Of a DNA stretch of 64,000 nucleotides, positions 1 to 64,000 are shown piece after piece. Every line of letters starts with the position of its first letter. Positions within the stretch are counted from its first letter, which is position 1. Under the pieces are notes generated by a model. The model did no database searches. It saw only the letters and a program-made list of their open reading frames with translations, and was not told where the DNA came from. Position numbers and translations under genes: made by a program. Where the stretch lies: positions 1-64,000 of the forward strand of contig CM026431.1 of the NCBI GenBank assembly GCA_014871385.1. The letters run 5' to 3'. This DNA comes from Ceratodon purpureus (Eukaryota > Streptophyta > Bryopsida > Pseudoditrichales > Ditrichaceae).

Positions 1-1
1 A

Positions 2-20
2 CATGGTTGTCATAATGGAC
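2..20 (+). repeat. Left terminal inverted repeat of the giant hAT
   Basis: CATGGTTGTCATAATGGAC is the exact reverse complement of 14361-14379. The next ten bases match with about three differences. Several GTCCG motifs follow within 90 bp and recur near the right end, as expected for subterminal binding sites. Confidence 0.88.
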
Positions 21-97
21 CGACCGTCCGTTAGTCTGTTAGTCCGTCATGGTGACAAGACAGACCCCCGTGTCCGTCACATAAGGGCGTTGACCAG

Positions 98-450
98 TTG
101 ACTCACGGTAAGGGTAAAACAAATTTACCTAGCGCTGAATTAGTGCGGGCGCGAGCGCGATTACGGGCGCGAGCGGGTGGGCGCGAGCAGGACGACGGGC
201 GCGAGCGTCCGCGCGAACGCGATGTCACGGGCGCGCGCTGGAGTGCGCGAGAGCGAGGGCGCGTGCGTCGTTCCGGCCGCGCGCGTGCGCCTGCGAACGG
301 GCGCGAGCGTCGCTGCGGGCGCGATCCAGTTGACGGTCGCGAGCACACTTATCGGGCGCGGTCATGTGGGCGCGAGCCTGGATCGGGCGCGTGCATTTGG
401 GCGAGTGCGCTGCATCGGGCGCCGGCGGTCGGGCGCGAGCGCTGCAGGTT
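98..450 (+). repeat. GC-rich decamer array at the left end of the hAT
   Basis: Degenerate head-to-tail copies of GGGCGCGAGC and close variants fill this stretch. Translated reading frames here are only Arg/Ala-rich readings of the repeat. It lies between the left TIR and the 3' end of the kinase-like gene. Confidence 0.85.
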
Positions 451-640
451 AGTAGGGAAAGAGCGACATCGGGCAAAATCATAAATGACAAGAGAGGGCA
501 TGTATTTCAGAAGAGGGCAATTGGGAAGTGCAATGTTTATTGAAAAGTTTTGCAAAATTGTGGCAGTAAACCACTTACAAAAAATGTCCCCTCTTATGGA
601 GAACTGAGAATATCACATTGTTGTCACTACTTGCCTACTT

Positions 641-2209
641 CTAAATATGTTTGCGATAACAACACTCTGGGATTTGGAAATTGTAGGGAGGGGCTGTTAG
701 AGTAGCGTGGACCAAACGCAAGGTGGAGCGGCTCTTGGGATCGGGATTTGTGAGCTCCTTCAACGCCACCGCAAATCTAGCCTTCCCCGCTGTATCCTTG
801 AAAAGGTCGAAGTCGTCCTCGTTATCCCAAATCTTATTTGCTACCACTCCAACCGAGTACGCATCGGCAGCCTGCGTATATAGATGTCTCCTCCTTACAG
901 TTTCATAAGAGGTCTCCGAATTTCGCTTACCATAAGTGTACCACAACTCCGGAGCCACAAAACTACCACGTTCCTTGAAGGCTTCCGTACGCGCCTCATC
1001 ACTTGGGTAACCGTACCTTGAAGGAGTTGTCTCACACACCCGACTTGCAAGGCCCCAGTCGCATACTCCAATGTAAACCTCGCTCACTTTATCCTCTGGG
1101 AAGTGAAGCAAGACATTTCCCGGGGAGATGTCATTATGCTGCAAATACCCCTTATGGACCCGGTCCATAATACAGATGAGTGCCCAAGCTAGCTTGGCCC
1201 TATGGGTGCGGAAGGCCTTAACACGGTCACGTGTTTCCATGGGCATATCGATCTGCTTGTGGATGTTACGGTTCTGAGTACCCTCACCGATATTTGAATT
1301 GAACTTGTGCAGAAAATTCTGCAGGCAATCCCCATTCCACCAAAGCGTGTAGGCTTCCATCGTCCAGTCATTGACCGCAAAAAACTTAATAACGCCGGGA
1401 TGGTCAATTCTGCAAACCATGGCTTCTATTGATGTCTCGTGCCGCTTCTGGGTCTCGTCAGGAGCCTTGGACGTCTTCCCCGCAAAGACACAAGTCTCAA
1501 GTATGGTTTGCATGCCAACAATACGTAATTTTCGGACTTTACCATAACCGCCTTCCTTTGTGCCTGACAGCGGAACCAACTTGACCCCTCTCGGAACTCC
1601 AACCACTGCTCCCCACAAGTACTTCTCCATTGCGCTTTTCAATCCAGCTTCAAGCCATGGCCTCGCCCTCGTCTTATTATTCGAGAATCTCGCGCACGAA
1701 TCCTGGACATATTTGAGCTTCTCTATCTCCTCCTTCTGCGCCCGCGAGTAGCCCTCCTTTGGCTTCTTGTTGACACACTCAAAGACATGCACAATGTTCG
1801 TAGTGTTTGTTGTTATTTGTTGCTCCATCCACTTAGGGAAATGAAAGTAATGAATACAATCATTATATCTCTCGGAAAGGTCCAGCTTCTTCCACAAATA
1901 CTCTTCCAAATGGGTCTTCAAGTCCTTAATTCCGGTCTCCCCCTTCTCAACGTATGTACGGGTAATCATCTCCCGTTTCCGACATCCGTACCACTCCAAT
2001 GCTAGCTCTCTAACGAAATCCTGGTACCGAGGAGGTGGGTAGTCCGGGTCCCTCTCACTCGCCGACTTCCGGTTCTTCTTTTCCGATGAGCTTGATGACG
2101 GGTTTGAGCCTGTAACGGTCGGTGCTGTGGAGGTTGCCATCACATCCTCTACAGGAGCATCAAGATCTACGTAGGCAGGGCGTTTCCCGGATCCGCGAGA
2201 GACCGACAT
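641..2209 (-). CDS. Protein-kinase-like protein encoded by the hAT
   Basis: A 522-aa protein is read from the ATG at 2209. An in-frame upstream ATG at 2308 is less likely because its extra residues are untidy leader translation. The last ~300 residues form a kinase fold: a Gly-rich loop (GGYGKV), the catalytic loop HNDISPGNVL (HRD replaced by HND, catalytic Asp and Mg-binding Asn kept), DWGLA in place of DFG, and APELW as the APE motif. The HxDISxxN style recalls fungal FunK1-type kinases rather than typical plant kinases. The N-terminal ~200 residues are charged and unassigned. A TATA box and GC array lie upstream. Its role in the element is unknown; regulation of transposition or host interaction is speculation. 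No in-frame stops. Confidence 0.75.
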   Translation of the reverse strand: MSVSRGSGKRPAYVDLDAPVEDVMATSTAPTVTGSNPSSSSSEKKNRKSASERDPDYPPPRYQDFVRELALEWYGCRKREMITRTYVEKGETGIKDLKTHLEEYLWKKLDLSERYNDCIHYFHFPKWMEQQITTNTTNIVHVFECVNKKPKEGYSRAQKEEIEKLKYVQDSCARFSNNKTRARPWLEAGLKSAMEKYLWGAVVGVPRGVKLVPLSGTKEGGYGKVRKLRIVGMQTILETCVFAGKTSKAPDETQKRHETSIEAMVCRIDHPGVIKFFAVNDWTMEAYTLWWNGDCLQNFLHKFNSNIGEGTQNRNIHKQIDMPMETRDRVKAFRTHRAKLAWALICIMDRVHKGYLQHNDISPGNVLLHFPEDKVSEVYIGVCDWGLASRVCETTPSRYGYPSDEARTEAFKERGSFVAPELWYTYGKRNSETSYETVRRRHLYTQAADAYSVGVVANKIWDNEDDFDLFKDTAGKARFAVALKELTNPDPKSRSTLRLVHATLTAPPYNFQIPECCYRKHI

Positions 2210-2386
2210 AGTTGGAATAATGAACTGGACACACAATAAAAAAAAAACCAAAAGATCCCCCCCACCCAATGTGGTTGCTCCCACTTCCTGCAGTTCCAAG
2301 CAGAGCACGTGGAGTCACGGGCTAGGACAAGGAGCCACCTGGAAGAGGAGACTTTGAAAAGTAGAAAATAAGGGTTAAGGGGCGCC

Positions 2387-2393
2387 TTTTATG
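2387..2393 (-). promoter_or_regulatory. TATA-like box of the kinase-like gene
   Basis: On the minus strand this reads GCATAAAAGGCGCC, about 180 bp upstream of the ATG at 2209 and just downstream of the GC array. The same arrangement is seen at the other three genes of the element. Confidence 0.6.
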
Positions 2394-2397
2394 CTCC

Positions 2398-2755
2398 CCT
2401 CGGCTGTTCGCGCCCGTAAGCGCGTACACGCGCGCGCACAGGGCCTCCACACGCGCCCGTCTGCACGCGCCCGTCCACCGCGTTCGCGCGGGGGACTGCC
2501 CGCGCCCGTGCCCGCCTGTGCGCGCCCGTGCCCACGTGCGCGCCCGTCAGCCCACATCGGGCGCGCCCGATGCCGCAGGCGCCCGTGCCCGCGTGCTCAC
2601 GCCCGTACCCCTGCGCGCGCCGGTTATCTGTACGCGCGAGCACGCTGTACGCGCCCGTGACCGTGCACGCGCCTGTCCCCGCGCACGCGCCCGACACCGT
2701 GCACTCGCCCGCCTTCCTGTACGCGCCCGTCCCAGTGCACGCGCCCGGATAGGCA
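2398..2755 (-). repeat. GC decamer array upstream of the kinase-like gene
   Basis: The stretch is built of GCGCCCGT-type units, so here the array is in the opposite orientation to all the others in the element. It begins within ten bases of the TATA-like box. 2760-3085 is AT-rich spacer with homopolymer runs and no gene. Confidence 0.8.
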
Positions 2756-3085
2756 GCGTTACATACACTGTACAGGTTCGGTTACGGTATACTCGTATAT
2801 TGAACAGAATACCAAAAAAATTCACTGTGAAATTACTCAATGGAGATATATTAACCGCATTTAGCGCACAAAAATTAATACAGAGCACAACCATACAATT
2901 CCTTCGAGTGTGAGATAATGAACTAGGTTGACTCTAAGTAACAGTATAAGCCTACGTAATAAGAAGGTGCTACCAAAAAAAAAAAAAAAACATTAAGAAT
3001 AACGTAGTATTTTTTTTGGTTTTTAGCCGGTAGATTGTATGTTTAGATTTACTGCTACTTCATGCGCTAAAAAGGTGACCACAGT

Positions 3086-6000
3086 CTAGACTCTCCTTGC
3101 TTTGCGGGGCTTCTTCTTGCGTGAAGATTGTCTTTTCCGAGCCACAGTGGGCCCCAATTCGTGCCGGATTATCACATCTTCGTCATCTGGCGCCTCATCG
3201 CAATCGGGGTCTTCCTCCTCTGAGTGCTCGTTGTCACCTTCATCCTCAGGAGCTCCGACCACTGGAGCTTGTACCTCTCCTTCCACCTCCGATGTAAGAT
3301 TGCGCACTTGCACGGAAACTTCACCCGTATTGCCATCTCTGGCACTTACTAGGCGCTTCATAGGCCTCTCCTTTCCGGAATTACCGATGGCTGTGATGCC
3401 ATCCTCAAAGTTTATGCGTGTGCGAACAACCCCAGTTCCAGAAGAAGGCCCCCCTTCAGTGTACCCTGTATAGAATGGAAGGGGATCAGGTCCAGTTTTT
3501 TTGCTTGACTTTCGTGTTCCTCCACGGGGTTCTTGTGATGGTGGTTTCCTAACAACCTTGGCTGTGGACTTCTTCGCACCACGTTGGGCCACATTCTGTA
3601 CGGCTTCGTCTATAGCTGGCGCCACGGGGACTAGCTTGGCGGTGGAGGCACCACGCCGACTACCACTAGCTCGATTGAGTGGAGGCCTCGCCGCTGCTGA
3701 TGATCTAAGGAGTCGAGCTATTTTTGCGCCCATTGAACTTGTGGGCCTCCGAGCCAGGCTTCCATCCACGATTGTATCTGGTTCGATACCCCCCGTACCA
3801 GTGGGTTGCGATGGAGCCACAGTCTGTGCGGGGATTGCGTGCACAGTCCTTCTCTCGTGAGCAGGAGGAATCTCTTGAAACAAGCTTGAGTCGCCTTGTG
3901 CCGGAACGGTTCCCCAGTTGCCCTCCCCACTAACGAGGCCGGTCCAATGAGGTCCATCTACAGCCCGTCCATGACTTCCATCACCCCCTTCGTCACTGTC
4001 CTCATCATCATCGCCAGCATGGATATCGTTGCCTAGATGGTCCTCGCTGGATGAATCATCTGCAACCCCGTCATTGTTCTCAGGATTGATTTGGACTGGA
4101 ATAGCATCTCTTTCGTCACGAGCGCCTCTTCCTTCTGCATTAGCCGCTTCATCAAATACCGGGAGCGTGGGTAATTCGTCTCCATAGATGTTCATGTCCG
4201 GGTTTCCCTGGTTATATTCTGGTTCATTGTTGAAGTCGTACTCATCACCGTTATCATCGTGGTTGTTGCGGTCACGCGGATTGTTTTGGTTAGTGTCACC
4301 GCGTCCGTTGCCATTACCGTTGTTTTGCCCATTCGTGTTAACGTCGACGTTATCATGTCCCCAGACATCATCATCCCCACTGCCTGCATGGTCAACTGGT
4401 ATGTAATGATCGTCGTCATCTCCTTCCTCTTCGCTTGGATCTCTCTCCGGATCTGACTCCTCTGACCATGCATTGTTCTCGTACCATCTGAGGGGGTTGG
4501 GCTTTGGGCGTTCGCGGAGGAGTCTGCTATTCGTATAAATGTACACCAAGGCCTCAGACTTCTCCAACCCTAGGCGGTTGCGTACCTTGTTGTGGACAAA
4601 CGAATACATGCTCCAATTCCGTTCACACGATGAGGCGGAGCAGACCTGAGATAAAATGCGCTTCGCAATGACTGCCAATGGTCCCCCTCCAATCCTCTGC
4701 CACCATTGATGGGGTTCCAGATTCAAACCTCTGATATCGATGGTCACTTCGGGGCTGTAAGGGCCACGTCCCTCGTCGAACTCGATCATCTCTTTCATAA
4801 GATCGCCAAATGGAATTCCCATTTGGCCACCCACCTGACGAAACACCCGATTGAGAGCCGCCTTCGCTTCTCCTATGACTTGTAAGCCCTTATGCGTTCT
4901 AACCCAAGGGTTCAAGAGCGCCGCGGCATAATGAAGATCGGTATGCATCATGTCCCATCTACGGTCGAACCGCAGCTCCATCCTTGTTGCCATGACAGGT
5001 GGGAAAAAGCAAGGGGATCCTCGGAGATTGTACACGTGATCCTTTAGGTTGCTCATTGTAATCCATGCCTTGCCCATTGCCGGCTGGCTTCCATCGAAGG
5101 TCCTGAGAGCTACTAGGGCTGGTTTCACTAGGTGCGTGAAGTTGTCACACTGATGCCAGAACCCATCGTCACGAATTGTTTGACGCACTACGCTTGCGCG
5201 TGCATGATTACGCACCCCCTCGGTTTGGTTGAATAAACCGTCGACATACTCGTACCACTCCTGTGCCATGACCACTTGCTCCAAAGCAAATTTAACCTCC
5301 ATAAGGCGCTCTATCATCAGATAGTTACAAGCGAATCTGGTTTCAGCGGGAACCACCAAGGACAACTTCGGTTCAAATTTCCGGAAAAGGGCCATGGGAA
5401 CATGATGTCTCCGAATGTAATGACACACGTGTTTAGCCTTGGCGACCAAATCCTTCACAAAGACTTCCTTGCCCCAGTCCTCCATAAGAAGATCTAGAAT
5501 ATGGGCACAACAGCCCTGCTTGTACATGTGAGGAAACTCCTCCAGGATGTTATCCATGGCGCCAAGCATGTTGGCTGCATTGTCCGTGCAAATCTGGACA
5601 ACATTCTGAGGGCCAATTTCTCGAATATATTTCTTCATCTCCCCGGCAATATATCCCATTGACTTCTTCTCGCCAGTCGTATCAACAGACCCAAGAAATA
5701 CATCGCCTGCCGGACATACTAGCATGACATTCATCAACGGTCGGCGATTCACATTATCCCAGCCGTCGGAGCATATGGTACCCCCGTATAACTCGGTCGA
5801 GGTTTTCGTACGTTCATCAATCTTTGCCTTGATTAACTTCTTTTTTTCCTTGATGTGCGTTGTTCGCATCGCGTCATAGGAAGGAGGACTGTAGTTAAAT
5901 CCGGCAGCCGCGGTTGTGCTCACCGCCTTAATAAATGCTGGGTGCTTGGCCACGTTGAATGCGACGTTGGCTTCGTAAAAGAAGGATGACCACAACATGT

Positions 6001-6532
6001 CCAGCTCCTTCCGCTTGGCGATCTGGAGTACTTCACTCATGTCCTGTTGCCGCAAGCTCCTAGTGGTATTCAAACCGGCCCTACTAGGTGCAACACTGGA
6101 GACATTTCGGTCCTCTTCGGAATCATTATACGAGGGTTCGGATCCACCGTACAGAGTGCCGTGTGTGGAAGCACTGGATGTTCCACGTTGAACTGACGCG
6201 GGGAACGTTGGCCTGATACCATCCACCTCCTCCTGTGTCAAAGGGCCGGGAATCTTTCCAGCGCAAAACTGAAACTTCCTCTTCACTACGGTAGGTGCCT
6301 TTTGGCAAACCCTCGAGAGATTGGACTGGTCCCAACCATAATGCTGAAAGCACCTATGCCTCACGTACGAAAACTTGGTCCTGCAATACACACATTGGGC
6401 TACCTTATGTGACAGTGACCCTTCCTGGAACTTGATCGAAAACCATGGTGCCCACTCTCTCGTACCGAGTCTTGGAATGGCTCTAGCCGGAGCAACCACT
6501 TCAACCGGTTCAACCGCTTCATCCGGATCCAT
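3086..6532 (-). CDS. hAT transposase with BED finger, DUF659 and dimerisation domain
   Basis: A 1148-aa protein from the ATG at 6532 (MDPDEAVEP). Residues ~44-76 hold a BED-type zinc finger (CVYC, then H/C residues) for DNA binding. Residues ~190-350 match the DUF659 core with SDGWDN (D256) and TDNAANM (D317), the usual first two catalytic acids. Residues ~609-668 match the hAT C-terminal dimerisation region, with SSCERNWS (E637 probably completes the DDE triad). From ~690 onward there is a long acidic, Asn/Asp/Gly-rich, then basic tail of ~450 residues, which is unusual for hAT and makes the protein far longer than the normal 600-800. One unbroken exon. It should cut and paste this element by the matching TIRs. 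Confidence 0.9.
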   Translation of the reverse strand: MDPDEAVEPVEVVAPARAIPRLGTREWAPWFSIKFQEGSLSHKVAQCVYCRTKFSYVRHRCFQHYGWDQSNLSRVCQKAPTVVKRKFQFCAGKIPGPLTQEEVDGIRPTFPASVQRGTSSASTHGTLYGGSEPSYNDSEEDRNVSSVAPSRAGLNTTRSLRQQDMSEVLQIAKRKELDMLWSSFFYEANVAFNVAKHPAFIKAVSTTAAAGFNYSPPSYDAMRTTHIKEKKKLIKAKIDERTKTSTELYGGTICSDGWDNVNRRPLMNVMLVCPAGDVFLGSVDTTGEKKSMGYIAGEMKKYIREIGPQNVVQICTDNAANMLGAMDNILEEFPHMYKQGCCAHILDLLMEDWGKEVFVKDLVAKAKHVCHYIRRHHVPMALFRKFEPKLSLVVPAETRFACNYLMIERLMEVKFALEQVVMAQEWYEYVDGLFNQTEGVRNHARASVVRQTIRDDGFWHQCDNFTHLVKPALVALRTFDGSQPAMGKAWITMSNLKDHVYNLRGSPCFFPPVMATRMELRFDRRWDMMHTDLHYAAALLNPWVRTHKGLQVIGEAKAALNRVFRQVGGQMGIPFGDLMKEMIEFDEGRGPYSPEVTIDIRGLNLEPHQWWQRIGGGPLAVIAKRILSQVCSASSCERNWSMYSFVHNKVRNRLGLEKSEALVYIYTNSRLLRERPKPNPLRWYENNAWSEESDPERDPSEEEGDDDDHYIPVDHAGSGDDDVWGHDNVDVNTNGQNNGNGNGRGDTNQNNPRDRNNHDDNGDEYDFNNEPEYNQGNPDMNIYGDELPTLPVFDEAANAEGRGARDERDAIPVQINPENNDGVADDSSSEDHLGNDIHAGDDDEDSDEGGDGSHGRAVDGPHWTGLVSGEGNWGTVPAQGDSSLFQEIPPAHERRTVHAIPAQTVAPSQPTGTGGIEPDTIVDGSLARRPTSSMGAKIARLLRSSAAARPPLNRASGSRRGASTAKLVPVAPAIDEAVQNVAQRGAKKSTAKVVRKPPSQEPRGGTRKSSKKTGPDPLPFYTGYTEGGPSSGTGVVRTRINFEDGITAIGNSGKERPMKRLVSARDGNTGEVSVQVRNLTSEVEGEVQAPVVGAPEDEGDNEHSEEEDPDCDEAPDDEDVIIRHELGPTVARKRQSSRKKKPRKARRV

Positions 6533-6775
6533 AGTGAATGATTAGGGAAGTATCGGGACTAATAGGACCAGTAGTACCAAAAGATTATTATCTGAATAAC
6601 TTAGTGTGTCTGAAAAGTGCTTGACACATTGATTTATGGAGAGAAGAATTTTTACATTCCCCCCACCCAAACCAAGTGTCTCCCCAAGCTAACAGTTTCA
6701 AGCAAGGAGCCCTCAAGGAGACCCAGGACATGAAGCACGCAAGGAGGTAAGGTGGATGTCAAATCAAGGGGGCAG

Positions 6776-6785
6776 TTTATATACT
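6776..6785 (-). promoter_or_regulatory. TATA box of the hAT transposase gene
   Basis: The minus strand reads AGTATATAAACTG, about 245 bp upstream of the ATG at 6532 and directly downstream of a GC decamer array. Confidence 0.65.
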
Positions 6786-6799
6786 GCCGCCCTCGACCG

Positions 6800-7110
6800 G
6801 GCGAGTACTGTCCGGACGGGCGCGACCGAACGGGCGCGCGCGCACCAGAAGATCGGGCGCGCTCCGAGGCGAACGGGCGGGCGCAGGTGGGTGCGCGCGA
6901 TTGAAGGCCGCGTGGCGGATAGCGCGCGCGGTGGAAGACGGGCGGGGGCGGGCGCATGCGGGCGCGAGCGTTGGATCGCGAAGCGGGCGGGCGCGGGCGG
7001 GCGCGGGCGGAGAGCGGCGGGCGAATGCCGGCGCGGGCGCGCACGGGCGGAGAGGGGCGGGCGAATGCAGGCGCGGGCGCGCACGGGCGGTCGGGTGCGG
7101 GCGCGATCAA
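6800..7110 (+). repeat. GC decamer array upstream of the transposase gene
   Basis: Copies of GGGCGCG-type units (GGGCGGGCGCGGGCGG and variants). It ends abruptly in AT-rich DNA. 7111-7445 is AT-rich spacer in which I see no gene. Confidence 0.8.
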
Positions 7111-7445
7111 ACGGCCGGGATCGATTTGGCCACCTCAATTCAACGAGAAGGAGTAACAACGAGAGGGAAAAATGAATAAAATTTAAATAAATCAAAGTGT
7201 GTAAACTACATACACGTGCACATCTACATAAAAAGGAATCCTATTTAAGTGAAAAGATTGAGAAACATGAGAGTGCGGGAGGACTACCCACCCCATTCAC
7301 ACATGTCTAAGAACTGGAGCAGGCTGTCATCTCGCCCTTTCATGTTTCTGCCCACCCACTGGAAGGTAAGTCGTTTTAAGCTAACCTCAGGGAGTGTTAA
7401 CTTAAAATATGGGATAAATTTTACTAGTTACTGCACTAATCCAGT

Positions 7446-7690
7446 TGAAACCCCGAGCGCGCGCGCAGGCGGCGTGGGGCGCGAGCAGGCGCGCGCGAAC
7501 GGGTGGGCGCGAGCAGGGCGAGCGCAGGTCGGGGACGACGCGTGCGCGCGTCGAACAAGCAGGCGCGCGCGCGGTCGCGAGTGTGCGCGCGCGCGCGTGG
7601 GCAGGTTCAGTGGGTCGACTGCGGACACCACCGCGCGGGCGCCTGCGGGCGCGTTCGGACGCGCGCGATCCAACAGGGCGCGCTCAATGA
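7446..7690 (+). repeat. GC decamer array in the long intergenic gap
   Basis: The same GCGCGAGC-type units, but no gene follows on either strand. It may mark the promoter side of a lost fifth gene. Confidence 0.7.
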
Positions 7691-7875
7691 AGTTTAAAAG
7701 TCGTAAGTTCAAAAAAAGAAAAAAAAGAAAGCTTAAGGGAGATAATGGACTACACTGAAATACAATACATTAGTATGGGAGATTGAAGTACCCAAAAGAA
7801 AAAAAAAAAGAAAAAAAAAGTAAACGAATAGGCATTCAAATTTATAAAATGAAGAAAAAAATAAAAAAACAAATT

Positions 7876-8580
7876 AAATAGCATAGGAGTATTGAATAAA
7901 AATAAGGCGGGAGGATGGGGGAGATGTGGAATTATAAAAATGAACAAACGAAATGAGAGAAGGAATTAAATAGAAGCATAGTGTTCAACGAAGAGGGAAA
8001 AAAAAAAAAAAAGGAATTAAAGAGCGTAGGAGTATTGAATAAAAATAAGGCATGAAGATGGGGGAGAGGTGGAATTATAAAAATGAACAAACAAAATGAG
8101 AGAAGGTATTAAATGAAAGCGTAGTGTTCAACGAAGGGGAAAAAAAAATATAAAACAAATTACAGAGCGTAGAAGTATTGAATAAAAATAAGGCGGGAAG
8201 ATGGGGGAGAGGTGGAATTATAAAATTGAACAAACGAAATGAGAGAAGGAATTAAATAAAAGCGTAGTGTTCCACGAAGGGGGAAAAAAAAAAGGGAATT
8301 AAAGAGCGTAGGAGTATTGAATAAATATAAGGCGGGAGGATAGACTAGAGGTGGAATTATAAAAATGAACAAACAAAATGAGAGAAGGTATTAAATGAAA
8401 GCGTAGTGTTCAACGAAGGGGAAAAAAAAATATAAAACAAATTACAGAGCGTAGAAGTATTGAATAAAAATAAGGCGGGAAGATGGGGGAGAGGTGGAAT
8501 TATAAAATTGAACAAACGAAATGAAAGAAGGAATTAAATAAAAGCGTAGTGTTCAACGAAGGGGGAAAAAAAAAACAGTG
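7876..8580 (+). repeat. 143-bp tandem repeat, five clean copies
   Basis: The phrase ATTGAATAAA recurs at 7891, 8034, 8177, 8316 and 8459, spacings 143, 143, 139 and 143. Copies 2+3 and 4+5 resemble each other more than neighbours do, a ~282-bp higher-order unit. Diverged copies continue to about 8840 with an unrelated stretch near 8600-8690. AT-rich, with long A runs. No coding sequence. Confidence 0.85.
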
Positions 8581-8857
8581 GGAAAAAAAAAAATAGTGGA
8601 TATAAATCAGCTGAACTCAGGCGCTTAGAGGATCTTCATGTGACTCTGGGTCGACATGAAGATTTACTACCTTTAGTATATTATAAAAATGAACAGACAA
8701 AATGAGATTACGAGTTAAATAAAAACGTAGTGTTCAAAGAGGGGGAAAAAAAACAATTAAAAATTTAGAGAGTGTGGGATTATTTAATAAAAACAAGGGG
8801 ATACGATGGGAGAGTGGTGGAATCATAAAATTTATTTGAGTGATGTTGTTGGAGTGC

Positions 8858-9480
8858 TTGGGCGCGTGCAAAACGGGCGCCCGCATTGATGGGCGCGAGC
8901 GCGTCCGGGCGCGTGCAAATGGAACGAGGGACTGAATGGGGAGAAATTACTTCCATGACATGGTTGCAGTGCGCGCGCGCGAGTATTGACGGGCGCGCGC
9001 AATCGGGCGCGCGCGAAATTGGGCGCGAACGAAATGCGGGGGACATTGTGGGGGAGGAAGAGATTCAGAATCACGCGACCGCGCGCGCGCGGTTGGTTTG
9101 ACGGGCGCGATCAGGACGCGCGCGCGCGTACGGGCGCGTGCAAATGGAAAAGAGAGTTTGGGGAGAAAAATTAGTCCCCCACCCAGGTTGCAGTGCGCGC
9201 GCGCGTGCACTGTCGGGCGCGCGCGAAATCGGGCGGGCGCATGCGGAATCGGGCGCGAGCGAAACGACGGAGACACCGTCGGGTGTTCCACATTTCAGTA
9301 TCCGTTCGCGCGCTGTGGGCGCGACGGGCGCGAGCACTTCGCACGCGCGCGAGCAGTTCGTGCGCGCGCGCACGGGCGGGCGTAATCCTGGTTTTATTCT
9401 CGCTGGGGCAGGTTCGCGCGCGCGCGAGTACGCACACTACGGGCGCGCGCAAACGCGCGCGACCATGCGGGCGGGATCAG
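8858..9480 (+). repeat. Long GC decamer array
   Basis: The longest array in the element, with GGGCGCGAGC and GCGCGCGC-rich units interrupted by AT-rich spacers such as 8930-8970 and 9150-9190. Reading frames here are compositional. Confidence 0.75.
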
Positions 9481-9546
9481 AGTTCAAATCCACGTAACAT
9501 AAAATTCAGTCCATAAGTTAAATACACTTACAATAACTTAAGTTCT

Positions 9547-9743
9547 CTTAGCGTGACTTAAATCCAGCAAGAACCCCAGCCCCCGATCCCCGACTCTGGC
9601 CTATCACGAGACCCAACCCCCTGTAAATTAACTCGAACCCTGTGAATCGGAAATGGGTTTTTTGGAGGGCCCGGAGTTAGACAGTCGGTAGCCGGTGGTA
9701 CACACCTCTAGGTGTGAAGGGACCCTTAGCGTGACTTAAATCC
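9547..9743. repeat. 157-bp segment bounded by 20-bp direct repeats
   Basis: CTTAGCGTGACTTAAATCCA occurs at 9547-9566 and again at 9724-9743. The enclosed 157 bp differ from their surroundings, so this could be a short insertion with a target duplication (SINE-like length) or a tandem duplication. No convincing A tail; a weak B-box-like GGTTCGAG is on the minus strand. Confidence 0.5.
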
Positions 9744-10070
9744 ACTGTCCATATTAAACATTTTGGTGTGCAACAGAGATATTTATACACTTATCATACG
9801 ATGGAAGGAGATGAGACAACGGGCGGAATGAATAACATGATTGGCAATCCAAAAAAGGGAGGCCAATGTATTATGAAGGGAGCATAAAAGCGTCTTGAGA
9901 ATCACGACAATGATTTACAAAAGCAAATTATCATCCATTGTTTGAGTTTAACAAACATTAAACATGTGAATGTAATCCCAAACCTATCCATACCCCTATG
10001 CCATCTACATGTATTTATATTCCGATATCTTTTTACAAAACGTGGTCTTCACTCATGGATCTCCACGACG
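9744..10070. other. AT-rich 3' flank of the RING gene
   Basis: No gene seen. It should contain the 3' UTR and polyadenylation region of the minus-strand RING gene that ends at 10071. Confidence 0.5.
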
Positions 10071-12623
10071 TCACGTGCCCGGTGCAGAGGAACTCGATCC
10101 ACCCTCATCGTGTCGAGCACGAGAGGTACCTGCTGCACTACTTTCTGCCCCATCGTTGGCGATGAGTTTCCGCTTGGCAGAACGGGTTCTCTTCGCTATG
10201 CCATCTCCTCCGAGCATTGCTTCCATGAAGTTGTTGTTGCGCATCCGACGGAGCACTGTTACGACCTCCGGAGCCACTTCAGCACATAGGAAATCCACGG
10301 CTTGATTCTTGAACAATATATCCCATTCAGATTCCGCGGTTTGTACTTCCTCAGCGATCCGGAAATCCTCTGGAGTCATGTCGTGCAACTCCTTGATTTG
10401 ATCCGCAACCAACTCCCCTTTGGAATTACACTTAAATCCAAGAGGATGGCGGCCGTACTGGAATGTACGAGTTTGAATATCCCAGTGCCCATGTAGCACT
10501 TGGTAGAAGAAATTCCTCCTTCCCTCGAGTTCCTCCTCCGTCCCGCCCTTGATGAGTTCGTGGCAGATCCGTACAATCTCCGCAGGTTTCTGGTCCCACC
10601 TCCACTGATCGCTCATTTGTTTAATATAGGACAGGTGCATTCCCATAAGCCAATTCCAAATCAAGTCTTCACCCCACTTGTCCGGAAAGTCAGGAGTATT
10701 TTCCTTATTTAGCTCCCAATGCGGTGGCATCCAATTCACTAGGCCGAATTGCTCATAAAAACGCTTGTGTAAGGGGGCCTTACATACTGCACACTTCCGA
10801 CGTATCAAGGCATGGGAAATCAAGCATTGTGGATGATACATGCATTGACAGGATCCCAATTGCCAGCCCCCCTCTGGCCCAAATAGATTGCAACAAACTG
10901 GACACTCGGTTCCATCCAACACATACTTCGCTGGATTGGGCCAGAGCAAGCTTGGCTTTGCATTTTTAGCGATCTTCTCATTGGATATGGCGGTCTTGTA
11001 CTCCCACCCCAACTGCGTCCAATCTATTGCTTTACCAATCATCGGTAGGCTGTCAGGGAACATTTCATTTGGATCTGCCCACGAGGTAAGTCCGAAATCT
11101 CTCTTGGAGTTAAGCTGGAGGTAGTCGCGGTCAATCCTCTCGAACTCAGCGCGCATCTGTCTGAAACGGTCGACGTTCATGATGCATGCAATCTTCCATT
11201 GGTAGTACTGTCTGCTCATCTCGATCAGATACTTTCTGAGCATCCCGTTGGTAGCTTGCAATTCGGAGACAGTGGGTACTGATGGCTGTTGAAATCCCAA
11301 AGAGTCCTCCGTCTCTTGAGAATCTACGAACATGATTTGCCGCTGGGGGGGGTGCATCACTTGACTTGATGACGCGAATGGAATAATTGGCTTACGGGGA
11401 ACTCGGACCGGGGTATCTTCCAGGAGACCGTGCGTGGCCGATTCAATGATGGCATTAACGTCTTCCTCGTTCATTCCAGGGCTACCAGGGATTGGAGCTT
11501 GGCTTGCTTCGGGTACGTAAGTCGGAGTCTTCGCAGATCTAAGTTGCAAAATCTCTTCATTCTGCTTCCGTATAATCTCATTCATCCTATCAGCTTCCTC
11601 GTACAAGTTCTGGATAGTCTTCTCCATCTCAGAAATTATTGCATTTTTTCCTTCCAGCTCCTTCTGCAATGCATCGTCTTGCGGGCCCTGGGCATCAGCG
11701 GCGGCTATTGTAGCCTCCAACTCATCTGCAAACCCAGTGTCATCATCTTCCATTACATTGCTCGGGCCCGCAATCTGTGGATTCAGTACATGAGGAGCTA
11801 CATCAACATTGCTCGGGCCCGCAATCTGTGGAACTAATATTGGAGGAGCAACATCAACATTGCTCGGGCCCCCGACGATTGCTAGAGGAGCCTGATGAGG
11901 AATACCCGGTCCAGTAGGATTTGCAGGCGGTGCACAATTCCTCGTCGACAAACAGGCAGCTAGCTCAGGATCCTTCTTTTTTAACCGTGTGATTCTAGCA
12001 CTAGTCGCTGCTCTTGTCTGTGACTGAGGGGGACGGTCTACCGTACCATCAGAATCACTATCCTCCCCTGAGTCACTCCATTGAACAGGCGCTTGATCCT
12101 CAGGATCATCCAAGTATGCCCAGTCCACACCTGGGAATCTTAGGACCCCTGTAGGTATTGCCATCTCATGTGGACGCCGGTGGACGCTAGGAGTCAACCG
12201 TATGGTCCTCCAATCCACCTGCCTATGAAGCACTACCTCGGCATATACCATTCTACAAATAAAGAGCGGAACCTCATTCCTCTCGTTCATCGCCTGGTTG
12301 TATAGGACCTGCCACACCTCCAAACACCGCCTCCCGAACTGACGGTTCTTGCAATATTTCATGTTCGCCTTGTTTGATTGACGATTGCATTTATGACGGT
12401 GCAACGGGAATAACTTCCCAATGTGGCACCATTCAATGAATTGTTCACACGTTGCTAGAGTCCACGGTTGCGATGCAGCTTCCCACCCTCTGAATGCCAG
12501 CTTTGCTGGATTCAATAAGACGTGGACCCTCTTATGTTGGAGGTTTCCATGCCTGGGCCGTCCCGCATCCTTTTGCTTTTTCCTCTGCTCTGCCGCCGTG
12601 AGTGCTGGTTGTTGCCGTTCCAT
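10071..12623 (-). CDS. RING-type protein with coiled coil, encoded by the hAT
   Basis: An 850-aa protein from the ATG at 12623 (MERQQPAL); an upstream in-frame ATG at 12701 is less likely. The N-terminal third is basic with several Cys/His/Trp residues. A low-complexity middle contains three copies of a GPSNVDVAP repeat. A predicted coiled coil of ~60 residues follows (KELEGKNAII onward). Near residues 590-645 is a RING-like finger: CPVC, CQCMYHPQCL, then CAVC, followed by FYEQFG. RING domains usually recruit E2 enzymes for ubiquitin transfer, so an E3 role is plausible but inferred. One exon, no stops. Upstream lie a TATA box (12899) and a GC array. The same RING layout recurs in the second giant element (47.7-50.8 kb). 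Confidence 0.75.
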   Translation of the reverse strand: MERQQPALTAAEQRKKQKDAGRPRHGNLQHKRVHVLLNPAKLAFRGWEAASQPWTLATCEQFIEWCHIGKLFPLHRHKCNRQSNKANMKYCKNRQFGRRCLEVWQVLYNQAMNERNEVPLFICRMVYAEVVLHRQVDWRTIRLTPSVHRRPHEMAIPTGVLRFPGVDWAYLDDPEDQAPVQWSDSGEDSDSDGTVDRPPQSQTRAATSARITRLKKKDPELAACLSTRNCAPPANPTGPGIPHQAPLAIVGGPSNVDVAPPILVPQIAGPSNVDVAPHVLNPQIAGPSNVMEDDDTGFADELEATIAAADAQGPQDDALQKELEGKNAIISEMEKTIQNLYEEADRMNEIIRKQNEEILQLRSAKTPTYVPEASQAPIPGSPGMNEEDVNAIIESATHGLLEDTPVRVPRKPIIPFASSSQVMHPPQRQIMFVDSQETEDSLGFQQPSVPTVSELQATNGMLRKYLIEMSRQYYQWKIACIMNVDRFRQMRAEFERIDRDYLQLNSKRDFGLTSWADPNEMFPDSLPMIGKAIDWTQLGWEYKTAISNEKIAKNAKPSLLWPNPAKYVLDGTECPVCCNLFGPEGGWQLGSCQCMYHPQCLISHALIRRKCAVCKAPLHKRFYEQFGLVNWMPPHWELNKENTPDFPDKWGEDLIWNWLMGMHLSYIKQMSDQWRWDQKPAEIVRICHELIKGGTEEELEGRRNFFYQVLHGHWDIQTRTFQYGRHPLGFKCNSKGELVADQIKELHDMTPEDFRIAEEVQTAESEWDILFKNQAVDFLCAEVAPEVVTVLRRMRNNNFMEAMLGGDGIAKRTRSAKRKLIANDGAESSAAGTSRARHDEGGSSSSAPGT

Positions 12624-12800
12624 GTCTGCTCGAGGTAGATCGTTCTTCGAAGTCTTCCGAAGGTGCAAAATTAAAAGCCTACGACTACCCCAGAACCTCA
12701 ATCACATTTACAAATTATAAACATTTACAAAATTCTCAAATGTAATACACAGACACCATAGAGTTCTGGAGAATAAAAACAAGGACACGTGTCAGAGTGC

Positions 12801-12890
12801 TGAGACCCACCTGAGTACCACGCAATCAGCTACCCGGGGGCTGTTGAAGGCAAGGTGCTCAAAGGGGGGGGAGTGCAAAATGAGGTGGGA
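12801..12890 (-). promoter_or_regulatory. 5' leader of the RING gene, shared with the coiled-coil gene
   Basis: On the minus strand this leader contains GCCTTCAACAGCCC, GTAGCTGATTGC and GGTGGGT in the same order and spacing as 13817-13905. It lies between TATA box and ATG, so the two genes share a duplicated transcription start/leader module. GGTGGGT could be a splice donor. Confidence 0.6.
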
Positions 12891-12898
12891 AATCGCCC

Positions 12899-12906
12899 TT
12901 TTATAG
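12899..12906 (-). promoter_or_regulatory. TATA box of the RING gene
   Basis: The minus strand reads GACTATAAAAGGGCG, a near-consensus TATA box ~280 bp upstream of the ATG at 12623, immediately followed upstream by the GC array. Confidence 0.7.
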
Positions 12907-12910
12907 TCAC

Positions 12911-13275
12911 GGGCGCCAGGGAACGGGCGCGAACAGCCTGCTACGGGCGCGAGCGGAAACCCGACGGGCGCGCGCGGGCACCGACGGCGGGGTTTCGGCC
13001 GTGTATCCGTCCACGCCCGCGCGGATATCAACGGGCGCGAGCGGTTCAGTGGCGGGTATATGACGGGCGCGCGCAGGTTTTACCGCGCGCGAGCGGGTAC
13101 CGACCCGGTCTTCGTCGGACGCGAGCGGGCGTCGTCCGGGTACCGAAGGGGCGCGCGCGCGGACGTCGACGCGGGCGCGCGGATATTTTCGGGCGCGATC
13201 CGAACTGTACGGGCGCGACCGTCGGGCGCCAACGCTGAATGGACGGGCGCGAGCAGTGGGCCAGGACGGGCGCCA
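12911..13275 (+). repeat. GC decamer array upstream of the RING gene
   Basis: Copies of ACGGGCGCGAGCG and variants. It starts about 5 bp from the TATA box and is about 365 bp long, like the arrays at the other genes. Confidence 0.82.
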
Positions 13276-13389
13276 CCACAACCTAGAACACTGTTAAAAA
13301 TCAGAGTAACCAAAGAGGACTTGCAAATTCAGAGTTAAAAAAGAATACTTTATTTATTTTGGAAATGTATCACTTCATTGTAATGTCGA

Positions 13390-13794
13390 TTACAGTGCCA
13401 TGCACTCTAGGTACCGGTCCTCTAGGTCTTTCAAGTGCGTCTCGAAATGGTTCGTTTGAGCACTAGAGACAATATTGGGGACACAAAGTATTGCCATCTC
13501 CTTCTTCAGTTCTTTGATGAGATCGCCAATCTCACAGTCAAGTTCTTCGACAGTCGCTTGGGTTGCCAACTGCTCTTCAGTGGTTGGAGGCAGAGGGCGT
13601 CCATTCTCTGCGTAGGCCACCAATTTGTCACGGCGAGAGATCCAATCCTCGAAGAACTCAATCAGTTGACGGAGTCGCTCCAGCTTTGACCAAATAACTG
13701 TGTCCGTTCGCTGTGCAGTGCCCGGTGGAGTAGCACCATTCGTTAAACTCATAATGGACTTGATTTGTTGGCAATTGCAGGCGTTGGAATTCAT
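13390..13794 (-). CDS. Small coiled-coil protein encoded by the hAT
   Basis: A 134-aa protein from the ATG at 13794 (MNSNACNC). An in-frame ATG at 13842 lies in the leader shared with the RING gene and is less likely. The sequence is acidic/basic heptad-like (LERLRQLIEF, VEELDCEIGD, LIKELKKEM), so a coiled coil covers most of its length. No recognised domain. TATA box and GC array upstream as in the other three genes, which supports it as a real gene of the element. Function unknown; a partner of the RING or transposase coiled regions is only a guess. Confidence 0.6.
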   Translation of the reverse strand: MNSNACNCQQIKSIMSLTNGATPPGTAQRTDTVIWSKLERLRQLIEFFEDWISRRDKLVAYAENGRPLPPTTEEQLATQATVEELDCEIGDLIKELKKEMAILCVPNIVSSAQTNHFETHLKDLEDRYLECMAL

Positions 13795-13816
13795 GTTGGA
13801 CGGTACACCAAATGTT

Positions 13817-13905
13817 GAGAAACCCACCGTAGCACTAAGCAATCAGCTACCCTTGGGCTGTTGAAGGCAAAATGCACAAAGTGGGGGGGTGCGAAATCAG
13901 TGGAG
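13817..13905 (-). promoter_or_regulatory. 5' leader of the coiled-coil gene (copy of the RING leader)
   Basis: Shares GCCTTCAACAGCCC, GTAGCTGATTGC and GGTGGGT with 12801-12890 in the same order. Confidence 0.6.
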
Positions 13906-13914
13906 GAGGGTGGC

Positions 13915-13924
13915 AATTTATACT
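13915..13924 (-). promoter_or_regulatory. TATA-like box of the coiled-coil gene
   Basis: The minus strand reads GAGTATAAATTGCC, about 125 bp upstream of the ATG at 13794 and next to the GC array. Confidence 0.6.
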
Positions 13925-13929
13925 CACGG

Positions 13930-14225
13930 GGCCGACAGTGTGGGCGCGAGCAGGTTGGGCGCGCGCAGGCTGCTACGGGCGCGAGCATGTTACGGGCGCG
14001 GGCGACCCTCATCGGGCGAGGGTAATCGGGCGCGATCACCGCGCGCGCGCGAGACTGACGACGGGCGCGATCATAGCGAGCGCGCGACGGGCGCGGGCGA
14101 CCCTGGTCGGGCGAGGGTAATCGGGCGCGATCACCGCGCGCGCGCGAGACTGACGACGGGCGCGAACAGCCACAAATGACCGGCGCGAACAGGCGCAAAG
14201 ACGCGCGCGGACACGACGACGGGCG
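13930..14225 (+). repeat. GC decamer array at the right end of the hAT
   Basis: GGGCGCGAGC units plus a tandemly repeated longer unit: GACTGACGACGGGCGCGA occurs near 14052 and 14150, and GGGCGAGGGTAATCGGGCG twice. The array separates the last promoter from the right terminal region. Confidence 0.82.
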
Positions 14226-14360
14226 CCACCCATCGTAAACAGTAGTAAACTGTGAGGACAGTAATTTTGCTCGCGGTCGGGAGCCCGTCCGATAAGCGTC
14301 CGTCCGATAACCGTCCGTCACGTTCGTCACGTGACTACACGACAATTTTTTGGCCCGTCC

Positions 14361-14379
14361 GTCCATTATGACAACCATG
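14361..14379 (-). repeat. Right terminal inverted repeat of the giant hAT
   Basis: This is the exact inverted partner of bases 2-20. Inward, 14281-14360 contains repeated CGTCCG motifs like those at the left end. Confidence 0.88.
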
Positions 14380-14387
14380 ATCAACAA
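14380..14387. other. Predicted 8-bp target site duplication (right copy)
   Basis: ATCAACAA follows the right TIR directly. An 8-bp duplication is the hAT rule. The left copy is outside the window; only its last base (A at position 1) is visible and is compatible. Confidence 0.5.
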
Positions 14388-15437
14388 TCGTCTTAATCTG
14401 ACTAATTGTTCGATAATTTTTTCACTCTCGATTGTCATGTCTTTAAAGACATAATAATCCAAACGCAATTGAAATTGGTTTATCAGATTCTCTAGATAGA
14501 AAATCTGGAATTAAGACTTGACTATCTAGTTTCTGAGGTCCGTATTTAAAGATATAAGTTTTGGTATCTAATTTGTATCCATTCCATGCTCCACAACCTT
14601 TAGAGATTATAGGTGAAGTTAAATTTTTCAATCTCCCATATTGGGCAAATAGAAAATGTAAATTGCTTTGTAAAAATAATTCTCCTTTAAAAACTATCAA
14701 AGCATTAAACCTTGTTCCATTATCCCAAATTTTTGCTAATATTATTCTTTTGATGTCAATGGGTAGTTGGTCAAATTTATTTTGAAGGTTTGACTCAAAT
14801 TTAGAGTGTGTACCACAAATTTGAAAACCTTGCCCAAAATATGCTCCCCTATAAACTCGGTAAAGTGCAGCAAATAGGAAAGGTCCTTCAAAGAATTGAT
14901 TAATATTCTTTTGTTGGACTTCCCATGGAAATGGATACATTATTTACTATTGATTGTCATCAATCAAAACTCATATACTCTAAACCTACATCGCAATCTT
15001 CTAATTACAATCTTCTACCTCTTACTCACAATCTCAGAAAGGTTAATTACTATCTCCCAATCAACCTTTAAGAAAATTCATAAACTCACATCTTAAGACA
15101 TTTCAAAAGTCTAAAGTTTCTTTTATTAACCCATGGTATAGTACAATATTTTGTTACCATACACTTCTCTGAATTAATTCGATACTTAATCTATGTTTTA
15201 CTTTTACTATGACCCTTTCTTCACTTAAAGGATTCCTTTAAAGGTTAAAGCTGATTATAAAGATTTCCTCTTTGTCCTTAAAAGAATACACAACCACTTG
15301 CTTAAGAAGTTTTTCTTAAGAAGAAGTTGAAATTTTAAATTCTTAAAGAAACACGAGGTATCTTCTAGCTTAAAGCACAAAGATCTTCTATTCTTTACTT
15401 TATCTACACTTTTAGCTACCGCTTAACCGGAACCTAT

Positions 15438-15455
15438 TCCCCGGCAGCGGCGCCA
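15438..15455 (-). other. Primer binding site, tRNA-Asp type
   Basis: TCCCCGGCAGCGGCGCCA on the plus strand matches the 3' end of plant tRNA-Asp with one difference; on the minus strand it is the complementary primer site three bases from the LTR end. This fixes the strand of the element. Confidence 0.75.
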
Positions 15456-15639
15456 AAATGTAATTGGTAAAATTTACAAATAGTGGTAAGTCATGGGAAT
15501 AGGTCTTTTCGTTTAGCTTTTAACGTAACTAAAGGTCACTGTAGTAAGTAAAGAATGTATAGAATGCAAAGTATTTCCTTAAAAGAATCTCTTTATAACT
15601 CTAATGTCTTAATTACCCCAAGTCACATAAAACCCAAGT

Positions 15640-17170
15640 AATCCAAACTCTCAATTGGTTCAAGGGTAATGGGAGTTCAAATTGACAAGTACCATCTCTC
15701 GGTTTATTGCCATCACTCCCTTCCAAGTTCAATTAGACAATGCATTTATTATGCATATGCAAGTTCATTCATTACTAGGTTAGAATCTAGTGTTCAACCT
15801 ATTTATGCCTATGAATGATGCTTTGGGATATGTTATGATAGATTAACTTATCTCAAGCAACTCCTTGCTTGTCTTCATCTTTTTCCTCCCATCCATCGCA
15901 TTTCAAATAGACATGTAATCACTGTCTACTCATTCACATTCAATCACACTCCAAGTCTACCATTCATCACAACTATGCTTCTCAATTGTATTACTCAATT
16001 ACAATGACTGCACTATACTCCAATTGAATACATTCAAGTTTTATTATAATGAGAACTAATAATCACTAAGGCTGATCACCCCTTAATAATTAATGTCACT
16101 TTTATCCATCAATGTACTCAATCTGGCTTCCATAAACTCTAAGTCATTCTCAGTCTTCTATTCCAGATGGCCAATCTAATTTAAAAGACTATCAAGTAAT
16201 ACTCACTTCACTGTTCCAGTACTCACATGGAACTCTCATTCTCCATAATCCCCATTCACAACAATGCAATGTCAATTGGACAAACTGTTGTGTTTATTTT
16301 CCATAATTTCTATTTGCTATACACTCAGTAACTCTTTCCTTCGTTCTGAGTTCAAATAGACAATCTCACCCACTGTTCACTCTGCTCCATCAGCATCTTC
16401 GATTTCAAATAGACAGTATCCATTTCAATTAGACAGTATCCAGTGTGAGTCACCACATTCACTGTAACTCTCACCAACTCTCCACTGAGTCAATTAGACA
16501 TGGTCCATGTAAGTCAAGTTGACAATGTATGCATGCCCATGGATGCATACCGAACCACCATCTTGTCCATTTGACCAGTGTTAACTAGACATTATGCAGC
16601 AAGCAATATGAATTCAATTGTCAATTAGACAGTAGCTATTGGATCAAACTATTCATTCTATCTCCCATGGACTACATGTAAATTCACTGTTCAGCAGATC
16701 TGCAGTTTCAATTTGACAATAAGCTTTGCAAATCAATTAGACAGTAATCAGTTTGTTCCAGTTCTCCATTCTGATTCTACAGTTCTACAGATTAATACAC
16801 TTTGCATCGAAGCTATAGTTCAAATTGACAAAGAGTATTGTGAATCAAATATACAGTGAGCTACTCAGAGTCAAGTTGACAATCAATTAGACAATAGAAT
16901 TCTATTTTTATATTTTTTACATAATGTGACTATCACTCACACAGTGTTGTGTGGTGTGGTGAAGTAATTCTTTCTTCTTCCTTAATTCCTAGTTATGCTT
17001 TAATTTCTAAAGGGTGTGCCTGTACGTAGAGTCAATTTGACAAGTCGTGTCTCTAGGTAGGGTCATGTCCCCTGAATTCTACACTATTGTCCATTTGACT
17101 CTCAACCAGATTTCTACAGCCACTATCTACATGGATATCAAATTGACATGGTAACTTGGTCCTATTTACA
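15640..17170. repeat. LTR region saturated with a CAAWTWGACA motif
   Basis: CAATTAGACA, CAAATAGACA, CAATTTGACA, CAAGTTGACA and CAAATTGACA recur roughly 20 times, at 16380-16440, 16500-16740 and 16815-16905 among others. The spacing is irregular, so it is not a tandem satellite; it is a short sequence reused many times inside one LTR. Confidence 0.65.
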
Positions 17171-17199
17171 CTGTTTTTGCTGAAAAGGCCTTTTCTCAA

Positions 17200-17960
17200 A
17201 AAAAGTCAGCTCACAATTAATCAATTTATTTATTATTAGAACTAAAATTTGTTGTATTTAAATTTCTATCCTCTATCACTTATAATGAATTTTTTGTCCA
17301 CCATCTTCGACTTTTAATTCAACTTTACAATCCTCAATTCAGTTTAATGTGTCCTCCAACCTCCTTCACACACTTTCAACTTCTATCTAATTTGATTTGA
17401 AATCTAATTTCTAAGTGTTACGTCCTCTACAACATACCTTCCAAATCCTCTCATTCAAATTCATTTCTAAATTTCAAGTTTATCCTTTATTCAATTCCAA
17501 TGTTCCATTTATGGAAAAGGGATTTGTCTTGCCATATAAAATTAAAGCCAAAAACATACAAACTTGTCATATTAATGTAAGAGAAATCCATGTCGAGTTC
17601 TCCTTTAACTTTATTACCTAACGAAATAATGTCTTCAAATAAAAGAATATTATTTTTTATAAGCTTCTCATTACCTTTTAAGTTGTACCCCCCATCGTAT
17701 ACCTCCCTCGTCTATAGGCCCATGGGCCATAATTTCATTTCCAAAACAAATGTATTCTTCCTTCTAAACATTAAAATTATGTTTGCAAACCATAGTAGAG
17801 CACCAACAATTGAACGGCATAAATATCTCCTTCTAAAGTATACCCCAACATCAAGGCGGATCCCACAATCCCGATTACAAAATCATTTGGACATTTTCCA
17901 TGATTTCAGGGATATGTCTGAAATTTCTAATTTGGTATTGAATTTGTTTTTAGAGTATCT
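17200..17960. other. AT-rich DNA without a recognised gene
   Basis: Low-complexity AT-rich sequence; short reading frames without recognisable motifs. It may include the outer end of the LTR. Confidence 0.4.
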
Positions 17961-18054
17961 AGAAATAGAACTTTTTTGTCAAGGTTGGACGAGGGGAGGA
18001 GGGGAGGGGAGGCTGTCTCTAGAGAAAACGCAAGAGAAGAAGGAAGGCCATGCG

Positions 18055-18495
18055 AGACCCCGCCTCCAAGCGGACGGGGGGCCGTCCCCGCGGCCGTCGC
18101 CGGGGACGGCCGGCCGTCCCCACGGCCGTCACTGGGGTCGGCCCCTCGTCCCCGCCGACGGCCGACCCCTCAACTTCCCGAAATCTCGAAATTCCCGCAA
18201 CTTCTTCAAAACTTGTCCAAATTGGACTTATGAGATGTTTTTTGGCATCTACAGGAAATGTAGATGCCAAAAAACACCTCATAAGCCCGATTTGGAGACG
18301 TTTTGAAGAAGTTATGAAGATTTTAAGATTCGGGATTTTTTTTTTTAATTTGCGGCCGTCCCCGCGGCCGTCGCCGGGGACGGCCCCCCCACCGCAGCGA
18401 CGGCCCCTCTCCGCGGCGACGGCAAGGGGCCGTCGCCGGGGACGGCCCCCCCACCGCGGCGACGGCCCCTCCTCCGCGGCGACGGCCGCTTTCAG
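18055..18495. repeat. GC-rich repeats around a long fold-back
   Basis: Two blocks (about 18070-18165 and 18352-18490) are made of GGCCGTCCCC/GGGGACGGCC units and CGGCGACGGCCCC units. Between them, 18176-18252 and 18260-18335 form an imperfect inverted repeat of ~77-bp arms with a 7-base loop (arms meet at GGCATCTAC / GTAGATGCC). Long reading frames here are compositional. This looks like a non-autonomous fold-back element. Confidence 0.7.
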
Positions 18496-18499
18496 CTCC

Positions 18500-18657
18500 T
18501 GCAACCCCTCCACCCGCGTTCAATGTGTGGTTTCACCCCGAGGTGAAACCTGTGCGGGTGATTTTTTTTTTCTAAGTCACAGGACGTCCTGTGGCGCTGG
18601 CGAACGTCTGCGGACGTCCCTACGTCCCGAGCGTCCCGGACGTCCGTGACAACCCTG
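18500..18657. mobile_element. Possible right end of a non-autonomous hAT-like element
   Basis: The stretch ends GACAACCCTG (18648-18657), whose complement CAGGGTTGTC is a typical hAT terminus and resembles the giant hAT end CATGGTTGTC. Inward are repeated GGACGTCC palindromes and a small palindrome GGTTTCACC/GGTGAAACC near 18528-18550. I could not find the matching left end. Confidence 0.35.
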
Positions 18658-21364
18658 ATGGGCAGGCTGGCAGCTTAAAATTAGGATTTTTTTTTAAAAA
18701 AAATTCTTGAAATATTTTCATTACCAAACAACCACTCAAATTCCAAAGAGACCCAAGTCAAAAAATATACCAATTTTACAAGGGCAGCCTACAAAAATTA
18801 CAAAGCTAAGCTTCAATTTTTGAATTATTTCTTTCAAGATTCGTCAAAATTTGAGATTTTGAAAATTTTCAAAAATAATTTCGTCCAAAAATTAAAATGT
18901 ATAAAGGCACCTCACCACCATTTAGGTTTTTCTGAAACCAAGTATACGTAACGTCATACATGATTTACGATATCAACGTTTTTAGACCCACTTCTAGAAA
19001 TTAATTTTTGTGAAGGTCCTAAGAAAGGAATAAGTCTCTAAAATTTTGCATGGAGGTACCCAACTTGATTACCTACATGGAAAAAAAATATGAGCAAAAT
19101 GTTTGGAATAATGAACATCAAGTCCCCATTTTCACCATTTACCCTATGTCGTTCGGTTGATACCCAAAAAAACTTTTGCTGCAACTTTGATCATTATAAT
19201 CTCACGAATGGTAAACATCCAACGGTTCAAAATCTCATCAGTACTTCTAAAGAGGGTAAAGTACAAGATCTTACGGTTAGATGTCTAAAAAAGGAAAAAC
19301 AATTGGTCCATACCGTCATTCCCACAAAGCGGTCAAAATGACAGTTTTGGAACTTGGAGCTTCCAAAAACGGCTGGATTTTTAGGGGTTAAATTAGCATT
19401 TGAGTTGCTATCTATTGAAGGATCATTTTGAGCTAGTAACTTGGATTATTCGGAAATGACATTGCCTATATTCGCCTTAGAGAACTATTTTCTTCTTTGA
19501 TAAGCAACGTCATATTCTCCATGGACAATCGTCAAAGTTGTTTTTAACATTGCCTAGGCTTGTAGCTAAAGGTGAAAAGCATATGTTGTTGGAAGTGGCC
19601 TGTAGTGATCAAGTTGATAAGAATGGGATCGATGTGTTGAGTAACGCCTTCGACAACGCGATCTCTAGGGATGGACAAATAGTTGAGTTGTTTGTGAGAA
19701 GATTTCTTAGGGTAAATTCTAGAGATGAGAATGGCGGCATGGATTGCTCCATCACCAATTAGGGGGAGCTCAAAAATCACGATGTCGTTGAACACTGCAA
19801 GCATGTACTCAACCTTCTCCTGTCTCACTAAGGAGCAATCTATTTTTTTGAGAATGTTTTTCCTCCGTGGTCTCTCCGCAAGTTTTCTAATCAGCTGGAC
19901 TACACTAACAGTCTCCTCCTTGGAAGGTTGTGAGTTACTGGCACATTTGACTGGAAATGTAGTTGGCAGCCTAGATTTTATAGACTGTTTTGAATATCAG
20001 GTGATGCTTTTAGAGAACTTGTCTCCTTGTCCGAAAAGAGGGAGATGACTGGCGTTACATTAGGAGCATCCAAGCCAAGCTGGACTTTAACCTTCACATC
20101 ACGAGGCAAAGGAGTCTGAATAGTACAAGTAGATGAACAACGAGGAGTTAGAATCTCAGTGGACGCCTGCATTTGGGACTTTGTGAGACCATAAACTCTG
20201 TATCTACTGGGAAATAGGTTCCAGACATGTTATTGTCATTGTCTTTCTCAGAAATCCTTCCAAGTTTGGATGTAAAGTTAATTCAAATAATAGTATTAGT
20301 CAATTAAGGAGCCGTCATTTTCAGTTAGATCTTGGGTGCACCGTGCAAAGCTGTAAACTTAATGTATAAATAACATTTGCATCATGGTTGTAATTTGATT
20401 TGATGACTACTCGTATTGTTTTAGATTGTGCCATCATTTGAAGGGACAATATCTACTACTGGTACCAGATTTCAAAGTACTTGATTATCAATACATTTTT
20501 TAAACACCAACTTTAATTCAAAATATACTTATATTTAGTTGTAAACAATATTAGTTTTGAAATAAATACCTTGGTGGACAATAATTTCTAGACTGGCATT
20601 TCGGGTGTATAAGCAGAAGAGAAGTTCTAAAAGATCTTAAACATGTGACATGTTTTCTATTTTCAATTTTAACCATCTAATTCAATGTTCATGGCCTTAT
20701 GAAGGAAACACATAACATGTGCCAATGTGATTCTGAAATTCCTCATAAAAAATTTACAGAATTCTGGACCGTATATAATGTTAAACCACATTAGTCAGGA
20801 AGTTGGTTCTTTTTGATAATCATAGCATGAAATTAAAAACAATAACCTCAACATATAATTACAATTGACAACAACAAAATGTTCAAAAAATATATAGAAC
20901 TATAATCATTTTTGCCATTGCGGAAATATTAGTTGTAAATAAGTCCACTGTGATGAATTTTTGGCTCTACCATTCATACTTCGAGAGGAGTAAATGAGGT
21001 CATACTAACGTTGTTTTCATACAGTCAATGTCCGCCATCCATCTACTGAGGCCAGCCTCAAGCAGACTGGATTCACTCAACACCCATAATGCCAATGTTT
21101 ATTAGCCACAAGAAAAAACATAACATATTTCTATAGAAGTGAAGTGTACTTTCCGCATGTCATACTGAGGAGTACACTTACATATAGCACATGAATAAAC
21201 ATCTAATTGTTACGCATGTCCACACACGGGGCCTACATATCATCTCGGTAAAGGAAGCTAACTCTGGAAGCAGAGATACAGTCCTCTACAGCGCACAGAC
21301 ACTCCATGAGTTTCCTTATTTCTGCCACCAAACTCTTGTTTAGATTACCTTGAGGAGAGCTTGA
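18658..21364. other. Gene-free AT-rich stretch
   Basis: No convincing gene. Short minus-strand frames at 19544-19828 and 19978-20172 could be fossil remains of a repeat, but no motif allows naming them. 20200-21360 shows nothing structured. Confidence 0.4.
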
Positions 21365-21652
21365 CTAAACAACTGGATTCACGACGCCGGTGGAGGCCAT
21401 GAGAAACGGGATAAGGAACTCTGACATGATGCTGATGAGCTCAATGGTACATGTCACTGTCCACCGCCATTCCCCATCCAAATCCACGAGACATGCGACG
21501 TGCCTAAACGGCAGAAGGTCCATACCTCGAATCGTGGCCCGCTACACCTCCACCAGCCATGGCCGTAGCTCCTAAAGACTGGCCGGTGCCTTGGGGGCTA
21601 AACCCACAACCGCTCTCGTCCTCCTCGACGTCGCATTACGAACCTTTGGCAT
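21365..21652 (-). pseudogene. Decayed relative of the 37.4-38.0 kb ORF
   Basis: On the minus strand one frame gives KVRNATSRRTRAV, then ELRPWLVEV, then EWRWTVTCTIEL and MSEFLIPFLM. The same segments in the same order occur in the plus-strand ORF at 37445-38053 (RVRTAGSTRTRAV, ELRPWLVEV, EWRWTFPCTVEL, MAESLVPFPV). In-frame stops interrupt this copy. It lies about 590 bp outside the left end of the 39-kb element, so the family exists both inside and outside it. Function unknown. Confidence 0.6.
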
Positions 21653-22238
21653 TTCGCCCCAGAATTGGTTGTTGTTGCCGACCGTTTCAAGCTAGGCTGC
21701 AGAATTATCACCCCAACGTCGTACTCTATCCCTGCATACAACACGGAATGGCGGAGACTGTATCACTATGCTAAGACGCCACCCACAAACGAGCTGCAAA
21801 ACAAGGAATGGCCTCCTCGTATGAAACTCACGTGCTGTAACGTGATGAGAATCATCTACTTGTATCACTCAAATGAAGAGGATTCGCTGCGTGGGAGGAC
21901 GGAGAAATCTTTGATGAAGACAAAGACTTTGACAAGGAATATCTTGGTTTCAGCAGTACCATTATTATACACGAACTTTGAAATATTCCAGGAAGTTTTC
22001 AGACCTTGTTTCCTTTACATTTTGTGAAATTTGTTTTTCCTATAATTAATTATATAATCCTATGCAAGAATTACTTCTTTGATCTAAAAAACGTAACGCT
22101 CGAACATTGTATCCAGATCCAACCCTAAACCACATCTAACGGAATGTATGCATGACGTCATCATAACATCAGCCCTAATTTGTACCTCTTAAAAGAAACG
22201 TAATAACTGAAGCGATTTTAACCCTGAAATCCACGGAA

Positions 22239-22242
22239 TTAC
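22239..22242. other. Left TTAC target site duplication
   Basis: TTAC directly precedes the left TIR; the same four bases follow the right TIR. Confidence 0.6.
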
Positions 22243-22276
22243 GGGGGGAAGCACAATAAAGTGGACCACAAAAGTG
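22243..22276 (+). repeat. Left TIR of the 39-kb element
   Basis: G6AAGCACAATAAAGTG followed by GACCACAAAAGTG. Its inverted partner is 61195-61227. More AAAGTG/AAGTGT motifs follow over the next 250 bp. Confidence 0.8.
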
Positions 22277-24523
22277 GACGTCTCATTGACAATTTCAGCC
22301 ATTGTTGTAAACACTACGAAAAGTGTCATCTAAGTTTGTGATATCTTGAAAACAAATTTGGGGAGAGAAAATAGACTTGTTTATCGCGAGTCTCTGAAAA
22401 TTTAGAGCGAAAGTGCGGCTTTTGCGATGCCCTATGAGGAGCTCAAAGTGCGACAAAGTGAATGCAGGTATTTCGAAAAGTGGCTAGAAAGAGAGCTATC
22501 TTTGTCAGAATTCACTTTTGAAACCACTCAGGCCTCCGTTTTTGAATTGCTTCTGTAGAAATGAGCATGAGAACTTCGTTCGGAAGTGTGAATGGACGAG
22601 AAGTATTTCCGGGACGCTTCCGTGACCCTGTTTTTGGCGAAACCTTTTGGGATCTTTTTTAAAAATAGTGAGGCATATCAATATATTTTCAGCAACATTT
22701 TCATGATATTGAGGTGCAAAAAAAAAAAAAAGTGAAAAATAATTAATTTTAAAAATGGGATTTCACTTGGAATTCAGGGTTTAGTAAGTGGCAGTGGATT
22801 GCAAGGGCCTTGGGAGAGTGCCACGTCGTGTCAGGTGGTTGAGCGGTTTGGGGAACGTCATTGGTTTCCATTGCATGGGAATGACGTTGTCCATGCGGGG
22901 AAGGTCTGAAGCCACTGTCAGGTTCAGGTACAGTCGCCATTTCAGAACCATGAACGATGGGATTGTATTGATTAGGCGACCATTTGAGTAGTCATGATAG
23001 GGTCTGCTACTGAGAGGATAGGCAATTTCGTCATGCCGGGGGGGTAACCGTGATGGAGAAACGGAATAATTCCGTTCAGATGCCTGGACTGTGCGACTGC
23101 GCAGTAGGGTGTGCGGGGTGAAACAGATTTGCTTTTGCATTGTGGTCGATTAGGGTTTTCTAGCGAGGGAATTGCCAAGTATGCACCGCTCATGAGACTT
23201 GCAACGACTGCGAAGAGAGCAAGATTCCGAGTAGGCTGATCTGGATAACACAACCACTTCGTTGACATGAGAACGTGCAGTTGGGTTCCGACCTCAAGGA
23301 AGAGAGGTTCTTAGCTTGGAGATTGATGCGAGGGTGAAGGGGCTATTGAGGCAACGATTTCCTGGAATTCAAGGGAGGGAGCGCACAACGCAGACCTACG
23401 CATCCCTCTATGAGGCGAGACGAGAAGCAACGTGCATTTCCAGGTTCGTATGGTTCAGTTTCTCAAGCTTTAGGGTTTACGGCGTTGTTGTCCAAAGTAC
23501 ACAACGTGTGCTTCAGGGCGGATGGGACCGAGGGGGCTACATGGACGAGGATTCAGTTACTGTTGTTCGACACATTAGATGAATTTTGCAGATACTCTGG
23601 ATGCAATGTATGATAACAGAATCTGGGTCAATCAGAAATTCGCGTGGTTTGATGGTTTAGGGTAAATTGATGTTTTCTTTCTCGAAAAAATGCTATTGAT
23701 ACATTGTTCGCTCAAACCATAGAAAAAGGAGTTATGGCATCATCTTGCCATGACCTTCCACTGTTGCGATTCAGGACTGGATATACATATCATTTGCTGA
23801 TTTGCGTCCCTGTACTAGTCAAGGTTTAGGGTTCCGCGTGGATGGACGATGCAGCTTGAGAGCTATGCCACAAGGTTTTCTTGTGCTCGCATCTTGGTGT
23901 GAGGACTCTCACGACACCAGGATCCGTGGTTGAGAGGAGGACCCGACGGCAGGTACGCACAACATGCTTGTCGTTCCTGAGTTCCAGTTCCGATGTTGTC
24001 TGCGACCGTGACTCCAGTGATGATTTATCAATAACGCTGCTCCGTACCCGAAGTAGCAAAGGTGACACATTTCAGTAGAACTTGCGTTGGCATGGCTCAA
24101 TTTTTTTTGCGCAGCTGAACTCGAGTTCAAGGTAGTAGTCTGCTTGGTGAACGCACTGAAATCCAATGTCTTCTGTCTCCTCTACTCCTTCGTATTTCGT
24201 TGTCAACTTCACGCCATTTTCTCCATTTGTATCATGTAATTCATCGACTTCGTGGTCACGTTTGCCCCTGAATTTTTTTAATTAATTAATTTATTTTTTC
24301 TATTTCACGAATAGTGCGATGTCCTCGTAGAGCTACATGTCCAAGGTCTTGAGAGGTTGCGTTTTTTTTATTTCCAGGTGTCAGAACCTGTCTTCATCGA
24401 ACCATGCCCTCGCAGTCGAATGAAATGGTGTCACAACTAATCTGAGGAGCACGGTCGAGGCACTATACAAGTCGTTAGATGTTTTTTATTTTTTACATTC
24501 GTTTAAATAACCGTGTATGGGCG
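22277..24523. other. Left subterminal region of the 39-kb element
   Basis: No firm gene. AAAGTG-type motifs are frequent at 22280-22500. A short plus-strand frame at 23410-23453 ends in a possible donor and could be a 5' non-coding or small first exon of the transposase gene, but this is not established. Confidence 0.4.
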
Positions 24524-27500
24524 ATGGATGAGGGTTTTCTTGCACCTGCCGCAGAAGGGATGGGGAACCAGAGAAATAAGCTGAAAAAGGTGACTGTGGA
24601 TCGCCGGAGAGAGCTCGCGAGAGAGGATATGCAGCGTCGAGAGGCGGAGAAACTGGAGCAGGCGGAGCAGGAGCGACTTCGTGAACTCAGGTGCGTCATC
24701 CGGGCTCTTGCATTCGTAGGGGTAATTTAGGGTCAGCCGCCGTTGATGTTGGTGTCAGTGTTGTGATGTTGGGTCACTTGTTCCTACCCGTTGTATTTCG
24801 AAGTAAGTGGGTGGTTTAATCGGGAGAGGACAGGGTACTGGGCCCACTAAACGCATTACCTTTGAGATGAACCGAAATAGTGTGATGGCGATTCTGTACA
24901 GGGCTAAGCAGAAGCGCGATTTCCATCGGACCTGGAGAGCGAGGTCTCGCCCAAGCGAGGACCTAGCGGGGGGAGACAATGCGTGCGGTGAGGGACCTTC
25001 AGGGGCACATGACGACGAGGAGTTTCATGTGGAGTCCCAAGAGAGCGAGGAATATGAGGGACTCGGTGCCGAGGTGGAGACTGGCAGGGGGGTGACAGGC
25101 GGGGCAGAGTCTCAGGAGGAGAATGTCGTGCTCACTCAGACACAGGAGTCCTTCGAAGCTGATGCAGGTGACACCGAATGCGAGAGATTGACACCACGTC
25201 ACCGTAAGTGCGGGTATGGAGCCTCAAAGTTACTCAATGAGGCCATGCGCGTATTGGACTCAGGATACTCTGACGAGGAGAAGAAAATTGTCCTGCACCG
25301 GTTCTTCTCTGATGAGCGGATTCGCTCCATTGACCCCGAATTTACTATGGCTGTTCTGAAGTTGCGCACTGCGTCTGCTACAACTGTGCAGAGTTTGAGA
25401 GGGGCCCTACAAACCCTACGATCAGGGTGTATTCAAGGCAAATCCAAGGTAAGGAATATTGTTCTAACGGCTGCCGTCTCCAAGGGCGATTCGCAACGCA
25501 GGATTTGTAACGCATTAGGAGCGTCTCGATACCTAGTTCGGAAAGCTTTTCGGCGGCGTGAGGTAGTTGATGAAACAGGGGAAAATTTATGGGCCGGGGG
25601 GGACAGAAAACGAAGAAGCGACGCACTTAGCCAGGAGGACCAATCTGCTGTCTGTTCCTGGTGGGAGACAGAGACGACAGTTTCACCTAACAAGCGAGAC
25701 GTGAAGAGGCGACGCATTGGTGTCAAGGAGCATGAAACTCATGCAACCCACTACTTGCAAGTATCACAGGTACGTTGATGACACTAACTTTCCTCCTGCG
25801 AATTTGCATGACTGAACACATAGTTAATTTATGTAGGAGAGAACACGGTGTTAGAACCAATGTGGTGCTAATGGTCACAAGAAATTGGAGTATGTCGGGG
25901 GCATGTAGAGTCGGTCCAATGGAGTGAGGGTGCGCAGCGAGAGCTGGGTGTAGAGCTTTAGGACCAGAAGAAACAAGCTACCTTGAATTCTGTCCCGTGA
26001 GGCAGTCTTCAAATCTAACCCTGGAATTACAGAGCCCATGTATATTCAGTTAATGTGTAGGAGCGTCCACGCTAACACATACAGGTGTCAGGAAAATGTG
26101 ATCTCCTTTGGGCGTGTGGACATGTAAAGAGGTCTCCTGTTCCGCGTAGCTTTTGAATTACGAGGATACGTGAATCTGAAACGTCGGGGTGAATATGTTT
26201 GAGTGAATTCTCAGCAGTCCAGTTTAGCAGCTACCTAGCCATGAGATGTTTGGTGATTAGTTGATACCGATACGAGTAGAAACAGGGATTCGAAGTGGCA
26301 GCTTAGAGAGGAATGGAATGATGGTGTTGCGGTTACATGACAATTGAGTGGCTGATTTTAAGAGGATGTAAAAAAAACGGACTGAGAGTTGTAGTGACCA
26401 TATACGGGTTCCGGCGGGGCTGGTATGGGGTCAAGGGTTTTACTGCTGAGCATATAAAACCTGTGAGTTTCCAGGTTGGAAGTCTATGAGTGAGCAGCTG
26501 GACCCAATTTTGGGACAGTTTTAATGTGTCGGATTTTTGTGCTGAGAATTCGGAATTTGTGCTTAGAATTTATTTTTCTCAGCAGAGGTTTGTTAGATCT
26601 GGAAGTGGTAGTCGATGTTGGAGAGTTTCTGGATGCCAGTGTGTTGAATTCCCTTTTGAATGTACTTCGCTTTTTGGGAGAGGAAGTTCTCTGGTCTTTT
26701 AGAAGTGCGTTGTGTTAATGCTTTACCGGAGTGGCATTTGTGTGTAATATGGAGCGTTTTTACTATAATGCCAAGTTGGATATTATCGTTCTCTCTGGTT
26801 GGGATTGACGTCAGGAGCCATATGAATCTTGTTGATTTTCTGATGATGGGGCAGCTCAAATCAGTAGATAAGTTGAGTGGATTTTTTGGTGTATTTGGAA
26901 TGGGTGCACGTTTTTGCACATGATTCTTACAGTATAGGCAAATTTTCCGAGGCGATGTAGTTTCAGTGGATTTTCTTCGACTGCAGTCTCATTCGGAAAT
27001 TTCAGGGTTACCCTCTGATCTTGACTTCAGCTCATTGCGGACATCTTGTGAGTTTGTGGCGACGAGAAGGGTCTTTCGCACACACCGGAGATTTCTCTGA
27101 GCAGGATTTGTTAAGCTGACTCGCACGTGATGCAATTTTCGTCTCTTACCCGTGTCCTAGTCTGGGTCAAGGGTTTTACTGTTGAGCATGAAAAATTACG
27201 GGAGAAGGGACGTCTCTGCTGGGGCATAGTTATGGATATACTGCAACGGTGTCCCGTATGACATCTATCCGAGCGTTCTGGTTTGAAAGGGAGATTCCAG
27301 GGTACATTCATTAACATGCGTAAATGGGGTCTAGGTCCACCATAGTTGGGATCAAAGAAACCTTCGGCACTGAAACCTATGTGACAATTCTACAATCGCA
27401 GCTCAGACATTAAACTGGGGATTTTTTGAATTGTTGACTCCTTTGGGCGATTTCCATGTTGCGCTTTGAGTATCATCACTGATATTTGAACATGCGATCA

Positions 27501-30500
27501 GCTGTGCGGCACATTCTTTACGTTGGGATGGTTTCGCAATGTATACCAGGGATGTCTAGTATCAGCTTAGCTATCGCATGTGCTAAATAGCGTGGAGTCA
27601 GCTTCATGCAAGGCAGAGTCTGATGCGGTTCCGTGGGTGTGTGCTTGAGTGGCAGTTGGAGTTTCATACTCGTTTCAGGGAGGCTAACGAGGACAAGAGG
27701 GTGGGGCTAAGGGCTTTCGAGCTCCTCAAACCCTACTACGTGAGGAGGCTAAAAGAGCGCAATACTTGCGCTTGTCTATACCATTGCGAAGTCGCTGAAC
27801 TCAGGGTCGGATGGAATAATATGCGAACAACGAACAAGGGGATACATGGGCGGCACTGTGGATGCGTCTGCGAGGTGTGTGTGAGTCCGGTTACTGTGCA
27901 AGCATCAGGGGTGGACCGCAGCAGCACGTGTCATGCAGATCTTTGTCACTTCACTGGAGTGACGGACATGTGGCACAGTGTGTTGTGTCCGGTCAAGGAA
28001 GATGGATGGCACGCACGAAAGTGCATCAAGGGTGAGTGCGACTTCTGTGGAGTGGACATGTTACAGCTTTGTCCAAGGGAGATGGACGACTCAATACCGC
28101 TTATGGTTCAGTGGCATAACTTCGAGAAAGTGGTCCATGGGAGAACACGAGCAGGGAAAGAAAATAAGGTTTTGAGGATGATGTACCAGTCTACAGCTGC
28201 GCCAACATTCGTGGACTATCTCAAGCAGAAATTGAGCAACTTCATAGTCCATAACTACATTGCCAAATGGCAAGCAGAACAATTCAAGGTCAGCATAAAT
28301 ACTTTCCCTCCTGATTCGATATTGTCCGCCGTTGATTTTGCGGAGAACTACACTTTCCAGCCGTACCAGGAGCCGCAGTCCATGCACTGGCTGCAGCATC
28401 AGATCACTATACTGGTGCATATCTGCTATAGATGGAATCCCCTCTTCCTTGCGGACCCAGGCTCGAATGAACCGAAGCTTTTGACTGAGTACCATTACTA
28501 TATTAGTGACACAATGGAGCACGATACATTATTTGTTCAGCACTGCTTTGCGTTGCATTGGAAGCACATCACCGACAGGGGAATCAAGCCCAATGAACAC
28601 ATAGTGTGGTCTGATGGCTGTGCGGCACAGTTCAAATCACGGCGATGCTGGTATCACGTGTCAAGGTATGTGCGCACCATTCAAAAAATAACGCTCACAT
28701 CGTTATTCTTCATTACTGTCCATGGGATTTGCTGGTGCTCAGCCTGAGTCGCTCGGTGGCCGCTTGCGAATTTTTTATTTATTTTGAATTTGATTTGCTC
28801 ATCGTACTTTCTGACTTTGGCTACACCCTGTTTCTGGGAAACCCAAGTTTGCGGCACTTACATATATGGTAACTAAATTAGATTCTTAGTCATTCAGAGT
28901 CGAGAGTGCCGCGTTAGCTTTGGATCACGCAACCTGAGGATCAGCTAAATTCAAACCTGAGCTCAAAGTGGATAGACGGATCCAGGTTTCAATTTCTTCC
29001 ACGGCAAAATTTCGGAGTCCTGGGCAACGCTTTCTAAGCAAATATATTGCGGTACTGAAACGTGCACATCTGCAAACCAACTGCTGAGATGGGGTAACCG
29101 TTAAGTGGTTGGTTGATAGATGAGTGGGACGGAGGTCATTTACAGATACTTCGTTGGAACTACCTTGACTTGTTGATCGTGTTGCCAGGTTTGAAGCTAA
29201 GTGTGGTTCATTGACGTTTCACTGTTTCTGATGTATGTCCTATTATATGTCAGTTACTTTGTAAGATCTGGAAGACGTTAATAACTATGATGTTGCTACA
29301 AGGATGTAAGCTTCTTAGGTCCAGCCTTCGCCTGAATTGACTCATGAGTTTAGTGGAATTAGGTCCACAAGTGAGAGGAAACTGAACTTTAGAATCTCAG
29401 AGGGTAAAATTTCTTTGCAGATAATACCATAGCACTGCCTGAATGAAACAGACTTGGTATAAGAGTTAAATCAAACTAAAACTTCACCATAGGTTTCTGC
29501 AGTCGCTGAGGTCCCATTCTTGAAGTATTCGAATCGGGGACCCGGTGTTTGGGGTATGCCTTCAAGAGAATTGGTCGTGTTCAATGGTTGAGTTCTGGGA
29601 TTAAATTCTACTGTGGAGCAGGAGGGGGCATTGATTGGAGCTATCAGTAGCAGGGCACGTGTAGAAAAGAATCAATGCATGGATACTGCATGAGGCATTC
29701 AAGATGGTGTCTTAAGTCATTGGGTCCGTGAGAAGGTATTAAACGCGAGTTCCACTGGATTTTTTGGTCCCTAGAAGCAGGGTGTAGACCTGAAAACATG
29801 GTTACTAGGTAAGTGAGCGTGTAAGCATTGAAATTCCAATTTCCGAAATTCGGTAGAAGTATTGAGCTGCCAGTAAAGACCATGCACGCTTACTGTTTTT
29901 GATGAGAGCTGAGCGGTGAAGACTGCTGAACGGTGTGCATTCTGAAAGAATTCTCTCTTTCCGTGTAGGGTTGAAGTCATTTTAACATTGCTGGAGCAGA
30001 TTTTCGATTGTGATGCCCTCGTTTATCTACAGACACGTAGGTAGATATATTGTTTCTCGAATTGACGATCAGAAGGTACTCGACATGTTAATGTCCGTTT
30101 TTCTTTTTAAAGTTCTCATTGCCTCTCGCTTCCTGATTCTTTTTGCTTTCACTTGCAATTTGTTTTTCGTGGCTGCATCAATCGGGCACGCATTTAGCCT
30201 GGTTTGTTTGGTTGTTTTCACTATGTTTCGCTTCTTGACTCCGAAGGGTCTCCTTGACTGTTTTATTTAAATTCTCTTTGGTCAAGTCCCGCACTTCTGT
30301 CGACCGCTGCCTCTCAACTCTGATTGACGTTTTTCTTTCGCTTTAAATGAACTCTTGCTGTCTACTAACTCGGAACCTCGCTTGCTGTCTACTAACTCTC
30401 CATCTGGATCTTGTTCTTCTTCACTGACTTCTAACTTTTCATTCCCGGACTTCTAACTTCTAACTTCTGACTTCTTACTTCTAACTACTCAATCATTGAC

Positions 30501-32210
30501 TTCTAACTAAGAACTTCTCGTTCAGGGACGTCTAACTTCTAATTGCTGACTGTGAAATTCTAAGTTCCAACTGCCTTCTGACTTCTCATTCACTGCCGCT
30601 CATCGATGCTCGTTGACTCTGGACTTCTGCTCACGTTGATATTTGTTTCTAGTGCTGTGCTTACCGTGGCGCTTGCTGCCTGCGATCGGTCTTATTCCCT
30701 TTATTTTCTGGTTTAGGGGTTTGCATGTGCTCTGTCGAGAATACTGAGGTGGTCTGCTTGGAAAATGAACATACGTGTACAGGTATCCGTCAACCACAGT
30801 CATGTCGGGGTTGCCAAATGGCTGTCGGATGGTGTGGTCCTACTTTGGAAGTGGCCACGGGAAGGGTACCCATGATGGTGCCGGGGCTATGCTCAAATGC
30901 GCAATTCGGAAAGAAGAGATGAATTTCGAGTCCAGGACAAAGCTACAGACCGCAGCAGACGTTGTGAGTTTCTGCAATCGCAAGGAGCAGGAGGAGCATC
31001 GCGCATATGCAAAAGTGCGTCGGACTTTAATTCGTTATTTTCATCTGATTGAGCCGGGATCAGTCGATAGGAGTCGAGACCTTGACTGCCGTGCAATACC
31101 AGGGACAAGATCGGTTCACTCCGTGTCCTCTGTGTCACCCACGAATGTCACGTACCTGCACATTAGACAACTTGCGTGCTTCTGTCCCGAATGCATGGAT
31201 GACAACCCTATGCTATGTGCGAAGAAAGGACACGTGCGACATTGGAGCTTGAAAGTGCTGCAGCCATTAACCCCGATTCTGGTGAGGCCTGTTCTAATTG
31301 CTTCTTCCTGCCTCTCTGGATGTGCCGGTATCCCCCAATGCGATCTGGTCTTTCCCAGACTATGTTCATTCAGGAATTCTCTGTGCCGTGTTTGAGACTG
31401 GCTTTACTTGCTTGGAGTGAGGTAGGTTTTAGAGGTTGCTTTGTGGGATCGAAAGCACCGTAAGGATGAATCAAGAAGCTGTTAATACTCAAAATTAGAT
31501 CTGGATGGGGTGGATTTCCAGAGCGTATCTGCAGAAAAATTGGTGATGTTGTTGCTGAAATGATGATTGTGCACTGCATGTATGTCACATGGTAGAGCGT
31601 CGGCACGGGGACACGTCATCAACGAGCGATGGAGCATGCTGGGGAGACAGAGGCCGTGCGGGAAGTCCAATTCTGTTCCGTTCGAGAGTCAACCAATGAG
31701 GCACACGTGGAGTCAGCGGAGGTGGACGAGCAGGGCTCCGACGACAGGGAGCCAGAATTTGTGGACGATCTAATTGATGAGGGGGAAGAAGATGCCGACT
31801 TGGAATCAGAGGCACTGCGGGTCGAAACGGGGGACACCTACGTCGTGTATACTGATCGACCAGAGCATGGAGATCGGTTCTTCTTAGTACTTTGCGACAT
31901 GCCCGTGCACAACAATCTGGCGACGTTCACCGATGGTTGGGGTTGCACGTGGCCGAGGGACACCATGTTAATAAGTGGGACGTATTATCGACGTCTTCCA
32001 AGTGTGGGGCGGGATGCAGGTTCCTTCAGGTATGAGCTGTTGGAGGACGAGCCAAAGGCGTGGAATTACTCTCACCTCGTGGTGCAGTCAAGGGTGGACT
32101 TATTGCAGTACAAGACGAGCAAGAGGAATCCGCGCTTCAAGATGACAGCAGAAACACGGGAGGCGATCCTGTCAAACGTAGAAGAACGTCAAGCGTATAA
32201 TGCTCACTGA
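24524..32210 (+). CDS. Large DDE-like transposase of an unclassified family (five exons)
   Basis: Exons by splice signals and phase: 24524-24690, 24827-25769, 27656-28665, 30783-31281 and about 31596-32210. Joins are phase-consistent and give ~1077 aa; the start of exon 5 is the least certain. Order: basic N-terminus; helix-turn-helix-like region in exon 2; Cys/His cluster (CACLYHC, CGCVCEVC, CDFC) that may bind zinc; VDFAENY (D~597), QSMHW, SDGCAAQFK (D~690), then FGSGHGKGTHDG (D~737), plausible catalytic acids; a second Cys cluster (CFCPEC) in exon 4; C-terminal domain in exon 5. I recall the same motif order in large uncharacterised proteins of many invertebrates, but no superfamily name. 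Introns 2 and 3 are ~1.9 and 2.1 kb. No stops in the exons. Confidence 0.7.
30355..30590 (+). repeat. ACTTCTA-rich simple repeat in transposase intron 3
   Basis: ACTTCTAACTTCTGACTT-type units recur about 15 times. Pyrimidine-rich on the plus strand and ~200 bp upstream of the exon 4 acceptor at 30783. Confidence 0.7.
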
Positions 32211-33702
32211 TTGGATTCGGATTGTCACTTTGGCAGCAAAGTAAGCTTGGGACGAAGTTCAATTGCCTTCCAGTTCGATTGGTTCAATCTTCTACATCTG
32301 ATCCAGTCCTGTGGGTTTCAAGTGTTAATCATATCTAAGCTTCAAATTAAATACGTGGCTGATCTTCTTCATTTTGTTTTCAGATTCGGCTTTTCCGAAT
32401 GTTTTGAACAAACTGTTCATTAAGCAGTTCGTTTTTATAAAATGCGCATTAACTGGAGGTGTGGCTGGGAGAGTGGGGACGTTCAGAAATTGCAGGTCAG
32501 TACTCGTATTGGCGCGACAGTGGCGTCTTCCTGAATTGGGTGCATTTTGTTTACATTGGGGTTTAATAAATGAAGGGTACAAGTATCTCTGCTTGGTATT
32601 GTTTTCAATTTGCGCCAGACCGGAATTGTTGGGTGATGCTCCATGAAGGGAACTCTGGCTTTTATTCTTAGTTTTTTATTTCTGAAAGCCTGTGATCCGC
32701 ACTGATGACGCGGCTTATTGATTTGGGGACCGAATTTTTGTGAATGACTGCATGGTGGGATAAGCAATCGTGTGTCCCAGACCTTCATCAAGACGAGGGG
32801 TCTCCACTACCAGGTAATTGTGGAGGGGTTTAGTTAGGGGAGTGGTGTTTTTCTCCAACAGGCGCAATAAACCCTAAAACTGTCTCCATAATGTTCAGTG
32901 TGCTTTATTAAAGGAAAACACCTCTGAGGTGTGGGACTCCATCTCCACTGGGCTGCCTTTGATTGTTGGTGGAAACATCGCTAACCCCTTGGCAGTTCAA
33001 ATGTGCTTCGTTGTTTGAAAGAAGGTCCGAAGCGAGGAGTTTCTCACTATGTCAACGCATGTTTCGAGCAGTGCGAAAGTTTGTCTAGATGAAAACCTCG
33101 TTGTGATTTGTAAGTGGCTGTTGCAGGGGAAATGAAGTGCGAAGGAGTTTCTGGTGACGACTTCAAAGGCGACAGACATTTTAATACCTGATAGGCAATG
33201 TTCACCAATTCAGTGGGTAGTGGTTGATAACTACATGAAGTACTGCGGCTTTTATCAAAGAAGGCAACGTGAAAAGGGTTTATTCCACATTGACCAGGCG
33301 TCTTTTTTGATCCTGTGATGGAAGTGTCATTTTTGTCTGAGCATTGGGTTAGAATTGCAGTTCTCGTACGTGCTCAGGGTTTATGGAGTCATGCTCATGC
33401 TTTACCGACGGCTGTGATCATGAGGGTTTAGTGTGGTGTGATTGTTTCTTGTAATTGAGCTATGATAGCATTGATCCATGGAGAGTTGGGCCTGGACACC
33501 TTGAACCTGCATTGTTTTCCTTGCGTGCATGCTGAAATTCGCTACAATAGTTGCAAGGAATGTGATTAAGCATTGTCATATGATAGTTGACATAATTGGT
33601 GTAAAGGATTTGGCAGTTCTTGACAGGGTTGAAGTGACACAGACGCCATCTGTGCTGGTTCTCATGGCTTTCAATCGTTGAGTGTATTGCTGGGATGCGA
33701 GT
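32211..33702. other. Spacer between transposase gene and next gene
   Basis: Contains the transposase 3' UTR. Otherwise no gene recognised. Confidence 0.4.
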
Positions 33703-36700
33703 ATGGCTCCAGTTTTTGTGAATTTTGTGCTTCTGACGCCGTCAACCGATGGACAAGAGGAAGACATTTTGGATCAGGTGAGGAACCTTTCCATGGTTCG
33801 CTCGCTAACGCTTGAATTAAAGTCGACTCTTTCGTGCTGGGTCATTTATTTTGTTTGACACTTCTGGGGGATTGTAATTTCGGGATGGTTTTCTCGGTCC
33901 TTTAAGAAGTAATGGTGCGAATTATGAATCGGGATAGAAGTTGGAGACTGCTACTCATTTAGGTTTTGTACCAAATGTGCCTATTGCACTTGGCACGTTC
34001 CATGTTGTGATCTGTTACCCTAAAGCATTTCTGTGTGTTCTGGAACAGAGGAAATGAGGTTATCAATTTCGCAGTCTTGTATGTGTTTTTGTAGTTTGTA
34101 TGTGTCTGTGATGTACTTTTGACATTGAGCCCTTGTTTGCAGGATTTCTTCGGAGGCTTTGGTGGCATAAGCAGTTTGCATGTGGGAGCATTCAGTAGTG
34201 AAGCAGACGATCTTGATAACGCCTCTCGTAGAACTTTTATTCGAGTACTAAAGAGGGTTCCACATTTGCGATGGCTCGGTGAGTGTCTATATTCACTAGT
34301 ATTTAATGAATTCGACATCGTGACTGAAGCGTGGTCTCGTCTTTTCTGTTGAAGTTCGTCTGCATACTTTTCCTTTGCCATGCGTGTTCTAAGAGGGAAT
34401 TTAGAACTGCTTGTGATCGACACTGATTAATTTTGGTTCTACACTAGTAATGGCTTGGAGTGTAGACTCAGAATCCTGAGGATGTTTTTTTATCTTAATT
34501 TGTAGATGTGAATGCTGTCATACTGCAACCAGTTTTTGCATGGGATGAAAGCAAGTGGTGCTACTATCCCAAAAGGTATTTATTTCTTTTTCCATGATGT
34601 TCGTCTGGTTGTGTTGAAAGTTGTGTTATAAACACCTGTGACATTGATGAGACACTGAGATTTAGCTATGGATTGAGCAGTAAACTATCACACAAGAGTA
34701 CCTGGATGATTCCTTCAACCTGGTGTCGGTGTTTGGTGCTAAATGAGCTTGCCCAGAACCGAGACTATTCATGTAGTTTGTAGTCCTCTATATAGTTATT
34801 GCCGTGCCTCTCAGATCCGCAATGCTAAAACGTATTCCTTACAGTACTCACATAGAAAAATCACATCTCCCTCTTTGCTTGGACATGGCGGTTGGCAATG
34901 TTGCAAGGAGACAGCAATAAACACCTCCAGAGGCCATGGCCAAGGCTCAATTTCGTTCCTACTAGATCCTTTCCTTACATGCGGTGCTTTTTAAAATCTG
35001 CCAGTAAATCTCTGATTCTATGCCTCCTCAGATCACTGAAGCGTGACAACAGTGATTCCCACGGTTGCTTTCAAAATTGGACAGCACGAATGCATGGCAA
35101 CGTCAAGCTCTAGGTAAAAAACTTGAGACGTAATATAAAGTTGTACAGGAGCAACGCTCATGAACAGGGGAGTTTAGAGCCGAAAGTTCAGAATCTGCTG
35201 TGTATAGTGCATAGCCAAAACGTTTCCCTACGACCATGCTGGAATTATATGGACAATTGTCAGACCTGCGTAATTCTAAACCATTCAACCGCTAGGACAA
35301 AATGATGGATGAAATTGAAAATACAATGTCCTTGATATTCTGAGGCTATGTATCATGCAACATCGTCATTATTCTGATCCTAGCATGGAACTTGAGAAGG
35401 TGTCCTCTGTAGTGGGCTGTCTTTTTCAGAAGAAACGCACCTCACCACAACAAAAACTCAAGTGAGGGACTCTTGCGCAGCTACAAGCAAAGGAACGGCG
35501 TCGAAAGGAGGTGGCAACAGCAAGTCACGAGCTGAGCCATCGGAGTATGCGAGGTTGGAGCCGTGGCTGCTGGAGCCGCCGTCCGGGGATGTGCAGGCAG
35601 TAAACCAGGGAGCGGAGTCTCCTGGGCCATCGACATCGTCTCCGGCCGAGTCTCCTTCGACGAGAATTGGAAGTGCAGGAGAACTACCAAGCTGACGACG
35701 GTAATAATCTCCAAAGTGGACGCCGGAGGCAATGCCCAAAGCTCGAACCTCCTGTCCACAAGAATCATTCCAATCAGAATCGTTAGAAAACTGGAAAAAC
35801 AACGCCAGTGCTGGTATATTTGGGAGGTCGACATCGTGCGTTTCTCTACGCATGTGCACCTCGGATAACCAACCAAACAGCAAGGCCTTGTCCATATCCG
35901 AAACTTAAAACGGAACGGAGCTACTGGGAACACAGGTGTGGGCGAAGACACTGGTAAACTCGGGAACAGGTAAGCAGTCTCTCTCCTCATCGATTAGCAA
36001 ACGCATGTATGAGAACTCCTGGGCTGGGTGAAACGAGAGAGGGAGCCTTTTGCAGTACCTAGACCTAGAGTGCATGGATGTCAGTAACTCCTGCGGATCT
36101 TTCAATTACAGTTAGATTATTTTGTATGCCACGGATGTGATTGAATTAGGAGTAGGCATATGAAAATTGACACCTTCCTAGGAGTTGAAATGCACGAACC
36201 TGGAGTGTACTGCATGGACAAGAGGGCTGATCTCGTACAAGCCTAGGACAGGTGACGTCCTGGCACTGTACATCCACATGATCTAAAAATTTATTGGTAC
36301 AATCCTTAGATATCTGAGATTGTTGATTGCGCGTGTAAGATTTGCCCTTCAGAAATGTTTTCTAAACTTCCGTGGAACTGTGAAATAACTAATGTCAAGT
36401 TTCGTAGCTTTTCCCAGTATTAGAGCAATATCCTCTGTTTTGTTCTGTCAAGCTCTCAGATTTCATGATGATGGCGTTGCAGTGGAATGAAGTTGCTGCG
36501 CAATCCACGCTTCAACAAGGGGTTGGCGTTTACGGGAGGAGGAGCGTCGCGTCCACCCTTCCACTGGCCGTACTTCCGCCGGCTGTAGAGACCCAAGAGC
36601 TCCAGGTCCTCTGATCATTCTTCCGTGATGTCTACTTTTGCGACACTGAGATGACGTTCCATTTCTGTCTGTATCTAGTTCCAGGATGCATTTTAGAATG

Positions 36701-37133
36701 GTGACTTTCATCATGTAGCTGCTTCGCTGAGCTTCGTGCCTGAATGGTGGTTGCAGGTGACGAGAAGTATGAGAAATATCCGTAAGCTCAAGGAGCCAGT
36801 GGGCAGATATTCTGCCAGCATGTACCTGCAGGTATTCAAATCCTAATTGATTCTGCCAACACCCTAATTACTATTTACGTTTTATTATTCTTTATCTTAT
36901 TTGAGATCTCAGATTTTTGACTTTAGATGTAGGGATTGAAAAAAAGCAGTCACTCACTGAGCCTGCATTGAAGGAGGTCGTGTATTAGTGTATAAGTTCG
37001 AGCACGGAAAACTGATAAAAAAAAAATAAGTTTTTTGCAGGTGAGGAAAGACGTCGTCGTCTCGCCCAAAGAGAAGTGTGTCACCACTTTGCATCACCAT
37101 AAGAAGCCGACTTCGTATCCAACCTTCATGTAG
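33703..37133 (+). CDS. Multi-exon gene of unknown function (incomplete model)
   Basis: Three exons join in phase with good splice sites: 33703-33777 (starts MAPVFVNF), 34143-34278 (DFFGGFGG...VPHLRWLG) and 34506-34575 (VNAVILQPVF...YYPKR). Two more in-phase exons, 36757-36831 and 37041-37133 (ending at TAG), probably finish it, but the linking exon between 34576 and 36756 was not resolved; an acceptor at 35430 opens one candidate. The predicted protein is small (>150 aa) and basic at its end. No recognised domain. It lies inside the 39-kb element, downstream of the transposase on the same strand, and may be an accessory gene or another captured fragment. Confidence 0.4.
35458..35895 (-). CDS. 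Possible 145-aa ORF of unknown function
   Basis: An open frame from an ATG (MDKALLFGW) with an acidic, Ser/Gly-rich C-terminal half. It lies antisense within the unresolved gap of the 33.7-37.1 kb gene. No domain recognised, no splice support; it may be chance. Confidence 0.2.
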   Translation of the reverse strand: MDKALLFGWLSEVHMRRETHDVDLPNIPALALFFQFSNDSDWNDSCGQEVRALGIASGVHFGDYYRRQLGSSPALPILVEGDSAGDDVDGPGDSAPWFTACTSPDGGSSSHGSNLAYSDGSARDLLLPPPFDAVPLLVAAQESLT

Positions 37134-37444
37134 GTATCAAAATTTGCTATAACATTTTGTAAGTGCTTATTGTTTACAAAATCTCAAGTGGATCCGTGAT
37201 TGTCTCTTGAACAGGGGCAGGAGTGCATCTATTTATTGGAAGTATGGAAGGTAGTGCTGACCACTTGTTGTCACTTTTCGTCTGAGAATGCCACTTTTCG
37301 TCATGGCCGTTGTCTTTTTTTGTCACAACTACTTGCTCTGTAATTAAAGTATAGGAATGGCCTACGTAAAGTCTAGCTACCATGGAGAGTCCTGCTTATA
37401 GGGAGCTATAGATTGCATGATACGGCTTCCCACGGAGGAAGTCT

Positions 37445-38053
37445 ATGTCATCCGTGCGAGACACATTGCAGACGGTCAGCAGGTTAGAGGAGGCACGTGA
37501 CTGCATGTCGTCAATGCCATGTTCCCCTCTCGCCCTGGGGAAGGTGCTGCTTGCAATAGAGTCGGACAGATTCATTCCGCTCTCTCGCGAATGTGCAGTA
37601 GTGACCCCGGCACACTGCAAGGTACTTTGCGCAAATTTAGGGGGCACTCCCGACAGAGCTGGGGGACCGATGGCAAGGGTGCGTACTGCAGGTTCGACGA
37701 GGACAAGAGCCGTTTTGCGGTTATCCTCTGAGGCACCGCAAAGTCTACTGGAGCTGCGGCCATGGCTCGTGGAAGTGGAGAGAGCCAGGAGTGGGGGCAG
37801 GGACATTCGTCCTCTTCTACATATTGCGCGTCTAACGGAGCCCGGAGCAGAGTGGCGCTGGACATTTCCCTGTACCGTTGAGCTCCTTCACGTCATGGCC
37901 GAATCCCTCGTGCCGTTCCCCGTGAGCTCGACGGTCTACAGCGACGGTGGCGCGGTTTTAAACTCTGCCGCGAACTCTGCCGCCATTGCGCACGGGCAGA
38001 GCCAGGGTGCCGTTCACAGGAGTTGGTGGGGGGGGGGTTTCACGCAGGAATGA
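37445..38053 (+). CDS. 202-aa ORF with a decayed relative at 21.4 kb
   Basis: Open frame ending at 38053 with segments RVRTAGSTRTRAV, ELRPWLVEV, EWRWTFPCTVEL and MAESLVPF. The same segments appear in the decayed minus-strand copy at 21365-21652, so the frame is under or descends from coding constraint. It may be one exon of a longer gene; ATG at 37445 is the assumed start. No domain recognised. The last ~30 residues run into low-complexity sequence. Confidence 0.45.
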   Translation: MSSVRDTLQTVSRLEEARDCMSSMPCSPLALGKVLLAIESDRFIPLSRECAVVTPAHCKVLCANLGGTPDRAGGPMARVRTAGSTRTRAVLRLSSEAPQSLLELRPWLVEVERARSGGRDIRPLLHIARLTEPGAEWRWTFPCTVELLHVMAESLVPFPVSSTVYSDGGAVLNSAANSAAIAHGQSQGAVHRSWWGGGFTQE

Positions 38054-38399
38054 CAAAAGCGCGCGGTGTCTAGACATGCCTTCGTAAACATCCTGAGGTA
38101 CGTGACAATTTCATAATTTACTGTGGTTATTGGCTTCAATGTGCGACAGACTGATGTTTCACACTTGTTCGGTGCGAAGGAGAGTCTCGTCCAGTAGATT
38201 TCAGTGTTCAGATTCCCCTTCGAGGTTCGGTTACTTCGCATATCACTGTGCTGAGAGTCTCGTGGTGCAATGCTTTCCACGTTCCACGTCCTGAATTTTT
38301 GCTACTAAGCCTGACTCGATTATTCCTATCCTTCAAAGTTGTCTGGTTCAACTGTGCAACTGTCATGCATACTTTCTGACTTGGGGTCCTCGATTGCAG

Positions 38400-39120
38400 T
38401 GATGTGTCTGGGCTATGGCGGCTTTCCAAGGGCATCTCTCCACTTCCCAATATCTGTGGAGGCGCTGTGTCACTGTAAATCCGGTGTTCCTGACGTTAGG
38501 GTAGTTCTGACGTTTCTTTTCCTGACAATCCACTTCATCAAAGTGACGCTTCACGGGTCCAGGTTCACCAAATCCTCGGAACCCCTTCGAATTCCGTTGT
38601 TATATCCCGTGCCGCTTTCTTTTCGTGTACAGAAGCGACTTCGTTGGGCGAAGTCGCCACTTCCAGTGTACTGTCCGGCTCAGATTCTATTGTTCAAGTA
38701 TAATCCGTAGTGAACATTTCAGTGTGGGCTACTTCCCATGGCCCTGTTCCACTTAGCACTTGAGGATGCACTGTTTCTCTAGGTACCCCGCTCTGGAGGT
38801 TGCATTGCACTTCCACTGTACTGGACGGCAGAGGTTCCGTTGCAGTGTATTCCTCAGTGAACATTTCAGTGTGGGCTATGTCCCATGGCCCTGTCCCACT
38901 TGGAACTTGAGGATGCACGGTTGTCCTATGTACGCCGCTGTGGAGGTTGTATTCCACTTTCTAGGCAGTGGACCGAAACTTTTCACACTGCATTGGCACT
39001 TCACATTTGGTGGCAAGGTTCACTTCCACTACTCTGTCACTTTCGCCATATCACTTAACTTGTTGATCCACTTTAGTTTCACTTACTCGCTTTCTGATCA
39101 GTGGTTGCTTCGGTCTTGAC
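38400..39120. repeat. CACT/AGTG-saturated block with a 147-bp duplication
   Basis: CACTT, CACTG and CAGTG motifs recur every 10-25 bases. Within it AGTGAACATTTCAGTGTGGG starts at 38709 and again at 38856, a tandem duplication of ~147 bp. Reading frames at 38339-39119 are by-products of the repeat. Confidence 0.65.
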
Positions 39121-39619
39121 GAGCGTTGCAAGAACTTATTTCATGTTCACGCACTTCTGATATGTGTGTGCGGGTATAGAAATACACAAATGCTTTAGAT
39201 ACAAAACTTCCAGACAGTATGCAAGTTGGTACGTTGCTCTCCTCGCGTTTTTGTGTTCCTCTCACGGTCAGGATCGTGAAATCGTGCTGTTTTTTTCCCT
39301 TCCCTTGAGGGTGTGGCCAATGCTTAAGATTGGGCGGCATCAAATATTGCAGGTCGGCTCGAAGGGATGTGGTTCGGGGCATGTAGGATCATGCCATAAA
39401 GCCGAGAAAGTATGCTGAAGTCTTCTGACACATAATCCTTCAGTTACTGTAAGTCATCCATTCTTTTGCACATTCCTTTTCTTCCCCCCTGGAAATTACA
39501 AAGAGACGTAAGTATTGATCTTGTTTGTGTATCATTTGTAGATTGAATTTATTAGTTCAATGCTATATGTTTTATGATGAGTACGGAATAATTAAGGTTT
39601 GTCGTATAAATCTTGCAGG

Positions 39620-40576
39620 TTTTACACAACAGAAGGCTTGCCATGGCCAAGGCTCAGAAGAACAGAACTGCTGCTGTGGAAGGTCTACATAAATATCTGT
39701 TCAGGTGAGACAGTACTCGGAATGTAGTTTGGTTAGGGGGTGGTTGTAAAGGAATATGGGTTGTTACGTGCGTTTTTTTAATTGTTTAATTTATTTATCT
39801 TTGGTGGCATTTCAAGGTAGACTGTGAAATTGCGGCTTGAATGTCTAGTTGTTACTGATCAGGTTTAGGTTCCGTCATTGAGAATATTGTGTTAACAAAA
39901 GAGCTCAACATGTGTATGACTAGGATTGTTTATGTAGGAAAACTTGGCCTGCTTTTGACATTCATGAGTACCCTAATCGAGACATTGCAAAGACACGGGG
40001 TGTTGTAGTCTGGATTCCCATTTCACCGGGAATTTGGCCTTGCTCGCAGGGGTCGACTCGCGAGGGATCTTTTTGCAGAACATGTTATGGACAAAGAGCG
40101 CCGCGACCATGGAATAGCGGAAGAATGGTTGGGAGACGAAGAGTTTGATCACAAAGCAATACCATATCCTAAAACAGTCATGCTCCTTGTTGGCACACGT
40201 GGTGATGTTCAGCCTTTTTATTGCCATCAACAAAAAGTTACAGGTTGATTACATGGACTGATCTTGGTTTTTGTTTATCTTTTTGGTGCTCAATCTATCT
40301 GTCTTAACTCCTCTTCTGTGTTCTTCTGATCCTATTTTAGCATTTGGAACAATGTGTGACGCAAAGTTACCTACCACGTTTCCGCAGCGTAGAACTGATC
40401 AACAGTGTAGACTTTGGTAGGACTCGAAGCTAAAGATTTGTCCTGGTCCTATTGCTGCAGGGATATGGTCACCAAGTACGATTAGCATCCCCTGCCTACT
40501 TTCGGGATTTTGTGAAGAAAGAGGGCTTCGAATTCTATCCTCTGCCACGCTTCTCGAAGGTCCTTGCTGAAGCCAG
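39620..40576 (+). pseudogene. Captured fragment of a UGT80 sterol 3-beta-glucosyltransferase gene
   Basis: Three exons with good splice sites: 39620-39704 (AVEGLHKYLF), ~40052-40236 (DKERRDHG..., then VMLLVGTRGDVQPF) and 40461-40576 (GYGHQVRLAS...EFYPLPRFSKVLAEA). TRGDVQPF and the GYGH(Q)VRLA...FVxxEGxEFYPL order are signatures of the N-terminal Rossmann half of UGT80 enzymes, which glucosylate membrane sterols. After QPF one extra T in a T run (40215-40219) breaks the frame: the next frame would read IAI..KLQ as in UGT80. Nothing downstream encodes the sugar-binding C-terminal half. Introns are kept, so the copy came from genomic DNA. Not functional as an enzyme. Confidence 0.8.
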
Positions 40577-41458
40577 GTTTTCTTTCTGCTATTGAAAATG
40601 TTTGAGAACGAAAGCACAACAAATTAATACAAAGTTTTCTAGAGCTCCGAGGAACAATGAGAATATTAACAACAATCGGGACTGAAACTTCTTAAATGGC
40701 TTAAGCTGAACCATTTATCGAACAGGCTTGGAACCACTGCGCTCTTATTCTAGTATGGACTAATTATTGAGGCTATCATATGTACGCTGGAAACTGTAAG
40801 TCGTGCATTTTATGTATGGAATATTTATTACAGACTTGGATTCGTCGATCTAATTCCTGCCTGGCTGCTGCGATTATATGTTACTCATAGCTCTTCAATC
40901 CCAGGCTTCTCCTTTTGCATACAGTAGATGTCATTTTGAATTTAGCTTTGTAATTCATCTACCATTAAGCAATCCCATCGCCTTGCACCGATAAACTGTT
41001 GTAGGGGCATACTCTTTACTGCCCGGACGTAATCGGAAAGAGTGGACTGTTGTCTTTCGTACAGAACGTACTTAGGGCTTTTGCTCTGCATTTCTACACT
41101 CACGTAATGAAATGTTCTACTCTGTTCGTGTGCCATTTTTTCAGGACTGAGACGAGCCGGACCAGTCTCGATTGTCCAATAAACCTTCTCTGTGCGACAT
41201 TGGTTTCATGGAACATGAGACTCTGAAGACCCCATTCTTACAGTTCAGAATACTGAGGTCAACAAGTCGATGACTCCACGACTCATTCTATCATGTGCAC
41301 ACAAATGCTGAGGGTGAGACTGGCCTCGCAGCCCCGTCTGATACGCCAAGAGGTACTCTACAGTTGCGTCTCCGTGTATTAGTGTACAATACTAACTGCT
41401 ACTGTACAATAGTGAATCGCGGATGTTTTCTCCGCGGATTAGTAAAGTCTGGTTTGCA
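40577..41458. other. No gene recognised
   Basis: Mixed sequence after the UGT80 fragment; no continuation of UGT80 exons and no other coding signal found. Confidence 0.4.
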
Positions 41459-41556
41459 CTAATGTACTCACTAATGTACTCACTAATGTACTCACTAATG
41501 TACTCACTAATGTACTCACTAATGTACTCACTAATGTACTCACTAATGTACTCACT
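41459..41556 (+). repeat. 12-bp tandem repeat upstream of the 527-aa gene
   Basis: AATGTACTCACT is repeated eight times exactly from 41461 and decays at 41557 into related units. It ends ~35 bp before the ATG at 41592, so it lies in the promoter or 5' UTR and contains the ACTCACT motif abundant in this element. Confidence 0.85.
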
Positions 41557-41591
41557 AATCTCCTCTCAAATTTACTCACTAGTAAAATCAT

Positions 41592-43692
41592 ATGTCATGT
41601 GAAGTGACCTCCTACCGTGTTCTAGAAATTATGAGAGCCATGGCCTCCATAACCTGGGCACCACCTTCAGTGACGTTTTGCGAATGGACTGGCGTGACAG
41701 ATCACTCCGATTTGCAATCACTGCGCAGCAGATTGGTGTCTTCTCCTGCAGCTCAAATCAATGAGCACCTCACTGGGATTAAGGTGACGGCCCGAGGGAC
41801 TTCCTCTTCCATTTCTGTTTCGCCTACTCCGAGAGCTCTCTTGAAAACGCGCATCGTCCTCTTCGTATTCACTCTCGTCCTCCTCGTATTCACTCTTGGC
41901 CTCGCTCTTCCGCCCCGTCACGAGGTACGCTGGCTTCTAACTTTTGTGGCCACCTTCGCATTCTCTTTTGCGGGCTGCCTTTGATTGTTGGACATTGACC
42001 ATGCGATTGTTTCTACGCCAGCAGTCACTGACTTATACCTTGTTGCGGTGCTCTTATTCGCTACTCAGCCGGTTTTTGTGGACAATCATCATTTGCCTGT
42101 GTTGTTCAAGTGCTGGGTGATGTTGAAGTTCCGTTAATTTGCATTGTTTACGTACAATTTCCAATCAGCAGTATTCTTACTCGCCATTCGGGTTCGAGTT
42201 CCTGGAATCGGGTTTTATGCGATGTTGTTAATGTTTTCCTTTGTTCTCAGGAAGTCGCTAACGTGATTGCCGGTCTTGTTGTGGGCAGCATGGCCGTCGT
42301 CGAGGAGTCCTCCATCCCCTGGTTTGTCGCAATCATGCGGCTTCATAACCGTGGCGTGATCCCCTCGGTAACTCCGACCGAGTACATGCCGAGTCGCAGA
42401 GCCATGGCGGAATTCTTTGGCCCCCCTTCCGGCCGTGGATACGTGTTCGCAGATCAGGGGCTACCGAACTACGAGGTGTATGTGCGCCAGTTGTTCTCGC
42501 GAGTTATCCAGCAGCCGTGGCCGATGTCCGCTGTGATGCCATTCCACTTTGCTAGAGGCTTGATGGTGGAGGCGTTGGGTGTGGAGGTGAATTGGGCCGA
42601 CTTCGCCTTCCGTGCAACACATCCACCGAAGACCAAAATACCGAGGATCCTCCCGGAGTTCAAGTCAATTCAGGAGCCCCTTCCTCCGCTGCCCATCGTC
42701 ATGCCCCGTGCGCACCTATTGGTATTCTCTCATCCCTCTCAATATCATTGGCTATGGTGTCTGAGTATGGTGGTGCTCTGTAATTTTTAGAAATCCAGCC
42801 TGTCTAAGTAGCCTTTGCGATTTGCCAGTCTTCATGTAACCAGTAGAGGTCGTTGCCATTGATCAGAGTCGATGGTCGATTTGTTCCCCGACTGATGAAT
42901 GTCCTTACGCAGGTGAAATCCCCCCTGGCAGCGACCATCGCCGAATATCTGAATGCAGAAGGAGGGAGTTCCACTGGCGTTGGATTCTCACAATCGGATG
43001 ACATGTTTTCACCGGACCTTGAGATCCTGCCCGATGCGGAGGCACCCGTGGCAGAGCCTAGCCATACTCTCCTGGAAACTGCGCGGTCGGAAATCATTCC
43101 GATGGTGCCTTGCTCTGAAGGGCAGAACGTCAGCGACCCCAAAGTCCGTGCCCCGGTGACCTTGGACGTCGCTCAAATTTCCGCCTTGGCGCTGCTCCGT
43201 ACCTCAATCACGTGCTCTGTCGAGAATGAACGTGTACGCCTGCTGATGGTCCAAATGCATCTTGGTAGATCGGTGGGCAAGCTGCGGAAGAGCTTGACTG
43301 AACAGAGATTGCGTCTCGCTGTGTTGGAACGGAAAGCCTTGGAGAAGTCACGAAGCCATGACCGGGCCAAAGCTCAATTCCGCCGGGCTCGTGAAATCAT
43401 GAATGCAAATAAGCTGGACATAGGTGCGTCGGTCAGGAAGCATGGTGGGTCAGTTGGAAATTCTGGTATGCGAATGTCTGAGCAGCTTGTCAACTCCTGG
43501 ATGGACAATGTTGCTGCCGCGGCCAAAAAGGTGGACTCCTGGGAATTAAAGTTGGAGCTTCAGAAGGAACTAGTCGCGAAGACAACAGAAGAGCTTGCGG
43601 CAGCCGAGGACGTTCTGAACGAGAAGGTGGAAGTCCTGGACGAGTCTCTAACGCACCTGCATGCTCTCGCTGGTTTCCTCGCGAGTCTGTAA
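41592..43692 (+). CDS. 527-aa membrane-anchored coiled-coil protein, intact three-exon gene
   Basis: Exons 41592-41924, 42251-42721 and 42913-43692 join in phase 0 at GT/AG sites to give 527 aa without stops. Residues ~85-105 form one hydrophobic segment (VLFVFTLVLLVFTLGLAL), a likely membrane helix. Residues 112-268 form a folded-looking domain (SSIPWFVAIM, YVRQLFSRVI, MPFHFARGL). The last ~180 residues are helical and charged, probably coiled coil (LRKSLTEQRL, LELQKELVAK, VLNEKVEVL). No family recognised. Its openness contrasts with the decayed captured fragments around it, so it is probably a genuine gene of the 39-kb element. A 12-bp tandem array sits just upstream. Confidence 0.65.
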
Positions 43693-45144
43693 GGGCGAGG
43701 ACGTAGACATAGGAGAGAGATCGCTTACTCTACCTGCCTTCTCCATGTCTCTCTGATTTTCTTTTGTCACGTCCCAGTGTAATAGAGTAAGGATTTTTGA
43801 CAACTGAAATCGTGGCCCGAAGTCGACGGAGACCCCGATTTCATATAGGACTGGTAACGATGCAAACATCGATTTTTGAAAAACATTACGAACCTCGAAC
43901 TTTTCTTCTGCACGTGGACACCGGGCTCTACATTACCAACCATCGCATATGACTTTGCTGACAGTATGGATTCAGTGTTATTTGAGACCGATTTAGGACT
44001 CTCGAAATCTGCAATGGTATAATTAGGGAAGCACTGTGCTGCATTTGGGTTGATGAAGGGCTGAGCAATATAGTTGGCAATCCTTCTACCTCCACAGTTC
44101 TTACTGCCTTCTTCCGTGTTCGGTCACTGCTTCTTCACTTCACTGTCTTTTCCTTCAGCTAAGTGGAGCGTTGCTAGTTCGGTTACTTTTCCGCGAGTGC
44201 CATCAGAAAGTGAAGCCAAAGTGAAAGTGCAGGAACTAAACATATGCCATTGGAAAGCACCGTGTGTACTCACTTTCGTCAGCCCGGTGATCCTGGAATT
44301 ATACAACTGCATGACCACTATCCTGTTCAGCTCTTTCGTACTAACGCCCAAACACTTCAATCACGGCAACCCCTTTGCCCTACGGCTCTGGAGTTCTTCT
44401 AACTTTATCCATCATCATGAAGTTCTGGGTATTCAGGATCTGGTGAAGGCCACTTGTGGCTATTGAGAGGAAAGAGAGGGCAAACAGATCAGAGGAGTGC
44501 TTGAGAAGAAAGTGCATTTCAAAACATTATGATGAGTACAAAGAAGATTTCAGAACATTACGGAAAGTTCTGATGCTTTTGCAATAAGCAGTTTGAGGTA
44601 ACTTCCTTTATTTGACTGAAGCCACACTAACTGATCAGAATAAGCTCTGTATCTCTCTAAAAACAATGCCAGCCTCCCATCCGTGAGCATTACGTTCCAG
44701 GGTTAAGTAAATTGCTACGAATGTTGGAGCACTGCACAGCCTACTTCAAAAGACTCGTACAAAATCTGCCTAAAGATCTGAGAATTTGCCTACCAGGAAC
44801 GATTGTTAACTGTAGCAAAACTTAAAAAGCCACGCACCACCTCCTCCTATCCAGATTCTTGCTCTGCGTTCTCTACAGATAGTGTTTCTATAAGTGTCGC
44901 ATATCTCATCAGCAATCTTTGTGGACCATTTTCATTGACCACATGTACAGTACAAACGCAGCACTTCATTCGGCTTGATTTACCCAAAAGCAAGTGCAAA
45001 GAGTATGTCTGGGATCCAACAGATCTGCGTCATCTAATTTGCCAAGCTGATGGAGGACGCAGACAGCAAACGGTAATCATTGGGAAAGAAATTGGTGGCC
45101 ACTTCACAGCTCGGGCATCTTTTTTGGAGTCGAAGCGGAATCAT
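43693..45144. other. No gene recognised
   Basis: Holds the 3' region of the 527-aa gene. A plus-strand frame at 44803-45252 is antisense to the last CIPK exon and has no features of its own. Confidence 0.4.
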
Positions 45145-46760
45145 CTACTCCTTTTGAACATACTCCGCAGGATCTTCCTTCCACACAATGTCTTTGAGAC
45201 CATTGTGCAGGTTTTTGTAAAACTGCAACACAACAATCACAGGAGAAGTTAACATATTATTAAATGAGGAGACGATGAACTTGCTTGAAATGTATTAGGC
45301 TCGATTTACCAGCAGTATTCAGCCCGAAATCTTCCTTCTATTACCTGTCCATGCATCCAGTTTAGATTTACATGTTGAGTTATGCAGAACAGAAATAGCT
45401 GCAATGGTTCCAAACTTACAATATTGTACTCCAGTCTGTTGCCACCGTTCTTCTGTACTTCAACCATAAACAAGGAAGGTGCCACCTCGAACACCCCAGT
45501 TGAGACTGAAAGATATCCCTTCCTGCCCAACTCGTCTCCGTGAAGTTGCGTCTTGTACTCCTTCTTTTGAACATTAAAACCCGAGGGCTTCGCAATCTCT
45601 TCGATGGTAGAAATGATCTCTTTAGCAGAATTATTGCTTGTGAACCGCGTATTTTCCTTCTCAGCGACCTCATTCGTCTCAAACAGTCTAGAGAGGTTGA
45701 GACCTATCGACATGGAGATGAACTCGAACGCATTCATTGTGACCGGCCTGGTTTCTTTCTTCTATGTCACCATGTGTTCCTGAAATTCATAAACAATACA
45801 ACAAAAATAAATATTCATGAAAGGTCAACATCAGCTGCGACAATCCAAATTGCATTTGTGCAATAAGACGACCACTAATCGCTATGCATGAAATGTAAGA
45901 ATACCCTCTCGTCTTACCGTTTATCAACAGAAGATAGCATCCACGTCATCAAAGTTAACATCAGCCTCACGGTCAAACTTTGTCCGGAGTGTATCCCTTC
46001 TTTAACCAATCAACCGTGAGAATCTGAGATGCTGTGATGCGCTGCAACCACAATCACTCAGATAGGTAAGAACACCTCTCAGGAAACTGCTATATTCCAA
46101 AGGTATCTAGGTATTGAGATGGTTCAAGCCTGGGAATTTTCATTCACAATTAGAGGCTTAAAAGAGGACATCGCATACAGTTCTAGGATTAGGATCCAAT
46201 CTCTTTGAAACCAATTTCCGTGCACTTGATCCAAACCAGGTAGGCCACGAGAATTGAGCACGATATATTACATTCGCGGAGAACTATTTATTTGCTAGTT
46301 ATGACGACAAAACCACCGCCACATCGCTTCGAGCAGGAATACAGAAGTTCTAACCTGGAAGTGTTGAGGTAGTGCACTCGCGCCAAAAATCCGAAATCTT
46401 CAAGTTACCCTTAGTATCCAGAAGCAGATTGTCCGGCTGAAACAGATCCAATCGTATTACATTAGGTATACGTGTACCTTAAGAAATAGAGGAAACCTGC
46501 CCAATCTTAGAACTAAACTTCTCAAACGGCAGAAACTGCATAACCCAGCTAGACTTCAAGGAAAATAGATCAAATGCAACCACAGTGCATAATCGCACAA
46601 TCGAAATCCGAACATGAATTCAACTTATGCACTTCTTGAAATCCCTATGCTAAACTTGTCGACTGTGGCAGTAACTAACTGCTCACGTTGAGTTCGTGAA
46701 AATACTTCCTGGCCTCACCCTCTGACAGCCTCGTCGACCCCAAAGTTGCACCCAGAGAGC
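45145..46760 (-). pseudogene. Captured fragment of a CIPK (CBL-interacting protein kinase) gene
   Basis: On the minus strand the C-terminal regulatory half is well kept: exon ~45748-45420 has the NAF motif (MNAFEFISMS...LSRLFE) that binds CBL calcium sensors, then RFTSN..AKEII and FEVAPSLFMVEV; exon 45222-45145 adds FYKNLHNGLKDIVWK and a stop. Upstream kinase pieces are damaged: SEGEARKYFHEL near 46730-46690, then a stretch like YCHSR...HRDFK with a stop; PDNLLLDTKGNLKISDF near 46445-46390, followed by an extra T that shifts what would read SALPQHF; and an ITASQIL..DWLKKGYTP piece near 46050-45950 with stops. No N-terminal ATP-binding lobe found. Introns are kept. A non-functional copy; CIPKs normally act in calcium/salt signalling. 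Confidence 0.8.
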
Positions 46761-47728
46761 AAGCCATCAGCACGAACGCAAATCAGAGAATATTAACAGT
46801 AGCCCACATTTCCAAATGCCTCAAGCACTGGTGTTCACGAAAAACTTACAATTTCGTCAGATAGCTCGCCCCCTGTAGCATAGTCACGCCACAATGTCGA
46901 TTCAAAATATTACGAGGAGTACGAAGAAGATTTCCAAACATTACCATGACTTCTGACGCTTTTCGAAGGAGGCCAACATCAGCCGCACCGTTCATCAGGA
47001 ACTTGTTTCAGAGATTCAGGTGGCTTGAAAGACTTATTAACCCTGTTTTTAAATTCTTTCTTGGAGCTGAAAGCACTTTTATCATAAACAGAAACAACGA
47101 AGTGTTGACCATGACATTCCAAAGGACGTTACATTTCTTGAACCAGGTCCTCTACAGCAAGTCGCAACTCTGGTCTCCTCCGAAGGGCTCCTTTTGTGTA
47201 CCATCTCCACCCCATCCAAGACTCCGGGTAAAGCTCCCACAACAGCGTCTTCCACCCTAAGTGTAGCGGCAACCGAACCTGCAATTTTGCATAGGTATGT
47301 GCCAACACCGGCAGAATCCAAGCACGAGGTTTCCAAAACTAATCACACATCGTTCACAAATGCAATGTAGAAATCCGGTGTACGGACACTTAATGTCCTA
47401 AATTTTGGTGGCCTGACGAACCAATTACCTTAAAACAGCTCCCTACCAATAACCGCGAGTACAACCATTGCACAGTATTATCATACAGCCTTGGCTATGA
47501 TCATATTCATATGGCCGGTAAAAAAACATAGTGCAGAGCCGCTCTTAGATATAATTAGAACGGAGTCAGTTTCCCAATACCCTAAATCCGAACCCTAAAC
47601 CGTACGCACCTGCCCTGTCTACGTCTCCCCTGCAACGCACGGTGCGATCCACTCTGAAAACGCGGTGGAAAAAATTGACTATTCGGAATTGCCTACTGCA
47701 GCACTAAGATGGACATGTGCTCTGTACC
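46761..47728. other. No gene recognised
   Basis: No CIPK N-lobe exon was found here. Frames at 46946-47260 (plus) and 47082-47336 (minus) overlap and show no motif. Confidence 0.4.
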
Positions 47729-50700
47729 TCACTCGCGCTTCCTCTTTGGTAGCTTCCCTCCACGGCCTCGACCCTTCCCGGCATCATTGACCACAGCCGG
47801 AGCTCTGAACTTCTCGTGTGACCCAATAGCTGCAAGTGGCTTCATATTCGCCCCTTTCTCTCCCCTTGCAGCGCCCTGGCCACCTCGACCTCGCCCCAGA
47901 TTCGGCTTTTTTGTCCCTGGCTCCCTACCTGCATCACTTGTACTCCCAGGAGTGACAGCCGGGGACGGGCAGAGTTTATTGTGCAACGCCGCTTGTCGCC
48001 GCGTGCTGTGTGGACGTGTTCCTTGGGAAGGTATCTTGTCAATAGTTGGGGACGAGCCCGGTTCTGTCTGGATTTCAGCACTTACCGTGTCCCCCTCAAG
48101 TGATTGAAACTCCGTTGCTGGCAAGGCCCACTCCTCGACTCCTTTGCTGGCAGGCGACGATTCCCTTTCAGTTCCCTCACTCATGGCCTTCTCCGGTAGG
48201 ATACTCTCTTTCGCTGGTTCTGGAACGTCCTCATCCTCGTCGTCACTCAGTGCCATGTCAAGAATGCCCGTCTTCGGCGCTGGATCTTGCAGAAACCCTT
48301 CTACTCCACCGTCAGTCAATGCCAGTGTCTCCGGTATAATGGTTTCCCTCGCATTACCGCGGACCCCTTCTTGCGCCAGGGACGAAGCACGTGCCGCCTG
48401 ACTGAGAACAACGTCGTCCTCCCCGAAAATTATACTGTCATCGGAAGTCCGGCCTGTTCCTGATCCTAGGTTTGACCGCGACCCGGATATCGGAGTCCTG
48501 CCGCGGCTTTGGCTGGGCACGTCCTCTACTTGCAATGACTTCCCAAAGACGTTGATCCTGCCCATACTCCCTGTCGGTGTCCTCCAGCTTCCAGAGGCGG
48601 GAGTGCCCAACTGACCGGACGATGGCGTTCCTGGTCCTTCGTGTCGCTGAGACACTGGTGTCCCCGATGCAGACGGCACCTGAACTGCAACAGCCAAACA
48701 TCAATATGTTTGATGCATCAGATCCTCAAATTCAATCGTACAGGTAAATATACATGTCCATGCATTGAACCAAACATCCCGAAGCAATATTAAAGCAAGT
48801 CCCTCGAAGAGATTTAAGTCCTGCCCTTCACTTTACAGTATGTGCTGTCCGGCCACAGTGTACTTGCAGTGAATTCCCACGGCCCAAGCGAATCTACAGT
48901 GGAAACAAGCATGGCCACCGAATGTAAAGTGCCATGCCACTGTCGAAGCACTTCTCCAGCTGATCACAAGGGGCAAAGTGTCCACGTGGGCACTTCAGTG
49001 GAGACAATACATTGACTGAGCCCGATCAGGGCACTGCACCGCGACTGACCTAAGTACACAGCGAAGTACACAGTGACAGTGACGCATGAGGAGCTTCTCT
49101 CAGTGGGCAACACAGTGGAACTACAGGGATTACGACCTGAGCAGGGCTCCTCTAAGAAAACACAGAACAGGAAAGCGTCCAGAAGTAGAAGTCAAAGTGG
49201 CAAAGCGAAGGGTAAGTCCCAGGGCACCGTCGAAGAACTTCTCCGGAGTTCTTAAAGCGAGACGAAGCACTCACGGGACGCTGCAACTGAATCGGTGCCC
49301 TGGCAGCACCTCGTCAGTGCAAGTGACTGTATGTACTTGCGTGATGTGCCACATTCAAACTCCACTGCGAGAAAGTGACTAACTCAATTGGGATGGGCAA
49401 GCAAACCGGCTGCTTCGTGCTAAGCACTGACATGGCACTGCCAAAGCCCTTCTACACTGCCAAAGCCCTTCTACACTCATTCTGAAGTGAATCAGGCCCC
49501 GCACAGTACTCTTCACGTGAACCGGCGGTTATTTTTTACACTTCACGCTTCAGAACCCTTCAATCCGTCCTGCAATGCACTTCAAGGTGCTCTCGAAGGT
49601 TACTTCACGTGACACATCAGTCAAGGAAGAAGCAGTGGTCACTACTCTGTCCGACAGTACAACTCACAAAATAGAATTTTCCAGTGACCTCCTCAACTTA
49701 TACCACGAAAAGCAGAAAGCAAGTGGACGGCACTGAAACAGAGGTAGGTTTCAAAGGGGAGCACTCCAATTCGAACCTTCTTCACTGGAATTCGTTACTT
49801 ACAGTTTGTAGACGCGGCTGCACCGACATTCCCGGAGTCTACCGTGTTGAATATACCCACGAGACCCTCCTGTTTGGGCTGCCGCAACGGGGGTATGCGG
49901 ACTTGATTCGCTCCGAAACTCGCCATCCAGTCGGCGCAGAATTCCTTCTCGCAACCTGTATACGCACACTGCCTCCTCCCATCACTTAACCACGCTGCCA
50001 AGCAGAAATGATGGTACACGCACCCGCAGTCAGCTATGGAAGCATTAAGGCATTTGAAGTTGTAGCCACAAACAGGGCAGTTCTCAAGATAAACAACCAT
50101 CGTCCTGCCCTGCTCTGGTTGTCTAGGATTGCGAATAGGCAGCGGTGTCGTTCCCATCCCTGAACCTTCGGCCATGAGCTGCTCTTGATCAGTTAACTTT
50201 GCCACCCAGAGCTCCGCTCGTACTGCGCCCATCCCACGTAGCGTTATCTCTCTCTCAATCTTTTTCAAGTCCTCCTCCAGCCCCTGCTGCTCCTTCCGGA
50301 GCTCTTCCGTCCTTGCACTCTCCCTGCTGAGAATGTGTTCTCCAAACTCCAGGTCCTTATCAAGTATCCGGAGCTCCTTCTCGTCCTCCATTTCGGTCTC
50401 TCCCACTCTCTGGATCTCGCTATCCTCAAAACCGTTTCCCCTTCTTACTTCGTTGAAGTGTGCCACCAAGCTCTCACGCCGTCGCCGTATGTTCGCGCAG
50501 CTGAGCTCTTCCTCTCGCACTGATTTCTGCCTCTCCGCCAGCGCCCCGTCCACTCCCTTGCACTTTTGCTGTACCTCACGCTGCCGATGCTCGAGCACAG
50601 ATCTGCAAACCACAAGCTCCTCATCAGATATTATACACTCCGTCAGCTCGTGTACATGACAACAGGGGATCCATTCCCTCCTCTCTCTACTGTCATCACC

Positions 50701-50789
50701 CGCATGGCCTTGGATACCCTTGGCTACTATTCGACTCAGTTCCCTATGACATCGACCCAGATTCAAACTCGGCACGGCACGCTTCACTC
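47729..50789 (-). CDS. Coiled-coil RING-type protein with acidic and RG-rich tail
   Basis: Two exons join in phase: ~50789-49803 and 48684-47729 (stop at 47729). Exon A has ~200 residues of coiled coil (REVQQKCKGV...KKIEREITLR), then a RING-like finger: CPVC, DCGCVYHHFCL, then CAYTGCEKEFC. Exon B is Ser/Pro/Gly- and acid-rich (LSDDEDEDVPEP) and ends in GRGRGG repeats and KRKRE, a probable nuclear and nucleic-acid-binding tail. The 5' end is unresolved: no good ATG opens exon A, and its phase fits the preceding exon of the guanylate-binding fragment (donor at 51231), so a chimeric transcript is possible. The finger resembles that of the hAT-borne RING protein. Confidence 0.6.
48830..49790. repeat. 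AGTG/CACT-saturated intron block
   Basis: The intron of the RING gene carries dozens of CACTG, CAGTG, AAGTG and CACTT motifs, nearly one every 10-20 bases, far above the neighbouring exons. AAAGTG also closes the TIR of this element. CTACACTGCCAAAGCCCTT-like units repeat near 49440-49475. Confidence 0.6.
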
Positions 50790-51230
50790 CTGGCGCACTG
50801 CTCTCTATTCATGTCTTGTTTATTTCTCTTGAATGCAGAGGCGTCTGTGTCCATATCCTATGCTGAGGTCTCCATTCCTGGTTCACAAAAGCCGACATGT
50901 TAGTATATGTACACCTTCCAATCATAACACCATTCCTGAACTACAAAACGTAAGCCAATTACTGACGCATCTCACTGCCGGATCAATCCATGTTGTTATA
51001 AAATACTTCTACGCACCTACTTGTAGAATCCATTCTAAATATGTAGTTTGTTAAATCTACACTCATGACACTGTAATTGTAAAGGACTCTGTGCACTCAA
51101 AAAAAAACAAGTTCCCAAACTCTGGAGCAGCAATTCATTATTGTCTTATACAAGGCAAGCGGATATGGACATAAATCAAACCTTTCAACTATATCTCATA
51201 AGCAGAATGTATTATAGCGTACCAGCAAGA

Positions 51231-54200
51231 CACACCTGCGTCTTGGACGGTTCTTTTAGGACGAGTGGGGCCCATTGATGACTTGCCAGGTGGAGTGTCC
51301 GTTAAACCCCGGACTCGGGTCTTCTCATCAATTTCGTGATCGCCCATATGCAAAAGCTGTCCGTGGTAATTATCGATCTGTCCCTGCATACATTGAATCT
51401 GCAATGACAGAGCTTCCGGTCTTTGGCCTGCCTCAGCTTTTGCAGCTCCTGCAGTGGCCAGCAACTTCTCAAATGCCTCGACTGTCTTTGCGCGCTGCTC
51501 TTCAGAGTCGTCCGGTAAAGTTTCCATCTCCTTCTCCCTTTCTTCACATTGTCTCTCCAACAAAGTGACTCTTGCAAATGCCTCTTGCTGCATCCGTCTA
51601 CTCTGTTGAAGACTCTGAAATGTTCCAATGCAGTACACATTGCATAAAGTTGGCATGCAGAGACAAGAGAAAGACTATAGATAAGTCAAGTATAAAACTT
51701 ATAACATAACTCCAACATCTAGATAAGAAGTTTACCTGAAACATTTCGTCTCTTTCCTGTCCCAACGATTCACAACGTCTTTGAGTACGTTCAACGGTGG
51801 CCATTCCCTCTACAGGGTGATTTCTAAGTTTCCAACTTTTATCTTTCCTCAGCAGCTTCTTCAGCACGAGACTTCTCTGCAGCTTCGATGGCACGCTTCG
51901 AATCCCGTTCAGCTATTTTCCTCATGTGTTCTGCCTCTTCCACCCCCCTGATACATTCATTCATCCGCTGTTCTGCGTCTGACTTCTGTTCTTCAGCCTT
52001 CTCTAAATCTCTCCTTAGAGTGATAGATTGTGACTCAGTGCCTTCTAATTGCTGTTGTACATGTGTTAGGTCTGACCATAACCTCTCAGATTCTTCAGGT
52101 TGCTCTGATGTTTTGAATTCAAGATCCTGCACAATTAAACAGAAGCCCTGAAGTTCAAAATTCTCCAACTTTCCTACAGCCAAGACCTAAAATTGTAGTT
52201 TATTTTACGGTATGCTTCAACTCAGAAACGAAGATAAAAGATGCGGGTACACTACATTAAGGTGAGCAGACAGCCCAGCATAGTGTCGCTCCGACGCCTC
52301 TACGGTCGCTGTAAATTCCTTTGTCTCTTGCTCCTGTCACAAGGAATTCATGTTCTAATCTGGTGAGAAAAGTCTGGAAAAACAATGCAAAATAAACACT
52401 GAAATGATATACAACAGCCACGGACAAAAACACAGAAGCACTAAGCGCTGAATCAGGTAAACAAATATATTCAAATAATCTCAATGTATCACATCGTAAT
52501 AAACTCCTAAGTCACAGGTGGAAAGATTATATTCAAATAATCTGAAAGTATCGCATCGTAATGAACTCCTAAGTCACAGGTGTAAAGATTCTACAATGCT
52601 GATGTCAAAAAGTAACTCACAGCAGGAGAACTTAGGAGTACAATACACCTCACTCATATCCAAATACTCTTCCAATAGGTACTCACTACACGGACGCATT
52701 TCCAGGCCTAATCCAAGGAAGTCCATTCCAATATCACCATTTCGATGGCTTATGTTTCAATCTTTCTTATATAGAAGAGTAGAATATGATGAGCGAAGAA
52801 GAGCACCTTTTCAGAGATTCTCGGAGCATATTCTGCTCGCATAGAATCCTCACGTGCCTGCGCGTGCTTCAGTGCTCGCTCCTTTTGCGACGTTGCCTTC
52901 CCAACAGCAACCTTAGTATCAGCAGAAAGCGATTGGTACTTTCTCTGCCATTCTGCACCCTATTGACTCTGATTGCTCTTTCACTGCTGACAACCTTGCC
53001 TCTGCAGCCATTAACCCCGATTCTGCAAGTATTGTTCGCAGTTATTAACAAGGAAAGAGTCATTTCACATGCCAAAACGTAAATCTAAATGCAGAATATA
53101 CTGATATGGGAAGCAGTTTCTGAGAGGTACTGCGTAAGCACACTTCAAGAATAAAACAGTTCAGAACACAACAATTAAGAGTACTTTATCCTTTCGAAAA
53201 TCTGATTCAGGTACGTGACTTCAACAACAAATGCATAATAGAATCCACAACTTTGTAATACCTGGAAAGATGCAATCTCAGCGTTCAGTCTCTCGGTCTC
53301 AGCTCTCTGTGCGAAACGATACTGCGCATACTTGCTCTTCCAGTCATAGGACTCCTTCCTGGCACCCTCAAGTTGAGCTGAACGAGTTCAGTTCTTCTCT
53401 TCTAAAGCAGTAACTTCCTTCTGTACAAAGGCATATTGAGAAGATGCATTCTCGGAAGCTCTGTTGTAATCATTCATGGTAGTTTCATGGCGCTTCTTCC
53501 AGTCTTGTGCATCGCGTTGAGCGGCTTCGGTCTGTTTGGCTGAGAAAGGCAAACGCTCTCCCATAGAACGTCCTTTTGTAATACGAGGCTTGAATACTCT
53601 GCTGCTGCCTTGTCACATGCTCGTTTCAAAGATCTCCTTAGTATCCAGCAAAACTGCAATTCAGAAGCAATTATTACGAAGCCACGCAAGTTGCACCCTA
53701 GTACTATCAAATCGACTGCACTCCTTTCCACACGTATGAGCCATCTGTGACCTTACTTACATGGCATGTCTACGTATAAATACGGCATTTCTTCGTCGAA
53801 AAGAACCTTTAAAAAACCTTGTTTGCAGAAACTGGACGTGCTTCTGATATTTCACAGGACCAGTTGCTTGAGCCTCGTATTCAGCTACCAAACCGTCGAA
53901 GCCCTGCAAAAAGAGAACATACCTTCAATACCCTTCGCAACAAAATGGCAATTACTCCTGATATGACAAAGGAGCCCGTAACGAACATAGAATTTTCTGA
54001 CAAATACAGAAACCAAAGAAAAGAAACGAGTACATACCTTAATAACGGACTCGTACGTTGCCTCGGGTGCAATACAAGCATTTCTCAACTTCTCCTCCAC
54101 CGTGCCCAGTGCTCTTAAACATCTCAGCTCTGCCTCCATGGACGAATTTCGCTTGAACTCCTTTAGTTGTGTCAAAAAAGGGAAAGAGGCACTGTAAAAC

Positions 54201-54760
54201 ATTAAACGAAGTCATGCACTTACATATTTCAACAACTAAGAGCCTGGAAAAAACACCGGAAATCAACACCGAAGCTCGAAGAATCATTCCTCACACCTAT
54301 AAGAGATACCTCAAACTGTCGCTTGAAGTCAGCATGCAGTAGCGTCTCCTTGTTTCGTCGAACAGGTCCAGTTCCAACAGCCTCAGAATTATAGACAGAA
54401 AACGCTGCGGCCTGCACAGCTTCTTTTTGGGCTTCTTGCAGAGCCACCTACATTCAGGGGACAACAACATTCTCAAGCCGGTGAGCACTTGATTTCACAT
54501 TATCCGTAACGAGCCTGTTCCCGCAAAGTTATCCATTTCTTACAATGCATTTGTCTAGCACGAAGTGAAGACCGAACAAACATCCGAGTGCCGTAAATAT
54601 CTTCATCCAAACTGAACAAGATATTGACGACTCACCTCATCAGAAATAACATCCTTCTTGAAGGCTTGGTTGTACTTCTCATTTGCCATGTCATGAGCGC
54701 GTCGGCACTCGTTCTCTTCCACGTCCTGCTTGGGCACTCCAAAGTCAATACTTGGGGAAA
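51231..54760 (-). pseudogene. Captured C-terminal half of a plant guanylate-binding protein (GBP-like) gene
   Basis: Minus-strand exons match the helical and coiled-coil half of plant GBP-family GTPases in order: KQDVEENECRRAHDMAN..ISDE (~54757-54632); ALQEAQKEAVQAAAF..NSEAVGTGP (~54453-54310); EAELRCLRALGTVEEKLRNAC (~54160-54042); GLVAEYEAQATGPVKYQKHVQFL (~53900-53820); coiled-coil exons at ~53530-53380, 53040-52828 and 52127-51736; and LLERQCEEREKEMETL..AEALSLQ-like at 51614-51231. The N-terminal GTPase domain is absent. Some coiled-coil exons need a frame change to continue (near 52900 and 51840), so it is decayed. Introns are kept. It follows the BEACH fragment on the same strand. Confidence 0.65.
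52467..52590. repeat. 62-bp tandem duplication in a GBP-fragment intron
   Basis: ATATTCAAATAATCT...CTAAGTCACAGGTG occurs at 52467 and 52529 with a few differences. Confidence 0.75.
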
Positions 54761-54925
54761 AGAAACAGATAAATGGTCCTTCTCAAACTCCAACATTTCG
54801 AAAGGTTGAAAATAATATACCCTAAACCGACGAACTGAAATTCAAAGGTGCAAAACTACTGAAAGCGCACAAACATTACTGGCAAGCCAAGGAACACTGA
54901 CAAATACAGAGTAGCCAGATGACAT

Positions 54926-57900
54926 ACCTCTCTATTGGCCCACTGCTCGGTCAATTGTGACCTTTTCAGTATCCGTTCAGGATTCTGGTAACAAAGACAT
55001 ATCAGAACAGAGTAATTAGACCCGGCACAGGTTTTAAGATGCGCATAAAATTCCGAAGAAAACATGTAGTCTTTCGCATGACAACTACTTGAATGAAGTG
55101 TTCCATAACAAATGGATTCCATACAGATATTTTCTGCCAATTAACTAACCTCTATAGCAGCATGAATAAAATCCAATCCTGGAGGCCTTGCTTCCACAAT
55201 GGCCTTCTACACCTTTTTCCTAGCTCCTGTTGTCTGCTTCAGAGAAACAGATGGTTAGGATCCAATAACAATATCTACAAGCCGATACATCTTGGTTGAG
55301 ATCGGCAGCTGATACCATAGAACTGGATAAATGTTGCCAAAATATGGTGTTCTTACACAAAGTTTGTTCATAGAAGTTCCTGTGAAGAGACCCTTCTAAC
55401 AAGTGTTATGGCATTCTAGAGTGACATAGACCTTAAAAATGCCTAAAATCTAACAAACAACAATTCGGATCATTGAGATTAAAAAAGGTCGAGGAACAAG
55501 AGATAACTGTGCCGAGCATAAATAATTATTCTATAAGTACAAGGTTTAAAATAGCCACATCCTTGAAATCTATTGTAATGAAGAGGCATGAACATTCCAA
55601 AGAATGTCTAAGTCACTTACCCCAAAATTGAAAAGACAATTAAATCTGTCTGCCATGAACAACTCCAAGGCACTCTTCCGGAGGGCATATCTGCAAAGAA
55701 AAATTCGATATATATCATGATGCAATGACACACTAACGAGTACAAAACGTAGAATCGTGCTTGTGAAGACCATAGTCATCGTTAGCTGTCTCGTCCTACA
55801 CATCAAATATCTCCAAAGCTTTTCAAACTTCAGAGTACTAACCACATATGCATGTGTTTTGAAGCTCGTTGCCATCTCCTTCCTCACAGAGATTGCCACC
55901 AGATTGCTTGTAAAAGTTTTGCTTAAAAAACTTAAGAGAAATACGAGTGCACTGAACTTACCTTCGAGTATATATTTCTTTTAACAATGACAAAGGCCAA
56001 AGCCTGTCTTTGGACCCATCCTTTCTTTGCTTCCTCTTTCCTTCTACTTCCCCTCCAGCCTCTACTTCAGACACACCGTCGGCACCAATTAAGACTGCAA
56101 CACCTGTCTCATTCATCTGCACGCGGTCATCTAGCATGAAGCAAATACGCCTTGTTGTAACCTGCACCGACCATGTACGTAAATTTATCAGGCACAACAG
56201 CCCACTAACAGAGGAGAAATAATTAATTTCGTTAGAGTAATAATTCAAACGTGCAGCAGAGGTATGAAAGGAGCTTCAACAGACAGAGGCTACTGAAAGC
56301 CTACACTTCTGAAAAGGTGATCATACAGTTCGGTAAAGCATCATTTATTAGAAGAATTTGCACATCTTCCAGGATCATATTGCACTGCACGAGATTAAAA
56401 TTTAGAATTCTAACCTGAAACATTCCTCCTCGCAGTTTTAACGGCTGAATCAGAACTCCAGGCATTTCCAAAATTAGAACCTCCTTAGCCTCTGGGGTGG
56501 AGGGAGCTGCAGGTACAGGGCTAGGTGGTGGACTAGTTGGTGCTGGAGCTGTATTTGAAGACTGTGTTTGAGCTATTCCTGAGTGAATTCTCTCAGTAGT
56601 ACCTCTGGACTCCTCTTTTCTCGAATAGGAACCAGCTTCCTCTATCTCATCCTCAGATCTGGAGGCTTCTTCTCCCGTGTCATTACCAGTGCTATTTACA
56701 GTTATAAGCTTAGCCATGGCAGAAGCTACAGGAAGTTCACCGTCAGAACCAGTACGTTGAGATTGCTCGTATCCTTTCATTGGTATCTGATGTTCCGCCC
56801 CCTTGTAATTCTGCTTCAATCGCTTTCTCATGCGCAGAGAATTCTCAAAAGCATCCAACTTCCAGTACACCTGCATGCAAACCAGATTCTGGAGCTAAGC
56901 TAAAAATTCTGCATTCAGTATAGAAATTATCACAGAAGAAGTGGAGCGGAAGCGCCTTCGTCAGCATAATAAGCATTGTTAGAAGTATGACTAGTGGGTT
57001 TTACTTAGTTTCAGAGGTGTGCACAAGCAGAAGCAATGATCAAGAATGAAAACCACCAACTACAGTGAAGAAAAAGTTCATTGATTCGTAATACCAGATT
57101 CAAAGTAAGAAATGAACAGCAAAATGCGAAGTTGATGAAAAATATTGGAATTTATCAACAAATTTCCTGCACACAAAAACCTGAAAACTGACATCTATTT
57201 ACGAATAAGCTGCTGTACACTTATGACCCACATCATCTTCACGATTCCTGTGGTAAAGACAAGGAGAAACATTTGTCGTAGGCCCATCAATTCATTGCAA
57301 GTGAACCTAACCATACCACTAGCACTTCAAGGACGTTGGGGTATCAGTCTTGACTAGAGATTATGTACAAGCCAGTGCAATTATGTACTGAGATAGAGAG
57401 CCTCACATATGAAATCATAGTGCGAGAAACGGACATCAAAGATAAATACGTGAGACATCCCAGACAGTACTAGGGCTGTTATAAGATGCCAAGGTCCGTG
57501 GAAGTAGGCATAAGTTATACCCGTTACAGGGGTCCAATCTGATTCGTAATGGCCCCAAAGAGTGCACCCATCTCTTGAAGACGACGAATAAGAGAACGCC
57601 AAACTCGCCCTCCCACAGTTGTTCCGAACTCGTCGGCAGCAGCAGCTATCGAGCGTCTGTTGACCTGTCCATTACAATAGAACGGTTTACCATGAGATTC
57701 TAGAGAAGAGCTTGCACATCAAGAAGTTCAATCATCAAAATTTCAGTCATGAGGTCAAACAACAAGCAAAACTTCATCATGCAGATCTTTCCTCCAAAAA
57801 ATTATATCAAATAACGAATGGGAATGACATAACTTATATGTATGAAGATTACCTCAAGAATACGCATCCGCCTTGCCGTTTCCACCATAGCAGGAAGGAC

Positions 57901-59165
57901 ACCGAAGAGTGAGTGAGCAGATTCACCAATATTTATTCCTTCAAAATCCTCTCCTTTGTTATAATCTCGCCAAGTGTTAATCGTAGCCTCCGCTATGTTT
58001 CCTCTTCTTGTCCTCTCTCAATCCGTTAGAGTTCTACGCTGCCATGATGTTGCCATAGCCACAGCACCTAGCCCGCGCACTGAACCTACCCGCGCTGCTC
58101 GTTCTTGATCCCGAGCAGCAGCAAGAGCTACAGCCTTTACAGTTGCCTTCTCTTTTGGTGTGGTTGCCTGCGGTCGTTGAAAGTTTGCTTGAGATTCCAA
58201 TGGCCGTTGAAAGCTTGTTGTAATTGAAAGCCGATTAGATCGCGCTTGCTGAAGATGTTGACCCGCGCTTAGATCTTGGATGTTGCGACTGTCGACCACT
58301 TACTCCAGCACCAGCCATGGCTAGGGCCATAGCAGCTGGAGGAGATGCAAACGCAGCTGCTCAGGCTGGGGTAATCATGGCCAAGGCGGCCTACATCGAC
58401 AATGTATATAAAGGTCCATTTACTCAGATTCAGCACGAGAGAGAGAGAGGACTGTGACAACTTCATATGACAAATCCAGCTTTACGAGCAGCAAATAACA
58501 CATCAGACGATTTATCTAGATGTGCCTTCACCTCCCCAATGGCATCCTCTGAATCCTTGCCGTAATTCACTCTTGATAAAAAGAGGTACCTTGACCAGAG
58601 AGTGTTGTTTGCAGGCGATAACATTTCTAATCTTAAATTCAGAACAAATGGCAGAAATACCTCAAGTGGGGGTGTATCGACTGCCAAAGGACTGTCTTCA
58701 ACTGCAAGAGGACTCTGACCCTCGGCATCTGTAAACTCATGGATGCCCGACAGTAGAGGCCTCCGACGCCTGAAAAGCGCAGCAAAGGGTGGGACGATCG
58801 TCTCGAGATACTGCTTCCGAAAAACCTCTCTATCATCATTCACTGCATGCCAGACCTGGACAGAACAACTCCCGGTGAGACCAACCTACTCGAGATTCAA
58901 AGGTCACTAACATCAACTTGACAAAACATACAAAGAAGGTATGAAGTATTCCACAAAATGATCTCGAGGAAAACCTACTGAAGCCTGTGTAAGAAAAGCT
59001 AGACAGAAGTATATGCGATAAGCATCATTTCTGAGGCAACACCTACCTCTGAGTAGAAAATGCAGACTGCCACAAGCACCCGTTGCCTCCGATAATCAAT
59101 GAAAAAGTTGCATTGTGAGCAATGGCGCCAGCACACTGACGAGTCAATAAAACAAAACAAGCACT
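54926..59165 (-). pseudogene. Captured middle part of a plant BEACH-domain protein gene
   Basis: Minus-strand exons in order: RVLVAVCIFYSE (59165-59047), VWHAV...LETIVPPFAALFRRRRPLLSGIHEFTD (from 58857), an AAAFASPPAAMALAM segment (~58370-58310) with TGA where a Trp is expected just before it, ATTPKEKATVKAVALAAARD and GLGAVAMATS (~58170-58030), WRSLIRRLQEMGALFG (~57570), then the PH-BEACH part: VYWKLDAFENSLRMRKRLKQNY and EVLILEMPGVLIQPLKL (56876-56395), RLWPLSLLKEIYTR (~56010-55965), YALRKSALELFMADR..CLFNFG (~55690-55622) and RILKRSQLTEQWANRE (~54985-54926). It stops at the start of the BEACH core, whose N-F-E-Y-L region is missing. BEACH proteins act in membrane trafficking; this copy cannot. 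Confidence 0.75.
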
Positions 59166-59468
59166 TACGATTAAAAGGTAACACAACGTTGGACAGCATG
59201 AAATTGAAAACCAGCTGAATTTTTTTTATATGCACATAACGTCATAGACAGTCATGGACCACAACCATGACTTAAGAGCAATGAAGCTTTTAAACGAGTC
59301 ACCAGAAAGTTTCCTATGGCAACTGATTCTTTAAGAAACTCAACAAATAATTCTTCATCTGTACGTATGCACCCAGGGAAATGGAAACAGTCCCGCATAC
59401 TGTAATACAAAGTAAGATGCACAGAACTCAGAACCGCAGTAACAACAACGAAGGTTAACGACTAAAGC

Positions 59469-60356
59469 TTACCACCAAAGCAAAGAAGATTTTCTTCTCC
59501 TCGTGGCCAATTCTTGGATCTGGATCCTTCTTGAATTTCCCTCTATCATCGAATTACACGAGTCGGAGAGGACGAGCCGGACCACCTGCAACACTCTTGA
59601 CAGGACTCGACCAAGTTTCCGTCGCTGGACTAACCTAGCAGCAAAAATTGTAAGAAGCAAGGAGTCCGAGGTAAAGCATGCTCACAGTTTCGGTCCGATG
59701 CTGTTATTGTCAGCCTCTGCAGTCTTCAGTAGCTCGAGCACTTCGGATGTCTGCTCCGATGAGAATCGCAGACCCTCACAGGCTGCTCCAAATTGTCGAC
59801 TTCGACCTTGCGAATTCCCCTCCCCGGCACTCTCCGGAATGTAAACTCCGCGAAGGTCGTCCCACTTCTTTCGGCATGCGTCCTCCACTCTCCCATCCCT
59901 CTCCCACGAGGCGTACTGTTTTCGACAAACGTCATACGCGAACTTCGCCCAGTTTATCTTTGCCTTACCTTCTCTTTCCGCCAGCCAGCTCCTCAGGAAG
60001 TAACGAGCATACTCCTTGTTGGGGGGCGGGTGATTGTAGATCACCAAGTATTGCTGGTATACCTTAGCGCACTCCTCCTCCGAGATCTCCCCATTCGGCA
60101 CGACTCTGATACCGCTCCCTCCCTTCGTTGGAAACACCCTTTTGAGATGGTTTTCGGTGATATGAGAGTTCCCGCATTCCGTCTTCCCGCAGATCCCGGA
60201 GTCTTCCAAATCCAGCCTCTCCGCGAAGTTCTGCACAGTCCACTTGGCACGCTCATGCAAAGCCTTAGCAAATTTAATTCGTTCCAAATTCTTCCTGTTT
60301 AGGTCGTGCTCCACCTTCGGCACTGCAACGACCTGATCACAGAGCTCCGATGCCAT
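59469..60356 (-). CDS. 278-aa protein of unknown function, intact two-exon gene
   Basis: Exon 1 60356-59686 starts at ATG (MASELCDQ) and ends in phase 2; exon 2 59634-59469 continues in phase and ends at TAA. Residues ~90-190 hold conserved-looking segments (EECAKVYQQYLVIYNHPPP, YARYFLRSWLAERE, WAKFAYDVCRKQYASW, CRKKWDDLRGVY); spaced Trp residues resemble a Myb/trihelix-like DNA-binding helix set, but this is tentative. Exon 2 is strongly basic. It is the outermost gene at the right end of the 39-kb element, where a DNA-binding accessory factor would be plausible. It begins ~300 bp upstream of the BEACH fragment and is distinct from it. Confidence 0.55.
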
Positions 60357-61194
60357 GAAGATTGCGGGAGTGCGCACACGCTTGCAAACAGATTGTAATT
60401 CACCGCCGACTATTTGCGACGTGAACAACGCTGGAAGCTCTGTAACCCTAATCCCAGCAAGGCCCACACTTTGCTATTGCGTTTCCCTCTAAATTCAGCA
60501 ATGCAGCTCTTCGCTAAATTCCGGACCGCGAGCGACAGCAAGACTCCCCCACAATGCTGATTATGCAGGCACAAAGATGCGCGCACTCCCGGAACTCAAA
60601 ACCTGGGGTTCCGGTTCGACACAACAGCCGGAATTCAGCAGATCCGCAGTGATGACGCACGATGTACCCTCCGTTCGGGGATTCGCAAGCACTCAGACAC
60701 ATAACAGTTCGCAACAACGGCAGATGAGAAACCCAAACACCATAGATCGAAAAATCAGCGAAACCCCCACTCGCGCTGCGACCTCCTCTCGCGACAAAAC
60801 CCTCACGATGCCCTCCTTTGATCCAGCTCAAAGTGCGAGGGAAGTAAAGTGTCCAGCACATTGGAAAACCCATTCCCAAGCACTTGCACCCTACACGCAT
60901 TCTCTCAAACATAGACCGCACCCACGTCAGTAGCGATGGCCGCGCACCTGCAATTACTTGCTGTTCCTCGGAAATGGAGATGCTGCAGACCGTGAAGAAG
61001 AAACGGCTGCGGAGCATTCAGTTGCGACCCTTTGCGGGATTGGGCGCAATGAAGAGCCCTCACTCGACTTCCGTGTCGACCCCAACAAGTGTCACCCAGC
61101 TCCCTTCCCTGTCATCTGGTTGTTCAACTGCCAAGACGTTCCCAAAGTCCCCAAAACACCCACTGCGAATTCACTGAATTCTGGTCACATTTTG
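60357..61194. other. Right subterminal region of the 39-kb element
   Basis: Probably contains the promoter of the 278-aa gene. AAAGTG/CACTTT motifs occur near 60830-60860 and 61180-61215. Plus-strand frames here lack motifs. Confidence 0.4.
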
Positions 61195-61227
61195 CACTTT
61201 GTGGTACACTTTATTGTGCTTCCCCCC
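61195..61227 (-). repeat. Right TIR of the 39-kb element
   Basis: The reverse complement begins with six G, then AAGCACAATAAAGTG, then TACCACAAAGTG, matching 22243-22276 with one substitution and one indel. Confidence 0.8.
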
Positions 61228-61231
61228 TTAC
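61228..61231. other. Right TTAC target site duplication
   Basis: TTAC directly follows the right TIR, matching 22239-22242. Confidence 0.6.
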
Positions 61232-61570
61232 ATACATTTTCTTAAAAAAGTAACCAAAAAAATGCCTTATTTTAGTATTTTTCCGCGGTTATAGGGTACA
61301 CTTTACTATTGAAAATATGGTTAAAGGTCCATTCTCTGCTCTCCATTTTCTGCTCTCTGCTCTCCGCTCGTCGCTCACCGCTCGCATGCTAACTTTGCCC
61401 ACCGCGCGTCGCCTCCTATGGTCGCGGCCGCGGCATTGCCCGCCACTACGCATGCAACACCTTCCCCGCCTTCAGACGCCGCTTCTGTAGAAGCTACCTT
61501 AGCCCCTATCGACGTCGACGCCGCATGAAACTGTGCTGTGTTATTACTGATTTCCGCATTTGATCTCCTC
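61232..61570. other. Flank right of the 39-kb element
   Basis: AT-rich, then a CTCTGCT-rich simple repeat near 61330-61385. A GGGTACACTTTAC string at 61294-61306 resembles part of the TIR (GGTACACTTTAT), perhaps by chance. Confidence 0.4.
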
Positions 61571-62005
61571 TCAGGTACGACGTTTATTGAATTTTGCATT
61601 AAATTTTTGCACGGTGTATTGTGTCTCCTCGGGCCACAACATCTCTTCCAAAGATCTCCCTTCCCCAAACGCATACTCTCCCTCATCAAACTCATCCTCA
61701 CTTGGTTCCTCACAGGAACTATCTCTTCCAACAGTGTCAGATAATTCTTGGCTCTGCAAAAATTCAGAATGTTGGCCTCCAATTGCAGATTCTAGTAATG
61801 TATATATGTCCTCATTGAAATCAACAGGTTCTAGAGAAGGTGCAATTGGAGGAATTGGAGGTGAAGGTGGTGAAGGAGGTGAAGGTGGTGAAGGAGGTGA
61901 AGGTAGTGGTGATGGTAGATGGGGGAGGGGAGGATTAGAACTTGATGAATGTAGAGAGTGTAACCTCCAGCTCCTTCTTGGAGCCTCCAAATAACTCTCC
62001 TCCAA
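61571..62005 (-). CDS. Proline-rich acidic ORF, possible exon
   Basis: A 144-aa open frame without a clear ATG, so probably an exon of a longer gene. It has a PPSP tandem run (encoded by a GAAGGTGGT-like repeat near 61860-61910) followed by an acidic stretch (EEPSEDEFDEGEY). An ATG-led basic reading MPRKSSTSWKGKE on the minus strand near 62190 could be its first exon. No domain recognised. Confidence 0.3.
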   Translation of the reverse strand: MEESYLEAPRRSWRLHSLHSSSSNPPLPHLPSPLPSPPSPPSPPSPPSPPIPPIAPSLEPVDFNEDIYTLLESAIGGQHSEFLQSQELSDTVGRDSSCEEPSEDEFDEGEYAFGEGRSLEEMLWPEETQYTVQKFNAKFNKRRT

Positions 62006-63170
62006 AGATGAAGTACTCCATATGTCATGATTTCATGTTCAATTACAAAGTATTATTTATAAAATCATAATAATAGTAGTACGTGAGTAAGGGCTTCTAC
62101 ATACTTCAACATGACAAGTAAACATGTAATGAAAATGCTGAAATTTTTCTTCACCTCCTTCCCTTTCCATGACGTAGAACTTTTGCGTGGCATTGTAACC
62201 TCCTACAATCTACAACAGATTATGACAAACAGAAATGAACTTGTAAGCTTCCACTCTCATGAAATGAACTTGTGAGCCTCCACTCTCATGAATTCAAGTT
62301 ATAGCTTGTAGTGGATGTGGAGATGTTTCCATTTTTTTCATCTTTGAGATGTTTCATTCTTTCCCAAATGAATTATTTCCATTCCATTCAGAGTATGGTG
62401 GGCGAAAGTATTGAGCATGATGGTCTGTGTGGATCTAGAATGTGACAAGTTGACAATCTTGATTTTTATTTTTTGATGTTGTCTGTGGATACAGACAGCA
62501 GTAGTAACTGCCGCAGCCCCTAGCAGAGTCACTGCTGAAGCCAAGTCGCACCCCGCAACCCACTATTGAGCCCACTTTTCAGTAATGCACCCACTAATAA
62601 ATCCTCTTACATTAATGCAGAGAATGTAATCCGGCTGAATATCCAGCCAACCCTCACCCACGAGGCTCCACAGGTGGCAAACCCCGGCCCCCATCGACAG
62701 CTTGGACTCTTGGCCTGTAGCCAGGAACAGTCCCCGCCTCCCAACAGTAACCACGGCCCCTACCAGCGGAGACCCTCCTTCGCCGTCCCCGCTCCCTCCC
62801 CCGCCCTCGCCACTCCCTTTCACGCCCTCCCCACTCCTTCCCTGATCCCACTGTTCCTCCCTTCGTTCCCCTCCCCACCCCACATTGGCGTCCTCCTCCA
62901 CCTCTCTCGGCCCACCCCGGAAAACTATCTCCCTTGGTCAGCTGCCTTCCTCTGAAAGTCAAATCTCTCCTCGAAGTTCATTGGAGCAGGACCTTCCCCA
63001 AATTTCCAAATGAGCAGCTTTTTCAGCTCAGGTCATCATAACTTTTGCCTCGAGTGTCCAAATCCAAAAAAAAAAAAAACCCACACCTAGCTCTTCTTAT
63101 GGCCTACCTTCAATAAAATTTTCAGAAATTCACGATTAAAATTGAAACCGTAGGTACATGCCCAAGTTTC
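62006..63170. other. Low-complexity flank
   Basis: AT-rich sequence, then a C-rich stretch (62680-62940) whose reading frames are compositional. No gene identified. Confidence 0.4.
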
Positions 63171-63171
63171 A

Positions 63172-63295
63172 AAAAAGCCCATTCTAGGACTATGGTCCTT
63201 TAGGGGTTAATGGATTTTATAGGATTTGAGATCCTGAATACCGTATTCATTAACCCCTAATTGGCCAAAGTCCTAGAATGGGCATTTTTGGATAT
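63172..63295. repeat. Fold-back repeat
   Basis: GCCCATTCTAGGACT...TAGGGGTTAATG (about 63177-63212) is inverted at 63251-63291 with a few mismatches; the loop is about 40 bp. No coding content. 63300-64000 is AT-rich and shows nothing else. Confidence 0.65.
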
Positions 63296-64000
63296 TGGGC
63301 AGGTTCCTAAAAATTCAAATTTACTTGAATTTTTTTGAATTTTTTTGTGGCAAAAGGTTTTTTCAAAAGGTTTATGGGGATATTTTTTTATTTTTTTTGG
63401 ATGAAGTGAGGGAAAGTTATGCTCCTTTGAGCATAAGACGCCCTTCCACGGGCAGGCTCTCAGCCGCTGTGAATGCAACAATTTCTTGCCTAAACTGCCC
63501 AAAACTGCCAAAATCTGCCAAGAGTCTGCCTAACGACTAAACTTTGAAATTCCACCAAAAATTGAGATTTTAGTTTTTTTCAGAAATAAAAATTTCTTAA
63601 TATAGAAGAGGCACTAGAGCATGTTTCTACCGTAACTACCGTTTGGATTTTAAATCAAAAAATATTCCATATGCTATTTTTATTGTAAAAAAACGGCCTT
63701 TGTATGTGAATTTCAGCATACCCTCTTGTGGAAATTGATGATTTTCTCTCAAGGTTCCACACCTTGCATGGACATGAGATTTTGTGGACATGTACCTAAG
63801 TCACCTAGGAACAAGAATCCAAAGAAACGCATTCTAAATATACTCATAAAATGGTTTTTTTGGATCTCAAAAGTTTGTTGTCCCCGTTTTGCAGGGTAAA
63901 AAACTTTTTCTTCAAATTTGAATGTTACGATCTCTCAAATGATAACTAAAGGAATGAGAGTGTGAGATTTGACAGGCACATAGACATAGAAGTTAGATAC

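Follow-up and report, generated by a model that had tools for sequence, protein, structure and literature searches.

The locus raises the question of whether two inverted ends lying 39 kb apart delimit one transposon that encodes its own transposase, or whether they belong to separate, smaller elements. In the window, the whole 64,000-nucleotide stretch of DNA that was analysed, the interval bounded by these ends occupies positions 22243-61227 (38,985 bp), as read from the sequence. We consider it probable that this interval is a giant cut-and-paste DNA transposon of a plant-lineage genome, Sola-like and encoding its own transposase, in which pieces of host genes are passengers.

The left end consists of TTAC (22239-22242) followed by GGGGGGAAGCACAATAAAGTGGACCACAAA, whose reverse complement, with one mismatch, finishes at 61227 and is followed by TTAC again (61228-61231); the two TTAC copies, which have no strand, form a putative target-site duplication. 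Counted from the first G, the terminal inverted repeats (22243-22272 on the plus strand and 61198-61227 on the minus strand) agree at all but one of 30 nt, and the outermost 21 nt, starting GGGGGG, are perfect. The repeat search placed the arms at 22240-22272 and 61198-61230, 33 nt long, 94% complementary and 38,925 nt apart. It listed 11 inverted pairs in the window, and the arms were more than 10 kb apart in four of these, including the ends of the 39-kb element; the others were I6 (28 nt, 89%), I8 (24 nt, 83%) and I9 (25 nt, 80%), and the I6 arms are probably the termini of an adjacent hAT element. With up to three mismatches allowed, the perfect terminal 21-mer was found in the window solely at the two ends; shuffling gave 0.01 matches expected, and none of 100 shuffles held two. 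No contig in IMG/VR contained the 21-mer. The 4-bp duplication is seen at a single locus, at which four given bases would agree by chance in about 1 case in 256. The repeat search, the 21-mer count and direct reading of the borders bore out the first-pass annotation, which had claimed inverted ends (21 bases perfect, about 33 in total, beginning with six G) lying 39 kb apart and both bordered by TTAC.

It is unlikely that each end belongs to its own copy of some smaller element, with host sequence or several elements making up the DNA between. The host gene pieces in the interval and the knowledge of the element from a single locus would be consistent with such an origin, as would an extra end-like stretch, GGTACACTTTA (61295-61305), which is found 65 bp beyond the right end and is identical to the inner part of that end. 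However, the TTAC that flanks the interval on either side is what a single insertion would leave, and because the 21-mer is confined to the two ends, each supposed smaller copy would be without its other end. The host genes, furthermore, appeared in profile and motif searches as pieces and not as whole genes.

The left end of the proposed transposon also carries seven AAAGTG boxes on the plus strand (22258-22482), which may be transposase binding sites. Within 250 bp, seven boxes fall on one strand, for which the window averages 0.12; no other place in the window is as dense in this hexamer, which was chosen post hoc, once the ends had been inspected; 50 shuffles of the window gave at most three per 250 bp. 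A pair of boxes 12-13 bp apart occurs at both ends (22258 and 22271 on the left; 61207 and 61195, minus strand, on the right), and an array comparable to that of the left end was absent from the right end. One further box lies just beyond the right end, as does the end-like stretch at 61295-61305. AAGTG, a shorter word, peaks at another place, with eight per 250 bp on the minus strand at 38.8-39.0 kb. Two tandem copies of 135 nt, 81% alike and AAGTG-rich on the minus strand, are present at 38692-38973.

A transposase-like gene adjoining the left end (24524-32210, plus strand) was modelled by hand as five exons (24524-24690, 24827-25769, 27656-28665, 30783-31281 and 31647-32210). Exons 1-4 were joined at GT/AG borders and gave a single open frame in consistent phase. 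For the last exon, 19 AG acceptors were tried, of which 11 stayed open to the same stop, yielding proteins of 1,025-1,077 aa; with the acceptor at 31647 selected, the splicing model predicted from sequence encodes 1,060 aa and has zero internal stops. A motif search of the protein revealed the candidate catalytic residues D597 (DFAENY), D690 (SDGCAAQFK) and D738 (GTHDGAG), with spacings of 92 and 47, and E751 and E752 as alternative candidates for the third. The longest single frame in the element (386 aa) was longer than any frame from 50 shuffles, whose longest frames averaged 185 and peaked at 323, and the second to fourth longest reached 337, 323 and 323 aa against the shuffle maximum of 323. 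As these frames were barely or not above that maximum, frame length alone was moderate evidence, and continuity across five exons was the stronger evidence for a gene.

Searches with the five-exon protein in Pfam gave no family match, with one chance-level hit (E 1.4). In the PDB, the exon-3 frame had no match and the protein core had one chance hit (E 1.8), while in NCBIfam exons 3 and 4 had no match and exon 2 reached a chance-level E of 0.084. Exon patterns matched IMG/VR (1 and 8) and prokaryote genomes (8), and 0 of these 17 were confirmed as relatives. A degenerate GHGKG..DG.G pattern occurred in three IMG/VR contigs, against which tblastn of exons 1-4 gave a best E of 0.53, and exon 3 had no tblastn match among plasmids and phages at E up to 10. 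Since the protein had no database relative, it is called transposase-like from its motif context and its position. The large intron-bearing, DDE-like gene that had been described here was upheld as a splice-consistent open model with candidate residues D597, D690 and D738; the DDE call itself was motif-based, with no Pfam match.

The remainder of the interval contains pieces of host genes. The Pfam scan covered 37 of the longer single frames of the interval, and two of the 37 scored above the curated cut-off (NAF and PH_BEACH). A C-terminal CIPK protein kinase gene piece on the minus strand (45309-45761; NAF and the following region) contained the NAF domain at E 9.3e-23 (80.6 bits, cut-off 25) and matched CIPK23 over residues 5-113 (phmmer E 3.3e-31). 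Neurobeachin/BEACH-type exon-like pieces, also on the minus strand (54928-58885, outer limits set by eye), included the PH_BEACH region, detected at E 1e-8 in the single frame 55573-55980 (35.7 bits, cut-off 27.5) and at E 2.3e-18 in a typed BEACH chain. Exon-like pieces at 51192-54782 (minus strand) resembled the C-terminal part of guanylate-binding protein; the GBP_C profile matched a typed 152-aa chain (E 4.6e-6, 26.7 bits, cut-off 24.3), and it matched neither the 330-aa chain containing that chain nor four single GBP-like frames. Judged by these matches, the CIPK and BEACH pieces appear firmly host-derived and the GBP piece, with its weaker match, is likely to be so. From the CIPK piece, the host would be of the plant lineage, probably a plant or a plant-related green alga. 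The other open genes claimed in the first-pass annotation were real as open frames, at least two of them being pieces of host genes (CIPK and PH_BEACH).

A weak, possible glycosyltransferase family 28 gene piece (40009-40245, plus strand; E 0.12 and 0.16), which may be of UGT80 type, scored E 0.16 in a 48-aa piece, under the cut-off, and had no match in the PDB; a UGT80 piece is suspected there, and with these scores its capture was not claimed. A six-frame pattern search of the element found no kinase HRD, BEACH core, GTPase P-loop or UGT motifs, simple patterns of this type being able to overlook divergent copies, and the sole DFG-like hit (45337) was surrounded by stops. As far as profile and motif searches show, the host genes appear to be represented by pieces and not to be complete. 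The BEACH-like pieces lay, by eye, in differing frames with GT/AG-type borders, as expected of captured genomic DNA with introns, and blocks that seemingly retain introns suggest uptake of DNA and not of mRNA copies. Compared by eye with homologues, the GBP stretch seems to contain a frame change, and the BEACH stretch seems to be interrupted by a TAG in frame.

Host pieces between inverted ends bear on another possibility, namely that this is a non-autonomous Pack-type element whose transposase comes from elsewhere, the five-exon gene being a captured host gene or an unrelated element. Pack-TYPE elements, as outlined in PMC8903248, are non-autonomous and hold captured host gene DNA between their TIRs. 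The element resembles them in that CIPK and PH_BEACH scored above curated cut-offs and GBP_C did so in one of two chains, and its five-exon protein is without a profile match proving a transposase. The element differs from them in having an open transposase-like gene of predicted function, which adjoins the left end, runs without a stop for about 1,060 codons and holds DDD-type candidate motifs; the host pieces look interrupted, unlike this gene. A Pack-type origin is distinctly unlikely. For Pack-MULEs, most were 1-2 kb and none exceeded 7 kb in one survey quoted in a 2019 review (PMC6431247).

A single large TIR transposon, as the first-pass annotation had proposed, is very likely and is well supported by the ends, the TTAC pair, the end-specific cluster of AAAGTG and the open multi-exon gene with its DDD-type candidates. 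The binding, catalysis and mobility that we infer for it would involve the protein of about 1,060 aa attaching to the inverted ends, along with the AAAGTG boxes that they contain, and excising the element by means of its predicted DDD/DDE active site. Insertion into a target whose strands are cut 4 bp apart would then place TTAC on either side. The CIPK, BEACH and perhaps GBP pieces may have been acquired as DNA together with their introns. They were probably copied in when the gap left by excision was repaired, a route often proposed for capture of this kind, and would since have been carried as passengers.

By its 4-bp duplication and DDD candidate, the transposon appears most like Sola, a placement that we infer from these described traits. 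TTAC on both sides provides a 4-bp duplication at one locus and is not specific to Sola, as other superfamilies also produce 4-bp duplications. The candidate DDD residues D597, D690 and D738 were identified by motif, with no profile match, and an AlphaFold2 prediction of exon 3 alone from a single sequence had a pLDDT of 31. Sola is described in PMC10741241 as one of seven plant TIR superfamilies, which has TIRs of 11-1124 bp, a DDD enzyme and duplications of 4 bp, lengths mostly of 2-9 kb with some above 15 kb, and members in the moss Physcomitrella. The element is like Sola in its 4-bp duplication and short TIRs, and it is unlike Sola in its 38,985 bp and the host gene pieces inside it; the presence of Sola in a moss also fits. 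The absence of a Pfam match agreed with the initial view that no superfamily could be named, but a 4-bp duplication and DDD candidate in a plant lineage fit Sola.

Two Sola elements offer closer comparisons. Sola1-1_Ec32 of Ectocarpus, as summarised in PMC12477816, is 21.5 kb long and has an accessory gene on the strand opposite its transposase, an arrangement resembled by the possible accessory gene on the opposite strand here. Sola2 elements of the social amoeba Polysphondylium share a 7-kb transposase end, have wholly different 3' parts and make AT-rich 4-bp duplications, according to PMC3627910. The layout of a transposase at one end with variable cargo behind it is similar, whereas TTAC differs from the AT-only duplications quoted for Sola2.

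Among other superfamilies, KDZ, for which Pfam includes a model, differs in that the five-exon protein here has no Pfam match. Giant KDZ elements are nevertheless similar in being very large, with TIRs, a long transposase and extra genes; PMC12477816 reports them at 30.3 kb in Ectocarpus and 31.7 kb in Chlamydomonas, where the element moved, and gives maximum lengths of 15.2 to 30.3 kb for the giant KDZ, EnSpm and Sola-1 elements of Ectocarpus. The ends of CACTA (En/Spm) elements are CACTA/CACTG with a 3-bp duplication, and some exceed 20 kb, with short TIRs, and can carry host gene sequence, according to the summary in PMC10741241. In size, short TIRs and carriage of host gene sequence our element is similar, and CACTA was excluded by ends that start GGGGGG and a duplicated TTAC of 4 bp. 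CACTA elements also possess subterminal repeats, a further point of likeness. The hAT superfamily was excluded by the 4-bp duplication and by the absence of DUF659 and of the hAT dimerisation domain from the five-exon protein, and the same Pfam library detected both domains in a neighbouring frame (3089-6541). The duplication length of hAT is given as 8 bp in the summary of PMC10741241.

The size of the element, together with TTAC, a sequence that some Starship target sites contain, could suggest a fungal Starship or Starship-like giant element with a tyrosine recombinase. The Starship captain is a DUF3435 tyrosine recombinase, and no DUF3435 or other recombinase match was obtained in Pfam among the 37 longer interval frames scanned, a result on which the Starship reading was rejected. 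Paired inverted ends with a duplication also argue against such an element, as does the CIPK piece, which indicates a plant-lineage host, whereas Starships have been described in Pezizomycotina fungi. This origin is highly improbable.

Besides the host pieces, the transposon contains open frames of other kinds, at 42032-43692, 47729-48700, 49795-50808 and 59682-60356, none of which had a Pfam family above cut-off. Two long frames at 42032-43692 (plus strand; 252 and 281 aa, the second coiled-coil-like) may form an accessory gene, as may a 225-aa frame running from ATG to stop, inward from the right end (59682-60356, minus strand). Kinship between the 42-kb and 60-kb frames was not claimed, at E 0.19 in a small set and 0.010 for a single pair over 23 residues. 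The minus strand also holds a 323-aa frame (47729-48700), and a 337-aa frame (49795-50808, minus strand), in an incomplete gene model, has a coiled coil and a RING-like zinc finger (zf-C3HC4, E 0.018, under cut-off). About ten copies of a 12-bp unit, CACTAATGTACT, lie at 41457-41581. There were no Rfam matches and no tRNAs.

The neighbouring sequence at 2-14379, about 14.4 kb long, is probably a large hAT element, judging from its ends and domains, with inverted ends at 2-29 and 14352-14379 (28 nt, 89%), the left one at the window edge. It contains a frame of 1,151 aa, in which DUF659 (E 2.9e-34) and the hAT dimerisation domain were detected, a kinase-like frame (Pkinase 31.5 bits, just short of the cut-off of 31.7) and a tandem array of a 143-bp unit in about five copies (7854-8575). 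The RING-like frame of the 39-kb element (49798-50808 in this comparison), when compared with an 876-aa frame of the hAT element (10074-12701) that likewise combines a coiled coil with a RING-like part, gave blastp E values of 0.06 and 0.15 in two runs and an hhalign probability of 33%, a hint only; possibly, transposons that are themselves unrelated carry one type of accessory protein here. Between the two elements, GC-rich GGCCGTCGCCGGGGACGGCC-type repeats occur within an AT-rich stretch (18070-18491), with long imperfect inverted repeats close by.

The first-pass annotation had called a self-encoding element of this size and end sequence unfamiliar in plants, most cut-and-paste elements being under 15 kb. 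At 39 kb it is large, but it has precedent in the algal TIR elements of 21.5-31.7 kb cited from PMC12477816 and in Teratorn. As described, Teratorn of medaka is a giant TIR transposon of 180 kb, of the piggyBac superfamily and fused to a herpesvirus, and nothing piggyBac- or herpesvirus-like was found here. With giant TIR elements already known, the element is notable for its size and for an open transposase-like gene joined with captured host blocks. A bolder reading, which we regard as unlikely, is that it is a self-mobile 39-kb transposon with a transposase outside the described superfamilies and accessory proteins of its own, among them the coiled-coil/RING-like protein, and that it moves multi-exon blocks from different host genes and joins them into new gene fusions, BEACH beside GBP being an example.

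If the Sola-like reading is true, a single element would combine two traits that are usually described separately: Pack-type capture of host genes, and a transposase-like gene with an open frame. It would be larger than the algal TIR elements reported in PMC12477816 while remaining below Teratorn. A long transposase-like protein with no Pfam model would also represent an annotation gap, in which such genes are counted as unknown host genes.
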